From Delphinus delphis (taxonomy: Eukaryota; Chordata; Mammalia; Artiodactyla; Delphinidae): a stretch of 64,000 bases of DNA. Positions 1 through 64,000 of the stretch are shown here, one piece after another. The position numbers and the translations under genes were made by a program. Below the pieces are notes generated by a model. The model worked only from the letters and a program-made list of their open reading frames with translations. It ran no database searches and was not told where the DNA came from. The stretch's first letter is position 1. Every line of letters begins with the position of its first letter. The stretch covers positions 2,976,001 through 3,040,000 of the forward strand of contig NW_027192659.1 of the NCBI RefSeq assembly GCF_949987515.2, given 5' to 3'.

Positions 1-1240
1 AATGTATACATGTCAATCCCAATATCCCAACTCCTCCCACCGCCACCCCCCCCATGGCTTTCCCCTCTTTGTGTCCATACATTTGTTCTCTACATCTGTG
101 TCTCTATTTCTGCCCTTCAAACCGGTTCATCTGTACCATTTTTCTAGGTTCCACATATATGTGTTAATATACAATATTTGTTTTTCTCTCTCTGACTTAC
201 TTCACTCTGTATGACAGTCTCTAGATCCATCGACGTCTCTACAAATGACCCAATTTCATTCCTTTTTATGGCTAATAGTCCATTTTATATATGTACCACA
301 TCTTTATCCATTCGTCTGTCTGTGGGCATTTAGGTTGCTTCCATTACCTGGCTATTGTAAATAGTGCTGCAATGAACATTGTGGTGAATGTGTCTTTTTG
401 CTTTATGGTTTTCTCTGGGTATATGCCCAGTAGTGGGTTGCTGGATCATATGGTAATTCTATTTTTAGTTTTTTAAGGAACCTCCATACTGTTCTCCATA
501 GTGACTATCAATTTACATTCCCACCAATCGTGGAAGAGGGTTCCTTTTCTCCACACCCTCTCCAGCATTTGTTGTTTGTAGATTTTCTGATGATGCCCAT
601 TCTAACAGGTGTGAGGTGATACCTCATTGTAGTTTTGATTTGCATTTCTCTAATAATTAGTGATGTAGAGTAGCTTTTCATGTGCTCCTTGGCCATCTCT
701 ACATCTTTTTGGAAGAAATGTCTATTTAGATCTTCTGCCCATTTTTGTATTGGGTTGTTTGTTTTTTTAATATTGAGCTGCATCAGCTGTTTATATATAT
801 TGGAGATTAATCCTTTGTCCATTGATTCAGTTGCAAATATATTCTCCCATTCTGAGGGTTGTCTTTTTGTGTTTGCAGTTTCCATTGCTTTGCAAAAGCT
901 TTTACGTTTCATTAGGTCCCATTTGTTTAGTTTTCTTTTTTATGTCATTACTCTAGGAGGTGGATCAAAAAAGATCTTGCTGTGATTTATGTTAGAGTAT
1001 TCTTCCTATGTTTTCCTCTAAGAGTTTTATACTGTCCGGTCTTACATTAAGGTCTCTAATCCATTTTGAATTTATTTTTGTGTATGGTGTTAGGGGGTGT
1101 TCTAATTTCATTCTTTTACATGTAGCTGTCCATTTTTCCCAGCACCACTGATTGAAGACACTGTCTTTTCTCCATTGTATAGTCTTGCCTACTTTGTCAT
1201 AGATTAGTTGACCATAGGTGTGTAGGTTTATCTCTGGGCT
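1..1240 (-). mobile_element. L1 LINE 3' fragment (older copy), interrupted by a second L1
   Basis: This is the 3' end of a LINE-1 in minus orientation: 3'UTR on the left, the end of ORF2 on the right. It aligns along its length with the second L1 at roughly 1560-2740, for example in the stretch about a small screen of ORF2 C-terminal sequence and the 3' terminal sequence near 300-470. The left end differs in its UTR, so the two copies are different subfamilies. Homology stops near 1240, where the T-rich run that is the A tail of the next L1 begins, so this copy was the target of that insertion. I could not find where its remainder resumes on the far side. The element continues beyond the left edge of the window. 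Confidence 0.85.
508..912 (-). pseudogene. L1 ORF2 C-terminal fragment (cysteine-rich region)
   Basis: A 134-codon open stretch on the minus strand matches the C-terminal part of L1 ORF2p, the endonuclease/reverse transcriptase of the retrotransposon. Recognisable family motifs are [37 protein letters not shown] and the start of the cysteine-rich segment, [11 protein letters not shown]. The endonuclease and reverse transcriptase domains are absent because the element is cut at about 1240. After the cysteine-rich start the frame is lost, as expected for neutral decay. The first ATG of the open stretch is not a biological start; homology extends upstream of it. This fragment cannot support retrotransposition. 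Confidence 0.85.
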
Positions 1241-1579
1241 TCTTTCTTTTTTATTTTCCTTTTACACCTTTATTGGAGTATAATTGCTTTACAATGGAGT
1301 GTTAGTTTCTGCTGTATAACAAAGTGAATCAATTATACATATACATATATCACCATATCCCCTCCCTCTTACATCTCCCTCCCACCCTCCACATCCCACC
1401 CCTTTAGGTGGTCGCAAAGCACCGAGCTGATCTCCCTGTGCTATGTGGCTGCTTCCCAGTAGCTATCGATGTTACATTTGGCAATGTATATATGTCCATG
1501 GCACTCTCTCACTTCGTCCCAGCTTACCCTTCCCCCTCCCCGTGTCCTCAAGTCCTTTCTCTATGTCTGTGTCCTTAAT

Positions 1580-4500
1580 CCTGTCCTGCCCCTAGGTTCT
1601 TCATAAACTTTTTTCTTTAGATTCCATATATCTCTGTTAGTACACGGTATTTATTTTTCTCTTTCTGACTTACTTCACTGTGTAGGACAGACTCTAAGTC
1701 CATCCCCCTCACTACAAATAACTCAGTTTTGTTTCTTTTTATGGCTGAGTAATATTCCATTTATATATGTGCCAGATATTCTTTATCCATTTATCTGTCG
1801 ATGGACACTTAGGTTGCTTCCATGTCCTGGCTATTGTAAGTAGAACTGCAATGAACATTGTTGTATATAACTCTTTTTGAATTATGGTTTTCTCAGGGCA
1901 AATGCCCAGTAGTTGGATTGCTGGGTCGTATGGTACTTCTATTTTTAGTTTTTTCAGGAACCTCTATACTGTTATCCCTAGTGGGTATAGCAATTTACAT
2001 TCCCAGCAACAGTGCAAGAACGTTCCCTTTTCTCCAGTAAATGCCTCTCCAGCATTTATTGTTTGTAGATTTTTTGATGATTGCCATGCTGACTGCTGGG
2101 AGTTGATACCTCACTGTAGTTTTGATTTGCATTTCTCTAATGATTAGTGATGTTCAGCATCCTTTCATGTGTTTATTGGCAATCTGTATATCTCCTTTGG
2201 AGAAATGTCTATTTAGGTCTTCTGCCCATTTTTGGATTGTGTTGTTTGTTTTTGTGATATTGAGCTACACGAGCTGCTTGTAAATTTTAGAGATTAATCT
2301 TTTGTCATTTGCTTCATTTGAAAACATTTTCTCCCATTCTGAGGGTTGTATTTTCGTCTTGTTTATGTTTTCCTTTGCTGTGCAAAAGCTTTGAAGTTTC
2401 ATTAGGTCCCATTTGTTTATTTTTGTTTTTATTTCCACTCCTCTAGGAGGTGGGTCAAAAAGGATCTTGCTGTGATTTATGTCATAGAGTGTTCTGCCTA
2501 TGTTTTCCTCTAATAATTTTATAGTGTTTGGTCTAACATTTAGATCTCTAATTCATTTTGAGTTTATTTTTGTGTATGGTGTTATGGAGTGTTCTAATTT
2601 CATTCTTTCACGTGTAGTTGTCCAGTTTTCCCAGCACCACTTACTGAAGAGACTGTCTTTTCTTCATTGTATATCTTTGCCTCCTTTGTCATAGATGAGT
2701 TAGCCATAGGTACGTAGGTTTATCTCTGGGCTTTCTATCTTGTTCAATTGATCTATATTTCTGTTTTTGTGCCAGTACCATATAGTCTTGATTAATGTAG
2801 CTTTGTAGTATAGTCTGAAGTTAGGAAGTCTGATTCCTCCAGCTCTTTTAATTTCCCTCAAGACTGCTTTGGCTATTCGGGGTCTTTTGTGTCTCCATAC
2901 AAATTTTAAGATTTTTTTGTTCTAGTTCTGTAGAAAATGCCAGTGGTATTTGATAGGGATTGTATTGAATCTGTAGCTTGCTTTGGGTACTATAGTCATT
3001 TTCACAATATTGATTCTTCTAATCCAAGAACATGGTTTATACCTCCATATGTTTATATCATCTTTGATTTCTTTCAGCAGTGTCTTATAGTTTTCTGAGT
3101 ACAGGTCTTTTACCTCCTTATGTAGGTTCATTCCTCCGTATTTTATTCTTTTTGTTGCAATGGTGAATGAGATTGTTTCCTTAATTTCTCTTTCTGATCT
3201 TTCATTGTTAGTGTATAGGAATGCAAGAGATTTCTGTGCATTAATTTTGTATCCTGCAACTTTACCAAATTCATTGATTAGCTCTGGTAGTTTTCTGGTG
3301 GCATCTTTAGGATTCACTATGTGTAGTATCGTGTCATTTGCAAACAGTGACAATTTTACTTCTTCTTTTCCAATTTGTATTCCTTTTATTTCTTTTTCTT
3401 CTCTGATTACTGTGTCTAGGACTTCCAAAAACTATGTTGAGTAATAGTGGTGAGAGTGGACATCCTTGTCTTGTTCCTGATCTTAGAGGAAATGCTTTTA
3501 GTTTTTCCCTATTGAGAATGATGTTTGCTGTGGGTTTGTCATATACTGCCTTTATTATGTTGAGGTAGATTCCCTCTATGCCCACTTTTTGGAGACTTTT
3601 AATCATAAATTGGTGTTGAATTTTGTCAAAAGCTTTTCCTGCATCTATTGGGATGATCATATTTTTATTCTACAATTTGTTAATATGGTGTATCACATTG
3701 ATTGATTTGTGTATATTGAAGAATTCTTGCATCCCTGGGATAAACCCCACCTGATCATGGTGCATGATCCTTTTAATGTGTTGTTTAATTCTGTTTCCTA
3801 GTATTTTGTTGAGGATTTTTACATCTATATTAATCAGTGATATTGGTCTCTAATTTTCTTTTTCTGTAGTATCTTTGTCTGGTTTTGGTATCAGGGCGAT
3901 TGTGGCCTCATATAATGAGTTTGGGAGTGTTCCTTCCCCTGAAAAGTTCTGAAGAGTTTGAGAAGATTGGGTGTTAGCTCTTGTCTAAATGTTTGATAGA
4001 ATTCACCTCTGATGCCATCTCGTTCTGGACTTTTGTTTGTTGGAAGATTTTTAATCACACTTTCAATTTCATTACTTGTGATTGGTCTGTTCATATTTTC
4101 TATTTCTTCCCGGTTCAGTCTTGGAAGGTTATACCTTTCTAAGAATTTGTCCATTTCTTCCAGGTTGTCCATTTTATTGGCATAGAGTTGCTTGTAGAGG
4201 TCTCTTAGGATGCTTTGTATTTCTGTGGTGTCTGTTACAACTTCTCCTGTTTCATTTCTAATTTTATTGATTTGAGTCCTCTCCCTCTTTTACTTGAGTC
4301 TGGCTAAAGGTTTATCATTTTTGTTTATCTTCTCAAAGAACCAGCTTTTAGTTTTATTGATCTTTGCTATTGTTTTTATTTCATTTATTTCTGCTCTGAT
4401 CTTTATGATTTCTTTCCTTCTATTAACTTTGGGTTTTGTTCTTCATTCTCTAGTTCCTTTAGGTGTAGAGTTAGATTGTTTATTTGAGATTTTTCTGGTT

Positions 4501-5410
4501 TCTTGAGGTAGGCTTTTATTGCTATAAACTTCCCTCTTAGAACTGTTTTTGCTGCATCCCATAGGTTTTGGATCATCGTGTTTTTGTTGTCATTTGTCTC
4601 TAGGTATTTTTTGATTTCCTCTTTGATTTCCTCAGTGATCTCTTGGTTATTTAGAAATGTATTGTTTAGCCTCCATGTGTTTGTTTTTTACGTTATTTTC
4701 CCTGTAATTGATTTCTAATCTCATAGCATTGTGGTCGGAACAGCTGCTTGATATGATTTCAGTTTTCTTAAATTTACTGAGGCTTTATTTGTGACCCAAG
4801 ATGTGATCTATCCCGGAGAATGTTCCGTGTGCCATTGAGAAGAACTTGTAGTCTGCTGTTTTTGGATGGAATGTCCTATAAATATCCATTAAATCTATCT
4901 GGTCTATTGTGTCATTTAAAGCTTGTGTTTCCTTATTAATTTTCTGTCTGGATGATCTCCATTGGTGTAAGTGAGGTGTTAAAGTCCCTTGCTATTATTG
5001 TGTTACTGTTGATTTCCTCTTTTATAGCTGTTAGCAGTTGCCTTATGTATTGAGGTGTTCCTGTGTTGGGTACATATATATTTATAATTGTTATATCTTG
5101 GATTGATCCCTTGATCATTATGTAGTGTCCTTCCTTGTCTCTTGTAACATTCTTTATTTTTAAATCTATTTTATCTGATATGAGTATTGCTACTCCAGCT
5201 TTCTTTTGATTTTCATTTGCATGGAATATATTTTTCCATCCTCTCACTTTCAGTCTGTATGTGTCCCTAGGTCTGAAATGGGTCTCTTGTAGACAGCATA
5301 TATATGGATCTTGTTTTTGTATCCATTCAGTGAGCCTGTGTCATTTGGTTGGAGCATTTAATCCATTCCCATTTAAGGTAATTATCAATATGTATGTTCC
5401 TATTATTATT
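1580..5410 (-). pseudogene. L1 ORF2 pseudogene (endonuclease and reverse transcriptase)
   Basis: ORF2p normally nicks target DNA and copies L1 RNA into the nick. The endonuclease domain is visible from about 5382 leftward, with TLNGNGLNAPTK, a stop, then HRLTEWIQKQDPYICC and the QETH motif. The stop (TGA, plus-strand 5341-5343) stands where family members have arginine, as a CpG-type change would give. Further on, RDFNTSLT replaces the family GDFNTPLT. The reverse transcriptase is visible in pieces: RPITSNEIESVIKNLP (3891-4172), [13 protein letters not shown] and [12 protein letters not shown] (3334-3660), then the active-site block (2922-3428). In that block the usual FADD reads FAND, with the Asn codon at plus-strand 3336-3338. 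Frameshifts lie near 3425-3431 (one extra T in a T run) and near 3930-3950. Ends are estimated from family length. Confidence 0.88.
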
Positions 5411-5467
5411 TTCTTAATTGTTATGGGTTTGTCTTAGTGGGTCCTTTTCTTCTCTTGTGTTTCCCAC

Positions 5468-6390
5468 TTAGAGAAGTTCCTTTAGCATTTGTTGTAGAGC
5501 TGGTTTCGTGGTGCTGAATTCTCTTAGCTTTTGCTTGTCTGTAAAGCTTTTGATTTCTCCATCAAATCTGAATGAGATCCTTGCTGGGTGGAGTACTCTT
5601 GGTGGTAGGTTCTTCCCTTTCATCACGTTAAATTTATCATGCCACTCCCTCTGGCTTGTAGATTTTCTGCTGAGAAATCAGCTGTTAACCTTATGGGAAT
5701 TCCGTTGTATGTTGTCATTTTTCCCTTGTTGCTTTCAATAATTTTTCTTTGTCTTTAATTTTTTCAATTTGATTACTGTGTGTCTCGGCATTTTTCTCCT
5801 TTGGTTTATCCTGCCTGGGACTCTCTGCGCTTCGTGGACTTCGGTGGCTATTTCTTTTCCCATGCTAGGGAAGTTTTCAACTATAATCTCTTCAGATATT
5901 TTCTCAAGTCCTTTCTCTCTCTGTTCTCCATCTGGGACCCCTATAATTCGAATGTTGTTGCATTTAATGTTGTCCCAGAAGTCTCTTAGGTTGTCTTCAT
6001 TTATTTTCATTCTTTTTCTTTATTTTGTTCCATGGCAGTGATTTCCACCTTTCTGTCTTCCAGGTCACTTATCCGTTCTTCTGTCACAGTTATTCTGCTA
6101 CTGATTCCTTCTAGTGTATTTTTCATTTCAGTTATTGTATTGTTCATCTCTGTTTGTTTGTTCTTTAATTCTTCTAGGTGTTTGTTCCTTAATTCTTCTA
6201 GGTCTTTGTTAAGCATTTCTTGCATCTTCTCGATCTTTGCCTCCATTATTTTTCTAAGGTCTTGGATCATCTTCACTATCATTATTCTGAATTCTTTTAC
6301 TGGAAGGTTACCTATCCCCACTTCATTTCGTTGTTTTTCTGAGGATTTATCTTGTTCCTTGATCTGGTATAAAGTCCTCTGCCTTTTCAT
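5468..6390 (-). pseudogene. L1 ORF1 pseudogene (RNA-binding chaperone)
   Basis: ORF1p coats L1 RNA as a coiled-coil trimer. Here the N-terminal 127 codons (6390-6007) hold a basic start (MKRQRTLYQIKEQDK) and a long heptad-rich segment with repeated EELRNKHLEELKNKQTEMN, ending in EERISDLEDR. The central RNA-binding region continues in another frame at 6010-5735 (NIRIIGVPDGEQREKGLEK, QRVPGRINQRRKMPRH). The C-terminal domain is visible in a third segment near 5640-5468 (LPPRVLHPARISFRFDGEIK, EFSTTKPALQQMLKELL) and ends at the TAA whose complement is 5468-5470. A one-base loss near 6010 and a one-base gain near 5760 break the frame. Total length of about 307 codons fits the family. The first ATG, at 6390, matches the family start. 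Confidence 0.88.
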
Positions 6391-6935
6391 TTTCTCTATC
6401 TTTCTGTGAATGTGGTTTTCCTTCCACAGGCTGCAGAATTGTAGTTCTTCTTGCTTCTGCTGTCTGCTCTCCAGTGATTGAGTCTATCTGAGAGGCTTGT
6501 GCAAGCTTCCTTATGCGAGGGACTGGTGGTGGGTAGAGCTGGGTGTTGTTCTGGTGGGCAGAGCTTTAATCTGCTTGTCTGTGGATTAAATAAAAGTTTA
6601 ATAAAAAGTTTAATCCACTTGTCTGCTGATGCATGGGGCTGGGTTCCCTCCCTGTTGGTTGTTTGGACTGAGGCGACCCAGCACTGGAGCCTACCTTGCT
6701 CTTGGTGGGGCTAATGGTGGACTCTGGGAGAGTTCACGCCAAGGAGTATTTCCCAGAACTTCTGCTGTCAGTGTCGTTGTCCCCATGGTGAGCCGCAGCC
6801 ACACCCCACCTCTGCAGGAGACCCTCTAAAACTAGCAGCTAGGTATGATCATTCACCTACGGGGTGACTGCTCCTTCCCCTGGGTCCTGATGTGCACACT
6901 ACTTTGTGTGTGTCCTCCAAGAGTGGAGTCTCTGT
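6391..6935 (-). promoter_or_regulatory. L1 5'UTR / internal promoter region
   Basis: The sequence upstream of ORF1 matches what I recall of cetartiodactyl L1 5'UTRs, which carry the element's internal RNA polymerase II promoter. It is GC-richer than the ORFs beside it and holds no open frame of note. An 18-bp local duplication around TTTAATC/AAAAGTTTAAT occurs at 6588-6615. I infer the promoter role from family knowledge; no specific factor site was identified. Confidence 0.6.
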
Positions 6936-7323
6936 TGAGACTCTGAGTCTCTGAATGCAGTTGAGACTCAGAGTGGAGTCGCACAGACTCTGGGTCCTGT
7001 GAAGCTTCGATGTTTTGTGGTTCTAGAAATCCTATAGGAGACGGTCCACAGCAGGTGAAGCTAATGCTGTCATAGAGGTGGTGAAACCAAAGATCTGCAG
7101 TTCCGACTAGAGGTGCTGATGTACAAACAGGACAAAATCATCTCATGTGAATGTAGTTCAGGCACGTTTAAAATGAATGCAGTCATGTTAATGCCTAACA
7201 TCTTCTATCTTGTGCCTCTCCTCAAGGACCCCCTCCTCAGTTCCTGAGGCTCCTGTAAGTCATGTACAGGGGAATGGAGAGTGGGCTCTGTCCAGTCTGA
7301 GCCCTGAGTTACCCTGTGTGTAT
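6936..7323. other. unassigned sequence between L1 and the 1.2-kb repeats
   Basis: I recognise no element here. The first part (to about 7020) could be the decayed 5' tip of the L1, given the repeated GAGTGGAGTC and GTTGAGACTC blocks (6934-6943 and 6960-6969). The rest has no supported open frame and no repeat partner that I could find in the window. Confidence 0.4.
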
Positions 7324-7404
7324 CTTAGGATACTTTGTATTTCTGTGGTGGCTCTTGTAACATCATCTCTTTCAGTTCTGATTTATTTGGCCCCTCTCTT
7401 TAAA
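7324..7404 (-). mobile_element. short diverged L1 ORF2 fragment
   Basis: About 80 bp match the L1 copy at 4204-4290: both begin with CTTAGGAT and share TTTGTATTTCTGTGGTG, then diverge while staying alignable to a shared CCTCTC-like end. No second partner flank is visible. It is probably a relic of another L1. It is too short to date or to classify. Confidence 0.55.
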
Positions 7405-7595
7405 AAAAAATACTACTGTTGTCTTTTATTCTTTACAGAAGTTTAATAAGTGTTTGATCTACTACCCTTACTCTATGTATACTTTTTGCCGTGAGATTTT
7501 TACTTTTGTTTGTTTTCTTGTTACTGTCAATAATTAGTGAGAATTCTTTTAAGCTACCTTCAACATTGCTTATAAAGCTGCTTTATTAGTGATGA
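7405..7595. other. AT-rich sequence leading into the 1.2-kb tandem repeats
   Basis: Mostly unrecognised AT-rich DNA. The last 40 bp or so (TTATAAAGCTGCTTTATTAG and following) resemble the end of the 1.2-kb unit just before its anchor, so the tandem array may begin with a partial unit here. Confidence 0.4.
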
Positions 7596-9358
7596 CAGAG
7601 CTTTAATGGAAGTCGTGTTCTGGTTGTAAATTAGAATGCAATGTGCCAGCACAAAGCCCCTTAAGTGTATGTCTCATTACTTCTCGTTCTTTTTTTTCCC
7701 TTTTTTTCTCTCTTTTTTTTCTTGTTCTTTTTTTAATGTTTATTTTTTATCAGAGCAAATTTGATTAAAATGTTTTGTTTGTTCTAGATGTGTAAGATGT
7801 GGTTCTTTTACACATATACATGTATCTATACTTCTTCAGATCGTTTTCTCATGTAGCTTGTGACACAATGTTCAGTAGTCTTCTCTTGGTATTCCGTAGG
7901 TCTTTGGTGATTATATATTTCACATGTGTTTCTATATCTATGTTAACCCCAATATCCTAATGTATCCAGCCCTCACACCTTTCCATTTGGTGAACCATAA
8001 CTTTGTTTAATGAATCTGTGATTGCCTTTCTCTGTGGAAATATCTTCATTGGTATCAATTTTAACTAACACCTATAAGTGATATTATAGGATATGTGTCT
8101 TTTGCTGTCTGACTTAGTACAATTTGCCTGATTACCTCTAGAATCATCTACGGTGCTGCAAATGGCATTGTTTCATTTTTTTCCCTAGATAATATTCCAT
8201 CTGTACATGTACCAGTTCTTCTTTGTCCACTCACCTGTTGATGGACTTTTTGGTTGCCTCCATGTCTTGGCTATTGTAATACTGCTGCACTGCACATTTG
8301 CCTGCCTGTGTCTTTACAATTCTGTCTTCTTATGTTATAGGCCCAGGAGTGGGCATCCTGTATCATATGGTATCTCGGGGTTTACCGTTTAAATGCACCA
8401 CGATTCTGTGCTCATTATTGGCTCTTTCCAGGTTACATCCCACTTAAAGTTGAGGGTATGCATTTCTCCACAACACCTTCAGCATTTATTTATTTATTTA
8501 TTTTTAATATCTTTATTGAAGTATAATTGCTTTACAATGGTGTGCTAGCTTGTGCTTTACAACAAAATGAATCAGTTATACATATACATATGTTCCCATA
8601 TCACTTCCCTCTTGCGTCTCCCTCCCTCCCACCCTCCCTCCCCTCCAGGCGGTCACAAAGCACCGAGCTGATCTCCCTGTGCCATGCTGCTGCTTCCCAC
8701 TAGCTATCTACCTTACGTTTGGTAGTGTATATATGTCCATGCCTCTCTCTCCCTTTGTCACAGCTTACCCTTCCCCCTCCCCATATCCTCAAGTCCATTC
8801 TCTAGTAGATCTCTGTCTTTATTCCTGTTTTACCCCTAGGTTCTTCATGACATTTTTTTCCCTTAAATTCCAGGTATATGTGTTAGCATACGGTATTTGT
8901 CTCTCTCTTTCTGACTTACTTCACTGTGTATGACAGGATCTAGGTCTATCCACCTCATTACAAATAGCTCAATTTCGTTTCTTTTTATGGCTTCAGCATT
9001 TATTGTTTGTAGTTTTCTTGCTGATGGATATTCTGACTGGTGTGAGCTGATATCTCTTTGTGGTTGAATTTGCATATGACTCATAATCCTTTGAAATTGA
9101 GCTTTAAGTCATGTCCTTTTTATTTTTCAAACTGTGATTACAGCTTAGCTCTTCAAAGTGTTTTCTAAAGTATGTGTTACATTTTGAAATTTATTGGCCA
9201 TTACCTCCGTCAAAACATTTTGAGGGCAGGTTTCATTTACAGCCCTGCAGTACTTGTTCACATGAAGTGACCATTAGCACAGGCTTTAAAGCTGCTTTTG
9301 CAGGTAACGGCCAGATTGCGGCAGCCTTTCTTTGTTCCCCATGCTGGTACTAGGGAAA
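7596..9358. repeat. 1.2-kb tandem unit 1 (contains an L1 insertion)
   Basis: The unit is 1,763 bp as it stands. Removing the 502-bp L1 insert and one 12-bp target duplication leaves about 1,249 bp, the normal unit size. It is most similar to unit 5: the stretch around 7874-7957 matches 12827-12910 almost base for base. Confidence 0.85.
8489..8990 (-). mobile_element. 5'-truncated L1 insertion with target-site duplication
   Basis: This is 502 bp of L1 3' end in minus orientation. It begins with a T-rich tail (TTTATTTATTT) followed by the L1 3' terminus (TTTATTGAAGTATAATTGC) and stops inside the 3' region. It is flanked by the direct repeat CTTCAGCATTTA at 8477-8488 and 8991-9002, extendable to 14 bp with TT. 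That is the hallmark of target-primed reverse transcription. Unit 5 of the same array has the uninterrupted site (13427-13438, one mismatch), so the insertion came after the units were copied. Confidence 0.93.
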
Positions 9359-10144
9359 CAGAGCTTCCGGCCGGTGGTCTTCCTCGGTTATAAATTAGAG
9401 TGGAATGTGCCCGGATAAACCCCCAAAGGCTGATGTCTCCTTACTTTTGTTTGTTTTTTTTAATTTAATTTATATTTTTATCGGAATAATATTCCATTTT
9501 GTATATGGACCACTTCTTGGTGCATTGCTCTGTTGAGGGACATTTTCGTTGCTTCCAAGTGTTGGCTATATTAAATATTGCTGGAGTGCAAGATTGCCAG
9601 CTTGTGACTTTTTGATTCTCATTTTCTCAGGTGATAGTCCCAGCAGTGGGTATGACTGATTGACTAGTAGCTCAATGTTTACCTTTTCAAAGCACCTCCA
9701 TTGTGTTTTCATTAGTGGCTCTTACCATGTCTCCCTTAGAGCCGAGGGTACGAACTTCTCCACAATCCCTTCAGCATTTATAGTTTGCAGCATTTTTGCT
9801 AATGGCCAATCTGACTGCTGTGACCTGATAGGTTTTTGTAATTTGGGTTTGCATGACTTTAAAAATTCCTAAAATTCATCATTTTCCACGCCTTTTTCCT
9901 TTCTGTTAAAAATCAAGTGTGAGTACAATGTATCTCTTGAAGCTGTCTTCTTGGAAGGTTGCCCTCTTTTGAATTTTTGGTGGATATTCGACCCCAGGAT
10001 TTTTTTGGAGGGCAGATGTCATTACAGAACTGCAAGTTTGGTGAATATTTAGTGACCATTAGCACTGGGTTTAAAGCTGCTGTTGTGGGAAACGGCCACA
10101 AGGAGGCAGCATTTGTCCTTTCCCAAATCTGGGTACTAGGGCAG
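9359..10144. repeat. 1.2-kb tandem unit 2 (internal deletion)
   Basis: Only 786 bp long. After the T-rich block (TTTTTATCGG near 9477) it jumps straight to AATAATATTCCATT. About 430 bp present in the other units are missing, including the TCTTGGTATTCC block and the first L1-like part. Confidence 0.8.
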
Positions 10145-11343
10145 CAGAGCCTTTCTGGAAGTCGTGGTCCTAGGTTTTAAGTTAGAATGGAATGTGCCAG
10201 GAGGAACGCCCATAAGTTTATGTCTCATTACATCTTGGTTTTTAAAATTTATTTAATCGGGGTAATGATTAGATATTGTTTGTCCAGATGTACACAATCT
10301 GGTTCATTTGTACAATATATATGTCTATTCATGTTCAGATCCTCTTCCCATGTAAAATATTACAGTGTTCCATAGACCTCCCTTGCTATATGGTCCGTCT
10401 TTTTGATATATGTTTATTATATGTATTTGTATACGTATGGTAACGTTAATCTTAATTTATCCATTCTGCCCACCTTTCCTTTTAGATAAGCATACTTAAT
10501 TTCTAAGTCTGTGAGTGTCTTTCTCTGTGGAAATATGTTCATTTGTGTTAGTTATTAGATAACGCCTATAAGTGATATCATAGGATATAGGTCTTTTGCT
10601 TTCTGACTTACCTCATATTCTGTGATTATCTCCAAGCTCATCTATGGCACCTCAAATAGCAGTGTTTCATTGTTTTCCATGGCTAATATTCTATTGTGAA
10701 CGTGGACCACTTCTTCTTCATCCATACATCTGTTGATGGGCATTTTGGTGGCTTCACTGTCTTGGCTATTGTGAATAAGGCTGCAGTGCAGCTTTTGCAG
10801 CCCGCGTCTTCTCGATTCTGGTCTTCTCAGGTGAGAGGCCCAGTGGTGTGACTGCTGCATCGAATGGTATCTCAACTTTTACTTTTAATCGTAGCTCCTT
10901 TCTGTTCTCATTATTGGCTCTTACCACGTTACATCTCACCAGCAGCTAGAGGGTACACAGTTCTCTAAAACCCCTTCAGAATTTATTGTTTGTAGACCTT
11001 TTGCTGATGGTCAGTCGACTGGTGTGAGTTGAAACCTTTTTGTACATTAGATTTGCATGAGTCTAATAATTCCTGAGGTTGAGCTTTCACCCATTTTCCT
11101 TTTTTTAAACAAGAGAGTGAGTCAAACTTACCTCTTCATACTATCGTCTTGAAAAATTTGCCAGTTTTGAATTTTATTGTCCATTCCCTACCTCAGCACA
11201 GTTGTTTAGGGCAGGTGTCCTTTGCAGCCCTGAGTCCTTGTGAATGTTAAGAGAACATTAGCTGTGGGCTTAACGCCGCTCTTGCGGAAAACGGCCACAA
11301 GGCAGCAGAATTTCTACATTTCCAACTCTGGGTTTTTGGGCAG
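10145..11343. repeat. 1.2-kb tandem unit 3
   Basis: A full unit of 1,199 bp with all blocks in order. The sequence before the T-rich tract is closer to unit 2 than to unit 4 (GTGCCAGGAGGAACGCCC). The L1-like GATGGGCATTTTGG block is at about 10735. Confidence 0.8.
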
Positions 11344-12576
11344 CAGAGCCTTCCTGGAAATCGTGTTAGTAGGCTGCAAATTAGAGTGGAATGTGCCAGA
11401 GCACATCCCCAAGAGCTTATATCTCCTTACTTCTTGTTTGTTTTATAAATTTAATTTTTATTAATTATCAGAGCAAACTTGATAAAAATATTTTGTTTCT
11501 CCTAGGTGTACAGAATCTGGTTCATTATATCAATGTATCTGTCATTTATCTTTGCATTCTTTACCATGTAGGTTATTACAGAGTGTTGCCTAGACCTCTC
11601 TTGGTATTCCATAGGTATTTTGTGATTATATATTTCATATGTATTAGTACATGTCTGTTAACCCTCATATCCTAATTCACACATTCCTTACACTTTTCCA
11701 TTGGTTAAACATAATTTTTTTTTCTTAATCCATGCTTTTCCTTCTCTTGGAAATAAGTTCATGAGTATCAACTTTTAGGTAACACCTAGAAGTGATGTCA
11801 TAGGATATCTGTCTTTCACTTTCTTTCTTTAATTTGAGTGATTATCTCTAGGTCCTTATATGGTGGTGCAAACGGCACTGTTTCATTGTTTTCCATGGCT
11901 TATATTCCATTGTTTACATGGACCACTTCCTCTTTGTGCATTTTTCTGTTGATGGACATTTTGGTTTCTTCCAAGTCTTGGCTATGTTAAATATTCCTGC
12001 AGTGCAGGATTGCCAGTCTCTGTCTTTTCCATTCTGCTCTGCTCAGGTGATAGGCACATCAAAGGACTTACCAGATCACATGGTAGCTCAATTTTTACCC
12101 TTAAACGCACCTCCATTATGTTCTCACTACTGGCTGTTACCAGTTTACATCCCCCCCAGCAGCTGGAGGGTACACAGTTCTCTGAAACCCCTTCAGCATT
12201 TATTCTTTGTAGACTTTTTGCTGAAGAACATTCTGACGGCTGTGAGGTGAACATTTCTGTAATTGGATTTGCATGGCTTTATTCATTGCTGATGTTGCGC
12301 ATTTTTCAATTCCTTTTTATTTTAAAGAGAAAAAAAAGAAAAGACAAAATGTGCGTAAAATATGCCTCTTGACATTGTCTTCTTGAAATGTTGACGTCTT
12401 TTGAATTTTCTGGTCGATTACGACCCCAGGACATTTTTGAGACCCGGTGTCCTTTACAGTGCTGCACATATTTTGAATATTAAGTGACCATTACCTCTTG
12501 GTTTAAAGTTGCTGTTGTGTGAAACAGTCACAAGGCGGCAGCATTTCTCCTTTACCAAATCTGGTTACCAGGGCAA
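11344..12576. repeat. 1.2-kb tandem unit 4
   Basis: A full unit of 1,233 bp with all blocks in order. It carries a C run (GTTTACATCCCCCCCAGCAG near 12143) and an A-rich expansion near 12323-12350, neither of which is seen in the other copies. Confidence 0.8.
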
Positions 12577-13772
12577 CAGAGCCTTAATGGAAGTCCTGTT
12601 CTAGGTTGAAAATTAGAATGGGATGTGCCAGGAAAAATTCCTTTCAGTTTATGTCTCATTATTTCTTGTTCATATTTTTAATTTAATTTTTATTTTTTAT
12701 CGCAGCAAATTTGATTACAATGTTTTTTTTTTTGTTCTAGGTGTGCAAGATGTGGTTCTTTCACACACATACATATATCTATTCTTCTTCAGAACCTTTT
12801 CCCAGGTAGGTTATGACACAATGTTGAGTAGTCTTCTCTTGGTATTCCGTAGGTCTTTGGTGATTATATATTTCACATGTGTTTCTATATCTATGTTAAC
12901 CCCAATATCGTAATGTATCCAATCCTCACACCTTTCGATTTGGGGAACCATAAGTTTGTTCAATGAATCTGTGATTGCCTTTCTCTGTGGAAATATCTTC
13001 ATTGTTATCAATTTTCAGGTAACACCTATAAGTGATATACGTTAGGTGTCTTTCGCTTTCTCACTTACTACAAGTTGCATGGTTACCTCTAGACTCATCT
13101 ATGGTGCTGCAAATGGCATTGTTTCATTTTTTTCCCGAGCTAATATTCCATCTCTACATGTAACAGTTCCTCTTTGTCCACTCATCTGTTGATGGACTTT
13201 TGGTTGCTTCCACGTCTTGGCTATTGTAATACTGCTGCAGTGCAGATTTGCCTGCCTGTGTCTTTCCAATTTTGTCTTCTTATGTTATAGGCCCAGGAGT
13301 GGGCCTGCTGGATCATATAGTAGCTCAATATTTACCTTTTAAAGGCACCTCCACCCTGTTCCCATTAGTGAGTCTTACCAGGTTACGTCCCACTTCAAAT
13401 TAAGGGTATGCATTTCTCCACAACCTCTTCAGCATTGATCGTTTGTAGTTTCTTTCCTGATGGTTATTCTGAATGGTGTGAGCTGATACCTCTGTGTGGT
13501 TGGATTTGCATGTGTCTCATAATCCTTTGAAATTGAGCTTTCAGGCATGTCCTTTTATTTTTCAAACGGTTATTACAGCTTAGTTCTTCAAATGGTTTTC
13601 TTGAAATATGTGCCACATTTTGAAATACTTTGGCCTTTACCTCCCGCAAGACATGATGAAGGCAGGTTTCCTTTACAGCCCTGCTGGACTTGTTCATATG
13701 AAGTGACAATTAGCATAGGTTTTAAAGCTGTTTTTTCAGGTAATGGCCAGAGGGTGGAGCATTTCATAATTC
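12577..13772. repeat. 1.2-kb tandem unit 5
   Basis: A full unit of about 1,196 bp. It ends at GGTAATGGCCAGAG, a few bases short of where the next anchor would be, and homology then stops. It matches unit 1 better than its neighbours and keeps the empty L1 target site at 13427-13438. Confidence 0.8.
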
Positions 13773-14124
13773 TATGAAACGTAACTGAACACACAATATA
13801 TATATTTTTTTTAAATTTCCATTGTTACTTTTTAAAGTACAATTATAATTGAAGTTCTTTGTAACAAGTGAAATTTAAAAAATTAAAGGAAAAGATAATA
13901 TTTTACCACTTGCCATCCTTTCCCATTTACTGAAACGACCAGCATAATGTGTAGATTTCTCATTTTATCCAGGTGTTCTATACATCTGGAATATCATGCT
14001 TCTCACTGTAGAAAAACAGATTTAGCTCTCACACTTTTTATAGGCTACATAACAGTCCATAGAACAGAAGTACCAACTATTTCAGACTTAGCTTTTTGAG
14101 GGACACTCAGGTTACTTTCTGTTT
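13773..14124. other. AT-rich DNA, perhaps an ancient L1 relic
   Basis: No open frame or repeat partner is evident. The end (TTGAGGGACACTCAGGTTAC near 14096) is reminiscent of old L1 3' ends, and ATAACAGTCCATAGAACAG just before fits the same type of sequence. I am unsure: it could equally be unique DNA. Confidence 0.35.
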
Positions 14125-14138
14125 TATTTTGTTGTTCT

Positions 14139-14448
14139 TTTTTTTTGGGGGGGGGTAGGAGTTTATTATTTATTTATTTATTTTTGTTGTGTTGGGTCTG
14201 AGTTTCCGTGTGAGGGCTTTCTCTAGTTGTGGCAAGTGGGGGGCCACTCTTGATCTCGGTGCGCGGGCCTCTCACTATTGCGGCCTCTCTTGTTGCAGAG
14301 CACAGGCTCCAGATGCGAGGGCTCACTGGTTGTGGCTTATGGGCCTAGTTGCTCCATGGCATGTGGGATCCTCCCAGACCAGGGCTCGAACCTGTGTCCC
14401 CTGCATTAGCAGGCAGATTCTAACCACCTCACCACCAGCGAAGCCCTC
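14139..14448 (-). mobile_element. CHR-2-like tRNA-derived SINE
   Basis: Read on the minus strand from 14448, the element opens with AGGGCTTCGCTGGTGGTGAG, then a box-A-like region and a box B (GGTTCGAGCCC, plus strand near 14381-14392). A body typical of cetartiodactyl CHR SINEs follows, then an A-rich tail containing AAATAAATAAAT. A run of ten or so C (minus strand) interrupts the tail. The direct repeat TATTTTGTTGTTCT flanks it at 14125-14138 and 14449-14462. The element is RNA polymerase III-derived and depends on L1 for movement. Divergence from the consensus as I remember it suggests an old copy. Confidence 0.88.
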
Positions 14449-14462
14449 TATTTTGTTGTTCT

Positions 14463-14514
14463 GCTAGTTTGTTTTAACCCAAGAAAATATTTTTTTAAAT
14501 ACAAAAAAACAAAA
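14463..14514. other. short AT-rich joint before the telomeric DNA
   Basis: About 50 bp of A/T-rich DNA with an oligo-A stretch (ATACAAAAAAACAAAATTAA) separate the SINE's right target duplication from the first telomere-like hexamers. It is the boundary of the flank with the satellite domain. Confidence 0.7.
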
Positions 14515-14760
14515 TTAAGCTAAGGGTAAGGACTAGGGTTTAGGGTAAGGTTTAGGGTTAGGGTACGGGTTAGGATTATTGTACGGCTTAGAGTATGGTT
14601 TAGGGTTATGGTTATGGTACGGGTTAGTGTTAGGGTACAGTTTAGGGTATGGCTATGGTTTAGTGTTAGGGTATGGGTTAAGGTATGGGTTAGTGTTAGG
14701 GTATGGGTTAGGATTCAGGTACGGTTTACGTTCAGGGTTATGGTTAGGTTTAGTGTATGG
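14515..14760 (+). repeat. degenerate telomeric repeat tract, (TTAGGG)n-derived
   Basis: The G-rich strand is the plus strand. About 40 hexamers include intact TTAGGG alongside variants such as TACGGG, TATGGG, TTAGTG and TTAGGA. They are not arranged in 168-bp units. Several short hexamer orders also occur in the satellite monomer: a run of five hexamers at 14687-14715 differs from monomer hexamers 19-23 at two bases. The tract passes without a break into the satellite, which enters at about its hexamer 19. Confidence 0.9.
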
Positions 14761-17700
14761 GTTAGTGTAAGCGTACGGGTTAGGATTAGGGGACGGGTGA
14801 GGGTCAGGCTTCGGGGAAGGGTTAGGGTTAGGGTTCGGGCTAGGGTTAGGGTTAGGGGACGGGGACGGTTTAGGGTCCAGGGGAGGGTACGACAACGCTT
14901 TAGGCTGAGCGTACGTGTGAGGGCATGGGTTAGTGTTAGCGCACGGGTTAGGATTAGGGGACGGGTTACGGTAAGACTTCGGGTAAGGGATAGGGTAAGG
15001 GTTCGGGCTAGGGTTAGGGTTAGGGGACGGGGACGGTTTAGGGTCCAGGTGAGGGTACGACAACGCTTTAGGCTGAGCGTACGTGTGAGGGCATGGGTTA
15101 GTGTTAGCGTACGGGTTAGGATTAGGGGACGGGTTAGGGTAAGGCTTCGGGTAAGGGTTCGGGCTAGGGTTAGGGGACGGGGACGGGGACGGTTTAGGGT
15201 CCAGGTGAGGGTACGACAACGCTTTAGGCTGAGCGTACGTGTGAGGACATGGGTTAGTGTTAGCGTACGGGTTAGGATTAGGGGACGGGTGAGGGTAAAG
15301 CTTCGGGGAAGGGTTAGGGTTAGGGTTCGGGCTAGGGTTAGGGTTAGGGGATGGGGACGGTTTCGGGTCCAGGTGAGGGTACGACAAAGCTTTAGGGGGA
15401 GCGTACGTGTGAGGGCGCGGGTTAGTGTTAGCGTACGGGTTAGGATTAGGGGACTGGTGAGTGTCAGGCTTCGGGGAAGGGTTAGGGTTAGGGTTCGGGC
15501 TAGGGTTAGGGTTAGGGGAAGGGGACGGTTTAGGGTCCAGGTGAGGGTACCACAACGCTTTAGGGGGAGTATACGTGTGAGGGTGTGGGCTACTGTTAGC
15601 GTACGGGTTACGATTATGGGACGGGTGAGGGTCAGACTTCGGGGAAGGGTTAGGGTTAGGGTTCGGGCTAGGGTTAGGGTAAGGGGACGGGGACGGTTTA
15701 GGGTCCAGGTGAGTGTACGACAACGCTTTAGGGGGAGCGTAACTGTGAGGGCGCTGGTTAGTGTTAGCCTACGGGTTAGGATTAGGGGCCGGGTGAGGGT
15801 CAGGCTTCGGGGCAGGGTTAGGGTTAGGGTTCGGGCTAGGGTTAGGGTTAGGGGACGGGGACGGTTTAGGGTCCAGGTGAGGGTACGACAACGCTTTAGG
15901 GGGAGCATACGTGTGAGGACATGGGTTAGTGTTAGCGAACGGGTTAGGATTAGGGGACGGTGAGGGTCAGGCTTTGGGAAGGGTTAGGGTTAGGGTTCGG
16001 GCTAGGGTTAGGGTTAGGGGACGGGGACGGTTTAGGGACCAGGTGAGGGTATGACAACGCTTTAGGGGGAGCGTACGTGTGAGGGCGCGGGTTAGTGTTA
16101 GAGTACGGGATAGGATTAGGGGACGGGTGAGGGTCAGGCTTCGGGGAAGGGTTAGTGTTAAGGTTCGGGCTAGGGTTAGGGTTAGGGGACGGGGACGGTT
16201 TCGGTTCCAGGTGAGGGTATGACAACGCTTTAGGGGGAGGGTACGTGTGGTGGCACGGGTTAGTGTTAGCGAACGGGTTGGGATTAGGGGACGGGTCAGT
16301 GTCAGTTTTCGGGGAAGTGTAAGGGTTAGGGTTCGGGCTAGGGTTAGGGTTAGGGGACGGGGACGGTTTAGGGTGCAGATGAGGGTACGACAACGCTTTA
16401 GGGACAGCGTACGTGTGAGGGCGCGGGTTAGTGTTAGCGTACGGGTTACGATTAGGGGATGGGTGAGGGTCAGGCTTCGGGAAAGGGTTAGGGTTAGGGT
16501 TCGGGCTAGGGTTAGGGTTAGGGGACGGGGACGGTTTAGGGTCCAGGGGAGGGTACGACAATGCTTTAGAGGAAGCGTACATGTGAGGGAGCTGCTTAGT
16601 GTTAGAGTACGGTTTAGGATTAGGGACGGGTGAGGGTCAGACTTCGGGGAAGGATTAGCGTTAGGGTTCGGGCTAGGGTTAGGGTAAGGGGACGGGGACG
16701 GTTTAGGGTCCAGGTGAGGGTAAGACAACGCTTTAGGGGAAGCGTATGTGTGAGGGTGCGGGTTACTGTTAGCGTACGGGTTAGGATAAGGGGACGGGTG
16801 AGGGTCAGGCTTCGGGGAAGGGTTAGGGTTAGGGTTCAGGCTACGGTTAGGGTTAGGGGACGGGGACTGTTTAGGGTCCAGGTGAGGGTACGACAACGCT
16901 TTAGGGGGAGCGTACATGTGAGGGAGTGGGTTAGTGTTAGGGAATGGGTTAGGATTAGGGTACGGGTGAGAGTCAGGCTTCGGGGAAGTGTTAGGGTTAG
17001 GGTTCGGGCTAGGGTTAGGGTTAGGGGACAGGGACGGTTTCGGTTCCAGGTGAGGGTACGACAACGCTTTAGGGGGTGTGTACGTGTGAGGGCGCGTGTT
17101 AGTGTTAGCGTACGGGTTAGGATTAGGGGACGGGTGAGGGTCAGGCTTCGGGGAAGGGTTAGGGTTAGAGTTCAGGCTAGGGATGGGGTTAGGGGACGGG
17201 GACGGTTTAGGGTCCAGGTGAGGGTACGACAACGCTTTAGGGGGAGTGTACGTGTGAGGGCGCGGGTTAGTGTTAGCGTACGGGTTAGGATTAGGGGACT
17301 GGTGAGGGTCAGGCTTCGGGGAAGGGTTAGGGTTAGGTTTCGTGCTAGGGTTACTTTTAGGGGACGGGGACGGTTCAGTGTCCAGGGGAGGGTACGACAA
17401 CGCTTTAGGGGGAGCATACGTGTGATTGCGTGGATCAGTGTTAGCGTACGGTTTAGGATTACGGGACGGGTGAGGGTCAGACTTCGGGAAATGCTTAGGG
17501 AAAGGTTTCGGGCTAGGGTAAGGGTTAGGGGACGGGGACGATTTAGGGTCCAGGGGAGGGTACGACAACGCTTTAGGGGGAGCGTACGTGTGAGGGCGCT
17601 TGTTAGTATTAGCGTATGGGTTAGGATTAGGGCACGGGTGAGGGTTAGGCTTCGGAGAGGGGTTAGGGTTAGGGTTCGGGCCAGGGTTACGGTTAGGGGG

Positions 17701-18540
17701 CGGGGACGGTTTAGGGTCCAGGGGAGGGTACGACAACGCTTTAGGGGGAGCGTACGTGTGAGGGCGCGGGTTTCTGTTAGCGTACGGGTTAGTATTAGGG
17801 GACGGGTGAGGGTCAGAATTCGGGGAAGGTTTAGGGTTAGGGTTCGGGCTAGGGTAAGGGTTAGGGGACGGGGACGGTTTAGGGTCCAGGGGAGGGTACG
17901 ACAACGCTTTAGGGGGAGCGTACGTGTGAGGGCGCGGGTCAGTGTTAGCGTACGTGTTAGGATTAGGGGACGGGTGAGGGTCAGGCTTCTGGGAAGGGTT
18001 AGGGTTAGGGTTCGGGCTAGGGTTAGGGTTAGGGGACGGGGACGGTTTAGGGTCCAGGTGAGGGTACGACAACGCTTTAGGGGGAGCGTAGGTGTGAGGG
18101 CGCGGGTTAGTGTTAGCGTACGGGTTAGGATTAGGGGACGGCTGAGGGTCAGGCTTCGGGGAAAGATTAGGGTTATGGTTTGGGCTAGGTTTAGGGTTAG
18201 GGGACGGGGACGGTTTAGGGTCCACGTGAGGGTACGACAACACTTTAGGGGGAGCGTACGTGTGAGGACGTGGGTTAGTGTTAGCGTACGGGTCAGGATT
18301 ATGGGACGGGTGAGGGTCAGGCTTCGGGGAAGGGTTAGCGTTAGGGTTCGGGGTAGGGTTAGGGTTAGGGGACGGGGACAGTTTAGGGTCCAGGTGAGGG
18401 TACGACAACGCTTTAGGGGGAGCATAGGTGTGAGGGCGTGGGGTAGTGTTAGCGTACGGGTTAGGATTAGGGGACTGGTGAGTGTCAGGCTTCGGGGAAG
18501 GATTAGGGTTAGGGTTCGGGCTAGGGTTAGGGTTAGGGGA

Positions 18541-21500
18541 CGGGGACGGTTTATGGTCCAAGGGAGGGTACGACAACGCTTTAGGGGGAGCGTAGGTGTG
18601 AGGGCGCGGGTTAGTGTTAGCGTACGGGTTAGGATTAGGGGACGTGTGAGGGTCAGGCTTCGGGGAAGGCAAAGGGTTAGGGTTCGGGCTAGGGTTAGGT
18701 TTAGGGGACGGGGACGGTTTAGGGTCCAGGTGAGGGTATGACAACGCTTTAGGGGTGCATAGGTGTGAGGGCGCGGGTTAGTGTTAGCGTACGGGTTAGG
18801 ATTAGGGGACGGGTGAGGGTCAGGCTTCGGGGAAGGTTTAGGGTTAGGGTTCGGGCTAGGGTTAGGGTTAGGGGACGGGGACGGTTTAGTGTCCAGGGGA
18901 GGGTACGACAACGCTTTAGCGGGAGCGTAGGTGTGAGGGCCTGGGATAGTGTTAGTGTACGTGTTAGGATTAGGGGACGGGTGAGGGTCAGGCTTCGGGG
19001 AAAGGTTAGGGTTAAGGTTCGGGCTAGGGTTAGGGTTGGGGACAGGGACGGTTCAGGGTACACGTGAGGTTACGACAACGCTTTAGGGGGAGCGTACGTG
19101 TGAGGGCGCGGGTTATTGTTAGCGTACGGGTTAGGATTAGGGGATGGGTGAGGGTCAGGCTTCGGGGAAGGGTTAGGGTTAGGGTTCGGGCTAGGGTTAG
19201 GGTTAGGGGACGGGGACGGTTTAGGGTGCAGGTGAGGGTATGACAACGCTTTAGGGGTACGTAGGTGTGAGGGCGCGGGTTAGTGTTAGAGTACGGGTTA
19301 GGATTAGGGGACGGGTGAGGGTCAGTCTTCGGGGAAAGATTTGGGTTAGGGTTCGGTCTAGGGTTAGGGTTAGGGGACGGGGACGGTTTAGGGTCCAGGG
19401 GAGGGTACGACAATGCTTTAGGGGGAGCGTACGTGTGAGGGCGTGGGTTAGTGTTAGCGTACTGGTCAGCATTATGGGACGGGTGAGGGTCAGGCTTTGG
19501 GGAAGGGTTAGGGTTTGGGTTCGGGCTAGGGTTAGGGTTAGGGGACGGGGACGGTTTAGGGTCCAGGTGAGGGTACGACAACACTTTAGGGGGAGCGTAC
19601 GTGTGAGGGCGTGGGTTAGTGTTAGCGTACGGGTCAAGATTAGGGGACGGGTGAGGTTCAGGCTTCGCGGAAGGGTTAGGTTTAGGGTTCGGGCTAGGGT
19701 TAGGGTTAGGGGACGGGGACGGTTTAGGGTCCAGGTGAGGGTACGACAACGCTTTAGGGGGAGCATAGGTGTGAGCGCGCGGGTTAGTGTTAGCGTACGG
19801 GTTAGGATTAGGGGACGGGTGAGGGTCAGGCTTCGGGGAAGGGTTAGGGTTAGGGTTCGGGCTAGGGTTAGGGTTAGGGGACGGGGACGGTTCAGGGTAC
19901 ACGTGAGGTTCCGACAACGCTTTAGGGGGAGCGTAGGTGTGAGGGCGCGGGTTAGTGTTAGCGTACGGGTTAGCATTACGGGACGGGTGAGGGTCAGACT
20001 TCGGGGAAGGGTTAGGTTTAGGGTTCAGGCTAGGGTTAGGGTTAGGGGACGGGGACGGTTTAGGGTCCAGGTGAGGGTACGACAACGCTTTAAGGGGAGC
20101 GTACGTGTGAGGGCGCGGGTTAGTATTAGCGTACGGGTTAGGATTAGGACAAGGGTGAGGGTTAGGCTTCTGAGAAGGGTTAGGGTTAGGGTTCGGGCCA
20201 GGGTAACGGTTAGGGGACGGGGATGGTTTAGGGTCCAGGGGAGGGTACGACAACGCTTTAGGGGGAGCGTACGTGTGAGGGTGCGGGTTAGTGTTAGCGT
20301 ACGGGTTAGTATTAGGGGACGGGTGAGGGTCAGACTTCGGGGAAGGTTTAGGGTTAGGGTTCGGGCTAGGGTAAGGGTTAGGGGATGGGGACGGTTTAGG
20401 GTCCAGGAGAGGGTACAACAACGCTTTAGGGGGAGCGTACGTGTGAGGGCGCGGGTTAGTGTTAGCGTACGGGTTAGGATTAGGGGACGGTTGAGGGTCA
20501 GGCTTTGGGGAAGGGTTAGGGTTAGGGTTCGGGCTAGGGTTAGGGTTAGGGGACGGAGACGGTTCAGGGTACACGTGACGTTACGACAACGCTTTAGGGG
20601 GAGCGTACGTGTGAGGGCGCGGGTTAGTGTTAGCGTACGGGTTAGGATTAGGGGACGGGTGAGGGTCATGCTTCGGGGAAGGGATAGGGTTAGGGTTCGG
20701 GCTAGGGTAAGGGTTAGGGGACGGGGACGGTTTGGGTCCAGGGGAGGGTAAGACAACGCTTTAGGGGGAGCGTACGTGTGAGGGCACTGGTTAGTGTTAG
20801 CGTACGGGTTAGGATTAGGGGACGGGTGAGGGTCAGGCTTCGGGGAAGGGATAGGGTTAGGGTTCGGGCTAGGGTAAGGGTTAGGGGACGGGGACGGTTC
20901 AGGGTCCAGGGGAAGGTATGACAACGCTTTAGGGGGAGCGTACTTGTGAGGGCGCGGGTTAGTGTTAGCGTACGGGTTAGGATTAGGGTCGGGTGAGCGT
21001 CAGGCTTCGGGGAAAGGTTAGGGTTAGGTTTCGGGCTAGGGTTAGGGTTAGGGGACGGGGACGGTTTAGGGTCCAGGTGAGGGTACGACAACGCTTTAGG
21101 GGGAGCGCAGGTGTGAGGGCGCGGGTTAGTGTTAGCGTACGGTTTAGGATTAGGGGACGGGTGAGGGTCAGGCTTCAGGGAAGGGTTAGGGTTAGGGTTC
21201 GGGCTAGGGTTAGGGTTAGGGAACGGGGACAGTTTAGGGTCCAGGTGAGAGTACGACAACGCTTTAGGGGGAGCGTAGGTGTGAGGGCGCGGTTTAGTGT
21301 TAGCGTACGGGTTAGGATTAGGGGACGGGTGAGGGTCAGGCTTTTGGGAAGGGTTAGGGTTAGGGTTCGGGCTAGGGTTAGGGTTAGGGGACGGGGACGG
21401 TTTAGGGTCCAGGTGAGGGTACGACAACGCTTTAGGGGGAGCGTACGTGTGAGGGCGCGGGTTAGTGTTAGCGTACGGGTTAGGATTAGGGGACAGGTGA

Positions 21501-21950
21501 GTGTCAGGCTTCGGGGAAGGGTTAGGGTTCGGGCTAGGGTTAGGGTTAGGGGACGGGGACGGTTTATGGTCCAGGGGAGGGTACGACAACGCTTTAGGGG
21601 GAGCGTAGGTGTGAGGGCGTGGGTTAGTGTTAGCGTACGGGTTAGGATTAGGGGACGTGTGAGGGTCAGGCTTCGGGGAAGGCATAGGGTTAGGGTTCGG
21701 GCTAGGGTTAGGGTTAGGGGTCGGGGACGGTTTAGGGTCCAGGTGAGGGTATGACAACGCTTTAGGGGTGCATAGGTGTGAGGGCGCGGGTTAGTGTTAG
21801 CGTACGGGTTAGGATTAGGGGACGGGTGAGGGTTAGGCTTCGGGGAAGGGTTAGGGTTAGGGTTCGGGCTAGGGTTAGGGTTAGGGGACGGGGATGGTTT
21901 AGGGTCCAGGGGAGGGTACGACAACGCTTTAGGGGGAGCGTATGTGTGAG
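18541..21950 (+). repeat. 3.0-kb higher-order duplication in the proximal satellite
   Basis: The segment near 18541-18910 recurs at 21554-21923 with an offset of 3,013 bp, 18 monomers less 11 bp. Shared rare markers are TTTATGGTCCA, GGACGTGTGAGG and CTTTAGGGGTGCATAGG. How far the match extends on each side was judged by eye, so the limits are approximate. Confidence 0.6.
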
Positions 21951-23941
21951 GGCGTGGGATAGTGTTAGCCTACGGGTTAGGATTAGGGGACGGGTGAGAG
22001 TCAGGCTTCGGGGAAGGGTTAGGGTTAGGGTTCGGGCTAGGGTTAGGGTTAGGGGACGGGGACGGTTTAGGGTCCAGGTGAGGGTATGACAACGCTTTAG
22101 GGGTGCGTAGGTGTGAGGGCGCGGGTTAGTGTTAGAGTACGGGTTAGGATTAGGGGACGGGTGAGGGTCAGGCTTCGGGGAAGTGTTAGGGTTAGGGTTC
22201 GGGCTAGGGTTAGGGTTAGGGGACGGGGACGGTTTAGGGTCCAGGTGAGGGTATGACAACGCTTTAGGGGGAGTGTAGGTGTGAGGGCGCGGGTTAGTGT
22301 TAGCGTACGTGTTAGGATTAGGGGAGGGGTGAGGGTCAGGCTTCGGGGAAGTTTTAGGGGTAGGGTTCGGGCCAGGGTTAGAGTTAGGGGACGGGGACGG
22401 TTTAGGGTACAGGTGAGGGTACGACAACGCTTTTGGGGGAGCGTAGGTTTGAGTGCGCAGGTTAGTGTTAGCGTACGGGTTAGGATTAGGGGACGGGTGA
22501 GGGTCAGGCTTCGGGGAAGGGTTAGGGTTAGGGTTCGGGCTAGGGTAAGGGTTAGGGGACGGGGACGGTGTAGGGTCCAGGGGAAGGTACGACAACGCTT
22601 TAGGGGGAGCGTACTTGTGAGGGCATGGGTTAGTGTTAGCGTACGGGTTAGGATTAGGGGACGGGTGAGTGTCAGGCTTCGGGGAAAGGTTAGGGTTAGG
22701 GTTCGGGCTAGGGTTAGAGTTAGGGGACGGGGACGGTTTAGGGTCCAGGTGAGGGTACGACAACGCTTTAGGGGGAGCGGACGTGTGAGGGCGGGGGTTA
22801 GTGTTAGCGTACGGGTCAGGATTAGGGGACGGGTGAGGTTCAGGCTTCGGGGAAGGGTTAGGGTTAGGGTTCGGGCTAGGGTTAGGGTTAGGGGACGGGG
22901 ACGGTTTAGGGTCCAGGGGAGGGTACGACAACGCTTTAGGGGGAGCGCAGGTGTGAGGGCACGGGTTAGTGTTAGCGTACGGTTTAGGATTAGGGGACGG
23001 GTGAGGGTCAGGCTTCGGGGAAGGGTTAGGGTTAGGGTTCGGGCTAGGGTTAGGGTTAGGGAACGGGGACAGTTTAGGGTCCAGGTGAGGGTACGACAAC
23101 GCTTTAGGGGGAGCGTAGGTGTGAGGGCACGGGTTAGTGTTAGCGTACGGTTTAGGATTAGGGGACGGGTGAGGTCAGGCTTTTGGGAAGGGTTAGGCTT
23201 AGGGTTCGGGCTAGGGTTAGGGTTAGGGGACGGGGACGGTTTAGGGTCCAGGTGAGGGTACGACAACGCTTTAGGGGGAGCGTACGTGTGAGGGCGCGGG
23301 TTAGTGTTAGCGTACGGGTTAGGATTAGGGGACGTGTGAGGGTCAGGCTTCGGGGAAGGCATAGGGTTAGGGTTTGGGCTAGGGTTAGGGTTAGGGGACG
23401 GGGACGGTTTAGGGTCCAGGGGAGGGTATGACAACGCTTTTGTGGTGCATAGGTGTGAGGGCGCGGGTTAGTGTTAGCGTACGGGTTAGGATTAGGGGAC
23501 GGGTGAGGGTCAGGCTTCGGGGAAGGGTTAGGGTTAGGGTTCGGGCTAGGGTTAGGGTTAGGGGACGGGGACGGTTTAGGGTCCAGGTGACGGTACGACA
23601 ACGCTTTAGGGGGAGCGTAGGTGTGAGGGCGTGGGATAGTGTTAGCGTACGGGTTAGGATTAGGGGACGGGTGAGGGTCAGGCTTCGGGGAAGGGTTAGG
23701 GTTAGGGTTCGGGCTAGGGTTAGGGTTAGGGGACGGGGTCGGTTCAGGGTACACGTGAGGTTACGACAACGCTTTACGGGGAGCGTACGTTTGAGGGCGG
23801 GGTTTAGTGTTAGCGTTCGGGTTAGGATTAGGGGACGGGTGAGGGTCAGGCTTCAGGGAAGGGTTAGGGTTAGGGTTCGGGCTAGGGTTAGGGTTAGGGG
23901 ACGGGGACGGTTTAGGGTGCAGGTGAGGGTATGACAACGCT

Positions 23942-24948
23942 TTAGGGGTGCGTAGGTGTGAGGGCGCGGGTTAGTGTTAGAGTACGGGTTAGGATTAGGG
24001 GACGGGTGAGGGTCAGGCTTCGTGGAAGGGTTAGGGTTAGGGTTCGGGCTAGGGTTAGGGTTAGGGGACGGGGACGGTTTAGGGTCCAGGGGAGGGTACG
24101 ACAACGCTTTAGGGGGAGCGTAGGTGTGAGGGCGCGGCTTAGTGTTAGCGTACGGGTTAGGATTAGGGGACGGGTGAGGGTCAGGCTTCGGGGAAGGGTT
24201 AGGGTTAGGGTTCGGGCTAGGGTTAGGGTTAGGGGACGGGGACGGTTTAGGGTGCAGGTGAGGGTATGACAACGCTTTAGGGGTGCGTAGGTGTGAGGGC
24301 GCGGGTTAGTGTTAGAGTACGGGTTAGGATTAGGGGACGGGTGAGGGTCTGGCTTCGGGGAAAGATTTGGGTTAGGGTTCGGGCTAGGGTTAGGGTTAGG
24401 GGACGGGGACAGTTTAGGGTCCAGGTGAGGGTACGAAAACGCTTTAGGGGGAGCGTACGTGTGAGTGCGTGGGTTAGTGTTAGCGTACTGGTCAGGATTA
24501 GGGGACGGGTGAGAGTCAGGCTTCGGGGAAGGGTTAGGGTTGGGGTTCGGGCTAGGGTTAGGGTTAGGGGACGCGGACGGTTTAGGGTCCAGGGGAGGGT
24601 ATGACAACGCTTAAGGGGGAGCGTACGTGTGAGGGTTCGGGTTAGTGTTAGCGTACGGGTTAGGATTAGGGGACGGGTGAGGGTCAGGCTTCGGGGAAGG
24701 GTTAGGGTTAGGGTTCGGGCTAGGGTTAGGGTTAGGGGACGGGGACGGTTTAGGGTCCAGGGGAGGGTACGACAACGCTTTAGGGGGAGCGTAGGTGTGA
24801 GGGCGTGGCTTAGTGTTAGAGTACGGGTTAGGATTAGGGGACGGGTGAGGGTCAGGCTTCGGGGAAGGGTTAGGTTTAGGGTTCGGGCTAGGGTTAGGGT
24901 TAGGGGACGGGGACGGTTTAGGTTCCAGGTGAGGGTATGACAACGCTT
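23942..24948 (+). repeat. dimeric (~335 bp) higher-order repeats
   Basis: Three copies of a two-monomer unit start at the TTTAGGGGTGCGTAGG-type marker: 23941, 24276, about 24611 (variant) and the next at 24947. Spacings are 335, 335 and 336 bp. The one-base shortfall against 336 comes from the marker's single-base loss, which shifts reading frame once per dimer. Confidence 0.75.
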
Positions 24949-27900
24949 TAGGGGTGCGTAGGTGTGAGGGCGCGGGTTAGTGTTAGCGTACGGGTTAGGA
25001 TTAGGGGACGGGTGAGGGTCAGGCTTCGGGGAAGGGTTAGGGTTAGGGTTCGTGCTAGGGTTAGGGTTAGGGGACGGGGACGGTTTAGGGTCCAGGTGAG
25101 GGTATGACAACGCTTTAGGGGTAGCGTAGGTGTGAGGGCGTGGGTTAGTGTTAGCGTACGTGTTAGCATTAGGGGACAGGTGAGGGTCAGGCTTCGGGGA
25201 AGGTTTAGGTTTAGGGTTCGGGCCAGGGTTAGGGTTAGGGGACGGGGACGGTTTAGGGTACAGGTGAGGGTACGACAACGCTTTAGGGGGATCGAACAAG
25301 TGAGGGCGCGGGTTAGTGTTAGCGTACGGGTTAGAATTAGGGGACGGTTGAGGGTCAGGCTTCGCGGAAGGGTTAGGGTTAGGGTTCGGGCTAGCGTTAG
25401 CGTTAGGGGACAGGGACGGTTCAGGGTACACGTGAGGTTACGACAACGCTTTAGGGGGAGCGTACGTGTGAGGGCGCAGGTTAGTGTTAGCGTACGGGTT
25501 AGGATTAGGGGACGGGTGAGGGTCAGGCTTCGGGGAAGGGTTAGGGCTAGGGTTCGGGCTAGGGTTAGGGTTAGGGGACGGGGACGGTTTAGGGTCCAGG
25601 GCAGGGTATGACAACGCTTTAGGGGGAGCGTACGTGTGAGGGCCCGGGTTAGTGTTAGCGTACAGGTTAGGATTAGGGGACGTGTGAGGGTCAGGCTTCG
25701 GGGAAGGCATAGGGTTAGGGTTTGGGCTAGGGTTAGGGTTAGGGGACGGGGACGGTTTAGGGTCCAGGGGAGGGTACGACAACGCTTTAGGGGGAGCGTA
25801 CGTGTGAGGGCGCGGGTTAGTGTTAGCGTACGGGTTAGGATTAGGTGACGGGTGAGGGTCAGGCTTCGGGGAAGGGTTAGGGTTAGGGTTCGGGCTAGGG
25901 TTAGGGTTAGGGGATGGGGACGGTTTAGGGTCCAGGAGAGGGTACGACAACGCTTTAAGGGGAGCGTAGGTGTGAGGGCGCGGGTTAGTGTTAGCGTACG
26001 GGTTAGGATTAGGGGACGGGTGAGGGTCAGGCTCGGGGAAGGGTTAGGGTTAGGGATCGGGCTAGGGTTAGGGTTAGGGGACGGGGACGGTTTAGGGTCC
26101 AGGTGAGGGTACGCCAACGCTTTAGCGGGAGCGTAGGTGTGAGGGCATGGGTTAGTGTTAGCGTACGGGTTAGGATTAGGGGACGGGTTTTGGTCAGGCT
26201 TCGGGGAAGGGTTAGGGTTAGGTTTCGGGCTAGGGTTAGGGTTAGGGGACGGGGATGCTTTAGGGTCCTGGTGAGGGTATGAGAACGCTTTAGGGGGAGC
26301 GTACGTGTGAGGGCGCGGGTTAGTGTTAGCGTACGGGTTAGGTTTAGGGGACGGCTGAGGGTCAGGCTTCGGGGAAGGCTTAGGGTTAGGGTTCGGGCTA
26401 GGGTTAGGGTTAGGGGACGGGGACGGTTTAGGGTCCAGGGGAGGGTACGACAACGCTTTAGGGGGAGCGTACTTGTGAGGGCACGGGTTAGTGTTAGCGT
26501 ACGGTTTAGGATTAGGGGACGGGTGAGGGTCAGGCTACGGGGTAGGGTTAGGGTTAGGGCTCGGGCTAGGGTTAGGGTTAGGGGATGGGGACGGTTTAGG
26601 GTACAGGGGAGGGTACGACAACGCTTTAGGGGGAACGTAGGTGTGAGGGCGCGGGTTAGTGTTAGCGTACGGGTTAGGATTAAGGGACGGGTGAGGGTCA
26701 GGCTTCGGGAAGGGTTAGGGTTAGGGTTCGGGCTAGGGTTAGGGTTAGGGGACGGGGACGGTTTAGGGTCCAGGGGAGGGTACGACAACGCTTTAGGGGA
26801 ATCGTACGTTTGAGGGCACGGGTTAGTGTTAGCGTACGGGTTAGGATTAGGGGACGGGTGAGGGTCAGGCTTCGGGGAAGGGTTAGGGTTAGGGTTCGGG
26901 CTAGAGTTAGGGTTAGGGGATGGGGACGGTTTAGGGTCCAGGGGAGGGTACGACAACAATTTAGGGGGAGCGTTCGTGTGAGGGCGCGGGTTAGTGTTAG
27001 CGTACGGGTTAGGATTAGAGGACGGGTGAGGGTCACGCTTCGGGGAAGGGTTAGGGTTCGGGCTAGGGTTAGGGTTAGAGGACGGGGACAGTTTAGGGTC
27101 CAGGGGAGGGTACGACAACGCTTTAGGGGAGCGTACGTGTGAGTGCGCGGGTTAGTGTTAGTGTACGGGTTAGGATTAGGGGACGGGTGAGGGTCAGGCT
27201 TCGGGAAAGGGTTAGGGTTAGGGTTCGTGCTAGGGTTAGGGTTAGGGAACGGGGACGGTTTAGGGTCCATGTGAGGGTATGACAACGCTTTAGGGGGAGA
27301 GTACGTGTGAGGGCGCGGGTTAGTGTTAGCGTACGGGTTAGGATTAGGGGACGGGTGAGGGTCAGGCTTCGGGGAAGGTTTAGGGTTAGGGTACGGGCTA
27401 GGGTTAGGGATAGGGGACGGGGACGGCTTAGGGTCCATGTGAGGGTACGACAACGCTTTAGGGGGAGCGTACGTGTGAGGGCGTGGGTTAGTATTAGCGT
27501 ACGTGTTAGGATTAGGGGACAGGTGAGGTTCAGGCTTCGGGGAAGGTTTAGGGTTAGGGTTCGGGCTAGGGTTAGGGTTAGGGGACGGGGACGGTTTAAG
27601 GTCCAGGGGATGGTACGACAACGCTTTAGGCGGAGCGTAGGTGTGAGGGCTCGGTTTAGTGTTAGCGTACGGGTTAGGATTAGGGGACGGGTGAGGGTCA
27701 GGCTTCGGGGAAGTGTTAGAGTTAGGGTTAGTGTTCGGGCTAGAATTAGGGTTAGGGGACGGGGACGGTTTAGGGTCCAGGGAGGGTACGACAACACTTT
27801 AGGGGGAGCGTACGTGTGCAGGCGCATGTTAGTGTTAGCGTACTGGTTAGGATTACGGGACGGGTGAGGGTCAGGCTTCGGGGAAGTGTTAGGGTTAGGG

Positions 27901-30900
27901 TTCGGGCTAGGGTTAGGGTTAGGGGAGGGGACGGTTTAGGGTCCAGGTGAGGGTACGACAACGCATTAGGGGGAGCGTACGTGAGAGGGCGCGGGTTAGT
28001 GTTAGCGTACGGGTTACGATTAGGGGACGGGTGAGGGTCAGGCTCTGGGGAAGGTTTAGGGTTAGGGTTCAGGCTAGGGTTAGGGGACGGGGACGGTTCA
28101 GGGTCCAGGTGAGGGTACGACAACGCTTTAGGGGGAGCGTAGGTGTGAGGGCGCGGGTTAGTGTTAGCGTACGGGTTAGGAATAGGGGACAGGTGAGGGT
28201 CAGGCTTTGGGGAGGGTTTAGGGTTAGGGTTCGGGCTAGGGTTAGGGTTAGGGGACGGGGACGGTTTAGGGTCCAGAGGAGGGTACGACAACTCTTTAGG
28301 GGGAGCGTAGGTGTGAGGGCGCGGATTAGTGTTAGCGTACGGTTTAGGAATAGGGGACTGGTGAGTGTCAGGCTTCGGGGAAGGCTTAGGGTTAGGGTTA
28401 GGGCTAGGGTTAGGGTTACGGGACGGGGACGGTTTAGGGTCCAGGGGAGGGTACGACAACGCTTTAGGGGGAGCGTACGTGTGAGGGCGCAGGTTAGTGT
28501 TAGCGTACGGGTTAGGATTAGGGGACGGGTGAGGGTCAGGCTTCGGGGAAGGCTTAGGGTTAGGGTTCGGGCTAGGGTTAGGGTTAGGGGATGGGGACGG
28601 TTTAGGGTCCAGGGGAGGGTACGACAACGCTTTAGGGGAGCGTACGTGTGAGTGCGCGGGTTAGTGTTAGCGTACGGTTAGGATTAGGGGACGGGTGAGG
28701 GTCAGGCTTCGGGGAAGGGTTAGGGTTAGGGTTCGTGCTAGGGTTAGGGTTAGGGGACGGGGACGGTTTAGGGTCCAGAGGAGGGTACGACAACGCTTTA
28801 GGGGGAGCGTACGTGTGAGGGCGCGGGTTAGTGTTAGCGTACGGGTTAGGATTAGGGGACAGCTGAGGGTCAGGCTTCGGGGAAGGGTTAGGGTTAGGAT
28901 ACGAGCTAGGGTTAGGGATAGGGGACGGGGACGGTTTAGGGTCCACGTGAGTGTACGACAACGCTTTAGGGGGAGCGTACGTGAGAGGGCGCGGGTTAGT
29001 GTTAGCGTACGGGTTAGGATTAGGGGACGGGTGAGGGTCAGGCTTCAGGGAAGGGTTAGGTTTAGGGTTCGGGCTAGGGTTAGGGTTAGGGGACGGGGAC
29101 GGTTTAGGGTCCAGGGGAGTGTACGACAACGCTTTAGGGGGAGCGTACGTGTGAGGGCGCGGGTTAGTGTTAGCGTACGGGTTAGGATTAGGGGACGGGT
29201 GAGTGTCAGGCTTCGGGGAAGGGTTAGGGTTAGGGTTCGGGCTAGGGTTACGGTTAGGGGACGGGGACGGTTTAGGGTCCAGGTGAGGGTACGACAACGC
29301 TTTAGGGGGAGCGTACGTGTGAGGGCGCGGGTTAGTGTTAGCGTACGGGTTAGGATTAGGGGACGGGTGAGGGTCAGGCTTCGGGGAAGGGTTAGGGTTA
29401 GGGTTCGTGCTAGGGTTAGGGTTAGGGGACGGGGACGGTTTAGGGTCCAGGGGAGGGTACGACAACGCTTTAGGGGGAGCGTACGTGTGAGGGCGCGGGT
29501 TAGTGTTAGCGTACGGGTTAGGATTAGGGGACGGGTGAGGGTCAGGCTTCGGGGAAGGGTTCGGGCTAGGGTTAGGGTTAGGGGACGGGGACGGTTTAGG
29601 GTCCAGGGGAGGGTACGACAACGCTTTAGGGGGAACGTACGTGTGAGGGCGCGGGTTAGTGTTAGCGTACGGGTTAGGATTAGGGGACGGGTGAGGGTCA
29701 GGCTTCGGGGAATGGTTAGGGTTAGGGTTCGGGCTACGGATAGGGTTAGGGGACGGGGATGGTTTAGGGTCCAGGGGAGGGTAACACAACGCTTTAGGGG
29801 GAACGTACGTGTGAGGGCGCGGGTTAGTGTTAGCGTACGGGTTAGGATTAGGGGACGGGTGAGGGTCAGGCTTCGGGGAAGGGTTAGGGTTAAGGTTCGT
29901 GCTAGGGTTAGGGTTACGGGAAGGGGACGGTTTAGGGTCCAGGGGAGGGTACGACAACGCTCTAGGGGGAGAGTACGTGTGAGGGCGCGGGTTAGTGTTA
30001 GCGTACGGGTTAGGATTAGGGGACAGCTGAGGGTCAGGCTTCGGGGAAGGGTTAGGGTTAGGATACGAGCTAGGGTTAGGGATAGGGGACGGGGACGGTT
30101 TAGGGTCCGTGTGAGTGTACGACAACGCTTTAGGGGGAGCGTACGTGAGAGGGCGCGGGTTAGTGTTAGCGTACGGGTTAGGATTAGGGGACGGGTGAGG
30201 GTCAGGCTTCAGGGAAGGGTTAGGTTTAGGGTTCGGGCTAGGGTTAGGGTTAGGGGACGGGGACGGTTTAGGGTCCAGGGGAGGGTACGACAACGCTTTA
30301 GGGGGAGCGTACGTGTGAGGGCGCGGGTTAGTGTTAGCGTACGGGTTAGGATTAGGGGACGGGTGAGGGTCAGGCTTCGGGGAAGGGTTAGGGTTAGGGT
30401 TCGGGCTAGGGTTAGGGTTAGGGGACGGGGACGGTTTAGCGTCCAGGTGAGGGTACGACAACGCTTTAGGGGGAGCGTACGTGTGAGGGCGAGGGTTAGT
30501 GTTAGCGTACGGGTTAGGATTAGGGGACGGGTGAGGGTCAGGCTTCGGGGAAGTGTTAGAGTTAGGGTTAGTGTTCGGGCTAGGGTTAGGGTTAGGGGAC
30601 GGGGACGGTTTAGGGTCCAGGGGAGGGTACGACAACGCTTTAGGGGGAGCGTACGTGTGAGGGCGCGGGTTAGTGTTAGCGTACAGGTTAGGATTAGGGG
30701 ACGGGTGAGGGTCAGGCTCTGGGGAAGGGTTAGGGTTAGGGTTCGGGCTAGGGTTAGGGTTAGGGGATGGGGACGGTTTAGGGTCCAGGTGAGGGTACGA
30801 CAACGCTTTAGGGGGAACGTACGTGTGCGGGCGCGGGTTAGTGTTAGCGTACTGGTTAGGATTACGGGACGGGTGAGTGTCAGGCTTCAGGGAAGGGTTA

Positions 30901-32469
30901 GGGTTAGGGTTCGGGCTACGGTTAGGGTTAGGGGAGGGGACGCTTTAGGGTCCAGGTGAGGGTACGACAACGCATTAGGGGGAGCGTACGTGTGAGGGTG
31001 CGGGTTAGTGTTAGCGTACGGGTTACGATTAGGGGACGGGTGAGGGTCAGGCTCTGGGGAAGGGTTAGGGTTAGGGTTCAGGCTAGGGTTAGGGGACGGG
31101 GACGGTTTAGGGTCCAGGAGAGGGTACGACAACGCTTTAGGGGGAGCGTACGTGTGAGGGCGCGGGTTAGTGTTAGCGTACGGGTTAGGATTAGGGGACG
31201 GGTGAGAGTCAGGCTTCGGGGAAGGAGTAGGGTTAGCGTTCGGGCTAGTGTTAGGGTTAGGGGACGGGGACGGTTTAGGGTCCAGGTGAGGGTACGACAA
31301 CGCTTTAGGGGGAGCGAAGGTGTGAGGGCGTGGGATAGTGTTAGCGTACGGGTTAGGATTAGGGGATGGTTGAGGGTCAGGTTTCGGCCAAGGGTTAGGG
31401 TTAGGGTTCGGGCTAGGGATAGGGTTAGGGGACAGGGACGGTTTAGGGTCCAGGTGAGGGTACGACAACACTTTAGGGGGAGCGTACGTGTGCAGGCGCA
31501 GGTTATTGTTAGCGTACTGGTTAGGATTACGGGACGGGTGAGGGTCAGGCTTCGGGGAAGGGTTAGGGTTAGGGTTCGGGCTAGGGTTAGGGTTAGGGGA
31601 GGGGACGGTTTAGGGTCCAGGTGAGGGTACGACAACGCATTAGGGGGAGCGTACGTGTGAGGGCGCGGGTTAGTGTTAGCGTACGGGTTACGATTAGGGG
31701 ACGGGTGAGGGTCAGGCTCTGGGGAAGGTTTAGGGTTAGGGTTCAGGCTAGGGTTAGGGGACAGGGACGGTTTAGGGTCCAGGTGAGGGTACGACAACGC
31801 TTTAGGGGGAGCGTACGTGTGAGGGCGCGGGTTAGTGTTAGCGTACGGGTTAGGAATAGGGGACAGGTGAGGGTCAGGCTTTGGGGAGGGTTTAGGGTTA
31901 GGGTTCGGGCTAGGGTTAGGGTTAGGGGACGGGGATGGTTTAGGGTCCAGGGGAGGGTACGACAACGCTTTAGGGGGAGCGTTGGTGTGAGGGCGCGGAT
32001 TAGTGTTAGCGTACGGTTTAGGATTAGGGGACTGGTGAGTGTCAGGCTTCGGGGAAGGCTTAGGGTTAGGGTTAGGGCTAGGGTTAGGGTTACGGGACGG
32101 GGACGGTTTAGGGTCCAGGGGAGGGTACGACAACGCTTTAGGGGGAGCGTACGTGTGAGGGCACAGGTTAGTGTTAGCGTACGGGTTAGGATTAGGGGAC
32201 GGGTGAGGGTCAGGCTTCGGGGAAGGCTTAGGGTTAGGGTTCGGGCTAGGGTTAGGGTTAGGGGATGGGGACGGGTTAGGGTCCAGGGGAGGGTACGACA
32301 ACGCTTTAGGGGAGCGTACGTGTGAGTGCGCGGGTTAGTGTTAGCGTACGGGTTAGGATTAGGGGACGGGTGAGGGTCAGGCTTCGGGGAAGGGTTAGGG
32401 TTAGGGTTCGTGCTAGGGTTAGGGTTAGGGGACGGGGACGGTTTAGGGTCCAGGGGAGGTTACGACAAC

Positions 32470-35400
32470 GCTTTAGGGGGAGCGTACGTGTGAGGGCGCG
32501 GGTTAGTGTTAGCGTACGGGTTAGGATTAGGGGACGGGTGAGGGTCAGGCTTCGGGGAAGGGTTAGGGTTAGGGTTCGGGCTAGGGTTAGGGTTAGGGGA
32601 GGGGGACGGTTTAGGGTCCAGGGGAGTGTACGACAACGCTTTAGGGGGAGCGTACATGTGAGGGCGCGGGTTAGTGTTAGCGTACGGGTTAGGATTAGGG
32701 GGCGGGTGAGGGTCAGGCTTCGGGGAAGGGTTAGGGTTAGGGTTCGTGCTAGGGTTAGGGTTAGGGGACGGGGACGGTTTAGGGTCTAGGGGAGGGTACG
32801 ACAACGCTTTAGGGGGAGCGTACGTGTGAGGGCGCGGGTTAGTGTTAGCGTACGGGTTAGGATTAGGGGACGGGTGAGGGTCAGGCTTCGGGGAAGGGTT
32901 AGGGTTAGGGTTCGTGCTAGGGTTAGGGTTAGGGGACGGGGACGGTTTAGGGTCCATGTGAGGGTACGACAACGCTTTAGGGGGAGTGTACGTGTGAGGG
33001 CGCGGGTTAGTGTTAGCGTACGGGTTAGGATTAGGGGACGGGTGAGGGTCAGGCTTCGGGGAAGGGTTAGGGTTAGGGTACGGGCTAGGTTTAGGGATAG
33101 GGGACGGGGACGGCTTAGGGTCCATGTGAGGGTACGACAACGCTTTAGGGGGAGCGTACGTGTGAGGGCGTGGGTTAGTGTTAGCGTACGGGTTAGGATT
33201 AGGGGACAGGTGAGGTTCAGGCTTCGGGGAAGGTTTAGGGTTAGGGTTCGGGCTAGGGTTAGGGTTAGGGGACGGGGACGGTTTAGGGTCCAGGGGATGG
33301 TACGACAACGCTTTAGGCGGAGCGTAGGTGTGAGGGCTCGGTTTAGTGTTAGCGTACGGGTTAGGATTAGGGAACGGGTGAGAGTCAGGCTTCGGGGAAG
33401 TGTTAGAGTTAGGGTTAGTGTTCGGGCTAGGGGTAGGGTTAGGGGACGGGGACGGTTTAGGGTCCAAGTGAGGGTACGACAACGCTTTAGGGGGAGCGAA
33501 GGTGTGAGGGCGTGGGATAGTGTTAGCGTACGGGTTAGGATTAGGCGATGGTTGAGGGTCAGGTTTCGGCCAAGGGTTAGGGTTAGGGTTCGGGCTAGGG
33601 ATAGGGTTAGGGGACAGGGACGGTTTAGGGTCCAGGTGAGGGTACGACAACACTTTAGGGGGAGCGTACGTGTGCAGGCGCAGGTTAGTGTTAGCGTACT
33701 GGTTAGGATTACGGGGCGGATGAGGGTCAGGCTTCGGGGAAGGGTTAGGGTTAGGGTTCGGGCTAGGGTTAGGGTTAGGGGAGGGGACGGTTTAGGGTCC
33801 AGGTGAGGGTACGACAACGCATTAGGGGGAGCGTACGTGTGAGGGCGCGGGTTAGTGTTAGCGTACGGGTTACGATTAGGGGACGGGTGAGGGTCAGGCT
33901 CTGGGGAAGGTTTAGGGTTAGGGTTCAGGCTAGGGTTAGGGGACGGGGACGGTTTAGGGTCCAGGTGAGGGTACGACAACGCTTTAGGGGGAGCGTACGT
34001 GTGAGGGCGCGGGTTAGTGTTAGCGTACGGGTTAGGAATAGGGGACAGGTGAGGGTCAGGCTTTGGGGAGGGTTTAGGGTTAGAGTTCGGGCTAGGGTTA
34101 GGGTTAGGGGACGGGGACGGTTTAGGGTCCAGAGGAGGGTACGACAACGCTTTAGGGGGAGCGTAGGTGTGAGGGCGCGGATTAGTGTTAGCGTACGGTT
34201 TAGGATTAGGGGACTGGTGAGAGTCAGGCTTCGGGTTAGGGTTAGGGCTAGGGTTAGGGTTACGGGACGGGGACGGTTTAGGGTCCAGGGGAGGGTACGA
34301 CAACGCTTTACGGGGAGCGAACGTGTGAGGGCGCGGGTTAGTGTTAGCGTACGGGTTAGGATTAGGGGACGGGTGAGGGTCAGGATTCGGGGAAGGCTTA
34401 GGGTTAGGGTTCGGGCTAGGGATAGGGTTAGGGGACGGGGATGGTTTAGGGTCCAGGGGAGGGTACGACAACGCTTTAGGGGGAAAGTACGTGTGAGGGC
34501 GCGGGTTAGTGTTAGCGTACGGGTTAGGATTAGGGGACGGGTGAGGGTCAGGCTCTGGGGAAGGGTTAGGGTTAGGGTTCGGGCTAGGGTTAGGGTTAGG
34601 GGATGGGGACGGTTTATGGTCCAGGTGAGGGTACGACAACGCTTTAGGGGGAGCGTATGTGTGAGGGCGCGGGTTAGTGTTAGCGTACGGGTTAGGATTA
34701 GGAGACGGGTGAGGGTCAGGCTTCGGGGAAGGCTTAGGGTTAGGGTTCGGGCTAGGGTTAGGGTTAGGGGACGGGGACGGTTTAGGGTCCAGGGGAGGGT
34801 ACGACAACGCTTTAGGGGGAGCGTACGTGTGAGGGCGTGGGTTAGTGTTAGCGTACGGGTTAGGATTAGGGGACGTGTGAGGGTCAGGCTTCGGGGAAGG
34901 GTTAGGGTTAGGGTACGTGCTAGGGTTAGGGTTAGGGGACGGGGACGGTTTAGGGTCCAGGGGAGGGTACGACAACGCTTTAGGGGGAGCGTACGTGTGA
35001 GGGCACGGGTTAGTGTTAGCGTACGGGTTAGGATTAGGGGACGGGTGAGGGTCAGGCTTCGGGGAAGGGTTAGGGTTAGGGTTCGTGCTAGGGTTAGGGT
35101 TAGGGGACGGGGACGGTTTAGGGTCCAGAGGAGGGTACGACAACGCTTTAGGGGGAGCGTACGTGTGAGGGCGCGGGTTAGTGTTAGCGTACGGGTTAGG
35201 ATTAGGGGACGGGTGAGGGTCAGGCTTCGGGGAAGGGTTAGGGTTAGGGTTCGTGCTAGGGTTAGGGTTAGGGGACGGGGACGGTTTAGGGTCCAGGGGA
35301 GGGTACGACAACGCTTTAGGGGGAGCGTACGTGTGAGGGCGCGGGTTAGTGTTAGCGTACGGGTTAGGATTAGGGGACGTGTGAGGGTCAGGCTTCGGGG

Positions 35401-38400
35401 AAGGGTTAGGGTTAGGGTTCGGGCTAGGGTTAGGGTTAGGGGACGGGGACGGTTTAGGGTTCAGGGGAGGGTACGACAACGCTTTAGGGGGAGCGTACGT
35501 GTGAGGGCGCGGGTTAGTGTTGGCGTACGGGTTAGGATTAGGGGACGGGTGAGGGTCAGGCTTCGGGGAAGGGTTAGGGTTAGGGTTAGGGCTAGGGTTA
35601 GGGTTAGGGGACGGGGACGGTTTAGGGTCCAGGGGAGGGTACGACAACGCTTTAGGGGGAGCGTACGTGTGAGGGCGCGGGTTAGTGTTAGCGTACGGGT
35701 TAGGATTAGGGGACGGGTGAGGGTCAGGCTTCGGGGAAGGGTTAGGGTTAGGGTTCGTGCTAGGGTTAGGGTTAGGGGATGGGGACGGTTTAGGATCCAG
35801 GGGAGGGTACGACAACTCATTAGGGGGAGCGTACGTGTGAGGGCGCGGGTTAGTTTTAGCGTACGGGTTACGATTAGGGGACGGGTGAGGGTCAGGCTCT
35901 GGGGAAGGTTTAGGGTTAGGGTTCAGGCTAGGGTTAGGGGACGGGGACGGTTTAGGGTCCAGGTGAGGGTACGACAACGCTTTAGGGGGAGCGTACGTGT
36001 GAGGGCGCGGGTTAGTGTTAGCGTACGGGTTAGGAATAGGGGACAGGTGAGGGTCAGGCTTTGGGGAGGGTTTAGGGTTAGGGTTCGGGCTAGGGTTAGG
36101 GTTAGGGGACGGGGACGGTTTAGGGTCCAGAGGAGGGTACGACAACGCTTTAGGGGGAGCGTAGGTGTGAGGGCGCGGGTTAGTGTTAGCGTACGGGTTA
36201 GGATTAGGGGACTGGTGAGAGTCAGGCTTCGGGGAAGGCTTAGGGTTAGGGTTAGGGCTAGGGTTAGGGTTACGGGACGGGGACGGTTTAGGGTCCAGGG
36301 GAGGGTACGACAACGCTTTAGGGGGAGCGTACGTGTGAGGGCGCGGGTTAGTGTTAGCGTACGGGTTAGGATTAGGGGACGGGTGAGGGTCAGGCTTCGG
36401 GGAAGGCTTAGGGTTAGGGTTCAGGCTAGGGTTAGAGTTAGGGGACGGGGACGGTTTAGGGTCCAGGGGAGGGTACGACAACGTTTTAGGGGGAGCGTAC
36501 GTGTGAGGGCACGGGTTAGTGTTAGCGTACGGATTAGGATTAGGTGACGGGTTAGGGTCAGGCTTCGGGGAAGGCTTAGGGTTAGGATTCGGGCTAGGGT
36601 TAGGGTTAGGGGACGGGGACGGTTTAGGGTCCAGGGGAGGGTACGACAACGCTTTAGGGAGAGCATACGTGTGAGGTCGCGGGTTAGTGTTAGCTTACGG
36701 GTTAGGACTAGGGGACGGGTGAGGGTCAGGCTTCGGGTAATGGTTAGGGTTAGGGTTCGGGCTAGGGTTAGGGTTAGGGGATGGGGACGGTTTAGGGTCC
36801 AGGGGAGGGTACAACAACGCTTTAGGGGGAGCGTACGTGTGAGGGCGCGGGTTAGTGTTAGCGTACGGGTTAGGATTAGGGGACGGGTGAGAGTCAGGCT
36901 TCGGGGAAGGGTTAGGGTTAGGGTTCGGGCTAGGATTAGGGTTAGGGGACGGGGACGGTTTAGGGTCTAGGGGAGGGTACGACAACGCTTTAGGGGGAGC
37001 GTACGTGTGAGGGCGTGGGTTAGTGTTAGCGTACGGGTTAGGATTAGGGGACGCGTGAGGGTCAGGCTTCGGGGAAGTGTTAGGGTTAGGGTTCGGGCTA
37101 GGTTTAGGGTTAGGGTACGGGGACGGTTTAGGGTCCAGGTGAGGGGATGACAACGCTTTAGGGGGAGCGTACGTGTGAGGGCGCGGGTTAGTGTTAGCGT
37201 ACGGGTTAGGATTACGGGACGGGTGAGGGTCAGGTTCGGGGAAGGGTTAGGGTTAGGGTTCGGGCTAGGGTTAGGGTTAGGGGACGGGGACGGTTTCGGG
37301 TCCAGGGGAGGGTACGACAACGCTTTAGGGGGAGCGTACGTGTGAGGGCGCGGGTTAGTGTTAGCGTACGGGTTAGGATTAGGGGACGGGTGAGGGTCAG
37401 GCTCTGGGGAAGGGTTAGGGTTAGGGTTCGGTCTAGGGTTAGGGTTAGGGGATGGGGACGGTTTAGGGTCCAGGTGAGGGTACGACAACGCTTTAGGGGG
37501 AGTGTACGTGTGAGGGCGCGGGTTAGTGTTAGCGTACGGGTTAGGATTAGGGGACGGGTGAGGGTCAGGCTTTGGGGAAGTGTTAGGGTTAGGGTTCGGG
37601 CTAGGGTTAGGGTAAGGGGATGGGGACGGTATAGGGTCCAGGGGAGGGTACGACAACGCTTTAGGGGGAGCGTACGTGTGAGGGCGCGGGTTAGTGTTAG
37701 CGTACGGGTTAGGATTAGAGGACGGGTGAGGGTCAGTCTTTGGGGAAGGGTTAGGGTTAGGGTTCGTGCTAGGGTTAGGGTTAGGGGACGGGGACGGTTT
37801 AGCGTCCAGGGGAGGGTACGACAACGCTTTAGAGGGAGCGTACGTGTGAGGGCACGGGTTAGTGTTAGCGTACGGGTTAGGATTAGGGGACGGGTGAGGG
37901 TCAGGCTTCGGGAAAGGGTTAGGGTTAGGGTACGGGCTAGGGTTAGGGATAGGGGACGGGGAAGGTTTAGGGTCCATGTGAGGGTACGAAAACGCTTTAG
38001 GGGGAGCGTACGTGAGAGGGCGCGGGTTAGTGTTAGCGTACGGGTTAGGATTAGGGGACGGGTGAGGGTCAGGCTTCAGGGAAGGGTTAGGGTTAGGGTT
38101 CGGGCTTGGGTTAGGGTTAAGGGACGGGGACGGTTTAGGGTCCCGGGGAAGGTACGACAACGCTTTAGGGGGAGCGTACGTGTGAGGGCGCGGGTTAGTG
38201 TTAGCGTACGGGTTAGGATTAGGGGACGGGGGAGGGTCAGGCTTCGGGGAAGGGTTAGGGTTAGGGTTCGGGCTAGGGTTAGGGTTAGGGGATGGGGACT
38301 TTTTAGGGTCCAGGTGAGGGTACGACAACGCTTTAGGGGGAGCGTAGGTGTGAGGGCGCGGGTTAGTGTTAGCGTACGGGTTAGGATTAGGGGACGGGTG

Positions 38401-40505
38401 AGGGTCAGACTTCGGGGAAGGGTTAGGGTTAGGGTTCGGGCTAGAGTTAGGGTTAGGGTACGGGGACGGTTTAGGGTCCAGGTGAGGGGATGACAACGCT
38501 TTAGGGGGAGCGTACGTGTGAGGGCGCGGGTTAGTGTTAGCGTACGGGTTAGGATTACGGGACGGGTGAGGGTCAGGCTTCGGGGAAGGGTTAGGGTTAG
38601 GGTTCGGGCTAGGGTTAGGGTTAGGGGACGGGGACGGTTTAGGGTCCAGGGGAGGGTACGACAAGGCTTTAGGGGGAGCGTACGTGTGAGGGCGCGGGTT
38701 AGTGTTAGCGTACGGGTTAGGATTAGGGGACGGGTGAGGGTCAGGCTCTGGGGAAGGGTTAGGGTTAGGGTTCGTGCTAGGGTTAGGGTTAGGGGATGGG
38801 GACGGTTTAGGGTCCAGGTGAGGGTACGACAACGCTTTAGGGGGAGCGTACGTGTGAGGGCGCGGGTTAGTGTTAGCGTACGGGTTAGGATTAGGAGACG
38901 CGTCAGGGTCAGGCTTCGAGGAAGGGTTAGGGTTAGGGTTCGGGCTAGGGTTAGGGTTAGGGGACGGGGACGGTTTAGGGTCCAGGGGAGGGTACGACAA
39001 CGCTTCAGGGGGAGCGTACGTGTGAGGGCGCGGGTTAGTGTTAGCGTACGGGTTAGGATTAGGGGACGGGTGAGGTTCAGGCTTCGGGGAAGGGTTAGGG
39101 TTGGGTTCGTGCTAGGGTTAGGGTTAGGGGACGGGGACGGTTTAGGGTCCAGGGGAGGGTACGACAACGCTTCAGGGGGAGCGTACGTGTGAGGGCGCGG
39201 GTTAGTGTTAGCGTACGGGTTAGGATTAGGGGACGGGTGAGGGTCAGGCTCTGGGGAAGGTTTAGGGTTAGGGTTCAGGCTAGTGTTAGGGGACGGGGAC
39301 GGGGACGGTTTAGGGTCCAGGGGAGTGTACGACAACGCTTTAGGGGGAGCGTACGTGTGAGGGCACGGGTTAGTGTTAGCGTACGGTTTAGGATTATGGG
39401 ACGGGTGAGGGTCAGGCTTCGGGGAAGTGTTAGGGTTAGGGTACAGGCTAGGGTTAGGGATAGGGAACGGGGACGGTTTAGGGTCCATGTGAGGGTACGA
39501 CAACGCTTTAGGGGGAGCGTACGTGTGAGGGCGCGGGTTAGTGTTAGCGTACGGGTTAGGATTAGGGGACGGGTGAGGGTCAGGCTTCGGGGAAGAGTTA
39601 GGGTTAGGGTTCGGGCTAGGGTTAGGGTTAGGGCACGGGGACGGTTTAGGGTCCGGGGAGGGTACGACAACGCTTTAGGGGGAGCGTACGTGTGAGGGCG
39701 TGGGTTAGTGTTAGCGTACGGGTTAGGATTAGAGGACGGGTGAGGGTCAGGCTTCGGGGAAGGGTTAGGGTTAGGGTTCGGGCTAGGGTTAGGGTTAGGG
39801 GACGGGGACGGTTTAGGGTCCGGGGAGGGTACGACAACGCTTTAGGGGGAGCGTACGTGTGAGGGCGTGGGTTAGTGTTAGCGTACGGGTTAGGATTAGG
39901 GGACGGGTGAGGGTCAGGCTTCGGGGAAGGGTTAGGGTTAGGGTTAGGGCTAGGGTTAGGGTTAGGGGATGGGGACGGTTTAGGTTCCAGGGGAGGGTAC
40001 GACAACGCTTTAGGGGGAGCGTACGTGTGAGGGCGCGTGTTAGTGTTAGCGTACGGGTTAGGATTATGGGACGGGTGAGGGTCAGGCTTCGGGGAAGGGT
40101 TAGGGTTAGGGTTAGTGCTAGGGTTAGAGTTAGGGGACGGGGACGGTTTAGGGTCCAGGGGAGGGTACGACAACACTTTAGGGGGAGCGTACGTGTGAGG
40201 GCGCGGGTTAGTGTTAGCGTACGGGTTAGGATTAGGGGACGGGTGACGGTCAGGCTTCGGGGAAGGCTTAGGGTTAGGGTTCGGGCTAGGGTTAGGGTTA
40301 GGGGACGGGGACGGTTTAGGGTCCAGGGGAGGGTACGACAACGCTTTAGGGGGAGTGTACGTGTGAGTGCGCGGGTTAGTGTTAGCGTACTGGTTAGGAT
40401 TTCGGGACGGGTGAGGGTCAGGCTTCGGGGAAGTGTTAGGGTTAGGGTTCGGGCTAGGGTTAGGGTTAGGGGAGGGGACGGTTTAGGGTCCAGGTGAGGG
40501 TACGA
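32470..40505 (+). repeat. large tandem duplication, copy A
   Basis: This block reappears immediately to its right as copy B. At the left end the offset is exactly 8,040 bp: 33121-33300 and 41161-41340 look identical, and 33301-33360 differs from 41341-41400 at one base. Toward the right end the offset grows stepwise to 9,209 bp because copy B has extra monomers. Both copies begin just after a monomer with the GCATTAG variant or its equivalent position. Confidence 0.85.
35403..35570 (+). repeat. example monomer of the 168-bp satellite, phase reference
   Basis: This copy starts at hexamer 1 (GGGTTA) and the next starts at 35571, which gives exactly 168 bp. Hexamers 1-8 (35403-35450) form the G-tract core. 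The anchor GACAACGCTTTAGG is at hexamers 13-14, and two CGTACG sites (hexamers 16-17 and 21-22) are typical of distal copies. It carries one local variant in hexamer 20-21 (GTTGGC for GTTAGC). Confidence 0.9.
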
Positions 40506-43500
40506 CAACGCATTAGTGGGAGCGTACGTGTGAGGGCGCGGGTTAGTGTTAGCGTACGGGTTAGGATTAGGGGACGGGTGAGGGTCAGGCTTCGGGGAAG
40601 GGTTAGGGTTAGGGTTCGGGCTAGGGTTAGGGTTAGGGGAGGGGGACGGTTTAGGGTCCAGGGGAGTGTACGACAACGCTTTAGGGGGAGCGTACATGTG
40701 AGGGCGCGGGTTAGTGTTAGCGTACGGGTTAGGATTAGGGGGCGGGTGAGGGTCAGGCTTCGGGGAAGGGTTAGGGTTAGGGTTCGTGCTAGGGTTAGGG
40801 TTAGGGGACGGGGACGGTTTAGGGTCCAGGGGAGGGTACGACAACGCTTTAGGGGGAGCGTACGTGTGAGGGCGCGGGTTAGTGTTAGCGTACGGGTTAG
40901 GATTAGGGGACGGGTGAGGGTCAGGCTTCGGGGAAGGGTTAGGGTTAGGGTTCGTGCTAGGGTTAGGGTTAGGGGACGGGGACGGTTTAGGGTCCATGTG
41001 AGGGTACGACAACGCTTTAGGGGGAGCGTACGTGTGAGGGCGCAGGTTAGTGTTAGCGTACGGGTTAGGATTAGGGGACGGGTGAGTGTCAGGCTTCGGG
41101 GAAGGGTTAGGGTTAGGGTACGGGCTAGGTTTAGGGATAGGGGACGGGGACGGCTTAGGGTCCATGTGAGGGTACGACAACGCTTTAGGGGGAGCGTACG
41201 TGTGAGGGCGTGGGTTAGTGTTAGCGTACGGGTTAGGATTAGGGGACAGGTGAGGTTCAGGCTTCGGGGAAGGTTTAGGGTTAGGGTTCGGGCTAGGGTT
41301 AGGGTTAGGGGACGGGGACGGTTTAGGGTCCAGGGGATGGTACGACAACGCTTTAGGCGGAGCGTAGGTGTGAGGGCTCGGTTCAGTGTTAGCGTACGGG
41401 TTAGGATTAGGGAACGGGTGAGAGTCAGGCTTCGGGGAAGTGTTAGAGTTAGGGTTAGTGTTCGGGCTAGGGGTAGGGTTAGGGGACGGGGACGGTTTAG
41501 GGTCCAAGTGAGGGTACGACAACGCTTTAGGGGGAGCGAAGGTGTGAGGGCGTGGGATAGTGTTAGCGTACGGGTTAGGATTAGGCGATGGTTGAGGGTC
41601 AGGTTTCGGCCAAGGGTTAGGGTTAGGGTTCGGGCTAGGGATAGGGTTAGGGGACAGGGACGGTTTAGGGTCCAGGTGAGGGTACGACAACACTTTAGGG
41701 GGAGCGTACGTGTGCAGGCGCAGGTTAGTGTTAGCGTACTGGTTAGGATTACGGGACGGATGAGGGTCAGGCTTCGGGGAAGGGTTAGGGTTAGGGTTCG
41801 GGCTAGGGTTAGGGTTAGGGGAGGGGACGGTTTAGGGTCCAGGTGAGGGTACGACAACGCTTTAGGGGGAGCGTACGTGTGAGGGCGCGGGTTAGTGTTA
41901 GCGTACGGGTTACGATTAGGGGACGGGTGAGGGTCAGGCTCTGGGGAAGGTTTAGGGTTAGGGTTCAGGCTAGGGTTAGGGGACGGGGACGGTTTAGGGT
42001 CCAGGTGAGGGTACGACAACGCTTTAGGGGGAGCGTACGTGTGAGGGCGCGGGTTAGTGTTAGCGTACGGGTTAGGAATAGGGGACAGGTGAGGGTCAGG
42101 CTTTGGGGAGGGTTTAGGGTTAGAGTTCGGGCTAGGGTTAGGGTTAGGGGACGGGGACGGTTTAGGGTCCAGAGGAGGGTACGACAACGCTTTAGGGGGA
42201 GCGTAGGTGTGAGGGCGCGGATTAGTGTTAGCGTACGGTTTAGGATTAGGGGACTGGTGAGAGTCAGGCTTCGGGTTAGGGTTAGGGCTAGGGTTAGGGT
42301 TACGGGACGGGGACGGTTTAGGGTCCAGGGGAGGGTACGACAACGCTTTAGGGGGAGCGAACGTGTGAGGGCGCGGGTTAGTGTTAGCGTACGGGTTAGG
42401 ATTAGGGGACGGGTGAGGGTCAGGATTCGGGGAAGGCTTAGGGTTAGGGTTCGGGCTAGGGATAGGGTTAGGGGACGGGGATGGTTTAGGGTCCAGGGGA
42501 GGGTACGACAACGCTTTAGGGGGAACGTACGTGTGAGGGCGCGGGTTAGTGTTAGCGTACGGGTTAGGATTAGGGGACGGGTGAGGGTCAGGCTCTGGGG
42601 AAGGGTTAGGGTTAGGGTTCGGGCTAGGGTTAGGGTTAGGGGATTTGGACGGTTTATGGTCCAGGTGAGGGTACGACAACGCTTTAGGGGGAGCGTATGT
42701 GTGAGGGCGCGGGTTAGTGTTAGCGTACGGGTTAGGATTAGGAGACGGGTGAGGGTCAGGCTTCGGGGAAGGCTTAGGGTTAGGGTTCGGGCTAGGGTTA
42801 GGGTTAGGGGACGGGGACGGTTTAGGGTCCAGGGGAGGGTACGACAACGCTTTAGGGGGAGCGTACGTGTGAGGGCGTGCGTTAGTGTTAGCGTACGGGT
42901 TAGGATTAGGGGACGGGTGAGGGTCAGGCTTCGGGGAAGGGTTAGGGTTAGGGTACGTGCTAGGGTTAGGGTTAGGGGACGGGGACGGTTTAGGGTCCAG
43001 GGGAGGGTACGACAACGCTTTAGGGGGAGCGTACGTGTGAGGGCACGGGTTAGTGTTAGCGTACGGGTTAGGATTAGGGGACGGGTGAGGGTCAGGCTTC
43101 GGGGAAGGGTTAGGGTTAGGGTTCGTGCTAGGGTTAGGGTTAGGGGACGGGGACGGTTTAGGGTCCAGAGGAGGGTACGACAACGCTTTAGGGGGAGCGT
43201 ACGTGTGAGGGCGCGGGTTAGTGTTAGCGTACGGGTTAGGATTAGGGGACGGGTGAGTGTCAGGCTTCGGGGAAGGGTTAGGGTTAGGGTAAGGGCTAGG
43301 GTTAGGGATAGGGGACGGGGACGGTTTAGGGTCCATGTGAGGGTACGACAATGCTGTAGGGGGAGCGTACGTGAGAGGGCGCGGGTTAGTGTTAGCGTAC
43401 GGGTTAGGATTAGGGGACGGGTGAGGATCAGGCTTCAGGGAAGGGTTAGGGTTAGGGTTCGGGCTAGGGTTAGGGTTAGGGGACGGGGACGGTTTAGGGT

Positions 43501-46500
43501 CCAGGTGAGGGTACGACAACGCTTTACGGGGAGCGTACGTGTGAGGGCGCGGGTTAGTGTTAGCGTACGGGTTAGGATTAGGGGACGGGTGAGGGTCAGG
43601 CTTCGGGGAAGGGTTAGGGTTAGGGTTCGTGCTAGGGTTAGGGTTAGGGGACGGGGACGGTTTAGGGTCCAGGGGAGGGTACGACAACGCTTTAGGGGGA
43701 GCGTACGTGTGAGGGCGCGGGTTAGTGTTAGCGTACGGGTTAGGATTAGGGGACGGGTGAGGGTCAGGCTTCGGGGAAGGGTTAGGGTTAGGGTTCGGGC
43801 TAGGGTTAGGGGACGGGGACGGTTTAGGGTTCAGGGGAGGGTACGACAACGCTTTAGGGGGAGCGTACGTGTGAGGGCGCGGGTTAGTGTTGGCGTACGG
43901 GTTAGGATTAGGGGACGGGTGAGGGTCAGGCTTCGGGGAAGGGTTAGGGTTAGGGTTAGGGCTAGGGTTAGGGTTAGGGGACGGGGACGGTTTAGGGTCC
44001 AGGGGAGGGTACGACAACGCTTTAGGGGGAGCGTACGTGTGAGGGCGCGGGTTAGTGTTAGCGTACGGGTTAGGATTAGGGGACGGGTGAGGGTCAGGCT
44101 TCGGGGAAGGGTTAGGGTTAGGGTTCGTGCTAGGGTTAGGGTTAGGGGATGGGGACGGTTTAGGATCCAGGGGAGGGTACGACAACTCATTAGGGGGAGC
44201 GTACGTGTGAGGGCGCGGGTTTGTTTTAGCGTACGGGTTACGATTAGGGGACGGGTGAGGGTCAGGCTCTGGGGAAGGTTTAGGGTTAGGGTTCAGGCTA
44301 GGGTTAGGGGACGGGGACGGTTTAGGGTCCAGGTGAGGGTACGACAACGCTTTAGGGGGAGCGTACGTGTGAGGGCGCGGGTTAGTGTTAGCGTACGGGT
44401 TAGGAATAGGGGACAGGTGAGGGTCAGGCTTTGGGGAGGGTTTAGGGTTAGGGTTCGGGCTAGGGTTAGGGTTAGGGGACGGGGACGGTTTAGGGTCCAG
44501 AGGAGGGTACGACAACGCTTTAGGGGGAGCGTAGGTGTGAGGGCGCGGGTTAGTGTTAGCGTACGGGTTAGGATTAGGGGACTGGTGAGAGTCAGGCTTC
44601 GGGGAAGGCTTAGGGTTAGGGTTAGGGCTAGGGTTAGGGTTACGGGACGGGGACGGTTTAGGGTCCAGGGGAGGGTACGACAACGCTTTAGGGGGAGCGT
44701 ACGTGTGAGGGCGCGGGTTAGTGTTAGCGTACGGGTTAGGATTAGGGGACGGGTGAGGGTCAGGCTTCGGGGAAGGCTTAGGGTTAGGGTTCAGGCTAGG
44801 CTTAGAGTTAGGGGACGGGGACGGTTTAGGGTCCAGGGGAGGGTACGACAACGTTTTAGGGGGAGCGTACGTGTGAGGGCACGGGTTAGTGTTAGCGTAC
44901 GGATTAGGATTAGGTGACGGGTTAGGGTCAGGCTTCGGGGAAGGCTTAGGGTTAGGATTCGGGCTAGGGTTAGGGTTAGGGGACGGGGACGGTTTAGGGT
45001 CCAGGGGAGGGTACGACAACGCTTTAGGGAGAGCATACGTGTGAGGTCGCGGGTTAGTGTTAGCTTACGGGTTAGGACTAGGGGACGGGTGATTGTCAGG
45101 CTTCGGGTAATGGTTAGGGTTAGGGTTCGGGCTAGGGTTAGGGTTAGGGGATGGGGACGGTTTAGGGTCCAGGGGAGGGTACAACAACGCTTTAGGGGGA
45201 GCGTACGTGTGAGGGCGCGGATTAGTGTTAGCGTACGGGTTAGGATTAGGGGACGGGTGAGAGTCAGGCTTCGGGGAAGGGTTAGGGTTAGGGTTCGGGC
45301 TAGGATTAGGGTTAGGGGACGGGGACGGTTTAGGGTCTAGGGGAGGGTACGACAACGCTTTAGGGGGAGCGTACGTGTGAGGGCGTGGGTTAGTGTTAGC
45401 GTACGGGTTAGGATTAGGGGACGCGTGAGGGTCAGGCTTCGGGGAAGTGTTAGGGTTAGGGTTCGGGCTAGGTTTAGGGTTAGGGTACAGGGACGGTTTA
45501 GGGTCCAGGTGAGGGGATGACAACGCTTTAGGGGGAGCGTACGTGTGAGGGCGCGGGTTAGTGTTAGCGTACGGGTTAGGATTACGGGACGGGTGAGGGT
45601 CAGGTTCGGGGAAGGGTTAGGGTTAGGGTTCGGGCTAGGGTTAGGGTTAGGGGACGGGGACGGTTTAGGGTCCAGGGGAGGGTACGACAACGCTTTAGGG
45701 GGAGCGTACGTGTGAGGGCGCGGGTTAGTGTTAGCGTACGGGTTAGGATTAGGGGACGGGTGAGGGTCAGGCTCTGGGGAAGGGTTAGGGTTAGGGTTCG
45801 GTCTAGGGTTAGGGTTAGGGGATGGGGACGGTTTAGGGTCCAGGTGAGGGTACGACAACGCTTTAGGGGGAGTGTACGTGTGAGGGCGCGGGTTAGTGTT
45901 AGCGTACGGGTTAGGATTAGGGGACGGGTGAGGGTCAGGCTTTGGGGAAGGGTTAGGGTTAGGGTTCGGGCTAGGGTTAGGGTAAGGGGATGGGGACGGT
46001 ATAGGGTCCAGGGGAGGATACGACAACGCTTTAGGGGGAGCGTACGTGTGAGGGCGTGGGTTAGTGTTAGCGTACGGGTTAGGATTAGAGGACGGGTGAG
46101 GGTCAGTCTTCGGGGAAGGGTTAGGGTTAGGGTTCGTGCTAGGGTTAGGGTTAGGGGACGGGGACGGTTTAGCGTCCAGGGGAGGGTACGACAACGCTTT
46201 AGGGGGAGCGTACGTGTGAGGGCGCGGGTTAGTGTTAGCGTACGGGTTAGGATTAGGGGATGGGTGAGGGTCAGGCTTCGGGGAAGGCTTAGGGTTAGGG
46301 TTCGGGCTAGGGTTAGGGTTAGGGGACGGGGACGGTATAGGGTCCAGAGGAGGGTACGACAATGCTTTAGGGGGAGCGTACGTGTGAGTGCGCGGGTTGG
46401 TGTTAAGGTACGGGTTAGGATTAGGGGACGGGTGAGGTTCAGGCTTCGGGGAAGGGTTAGGGTTGGGTTCGTGCTAGGGTTAGGGTTAGGGGACGGGGAC

Positions 46501-49500
46501 GGTTTAGGGTCCAGGGGAGGGTACGACAACGCTTTAGAGGGAGCGTACGTGTGAGGGCACGGGTTAGTGTTAGCGTACGGGTTAGGATTAGGGGACGGGT
46601 GAGGGTCAGGCTTCGGAAAAGGGTTAGGGTTAGGGTTCGTGCTAGGGTTAGGGTTAGGGGACGGGGAAGGTTTAGGGTCCATGTGAGGGTACGAAAACGC
46701 TTTAGGGGGAGCGTACGTGAGAGGGCGCGGGTTAGTGTTAGCGTACGGGTTAGGATTAGGGGACGGGTGAGGGTCAGGCTTCAGGGAAGGGTTAGGGTTA
46801 GGGTTCGGGCTTGGGTTAGGGTTAAGGGACGGGGACGGGTTAGGGTCCAGGGGAAGGTACGACAACGCTTTAGGGGGAGCGTACGTGTGAGGGCGCGGGT
46901 TAGTGTTAGCGTACGGGTTAGGATTAGGGGACGGGGGAGGCTCAGGCTTCGGGGAAGGGTTAGGGTTAGGGTTCGGGCTAGGGTTAGGGTTAGGGGATGG
47001 GGACTTTTTAGGGTCCAGGTGAGGGTACGACAACGCTTTAGGGGGAGCGTAGGTGTGAGGGCGCGGGTTAGTGTTAGCGTACGGGTTAGGATTAGGGGAC
47101 GGGTGAGGGTCAGACTTCGGGGAAGGGTTAGGGTTAGGGTTCGGGCTAGGGTTAGGGTTAGGGTACGGGGACGGTTTAGGGTCCAGGTGAGGGGATGACA
47201 ACGCTTTAGGGGGAGCGTACGTGTGAGGGCGCGGGTTAGTGTTAGCGTACTGGTTAGGATTACGGGACGGGTGAGGGTCAGGCTTCGGGGAAGGGTTAGG
47301 GTTAGGGTTCGGGCTAGGGTTAGGGTTAGGGGACGGGGACGGTTTAGGGTCCAGGGGAGGGTACGACAAGGCTTTAGGGGGAGCGTACGTGTGAGGGCGC
47401 GGGTTAGTGTTAGCGTACGGGTTAGGATTAGGGGACGGGTGAGGGTCAGGCTCTGGGGAAGGGTTAGGGTTAGGGTTCGTGCTAGGGTTAGGGTTAGGGG
47501 ATGGGGACGGTTTAGGGTCCAGGTGAGGGTACGACAACGCTTTAGGGGGAGCGTACGTGTGAGGGCGCGGGTTAGTGTTAGCGTACGGGTTAGGATTAGG
47601 AGACGGGTGAGGGTCAGGCTTCGAGGAAGGGTTAGGGTTAGGGTTCGGGCTAGGGTTAGGGTTAGGGGACGGGGACGGTTTAGGGTCCAGGGGAGGGTAC
47701 GACAACGCTTTAGGGGGAGCGTAGGTGTGAGGGCGCGGGTTAGTGTTAGCGTACAGGTTAGGATTAGGGGACGGGTGAGGGTCAGGCTTTGGGGAAGGGT
47801 TAGGGTTAGGGTTCGGGCTAGGGTTAGGGTTAGGGGATGGGGACGGTATAGGGTCCAGGGGAGGGTACGACAACGCTTTAGGGGGAGCGTACGTGTGAGG
47901 GCGCGGGTTAGTGTTAGCGTACGGGTTAGGATTAGGGGACGGGTGAGGGTCAGTCTTCGGGGAAGTATTAGGTTTAGGGTTCGTGCTAGGGTTAGGGTTA
48001 GGGGACGGGGACGGTTTAGGGTCCAGGGGAGGGTACGACAACGCTTTAGGGGGAGCGTACGTGTGAGGGCGCGGGTTAGTGTTAGCGTACGGGTTAGGAT
48101 TAGGGGATGGGTGAGGGTCAGGCTTCGGGGAAGGCTTAGGGTTAGGGTTCGGGCTAGGGTTAGGGTTAGGGGACGGGGACGGTTTAGGGTCCAGAGGAGG
48201 GTACGACAACGCTTTAGGGGGAGCGTACGTGTGAGTGCGCGGGTTGGTGTTAGCGTACGGGTTAGGATTAGGGGACGGGTGAGGATCAGGCTTCGGGGAA
48301 GGGTTAGGGTTGGGTTCGTGCTAGGGTTAGGGTTAGGGGACGGGGACGGTTTAGGGTCCAGGGGAGGGTACGACAACGCTTTAGGGGGAGCGTACGTGTG
48401 AGGGCGCGGGTTAGTGTTAGCGTACGGGTTAGGATTAGGGGACGGGTGAGGGTCAGGCTCTGGGGAAGGTTTAGGGTTAGGGTTCAGGCTAGTGTTAGGG
48501 GACGGGGACGGGGACGGTTTAGGGTCCAGGGGAGTGTACGACAACGCTTTAGGGGGAGCGTACGTGTGAGGGCACGGGTTAGTGTTAGCGTACGGTTTAG
48601 GATTATGGGACGGGTGAGGGTCAGGCTTCGGGGAAGTGTTAGGGTTAGGGTACAGGCTAGGGTTAGGGATAGGGAACGGGGACGGTTTAGGGTCCATGTG
48701 AGGGTACGACAACGCTTTAGGGGGAGCGTACGTGTGAGGGCGCGGGTTAGTGTTAGCGTACGGGTTAGGATTAGGGGACGGGTGAGGGTCAGGCTTCGGG
48801 GAAGAGTTAGGGTTAGGGTTCGGGCTAGGGTTAGGGTTAGGGCACGGGGACGGTTTAGGGTCCGGGGAGGGTACGACAACGCTTTAGGGGGAGCGTACGT
48901 GTGAGGGCGTGGGTTAGTGTTAGCGTACGGGTTAGGATTAGAGGACGGGTGAGGGTCAGGCTTCGGGGAAGGGTTAGGGTTAGGGTTCGGGCTAGGGTTA
49001 GGGTTAGGGGACGGGGACGGTTTAGGGTCCGGGGAGGGTACGACAACGCTTTAGGGGGAGCGTACGTGTGAGGGCGTGGGTTAGTGTTAGCGTACGGGTT
49101 AGGATTAGGGGACGGGTGAGGGTCAGGCTTCGGGGAAGGGTTAGGGTTAGGGTTAGGGCTAGGGTTAGGGTTAGGGGATGGGGACGGTTTAGGTTCCAGG
49201 GGAGGGTACGACAACGCTTTAGGGGGAGCGTACGTGTGAGGGCGCGTGTTAGTGTTAGCGTACGGGTTAGGATTATGGGACGGGTGAGGGTCAGGCTTCG
49301 GGGAAGGGTTAGGGTTAGGGTTAGTGCTAGGGTTAGAGTTAGGGGACGGGGACGGTTTAGGGTCCAGGGGAGGGTACGACAACACTTTAGGGGGAGCGTA
49401 CGTGTGAGGGCGCGGGTTAGTGTTAGCGTACGGGTTAGGATTAGGGGACGGGTGACGGTCAGGCTTCGGGGAAGGCTTAGGGTTAGGGTTCGGGCTAGGG

Positions 49501-49710
49501 TTAGGGTTAGGGGACGGGGACGGTTTAGGGTCCAGGGGAGGGTACGACAACGCTTTAGGGGGAGTGTACGTGTGAGTGCGCGGGTTAGTGTTAGCGTACT
49601 GGTTAGGATTTCGGGACGGGTGAGGGTCAGGCTTCGGGGAAGTGTTAGGGTTAGGGTTCGGGCTAGGGTTAGGGTTAGGGGAGGGGACGGTTTAGGGTCC
49701 AGGTGAGGGT
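40506..49710 (+). repeat. large tandem duplication, copy B (seven monomers longer)
   Basis: The offset to copy A is 8,040 bp until about 43255, 8,370 bp from about 43590, 8,705 bp from about 46526, and 9,209 bp from about 48209. The steps of 330, 335 and 504 bp are two, two and three monomers, with small deletions in the first two. Copy B therefore gained about seven monomers, or copy A lost them, after the block was duplicated. Homology to copy A ends near 49710, at a GCATTTG marker monomer. Confidence 0.8.
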
Positions 49711-52700
49711 ACGACAACGCATTTGGGGGAGCGTACGTGTGAGGGCGCGGGTTAGTGTTAGCGTACGGGTTACGATTAGGGGACGGGTGAGGGTCAGGCT
49801 CTGGGGAAGGTTTAGGGTTAGGGTTCAGGCTAGGGTTAGGGGACGGGGACGGTTTAGGGTCCAGGTGAGGGTACGACAACGCTTTAGGGGGAGCGTACGT
49901 GTGAGGGCGTGGGTTAGTGTTAGCGTACGGGTTAGTAATAGGGGACAGGTGAGGGTCAGGCTTTGGGGAGGGTTTAGGGTTAGGGTTCGGGCTAGGGTTA
50001 TGGTTAGGGGACGGGGACGGTTTAGGGTCCAGAGGAGGGTACGACAATGCTTTAGGGGGAGCGTAGGTGTGAGGGCGCGGATTAGTGTTAGCGTACGGTT
50101 TAGGATTAGGGGACTGGTGAGAGTCAGGCTTCGGGGAAGGCTTAGGGTTAGGGTTAGGGCTAAGGTTAGGGTTACGGGACGGGGACGGTTTAGGGTCCAG
50201 GGGAGGGTACGACAACGCTTTAGGGGGAGCGTACGTGTGAGGGCGCGGGTTAGTGTTAGCGTACGGGTTAGGATTAGGGGACGGGTGAGGGTCAGGCTTC
50301 GGGGAAGGGTTAGGGTTAGGGTTCGGGCTAAGGTTAGGGTTACGGGACGGGGACGGTTTAGGGTCCAGGGGAGGGTACGACAACGCTTTAGGGGGAGCGT
50401 ACGTGTGAGGGTGCGGGTTAGTGTTAGCGTACGGGTTAGGATTAGGGGACGGGTGAGAGTCAGGCTTCGGGGAAGGGTTAGGGTTAGGGTTCGGGCTAGC
50501 ATTAGGGTTAGGGGACGGGGACGGTTTAGGGTCCAGGGGAGCGTACGACAACGCTTTAGGGGGAGCGTACGTGTGAGGGCGTGGGTTAGTGTTAGCGTAC
50601 GGGTTAGGATTAGGGGACGCGTGAGGGTCAGGCTTCGGGGAAGGGTTAGGGTTGGGTTCGTGCTAGGGTTAGGGTTAGGGGACGGGGACGGTTTAGGGTC
50701 CAGGGGAGGGTACGACAACGCTTTAGGGGGAGCGTACGTGTGAGGGCGCGGGTTAGTGTTAGCGTACGGGTTAGGATTAGGGGACGGGTGAGGGTCAGGC
50801 TCTGGGGAAGGTTTAGGGTTAGGGTTCAGGCTAGTGTTAGGGGACGGGGACGGGGACGGTTTAGGGTCCAGGGGAGTGTACGACAACGCTTTAGGGGGAG
50901 CGTACGTGTGAGGGCACGGGTTAGTGTTAGCGTACGGTTTAGGATTATGGGACGGGTGAGGGTCAGGCTTCGGGGAAGTGTTAGGGTTAGGGTACAGGCT
51001 AGGGTTAGGGATAGGGAACGGGGACGGTTTAGGGTCCATGTGAGGGTACGACAACGCTTTAGGGGGAGCGTACGTGTGAGGGCGCGGGTTAGTGTTAGCG
51101 TACGGGTTAGGATTAGGGGACGGGTGAGGGTCAGGCTTCGGGGAAGAGTTAGGGTTAGGGTTCGGGCTAGGGTTAGGGTTAGGGCACGGGGACGGTTTAG
51201 GGTCCGGGGAGGGTACGACAACGCTTTAGGGGGAGCGTACGTGTGAGGGCGTGGGTTAGTGTTAGCGTACGGGTTAGGATTAGAGGACGGGTGAGGGTCA
51301 GGCTTCGGGGAAGGGTTAGGGTTAGGGTTCGGGCTAGGGTTAGGGTTAGGGGACGGGGACGGTTTAGGGTCCGGGGAGGGTACGACAACGCTTTAGGGGG
51401 AGCGTACGTGTGAGGGCGTGGGTTAGTGTTAGCGTACGGGTTAGGATTAGGGGACGGGTGAGGGTCAGGCTTCGGGGAAGGGTTAGGGTTAGGGTTAGGG
51501 CTAGGGTTAGGGTTAGGGGATGGGGACGGTTTAGGTTCCAGGGGAGGGTACGACAACGCTTTAGGGGGAGCGTACGTGTGAGGGCGCGTGTTAGTGTTAG
51601 CGTACGGGTTAGGATTATGGGACGGGTGAGGGTCAGGCTTCGGGGAAGGGTTAGGGTTAGGGTTAGTGCTAGGGTTAGAGTTAGGGGACGGGGACGGTTT
51701 AGGGTCCAGGGGAGGGTACGACAACACTTTAGGGGGAGCGTACGTGTGAGGGCGCGGGTTAGTTTTAGCGTACGGGTTAGGATTAGGGGACGGGTGACGG
51801 TCAGGCTTCGGGGAAGGCTTAGGGTTAGGGTTCGGGCTAGGGTTAGGGTTAGGGGACGGGGACGGTTTAGGGTCCAGGGGAGGGTACGACAACGCTTTAG
51901 GGGGAGTGTACGTGTGAGTGCGCGGGTTAGTGTTAGCGTACTGGTTAGGATTTCGGGACGGGTGAGGGTCAGGCTTCGGGGAAGTGTTAGGGTTAGGGTT
52001 CGGGCTAGGGTTAGGGTTAGGGGAGGGGACGGTTTAGGGTCCAGGTGAGGGTACGACAACGCATTAGGGGGAGCGTACGTGTGAGGGCGCGGGTTAGTGT
52101 TAGCGTACGGGTTACGATTAGGGGACGGGTGAGGGTCAGGCTCTGGGGAAGGTTTAGGGTTAGGGTTCAGGCTAGGGTTAGGGGACGGGGACGGTTTAGG
52201 GTCCAGGTGAGGGTACGACAACGCTTTAGGGGGAGCGTACGTGTGAGGGCGTGGGTTAGTGTTAGCGTACGGGTTAGTAATAGGGGACAGGTGAGGGTCA
52301 GGCTTTGGGGAGGGTTTAGGGTTAGGGTTCGGGCTAGGGTTATGGTTAGGGGACGGGGACGGTTTAGGGTCCAGAGGAGGGTACGACAACGCTTTAGGGG
52401 GAGCGTAGGTGTGAGGGCGCGGATTAGTGTTAGCGTACGGTTTAGGATTAGGGGACTGGTGAGAGTCAGGCTTCGGGGAAGGCTTAGGGTTAGGGTTAGG
52501 GCTAAGGTTAGGGTTACGGGACGGGGACGGTTTAGGGTCCAGGGGAGGGTACGACAACGCTTTAGGGGGAGCGTACGTGTGAGGGCGCGGGTTAGTGTTA
52601 GCGTACGGGTTAGGATTAGGGGACGGGTGAGAGTCAGGCTTCGGGGAAGGGTTAGGGTTAGGGTTCGGGCTAGCATTAGGGTTAGGGGACGGGGACGGTT

Positions 52701-52922
52701 TAGGGTCCAGGGGAGCGTACGACAACGCTTTAGGGGGAGCGTACGTGTGAGGGCGTGGGTTAGTGTTAGCGTACGGGTTAGGATTAGGGGACGCGTGAGG
52801 GTCAGGCTTCGGGGAAGGGTTAGGGTTAGGGTTCGTGCTAGGGTTAGGGTTAGCGGACGGGGACGGTTTAGGGTCCAGGGGAGGGTACGACAACGCTTTA
52901 GGGGGAGCGTACGTGTGAGGGC
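48238..52922 (+). repeat. 2.34-kb higher-order repeat, two tandem copies
   Basis: The block starting near 48398 repeats at 50740, an offset of 2,342 bp (14 monomers less 10 bp). A triple GGGGACGGGGACGGGGAC run, a TCCGGGGAGG monomer pair and the GGGGAGGGGACGG variant all recur at this spacing. From about 50.2 kb the offset becomes 2,174 bp, so the first copy has one extra monomer (about 50216-50390). The first copy overlaps the end of large copy B. Confidence 0.8.
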
Positions 52923-53744
52923 GCGTGTTAGTGTTAGCGTACGGGTTAGGATTAGGGGACGGGTGAGGGTCAGGCTTCGGGGAAGGGTTAGGGTTAGGGT
53001 TCGGGCTAGGGTTAGGGTTAGGGTACGGGGACGGTTTAGGGTCCAGGTGAGGGTATGACAACGCTTTAGGGGGAGCGTACGTGTGAGGGCGCGGGTTGGT
53101 GTTAGCGTACGGGTTAGGATTACGGGACGGGTGAGGGTCAGGCTTCGGGGAAGGGTTAGGGTTAGGGTTCGGGCTAGGGTTAGGGTTAGGGGACGGGGAC
53201 GGTTTAGGGTCCAGGGGAGGGTACGACAACGCTTTAGGGGGAGCGTACGTGTGAGGGCGCGGGTTAGTGTTAGCGTACGGGTTAGGATTAGGGGACGGGT
53301 GTGGGTCAGGCTCTGCGGAAGGGTTAGGGTTAGGGTTCGGGCTAGGGTTAGGGTTAGGGAATGGGGACGGTTTATGGTCCAGGTGAGGGTACGACAACGC
53401 TTTAGGGGGAGCGTACGTGTGAGGGCGCGGGTTAGTGTTAGCGTACGGGTTAGGAATAGGGGACAGGTGAGGGTCAGGCTTCGGGGAAGGGTTAGGGTTA
53501 GGGTACGTGCTAGGGTTAGGGTTAGGGGACGGGGACGGTTTAGGGTCCAGGGGAGTGTACGACAACGCTTTAGGAGGAGCGTACGTGTGAGGGCGCGGGT
53601 TAGTGTTAGCGTACGGGTTAGGATTAGGGGACGGGTGAGGGTCAGGCTTCGGGGAAGGGTTAGGGTTAGGGTTCGTGCTAGGGTTAGGGTTAGGGGACGG
53701 GGACGGTATAGGGTCCAGAGGAGGGTACAACAACGCTTTAGGGG

Positions 53745-55900
53745 GAGCGTACATGTGAGGGCGCGGGTTAGTGTTAGCGTACGTGTTAGGATTAAGGGAC
53801 TGGTGAGGGTCAGGCTTCGGGGAAGGGTTAGGGTTAGGGTACGGGCTAGGGTTAGGGATAGGGGACGGGGACGGTTTAGGGTCCATGTGAGGGTACGACA
53901 ACGCTTTAGGGGGAGCGTACGTGAGAGGGCGCGGGTTAGTGTTAGCGTACGGGTTAGGATTAGGGGACGGGTGAGGGTCAGGCTTCAGGGAAGGGTTAGG
54001 GTTAGGGTTCGGGCTAGGGTTAGGGTTAGGGGACGGGGACGGTTTAGGGTCCAGGGGAGGGTACGACAACGCTTTAGGGGGAGCGTACGTGTGAGGGCGC
54101 GGGTTAATGTTAGCGTACGGGTTAGGATTAGGGGACGGGTGAGGGTCAGGCTTCGGGGAAGGGTTAGGGTTAGGGTTCGTGCTAGGGTTAGGGTTAGGGG
54201 ACGGGGACGGTTTAGGGTCCAGGGGCGGGTACGACAACGCTTTAGGGGGAGCGTACGTGTGAGGGCGCGGGTTAGTGTTAGCGTACGGGTTAGGATTAGG
54301 GGACGGGTGAGGGTCAGGCTTCGGGGAAGGGTTAGGGTTAGGGTTCGTGCTAGGGTTAGGGTTAGGGGACGGGGACGGTTTAGGGTCCATGTGAGGGTAC
54401 GAAAACGCTTTAGGGGGAGCGTACGTGTGAGGGCACGGGTTAGTGTTAGCGTATGGTTTAGGATTATGGGACAGGTGAGGGTCAGTCTTCGGGGAAGTGT
54501 TAGGGTTAGGGTACGGGCTAGGGTTAGGGATAGGGGACGGGGACGGTTTAGGGTCCATGTGAGGGTACGACAACGCTTTAGGGGGAGCGTACGTGTGAGC
54601 GCGTGGGTTAGTGTTAGCGTACGGGTTAGGATTAGGGGACGGGTGAGGGTCAGGCTTCGGGGAAGCGTTAGGGTTAGGGTTCGGGCTAGGGTTAGGGTTA
54701 GGGGACGGGGACGGTTTAGGGTCCAGGGGAGGGTACGACAACGCTTTAGGGGGAGAGTACGTTTGAGGGCGCGGGTTAGTTTTAGCGTACGGGTTAGGAT
54801 TAGGGGACGGGTGAGGGTCAGGCTTCGGGGAAGGGTTAGGGTTAGGGTTCGGGCTAGGGTTAGCGTTAGGGGACGGGGACGGTTTAGGGTTCAGGGGACG
54901 GTACGACAACGCTTTAGGGGGAGCGTACGTGTGAGGGCGCGGGTTAGTGTTAGCGTACGGGTTAGGATTAGGGGACGGGTGAGGGTCAGGCTTCGGGGAA
55001 GGGTTAGGGTTAGGGTTCGTGCTAGGGTTAGGGTTAGGGGACGGGGACGGTTTAGGGTCCAGGGGAGGGTACGACAACGCTTTAGGGGTAGCGTACGTGT
55101 GAGGGCGCGGGTTAGTGTTAGCGTACGGGTTAGGATTAGGGGACGGGTGAGGGTCAGGCTTCGGGGAAGGGTTAGGCTTAGGGTTCGTGCTAGGGTTAGG
55201 GTTAGGGGACGGGGACGGTTTAGGGTCCAGGGGCGGGTACGACAACGCTTTAGGGGGAGCGTACGTGTGAGGGCGCGGGTTAGTGTTAGCGTACGGGTTA
55301 GGATTAGGGGACGGGTGAGGGTCAGGCTTCGGGGAAGGGTTAGGGTTAGGGTTCGTGCTAGGGTTAGTGTTAGGGGACGGGGACGGTTTAGGGTCCATGT
55401 GAGGGTACGAAAACGCTTTAGGGGGAGCGTACGTGTGAGGGCACGGGTTAGTGTTAGCGTATGGTTTAGGATTATGGGACAGGTGAGTGTCAATCTTCGG
55501 GGAAGTGTTAGGGTTAGGGTACGGGCTAGGGTTAGGGATAGGGGACGGGGACGGTTTAGGGTCCATGTGAGGGTACGACAACGCTTTAGGGGGAGCGTAT
55601 GTGTGAGCGCGTGGGTTAGTGTTAGCGTACGGGTTAGGATTAGGGGACGGGTGAGGGTCAGGCTTCGGGGAAGCGTTAGGGTTAGGGTTCGGGCTAGGGT
55701 TAGGGTTAGGGGACGGGGACGGTTTAGGGTCCAGGGGAGGGTACGACAACGCTTTAGGGGGAGCGTACGTGTGAGGGCGCGGGTTAGTGTTAGCGTACGG
55801 GTTAGGATTAGGGGACGGGTGAGGGTCAGGCTTCGGGGAAGGGTTAGGGTTAGGGTTCGTGCTAGGGTTAGGGTTAGGGGACGGGGACGGTTTAGGGTCC
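53745..55900 (+). repeat. 1,008-bp (6-monomer) higher-order repeat
   Basis: Rare markers recur exactly 1,008 bp apart. GTATGGTTTAGGATTATGGG is at 54451 and 55459, and each is preceded by a monomer with GTACGAAAACGC. The period is six monomers with no net indel. Partial similarity to 53745-54450 suggests a third, diverged copy. Confidence 0.75.
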
Positions 55901-58900
55901 AGGGGAGGGTACGACAACGCTTTAGGGGTACCGTACGTGTGAGGGCGCGGGTTAGTGTTAGCGTACGGGTTAGGATTAGGGGACGGGTGAGGGTCAGGCT
56001 TCGGGGAAGGGTTAGGCTTAGGGTTCGTGCTAGGGTTAGGGTTAGGGGACGGTGACGGTTTAGGGTCCAGGGGAGGGTACGACAACTCATTAGGGGGAGC
56101 GTACGTGTGAGGGCGCGGGTTAGTGTTAGCGTACGTGTTACGATTAGGGGACGGGTGAGGGTCAGGCTCTGGGGAAGGTTTAGGGTTAGGGTTCAGGCTA
56201 GGGTTAGGGGACGGGGACGGTTTAGGGTCCAGGTGAGGGTACGACAACGCTTTAGGGGGAGCGTACGTGTGAGGGCGCGGGTTAGTGTTAGCGTACGGGT
56301 TAGGAATAGGGGACAGGTGAGAGTCAGGCTTTGGGGAGGGTTTAGGGTTAGGGTTCGGGCTAGGGTTAGGGTTAGGGGACGGGGACGGTTTAGGGTCCAG
56401 AGGAGGGTACGACAACGCTTTAGGGGGAGCGTAGGTGTGAGGGCGCGGATTAGTGTTAGCGTACGGTTTAGGATTAGGGGACTGGTGAGAGTCAGGCTTC
56501 GGGGAAGGCTTAGGGTTAGGGTTAGGGCTAGGGTTAGGGTTCACGGGACGGGGACAGTTTAGGGTCCAGGGGAGGGTACGACAACGCTTTAGGGGGAGCG
56601 TACGTGTGAGGGCGCGGGTTAGTGTTAGCGTACGGGTTAGGATTAGGGAACGGGTGAGGGTCTGGCTTCGGGGAAGGCTTAGGGTTAGGGTTCGGGCTAG
56701 GGTTAGAGTTAGGGGACGGGGACGGTTTAGGGTCCAGGGGAGTGTACGACAACGTTTTAGGGGGAGCGTACGTGTGAGGGCACGGGTTAGTGTTAGCGTA
56801 CGGATTAGGATTAGGTGACGGGTTAGGGTCAGGCTTCGGGGAAGGCTTAGGGTGAGTATTCGGGTTAGGGTTAGGGTTAGGGGACGGGGAAGGTTTAGGG
56901 TCTAGGGGAGGGTACGACAACGCTTTAGGGGGAGCGTACGTGTGAGGGCGTGGGTTAGTGTTAGCGTACGGGTTAGGATTAGGGGACGCGTGAGTGTCAG
57001 GCTTCGGGGAAGGGTTAGGGTTAGGGTTCGGACTAGGGTTAGGGTTAGGGGACAGGGACGGTTTAGGGTCCAGGGGAGGGTACGACAACGCTTTAGGGGG
57101 AGCGTACGTGTGAGGGCGTGGGTTAGTGTTAGCGTACGGGTTAGTATTAGGGGACGGGTGAGGGTCAGGCTCTGGGGAAGGGTTAGGGTTAGGGTTCGGG
57201 CTAGGGTTAGGGTTAGGGGATGGGGACGGTTTAGGGTCCAGGTGAGGGTACGACAACGCTTTAGGGGGAGTGTACGTGTGAGGGCGCGGGTTAGTGTTAG
57301 CGTACGGGTTAGGATTAGGAGACGGGTGAGGGTCAGGCTTCGGGGAAGGGTTAGGGTTAGGGTTCCGGCTAGGGTTAGGGTTAGGGGACGGGGACGGTTT
57401 AGGGTCCAGGGGAGGGTACGACAACGCTTTAGGGGGAGCGAACGTGTGAGTGCGCGGGTTAGTGTTAGCGTACGGGTTAGGATTAGGGGACGGGTGAGGG
57501 TCAGGCTTCGGGGAAGGGTTAGGGTTAGGGTTCGTGCTAGGGTTAGGGTTAGGGGACGGGGACGGTTTAGGGTCCAGGGGAGGGTACGACAACGCTTTAG
57601 GGGGAGCGTACGTGTGAGGGCGCGGGTTGGTGTTAGCGTACGGGTTAGGATTAGGGGATGGGTGAGGGTCAGGCTTCGGGGAAGGCTTAGGGTTAGGGTT
57701 CGGGCTAGGGTTAGGGTTAGGGGACGGGGACGGTTTAGGGTCCAGAGGAGGGTATGACAACGCTTTAGGGGGAGCGTACGTGTGAGTGCGCGGGTTGGTG
57801 TTAGCGTACGGGTTAGGATTAGGGGACGGGTGAGGTTCAGGCTTCGGGGAAGGGTTAGGGTTGGGTTCGTGCTAGGGTTAGGGTTAGGGGACGGGGACGG
57901 TTTAGGGTCCAGGGGAGGGTACGACAACGCTTTAGGGGTAGCGTACGTGTGAGGGCGCGGGTTAGTGTTAGCGTACGGGTTAGGATTAGGGGACGGGTGA
58001 GGGTCAGGCTTCGGGGAAGGGTTAGGGTTAGGGTACGGGCTAGGGTTAGGGATAGGGGACGGGGACGGTTTAGGGTCCATGTGAGGGTACGACAACGCTT
58101 TAGGGGGAGCGTACTTGAGACGGCGCGGGTTAGTGTTAGCGTACGGGTTAGGATTAGGGGACGGGTGAGGGTCAGGCTTCAGGGAAGGTTTAGGGTTAGG
58201 GTTCGGGCTAGGGTTAGGGTTAGGGGACGGGGACGGTTTAGGGTCCAGGGGAAGGTACGACAACGCTTTAGGGGGAGCGTACGTGTGAGGGCGCGGGTTA
58301 GTGTTAGCGTACGGGTTAGGATTAGGGGACGGGTGAGGGTCAGGCTTCGGGGAAGGGATAGGGTTAGGGTTCGTGCTAGGGTTAGGGGACGGGGACGGTT
58401 TAGGGTCCAGGGGAGGGTACGACAACGCTTTAGGGGGAGCGTACGTGTGAGAGCGCGGGTTAGTGTTAGCGTACGGTTTAGGATTAGGGGACGGGTGAGG
58501 GTCAGGCTTCGGGGAAGGGTTAGGGTTAGGGTTCGTGCTAGGGTTAGGGTTAGGGGACGGGGACGGTTTAGGGTCCATGTGAGGGTACGACAACGCTTTA
58601 GGGGGAGCGTACGTGTGAGGGCACGGGTTAGTGTTAGCGTACGGTTTACGATTATGGGACGGGTGAGGGTCAGGCTTCGGGGAAGTGTTAGGGTTAGGGT
58701 ACGGGCTAGGGTTAGGGATAGGGGACGGGGACGGTTTAGGGTCCATGTGAGGGTACGACAACGCTTTAGGGGGAGCGTACGTGTGAGGGCGCGGGTTAGT
58801 GTTAGCGTACGGGTTAGGATTAGGGGACGGGTGAGGGTCAGGCTTCGGGGAAGGGTTAGAGTTAGGGTTCGGGCTAGGGTTAGGGTTAGGGGACGGGGAC

Positions 58901-60959
58901 GGTTTAGGGTCCAGGGGAGGGTACGACAACGCTTTAGGGGGAGCGTACGTGTGAGGGCGCGGGTTAGTGTTAGCGTACGGGTTAGGATTAGGGGACGGGT
59001 GAGGGTCAGGCTCTGGGGAAGGTTTAGGGTTAGGGTTCAGGCTAGGTTTAGGGGACGGGGACGGGGACGGTTTAGGGTCCATGTGAGGGTACGACAACGC
59101 TTTAGGGGGAGCGTACGTGTTAGGGCACGGGTTAGTGTTAGCGTACGGTTTAGGATTATGGGACGGGTGAGGGTCAGGCTTCGGGGAAGTGTTAGGGTTA
59201 GGGTACAGGCTAGGGTTAGGGATAGGGGACGGGGACGGTTTAGGGTCCATGTGAGGGTACGACAACGCTTTAGGGGGAGCGTACGTGTGAGGGCGCGGGT
59301 TAGTGTTAGTGTACGGGTTAGGATTAGGGGACAGGTGAGGGTCAGGCTTCGGGGAAGGGTTAGGGTTAGGGTTCGGGCTAGGGTTAGGGTTAGGGGACGG
59401 GGACGGTTTAGGGTCCGGGGGAGGGTACGACAACGCTTTACGGGGAGTGTAGGTGTGAGGGCGTGGGTTAGTGTTAGCGTACGGGTTAGGATTACGGGAC
59501 GGGTGAGGGTCAGGCTTCGGGGAAGGGCTAGGGTTAGGGTTCGTGCTAGGGCTGGGTTAGGAGACGGGGATGGTTTAGGGTCCAGGGGAGGGTACGACAA
59601 CGCTTTAGGGGGAGCGTACGTGTGAGGGCGCAGGTTAGTGTTAGCGTACGGGTTAGGATTAGGGGACGGGTGAGGGTCAGGCTTCGGGGAAGGCTTAGGG
59701 TTAGGGTTAGGGCTAGGGTTAGGGTTACGGGACGGGGACGGTTTAGGGTCCAGGGGAGGGTACGACAACGCTTTAGGGGGAGCGTACGTGTGAGGGCGCG
59801 GGTTAGTGTTAGCGTACGGGTTAGGATTAGGGTACGGGTGAGGGTCAGGCTTCGGGGAAGGCTTAGGGTTAGGGTTCGGGCTAGGGTTAGAGTTAAGGGA
59901 CGGGGACGGTTTAGGGTCCAGGGGAGGGTACGACAACGTTTTAGGGGGAGCGTACGTGTGAGGGCACGGGTTAGTGTTAGCGTACGGATTAGGATTAGGT
60001 GACTGGTTAGGGTCAGGCTTCGTGGAAGGCTTAGGGTTAGGATTCGGGCTAGGGTTAGGGTTAGGGGACGGGGACGGTTTAGGGTCCAGGTGAGGGTACG
60101 ACAACGCTTTAGGGAGAGCATACGTGTGAGGTCGCGGGTTAGTGTTAGCGTACGGGTTAGGACTAGGGGACGGATGAGGGTCAGGCTTCGGGTAAGGGTT
60201 AGGGTTAGGGTTCGGGCTAGGGTTAGGGTTAGGGGATGGGGACGGTTTAGGGTCCAGGGGAGGGTACAACAATGCTTTAGGGGGAGCGTACGTGTGAGGG
60301 CGCGGGTTACTGTTAGCGTACGGGTTAGGATTAGGGGACGGGTGAGAGTCAGGCTTCGGGGAAGGGTTAGGGTTAGGGTTCGGGCTAGGATTAGGGTTAG
60401 GGGACGGGGACGGTTTAGGGTCCAGGGGAGCGTACGACAACGCTTTAGGGGGAGCGTACGTGTGAGGGCGTGGGTTAGTGTTAGCGTACGGGTTAGGATA
60501 AGGGGACGCGTGAGGGTCAGGCTTCGGGGAAGGGTTAGGGTTAGGGTTCGTGCTAGGGTTAGGGTTAGCGGACGGGGACGGTTTAGGGTCCAGGGGAGGG
60601 TACGACAACGCTTTAGGGGGAGCGTACGTGTGAGGGCGCGTGTTAGTGTTAGCGTACGGGTTAGGATTAGGGGACGGGTGAGGGTCAGGCTTCGGGGAAG
60701 GGTTAGGGTTAGGGTTCGGGCTAGGGTTAGGGTTAGGGGACGGGGACTTTTTAGGGTCCAGGGGAGGGTACGACAACGCTTTAGGGGGAGCGTAGGTGTG
60801 AGGGCGCGGGTTGGTGTTAGCGTACGGGTTAGGATTAGGGGACGGGTGAGGGTCAGACTTCGGGGAAGTGTTAGGGTTAGGGTTCGGGCTAGGGTTAGGG
60901 TTAGGGGACGGGGACGGTTTAGGGTCCAGGGGAGGGTACGAAAACGCTTTAGGGGGAGC

Positions 60960-63900
60960 GTACGTGTGAGGGCGCGGGTTAGTGTTAGCGTACGGGTTAG
61001 GATTAGGGGACGGGTGAGGGTCAGGCTCTGCGGAAGGGTTAGGGTTAGGGTTCGGGCTAGGGTTAGGTTTAGGGGATGGGGACGGTTTATGGTCCAGGTG
61101 AGGGTACGACAACGCTTTAGGGGGAGCGTATGTGTGAGGGCGCGGGTTAGTGTTAGCGTACTGGTTAGGATTAGGAGACGGGTGAGGGTCAGGCTTCGGG
61201 GAAGGGTTAGGGTTAGGGTTCGGGCTAGGGTTAGGGTTAGGGGACGGGGACGGTTTAGGGTCCAGGTGAGGGTACGACAACGCTTTAGGGGGAGCGTAGG
61301 GTTGAGGGCGCGGGTTAGTGTTAGCGTACGGGTTAGGATTAGGGGACGGGTGATGGTCAGGCTTTGGGGAAGGGTTAGGGTTAGGGTTCGGGCTAGGGTT
61401 AGGGTTAGGGGATGGGGACGGTTTAGGGTCCAGGGGAGGGTACAACAACGCTTTAGGGGGAGCGTACGTGTGAGGGCGCATGTTAGTGTTAGCGTATGGG
61501 TTAGGATTAGGGGACGGGTGAGGGTCAGTCTTCGGGGAAGGGTTAGGGTTAGGGTTCGTGCTAGGGTTAGGGTTAGGGGACGGGGACGGTTTAGGGTGCA
61601 GGGGAGGGTACGACAACACTTTAGGGGGAGCGTACGTGTGAGGGCGCGGGTTAGTGTTAGCGTACGGGTTAGGATTAGGGGATGGGTGAGGGTCAGGCTT
61701 CGGGGAAGGCTTAGGGTTAGGGTTCGGGCTAGGGTTAGGGTTAGGGGACGGGGACGGTTTAGGGTCCAGGGGAGGGTACGACAATGCTTTAGGGGGAGAG
61801 TACGTGTGAGGGCGTGGGTTAGTGTTAGCGTACGGGTTAGGATTAGGGGACGGGTGAGGGTCAGGCTTCGGGGAAGGGTTAGGGTTAGGGTTCGGGCTAG
61901 GGTTAGGGTTAGGGGACGGGGACGGTTTAGGGTGCAGGGGAGGGTACGACAACGCTTTAGGGGTAGCGTACGTGTGACGGCGCGGGTTAGTGTTAGCGTA
62001 CGGGTTAGGATTAGGGCACGGGTGAGGGTCAGGCTTCGGGGAAGGGTTAGGGTTAGGGTTCGTGCTAGGGTTAGGGTTAGGGGACGGGGACGGTTTCGGG
62101 TCCAGGGGAGGGTACGACAACGCTTTAGGGGGAGCGTACGTGTGAGGGCGCGGGTTAGTGTTAGCGTACGGGTTAGGATTAGGGGACGGGTGAGGGTCAG
62201 GCTTCGGGGAAGGGTTAGGGTTAGGGTTCGTGCTAGGGTTAGGGTTAGGGGACGGGGACGGTTTAGGATCCAGGGGAGGGTACGACAACGCTTTAGGGGG
62301 AGCGTACGTGTGAGGGCGCGGGTTAGTGTTAGCGTACGGGTTAGGATTAGGGGACGGGTGAGGGTCAGGCTCTGGGGAAGGTTTAGGGTTAGGGTTCAGG
62401 CTAGGTTTAGGGGACGGGGACGGTTTAGGGTCCATGTGAGGGTACGACAACGCTTTAGGGGGAGTGTACGTGTGAGGGCACGGGTTAGTGTTAGCGTACG
62501 GTTTAGGATTATGGGACGGGTGAGGGTCAGGCTTCGGGGAAGTGTTAGGGTTAGGGTACAGGCTAGGGTTAGGGATAGGGGACGGGGACGGTTTAGGGTC
62601 CATGTGAGGGTACGACAACGCTTTAGGGGGAGCGTACGTGTGAGGGCGCAGGTTAGTGTTAGCGTACGGGTTAGGATTAGGGGACGGGTGAGGGTCAGGC
62701 TTCGGGGAAGGGTTAGTGTTAGGGTTCGGGCTAGGGTTAGGGTTACGGGACGGGGACGGTTTAGGGTCCAGGGGAGGGTACGACAACGCTTTAGGGGGAG
62801 CGTAGGTGTGAGGGCGCGGGTTAGTGTTAGCGTACGGGTTAGGATTAGGGGACGGGTGAGGGTCAGACTTCGGGGAAGTGTTAGGGTTAGGGTTCGGGCT
62901 AGGGTTAGGGTTAGGGTACGGGGACGGTTTAGGGTCCAGGTGAGGGTATGACAACGCTTTAGGGGGAGCGTACGTGTGAGGGCGCGGGTTGGTGTTAGCG
63001 TACGGGTTAGGATTACGGGACGGGTGAGGGTCAGGCTTCGGGGAAGGGTTAGGGTTAGGGTTCGGGCTAGGGTTAGGGTTAGGGGACGGGGACGGTTTAG
63101 GGTCCAGGGGAGGGTACGACAACGCTTTAGCGGGAGCGTACGTGTGAGGGCGCGGGTTAGTGTTAGCGTACGGGTTAGGATTAGGGGACGGGTGAGGGTC
63201 AGGCTCTGCGGAAGGGTTAGGGTTAGGGTTCGGGCTAGGGTTAGGGTTAGGGGATGGGGACGGTTTATGGTCCAGGTGAGGGTACGACAACGCTTTAGGG
63301 GGAGCGTATGTGTGAGGGCGCGGGTTAGTGTTAGCGTACTGGTTAGGATTAGGAGACGGGTGAGGGTCAGGCTTCGGGGAAGGGTTAGGGTTAGGGTTCG
63401 GGCTAGGGTTAGGGTTAGGGGACGGGGACGGTTTAGGGTCCAGGTGAGGGTACGACAACGCTTTAGGGGGAGCGTAGGTGTGAGGGCGCGGGTTAGTGTT
63501 AGCGTACGGGTTAGGATTAGGGGACGGGTGAGGGTCAGGCTTTGGGGAAGGGTTAGGTTTAGGGTTCGGGCTAGGGTTAGGGTTAGGGGATGGAGACGGT
63601 TTAGGGTCCAGGGGAGGGTACGACAACGCTTCAGGGGGAGCGTACGTGTGAGGGCGCATGTTAGTGTTAGCGTACGGGTTAGGATTAGGGGACGGGTGAG
63701 GGTCAGTCTTCGGGGAAGGGTTAGGGTTAGGGTTCGTGCTAGGGTTAGGGTTAGGGGACGGGGACGGTTTAGGGTACAGGGGAGGGTACGAAAACGCTTT
63801 AGGGGGAGCGTACGTGTGAGGGCGCGGGTTAGTGTTAGCGTACGGGTTAGGATTAGGGGATGGGTGAGGGTCAGGCTTCGGGGAAGGCTTAGGGTTAGGG

Positions 63901-64000
63901 TTCGGGCTAGGGTTAGGGTTAGGGGACGGGGACGGTTTAGGGTCCAGGGGAGGGTACGACAATGCTTTAGGGGGAGAGTACGTGTGAGGGCGTGGGTTAG
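60960..64000 (+). repeat. 2.18-kb (13-monomer) higher-order repeat, second copy cut by window edge
   Basis: CTCTGCGGAAGG is at 61026 and 63204, and AATGCTTTAGGGGGAGAG is at 61783 and 63961. Both pairs are 2,178 bp apart, 13 monomers less 6 bp. Other rare variants (TTTATGGTCCA, GGGCGCATGTTAG) recur in the same order between them. Confidence 0.8.

What the first reader, a model, noticed from the sequence alone, without database searches (positions are those of the whole stretch)
14761..64000. A 168-bp satellite that is exactly 28 fossil telomere hexamers
The monomer length is 6 x 28, and in one phase nearly every hexamer is GGGTTA with one to three changes. This indicates that a stretch of about 28 degenerate telomere repeats was frozen and then amplified as a unit to nearly 50 kb. 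Telomere-like blocks are known at subtelomeres and fusion sites, but I do not know of this higher-order unit. It is my candidate for the undescribed system in the window.
Basis: partly seen in the sequence, partly recalled or inferred. Interest (0 to 1): 0.9.

Follow-up and report, generated by a model that had tools for sequence, protein, structure and literature searches.

The report
Telomere-derived satellite capping dolphin chromosomes
A 168-letter DNA repeat built from 28 altered copies of the telomere motif sits at or just inside most of the chromosome ends sampled in the common dolphin, pointing the same way as the telomere, and it has been copied around the genome together with one piece of neighbouring DNA.

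Summary
A 168-bp tandem repeat runs from 14,761 to the window end (294 near-full monomers). In one phase its consensus matches (GGGTTA)28 at 121 of 168 positions; the maximum of 2,000 shuffles was 78. The host assembly fits Delphinus delphis mDelDel1.2. Genome-wide I extrapolate 56-81 Mb. I read all 44 chromosome-scaffold ends, plus points inside the telomere-bearing ones: the satellite lies at or just inside 28, G-strand outward at 28 of 28. Three gap-free junctions (two distinct breakpoints) pass into pure TTAGGG without losing the hexamer register. The window's 14.4-kb flank, edged by a 240-bp degenerate telomeric zone, recurs at 98-100% identity; two capped searches together show 62 places, one orientation per contig. 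So one founder array probably spread with its flank by exchange between ends. 'Mutated fossil' is doubtful: 40 of 47 changes from GGGTTA are transversions, which fits a variant-rich telomere seed better. The window's own array lies on an unplaced contig and is not terminal there. Telomere-related terminal satellites are already cited for baleen whales, and spacer-plus-satellite caps are known in apes, so I call it a new variant of a known kind. Any function is inferred.

The parts
1..14518 (+). Proximal flank: L1-rich segment, part of a module of at least 14.4 kb duplicated together with the satellite (a 'spacer'-like segmental duplication)
   Evidence: window:101-400 recurs at 40 scored places at about 99.7-100%; paired with the array junction at offsets of 14,346-14,375 bp at 18 sites; C20:50001-50500 matches window 4549-5046 at 99.2%
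14519..14760 (+). Transition zone: about 40 degenerate telomere hexamers, same phase as the array, not 168-periodic, more like pure telomere than like the satellite
   Evidence: Ungapped 72.7% to telomere vs 65.3% to the best satellite register; gapped scores 199 vs 113-125; part of the junction found at 40 scored places at 98-100%
14761..64000 (+). 168-bp satellite array (28 GGGTTA-like hexamers per monomer), G-rich strand on +; continues past the window to between C35:3,350,500 and 3,400,001

Best explanation
This is a telomere-derived subterminal satellite of the common dolphin. Shown: it is made of 28 GGGTTA-like hexamers; it lies at or just inside 28 of 44 chromosome-scaffold ends, on the telomere's strand; at three gap-free junctions it passes into telomere in the same hexamer register; arrays on different chromosomes are nearly as alike as monomers within one array; and it travels with one shared 14.4-kb flank. 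Inferred: a variant-rich proximal telomere tract beside that flank acquired a 168-bp tandem duplication; unequal exchange enlarged and homogenised it; exchange between chromosome ends then copied flank plus array, keeping telomere polarity at every end sampled. Inferred and weakest: at the ends it works as a heterochromatic cap that buffers unique DNA from terminal loss and exchange, and whose GGGTTA doublets give telomerase, or recombination with a telomere, an in-register start when an end breaks back into the array.
For: Composition and phase. Position: of 44 chromosome-scaffold ends read, 21 end in the satellite, 9 in telomere, 6 in the common cetacean satellite, 4 in N, 4 in other sequence; 7 of the 9 telomere ends have satellite further in (C2, C6, C10, C14, C16 left at 20 kb, with assembly gaps between at all but C10; C7 and C13 right). 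Polarity is outward at 28 of 28. Junctions at C7 right, C13 right and C10 left are gap-free, keep the phase and switch inside a GGGTTA hexamer. Monomer identity 0.939 between (4,449 pairs from 30 stretches outside C35, three ends sampled twice, rows with 80 or more gaps dropped) against 0.951 within (165 pairs). Shared flank; 15 of 15 contigs with more than one module have one orientation. The proximal tenth of the window array is most diverged (0.941, against 0.962-0.967 from the fifth tenth on), as exchange theory predicts for an array edge. Telomere-run searches: 18 sites after hexamers 9-10, 13 after 13-14, 2 after 28, 0 after 2-3, 0 after 17-18.
Against: No functional data at all. The window's own array is on an unplaced contig (C35), with non-telomeric sequence at 3.40-3.45 Mb and common cetacean satellite at 3.5 Mb beyond it, so it is not terminal as assembled. 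Modules also sit inside chromosome scaffolds (C1 121.4, C2 95.8, C7 96.2 and 96.6 Mb). 16 of 44 ends showed no satellite at the points read. No right-end module is among the 40 places scored. C7 right and C13 right share one breakpoint, so only two distinct junctions are proven. Telomere-run sites cluster inside arrays (three each on C143, C163 and C418) and one is interstitial (C10 24.19 Mb), so internal slippage makes such runs too. The hexamer 2-3 position also offers a GGGTTA next (hexamer 4) yet gave 0 sites, so 'any GGGTTA will do' is not supported. Columns forming YTAGGGTTR (a shelterin-type site, recalled) are no better conserved than others (p = 0.99).
Confidence: 0.65

Rival explanations
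1. It is the toothed-whale form of the already described terminal, telomere-related satellite of baleen whales, so the family is old news and only the assembled sequence is new.
For: [quoted passage not shown] 1993 and Arnason & Widegren 1989; PMC5088352 cites Adegoke for TTAGGG in satellite DNA (passages).
Against: The host fits a dolphin, not a baleen whale. I recall a unit of about 422 bp for the baleen satellite, against 168 here. The original paper and its sequence are not held, so no comparison was possible.
Confidence: 0.3
2. It is a selfish or neutral satellite: telomere-like composition and end location are by-products of where unequal exchange is tolerated, with no capping or buffering role.
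For: No higher-order structure, edge-diverged array, no extra conservation of telomere-protein-like motifs. Unequal and ectopic exchange alone could make everything observed.
Against: Nothing tested argues against it; strict polarity is also expected from exchange between ends.
Confidence: 0.5
3. Each chromosome end amplified its own 168-bp unit independently from its own old telomere.
For: Telomeres exist at every end, so raw material is everywhere.
Against: One consensus (three differences between the pooled stretches outside C35 and this array) and a shared proximal junction and flank at 98-100% wherever the capped searches scored one.
Confidence: 0.02
4. An unrelated G-rich minisatellite that resembles telomere by chance.
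For: 47 of 168 positions differ from telomere and the changes are mostly transversions, unlike ordinary decay.
Against: 121 of 168 matches in one phase against a shuffle maximum of 78; telomere strand and register continue through real junctions; hexamer-step length changes.
Confidence: 0.03
5. Interstitial modules on C1, C2 and C7 are scaffolding errors and the satellite is purely terminal.
For: The C1 block abuts a 200-N gap; the assembly has 968 gaps (PMC12022549); many modules lie on unplaced contigs.
Against: C2 and C7 each carry two modules at these places in one orientation; the window itself joins flank and array with no N.
Confidence: 0.35

Closest known systems
Terminal DNA satellite of whalebone whales (Adegoke, Arnason & Widegren 1993; seen only through citing passages)
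   Same: Cetacean, terminal on chromosomes (title), cited as involving telomere-like TTAGGG
   Different: Baleen whales; unit length recalled as about 422 bp; sequence not available to compare
Great-ape and siamang subterminal heterochromatic caps (pCht 32-bp or alpha satellite with segmental-duplication spacers; PMC12758386, PMC12058530, passages read)
   Same: Subterminal satellite associated with a recurrent duplicated segment; closely similar copies on non-homologous chromosomes; modules hundreds of kb apart
   Different: The ape satellites are not described in those passages as built of telomere hexamers; spacer about 32-57 kb there, at least 14.4 kb here; here common cetacean satellite also lies near the modules; methylation not testable
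Interstitial/heterochromatic telomeric sequences (het-ITS)
   Same: Telomeric repeats in heterochromatin blocks
   Different: Here the telomeric repeats are variant hexamers fixed into a 168-bp unit, not (TTAGGG)n
Common cetacean satellite (about 1,579-bp unit)
   Same: Neighbouring blocks in this genome (L013-L016, L103)
   Different: Unrelated sequence and unit length
Proximal telomere variant repeats (TVR)
   Same: Mixed TTAGGG variants, e.g. TTCGGG interspersed in the C16 left telomere
   Different: TVRs are not organised into a fixed 28-hexamer repeating unit

Membership tests
Satellite DNA | Long head-to-tail array of similar monomers, highly repeated in the genome | tested here: met
   294 monomers, mean consensus frequency 0.960; 173,086 exact copies of one 30-mer genome-wide, extrapolating to 56-81 Mb
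Subtelomeric (subterminal) satellite | Lies immediately inside telomeres | tested here: met
   Gap-free junctions at C7R, C13R, C10L; satellite at or inside 28 of 44 chromosome ends (classified 29, 38, 44, 63). The window's own array is not terminal in its contig
Telomere-derived repeat | Hexamer phase, strand and register of TTAGGG | tested here: met
   121/168 in one phase; outward polarity at 28 of 28 ends; register kept at three junctions
Baleen whale terminal satellite | Same unit length and sequence | not testable with these tools
   Original paper and sequence not held; 422 bp is recalled
Baleen whale terminal satellite | Occurs in Mysticeti | tested here: not met
   G000 fits Delphinus delphis mDelDel1.2 (630 scaffolds; 15 of 21 printed autosome lengths equal to two decimals, 6 smaller by about 0.01 Mb); presence in baleen whales not testable
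Common cetacean satellite | About 1,579-bp unit | tested here: not met
   Unit is 168 bp; no satellite words in L013-L016
Ape-type subterminal cap with spacer | Recurrent segmental-duplication spacer associated with the satellite | tested here: met
   Offset of about 14.36 kb, constant within 15 bp, at 18 paired sites; 62 modules on 42 contigs as a lower bound
Ape-type subterminal cap with spacer | Spacer sandwiched inside continuous arrays of the same satellite | tested here: inconclusive
   In C35 and on C8 left the inner neighbour sampled is common cetacean satellite, not the 168-bp array
Ape-type subterminal cap with spacer | Hypomethylated spacer in methylated satellite | not testable with these tools
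   No methylation data
Named satellite in Dfam/Repbase | Consensus match | not testable with these tools
   No repeat library held; Rfam, an RNA library, gave 0 matches

The most novel reading that the evidence does not exclude
A mammalian subterminal satellite that is a primable telomere reserve: its GGGTTA doublets let telomerase, or recombination with a telomere, restart an end in register wherever the array breaks. It would be a standing self-healing cap, evolved from telomere variant repeats and spread as a directional spacer-plus-array module in parallel with the ape caps.
Probability: 0.17. Interest if true: 0.85.

Novelty: new variant of a known kind. Interest (0 to 1): 0.6.

Why it matters
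It gives a concrete case of a chromosome's own telomere sequence turning into a satellite of tens of megabases, with the edge zone, the spread module and satellite-telomere junctions all readable in one assembly. It also shows outside primates an arrangement resembling the ape subterminal caps (directional array plus recurrent duplicated segment, homogenised between ends), so ideas on what such caps do can be tested in an independent lineage.

Tried and rejected
Rejected: independent origin at each end (shared junction); a sub-repeat of 18, 24 or 84 bp as building block (hexamer-permutation p = 0.08, 0.06 and 0.12, best-lag p = 0.47); higher-order repeats of monomers; special conservation of telomere-protein-like motifs; the host as killer whale (chromosome 1 is 212.7 Mb there); the transition zone as merely decayed satellite (it scores higher against pure telomere, although a weak trace of satellite hexamer order remains: p = 0.0005 ungapped, 0.01 gapped, hexamer vocabulary p = 0.018). 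A G-to-T excess within the array comes partly from a few frequent shared variants and I draw nothing from it. Rfam gave nothing.

Not answered: what lies at the distal edge of this array genome-wide (L101 query), one further control junction (hexamers 23-24), and a mitochondrial-gene search; the machine was busy.
Full report
What is there. From 14,761 to the window end lies a tandem array of a 168-bp unit. A wrap-around alignment gave 295 pieces; 294 near-full monomers were kept and one 7-base stub dropped; mean consensus frequency 0.960. In one of six phases the consensus agrees with (GGGTTA)28 at 121 of 168 positions; the next phase has 78, and the maximum of 2,000 shuffles is 78. Six of 28 hexamers are exact, 21 differ at 1-3 positions, one at 5. 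Length variants often step in hexamers: 21 of 25 monomers that depart by 2 or more depart by 6 or 12, while 40 monomers are one base short. There is no sub-unit beyond the hexamer by permutation and no higher-order repeat. The + strand of the array carries 409 non-overlapping G4-type motifs, the - strand none.

Whose genome. The held assembly has 630 contigs and chromosome lengths that fit Delphinus delphis mDelDel1.2 (PMC12022549; passages read), found by searching three of the lengths. Of 21 printed autosome lengths, 15 equal those of C1-C21 to two decimals and 6 (7, 9, 11, 15, 17, 21) are larger by about 0.01 Mb; the printed total is 0.13 Mb larger. The common cetacean satellite (about 1,579-bp period) fills all of the other C35 places sampled inward of the window and the one at 3.5 Mb (L013-L016, L103).

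How much. One 30-mer of the monomer has 173,086 exact copies (75,978 forward, 97,108 reverse; reversed control 0). From its density in 40 kb of the C35 array and in 37 sampled stretches of terminal arrays (L106 and the junction loci left out), this extrapolates to 81 and 56 Mb, 2-3% of the assembly. This is an extrapolation, not a count.

Where. I read 500-1,000 bases at the ends of C1-C22 (10 kb at C1 left), classified and by BLAST. Left ends: satellite 8, telomere 6, N 4, common satellite 3, other 1. Right ends: satellite 13, telomere 3, common satellite 3, other 3. Of the nine telomere ends, seven have satellite further in: C2, C6, C10, C14, C16 left at 20 kb, and C7, C13 right. C4 left and C2 right do not at the points read. 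At all 28 satellite-bearing ends the G-rich strand points outward. Assembly gaps separate telomere from satellite at C2, C6, C14 and C16 left. Sixteen ends showed no satellite at the points read; four of these (C3, C5, C7, C12 left) have a module 0.24-1.6 Mb further in. The window's own array is different: C35 is unplaced, and beyond the array come non-telomeric sequence (3.40-3.45 Mb) and common satellite (3.5 Mb).

Junctions. Three are gap-free. C7 right and C13 right leave the satellite after hexamer 10 (GGGGAA) and C10 left after hexamer 28 (GGGCAC); all go straight into pure TTAGGG with no shift of the six-base register at the switch. The first two share a breakpoint, so they may be copies of one event. 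Exact searches for two satellite hexamers followed by five and a half pure repeats found 18 sites after hexamers 9-10, 13 after 13-14, 0 after 2-3 and 0 after 17-18 (where the satellite has no GGGTTA next). A search with one hexamer (28) and four and a half repeats found 2. Several sites look internal: three each on C143, C163 and C418, and C10 at 24.19 Mb. So slippage at GGGTTA doublets also occurs inside arrays. In the window array the longest pure run is three hexamers (9 of 1,054 runs).

The edge and the module. Before the array lie 242 bases of telomere-like hexamers in the same phase that do not follow the 168-bp order. They fit pure telomere better than satellite, ungapped (72.7% vs 65.3%) and gapped (score 199 vs 113-125). 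A weak trace of satellite order remains (p = 0.0005 and 0.01), and they share more hexamer types with the monomer than a site-independent null (12 vs 6.3, p = 0.018). The 300 bases of this junction recur at 40 scored places at 98-100% identity (2,369 candidates at first look, 40 scored). The piece 14.36 kb further out recurs at 40 scored places at about 99.7-100% (1,861 candidates, 40 scored). Eighteen sites are in both lists with offsets of 14,346-14,375 bp; the others were seen by one query only. Together they give 62 modules on 42 contigs, a lower bound; all 15 contigs with more than one module have a single orientation. The median spacing of neighbouring modules is 0.61 Mb over 19 spacings (one of 96 Mb dropped), an upper bound, since unseen modules may lie between. 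The eight left-end modules (C3, C5, C7, C8, C12, C15, C17, C22) are all on the minus strand, array outward; no right-end module is among the 40 scored. Modules also occur at C1 121.4, C2 95.8 and C7 96.2-96.6 Mb; whether these are real interstitial blocks or scaffolding is open, since the C1 block abuts a 200-N gap.

Homogenisation. Monomers from 30 stretches outside C35 (120 monomers; rows with 80 or more gaps dropped) are 0.939 identical between stretches and 0.951 within. Their consensus differs from the window's at three positions (124, 134, 155). By a 9-base motif around 134, G prevails at 19 and A at 7 of 26 ends with the motif, and A throughout the C35 samples, so this array belongs to the rarer subtype. 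Inside the window the proximal tenth is most diverged.

Origin. Only 7 of 47 consensus differences from telomere are transitions, and 11 of 66 in the zone, against the two-thirds or so I would expect of ordinary decay (recalled expectation). Eleven of 28 hexamers carry A-to-C at the last position. The C16 left telomere shows how such a seed could look: its TTAGGG is interspersed with TTCGGG. I therefore prefer a variant-rich proximal telomere tract as the seed over a mutated fossil.

Mechanism, with status. Shown: composition, polarity, register at three junctions, shared module, interchromosomal similarity. Inferred with good support: a single founder, then spread by exchange between ends. 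Inferred only: a buffer or cap role and in-register re-capping. A purely selfish satellite explains the data as well.

Prior knowledge. Passages in PMC3975639 and PMC5088352 cite Adegoke et al. 1993 for telomeric repeats as part of satellite DNA, and the cited title gives terminal localisation in whalebone whales; I saw neither that abstract nor its text. Ape subterminal caps with spacers: passages of PMC12758386 and PMC12058530. The Vertebrate Genomes preprint PMC13320880 reports 3,429 satellite families with a cluster near 171 bp (passages); this unit may be in its supplement, which I could not open. Passages of PMC5615363, PMC10815390, PMC7763226 and PMC10153287 and the outline and passages of PMC10039322 named no such unit. 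None of the 10 full-text searches listed, by title or shown abstract, a paper on a 168-bp cetacean satellite; none of 17 listed papers held both 'cetacea' and '168 bp'. That is one open library, not all print.

Noticed in passing
L013 587-658 (C35 near 3.50 Mb): The common cetacean satellite unit (about 1,579 bp) contains a 72-bp palindrome, self-complementary at 70 of 72 positions, and present in many other copies.
   Followed up: partly
L032 (C9 left end) and L049 (C4, 20 kb from left end): A second GC-rich subtelomeric sequence, 76% identical over 243 bp between the two ends, where the 168-bp satellite was not seen at the points read.
   Followed up: no
L036 and L059 (C16 left telomere): Telomere interspersed with TTCGGG variants (18 of 165 and 56 of 247 units), not seen in the other telomere stretches counted.
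   Followed up: partly
window 7600-13700: About five diverged direct repeats at roughly 1.2-kb spacing (61-93% to reference copies), with partial matches at 68-72% to dispersed, probably L1, sequence; maybe an older L1-derived satellite inside the duplicated flank.
   Followed up: no
window 2922-3428, minus strand: Reverse-transcriptase fragment (PF00078, E 9.6e-05, below the curated cut-off), fitting an L1 remnant.
   Followed up: no
L121 (C2 right, 30 kb in) and L090 (C22 left, 200 kb in): A related minisatellite (AGGGACAGTGTCAGGGCCTGAG-like), 75-80% alike in both orientations.
   Followed up: no
L099 (C2:500001-500500): Looks like an immunoglobulin heavy variable segment by eye (recalled motif; not searched).
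   Followed up: no
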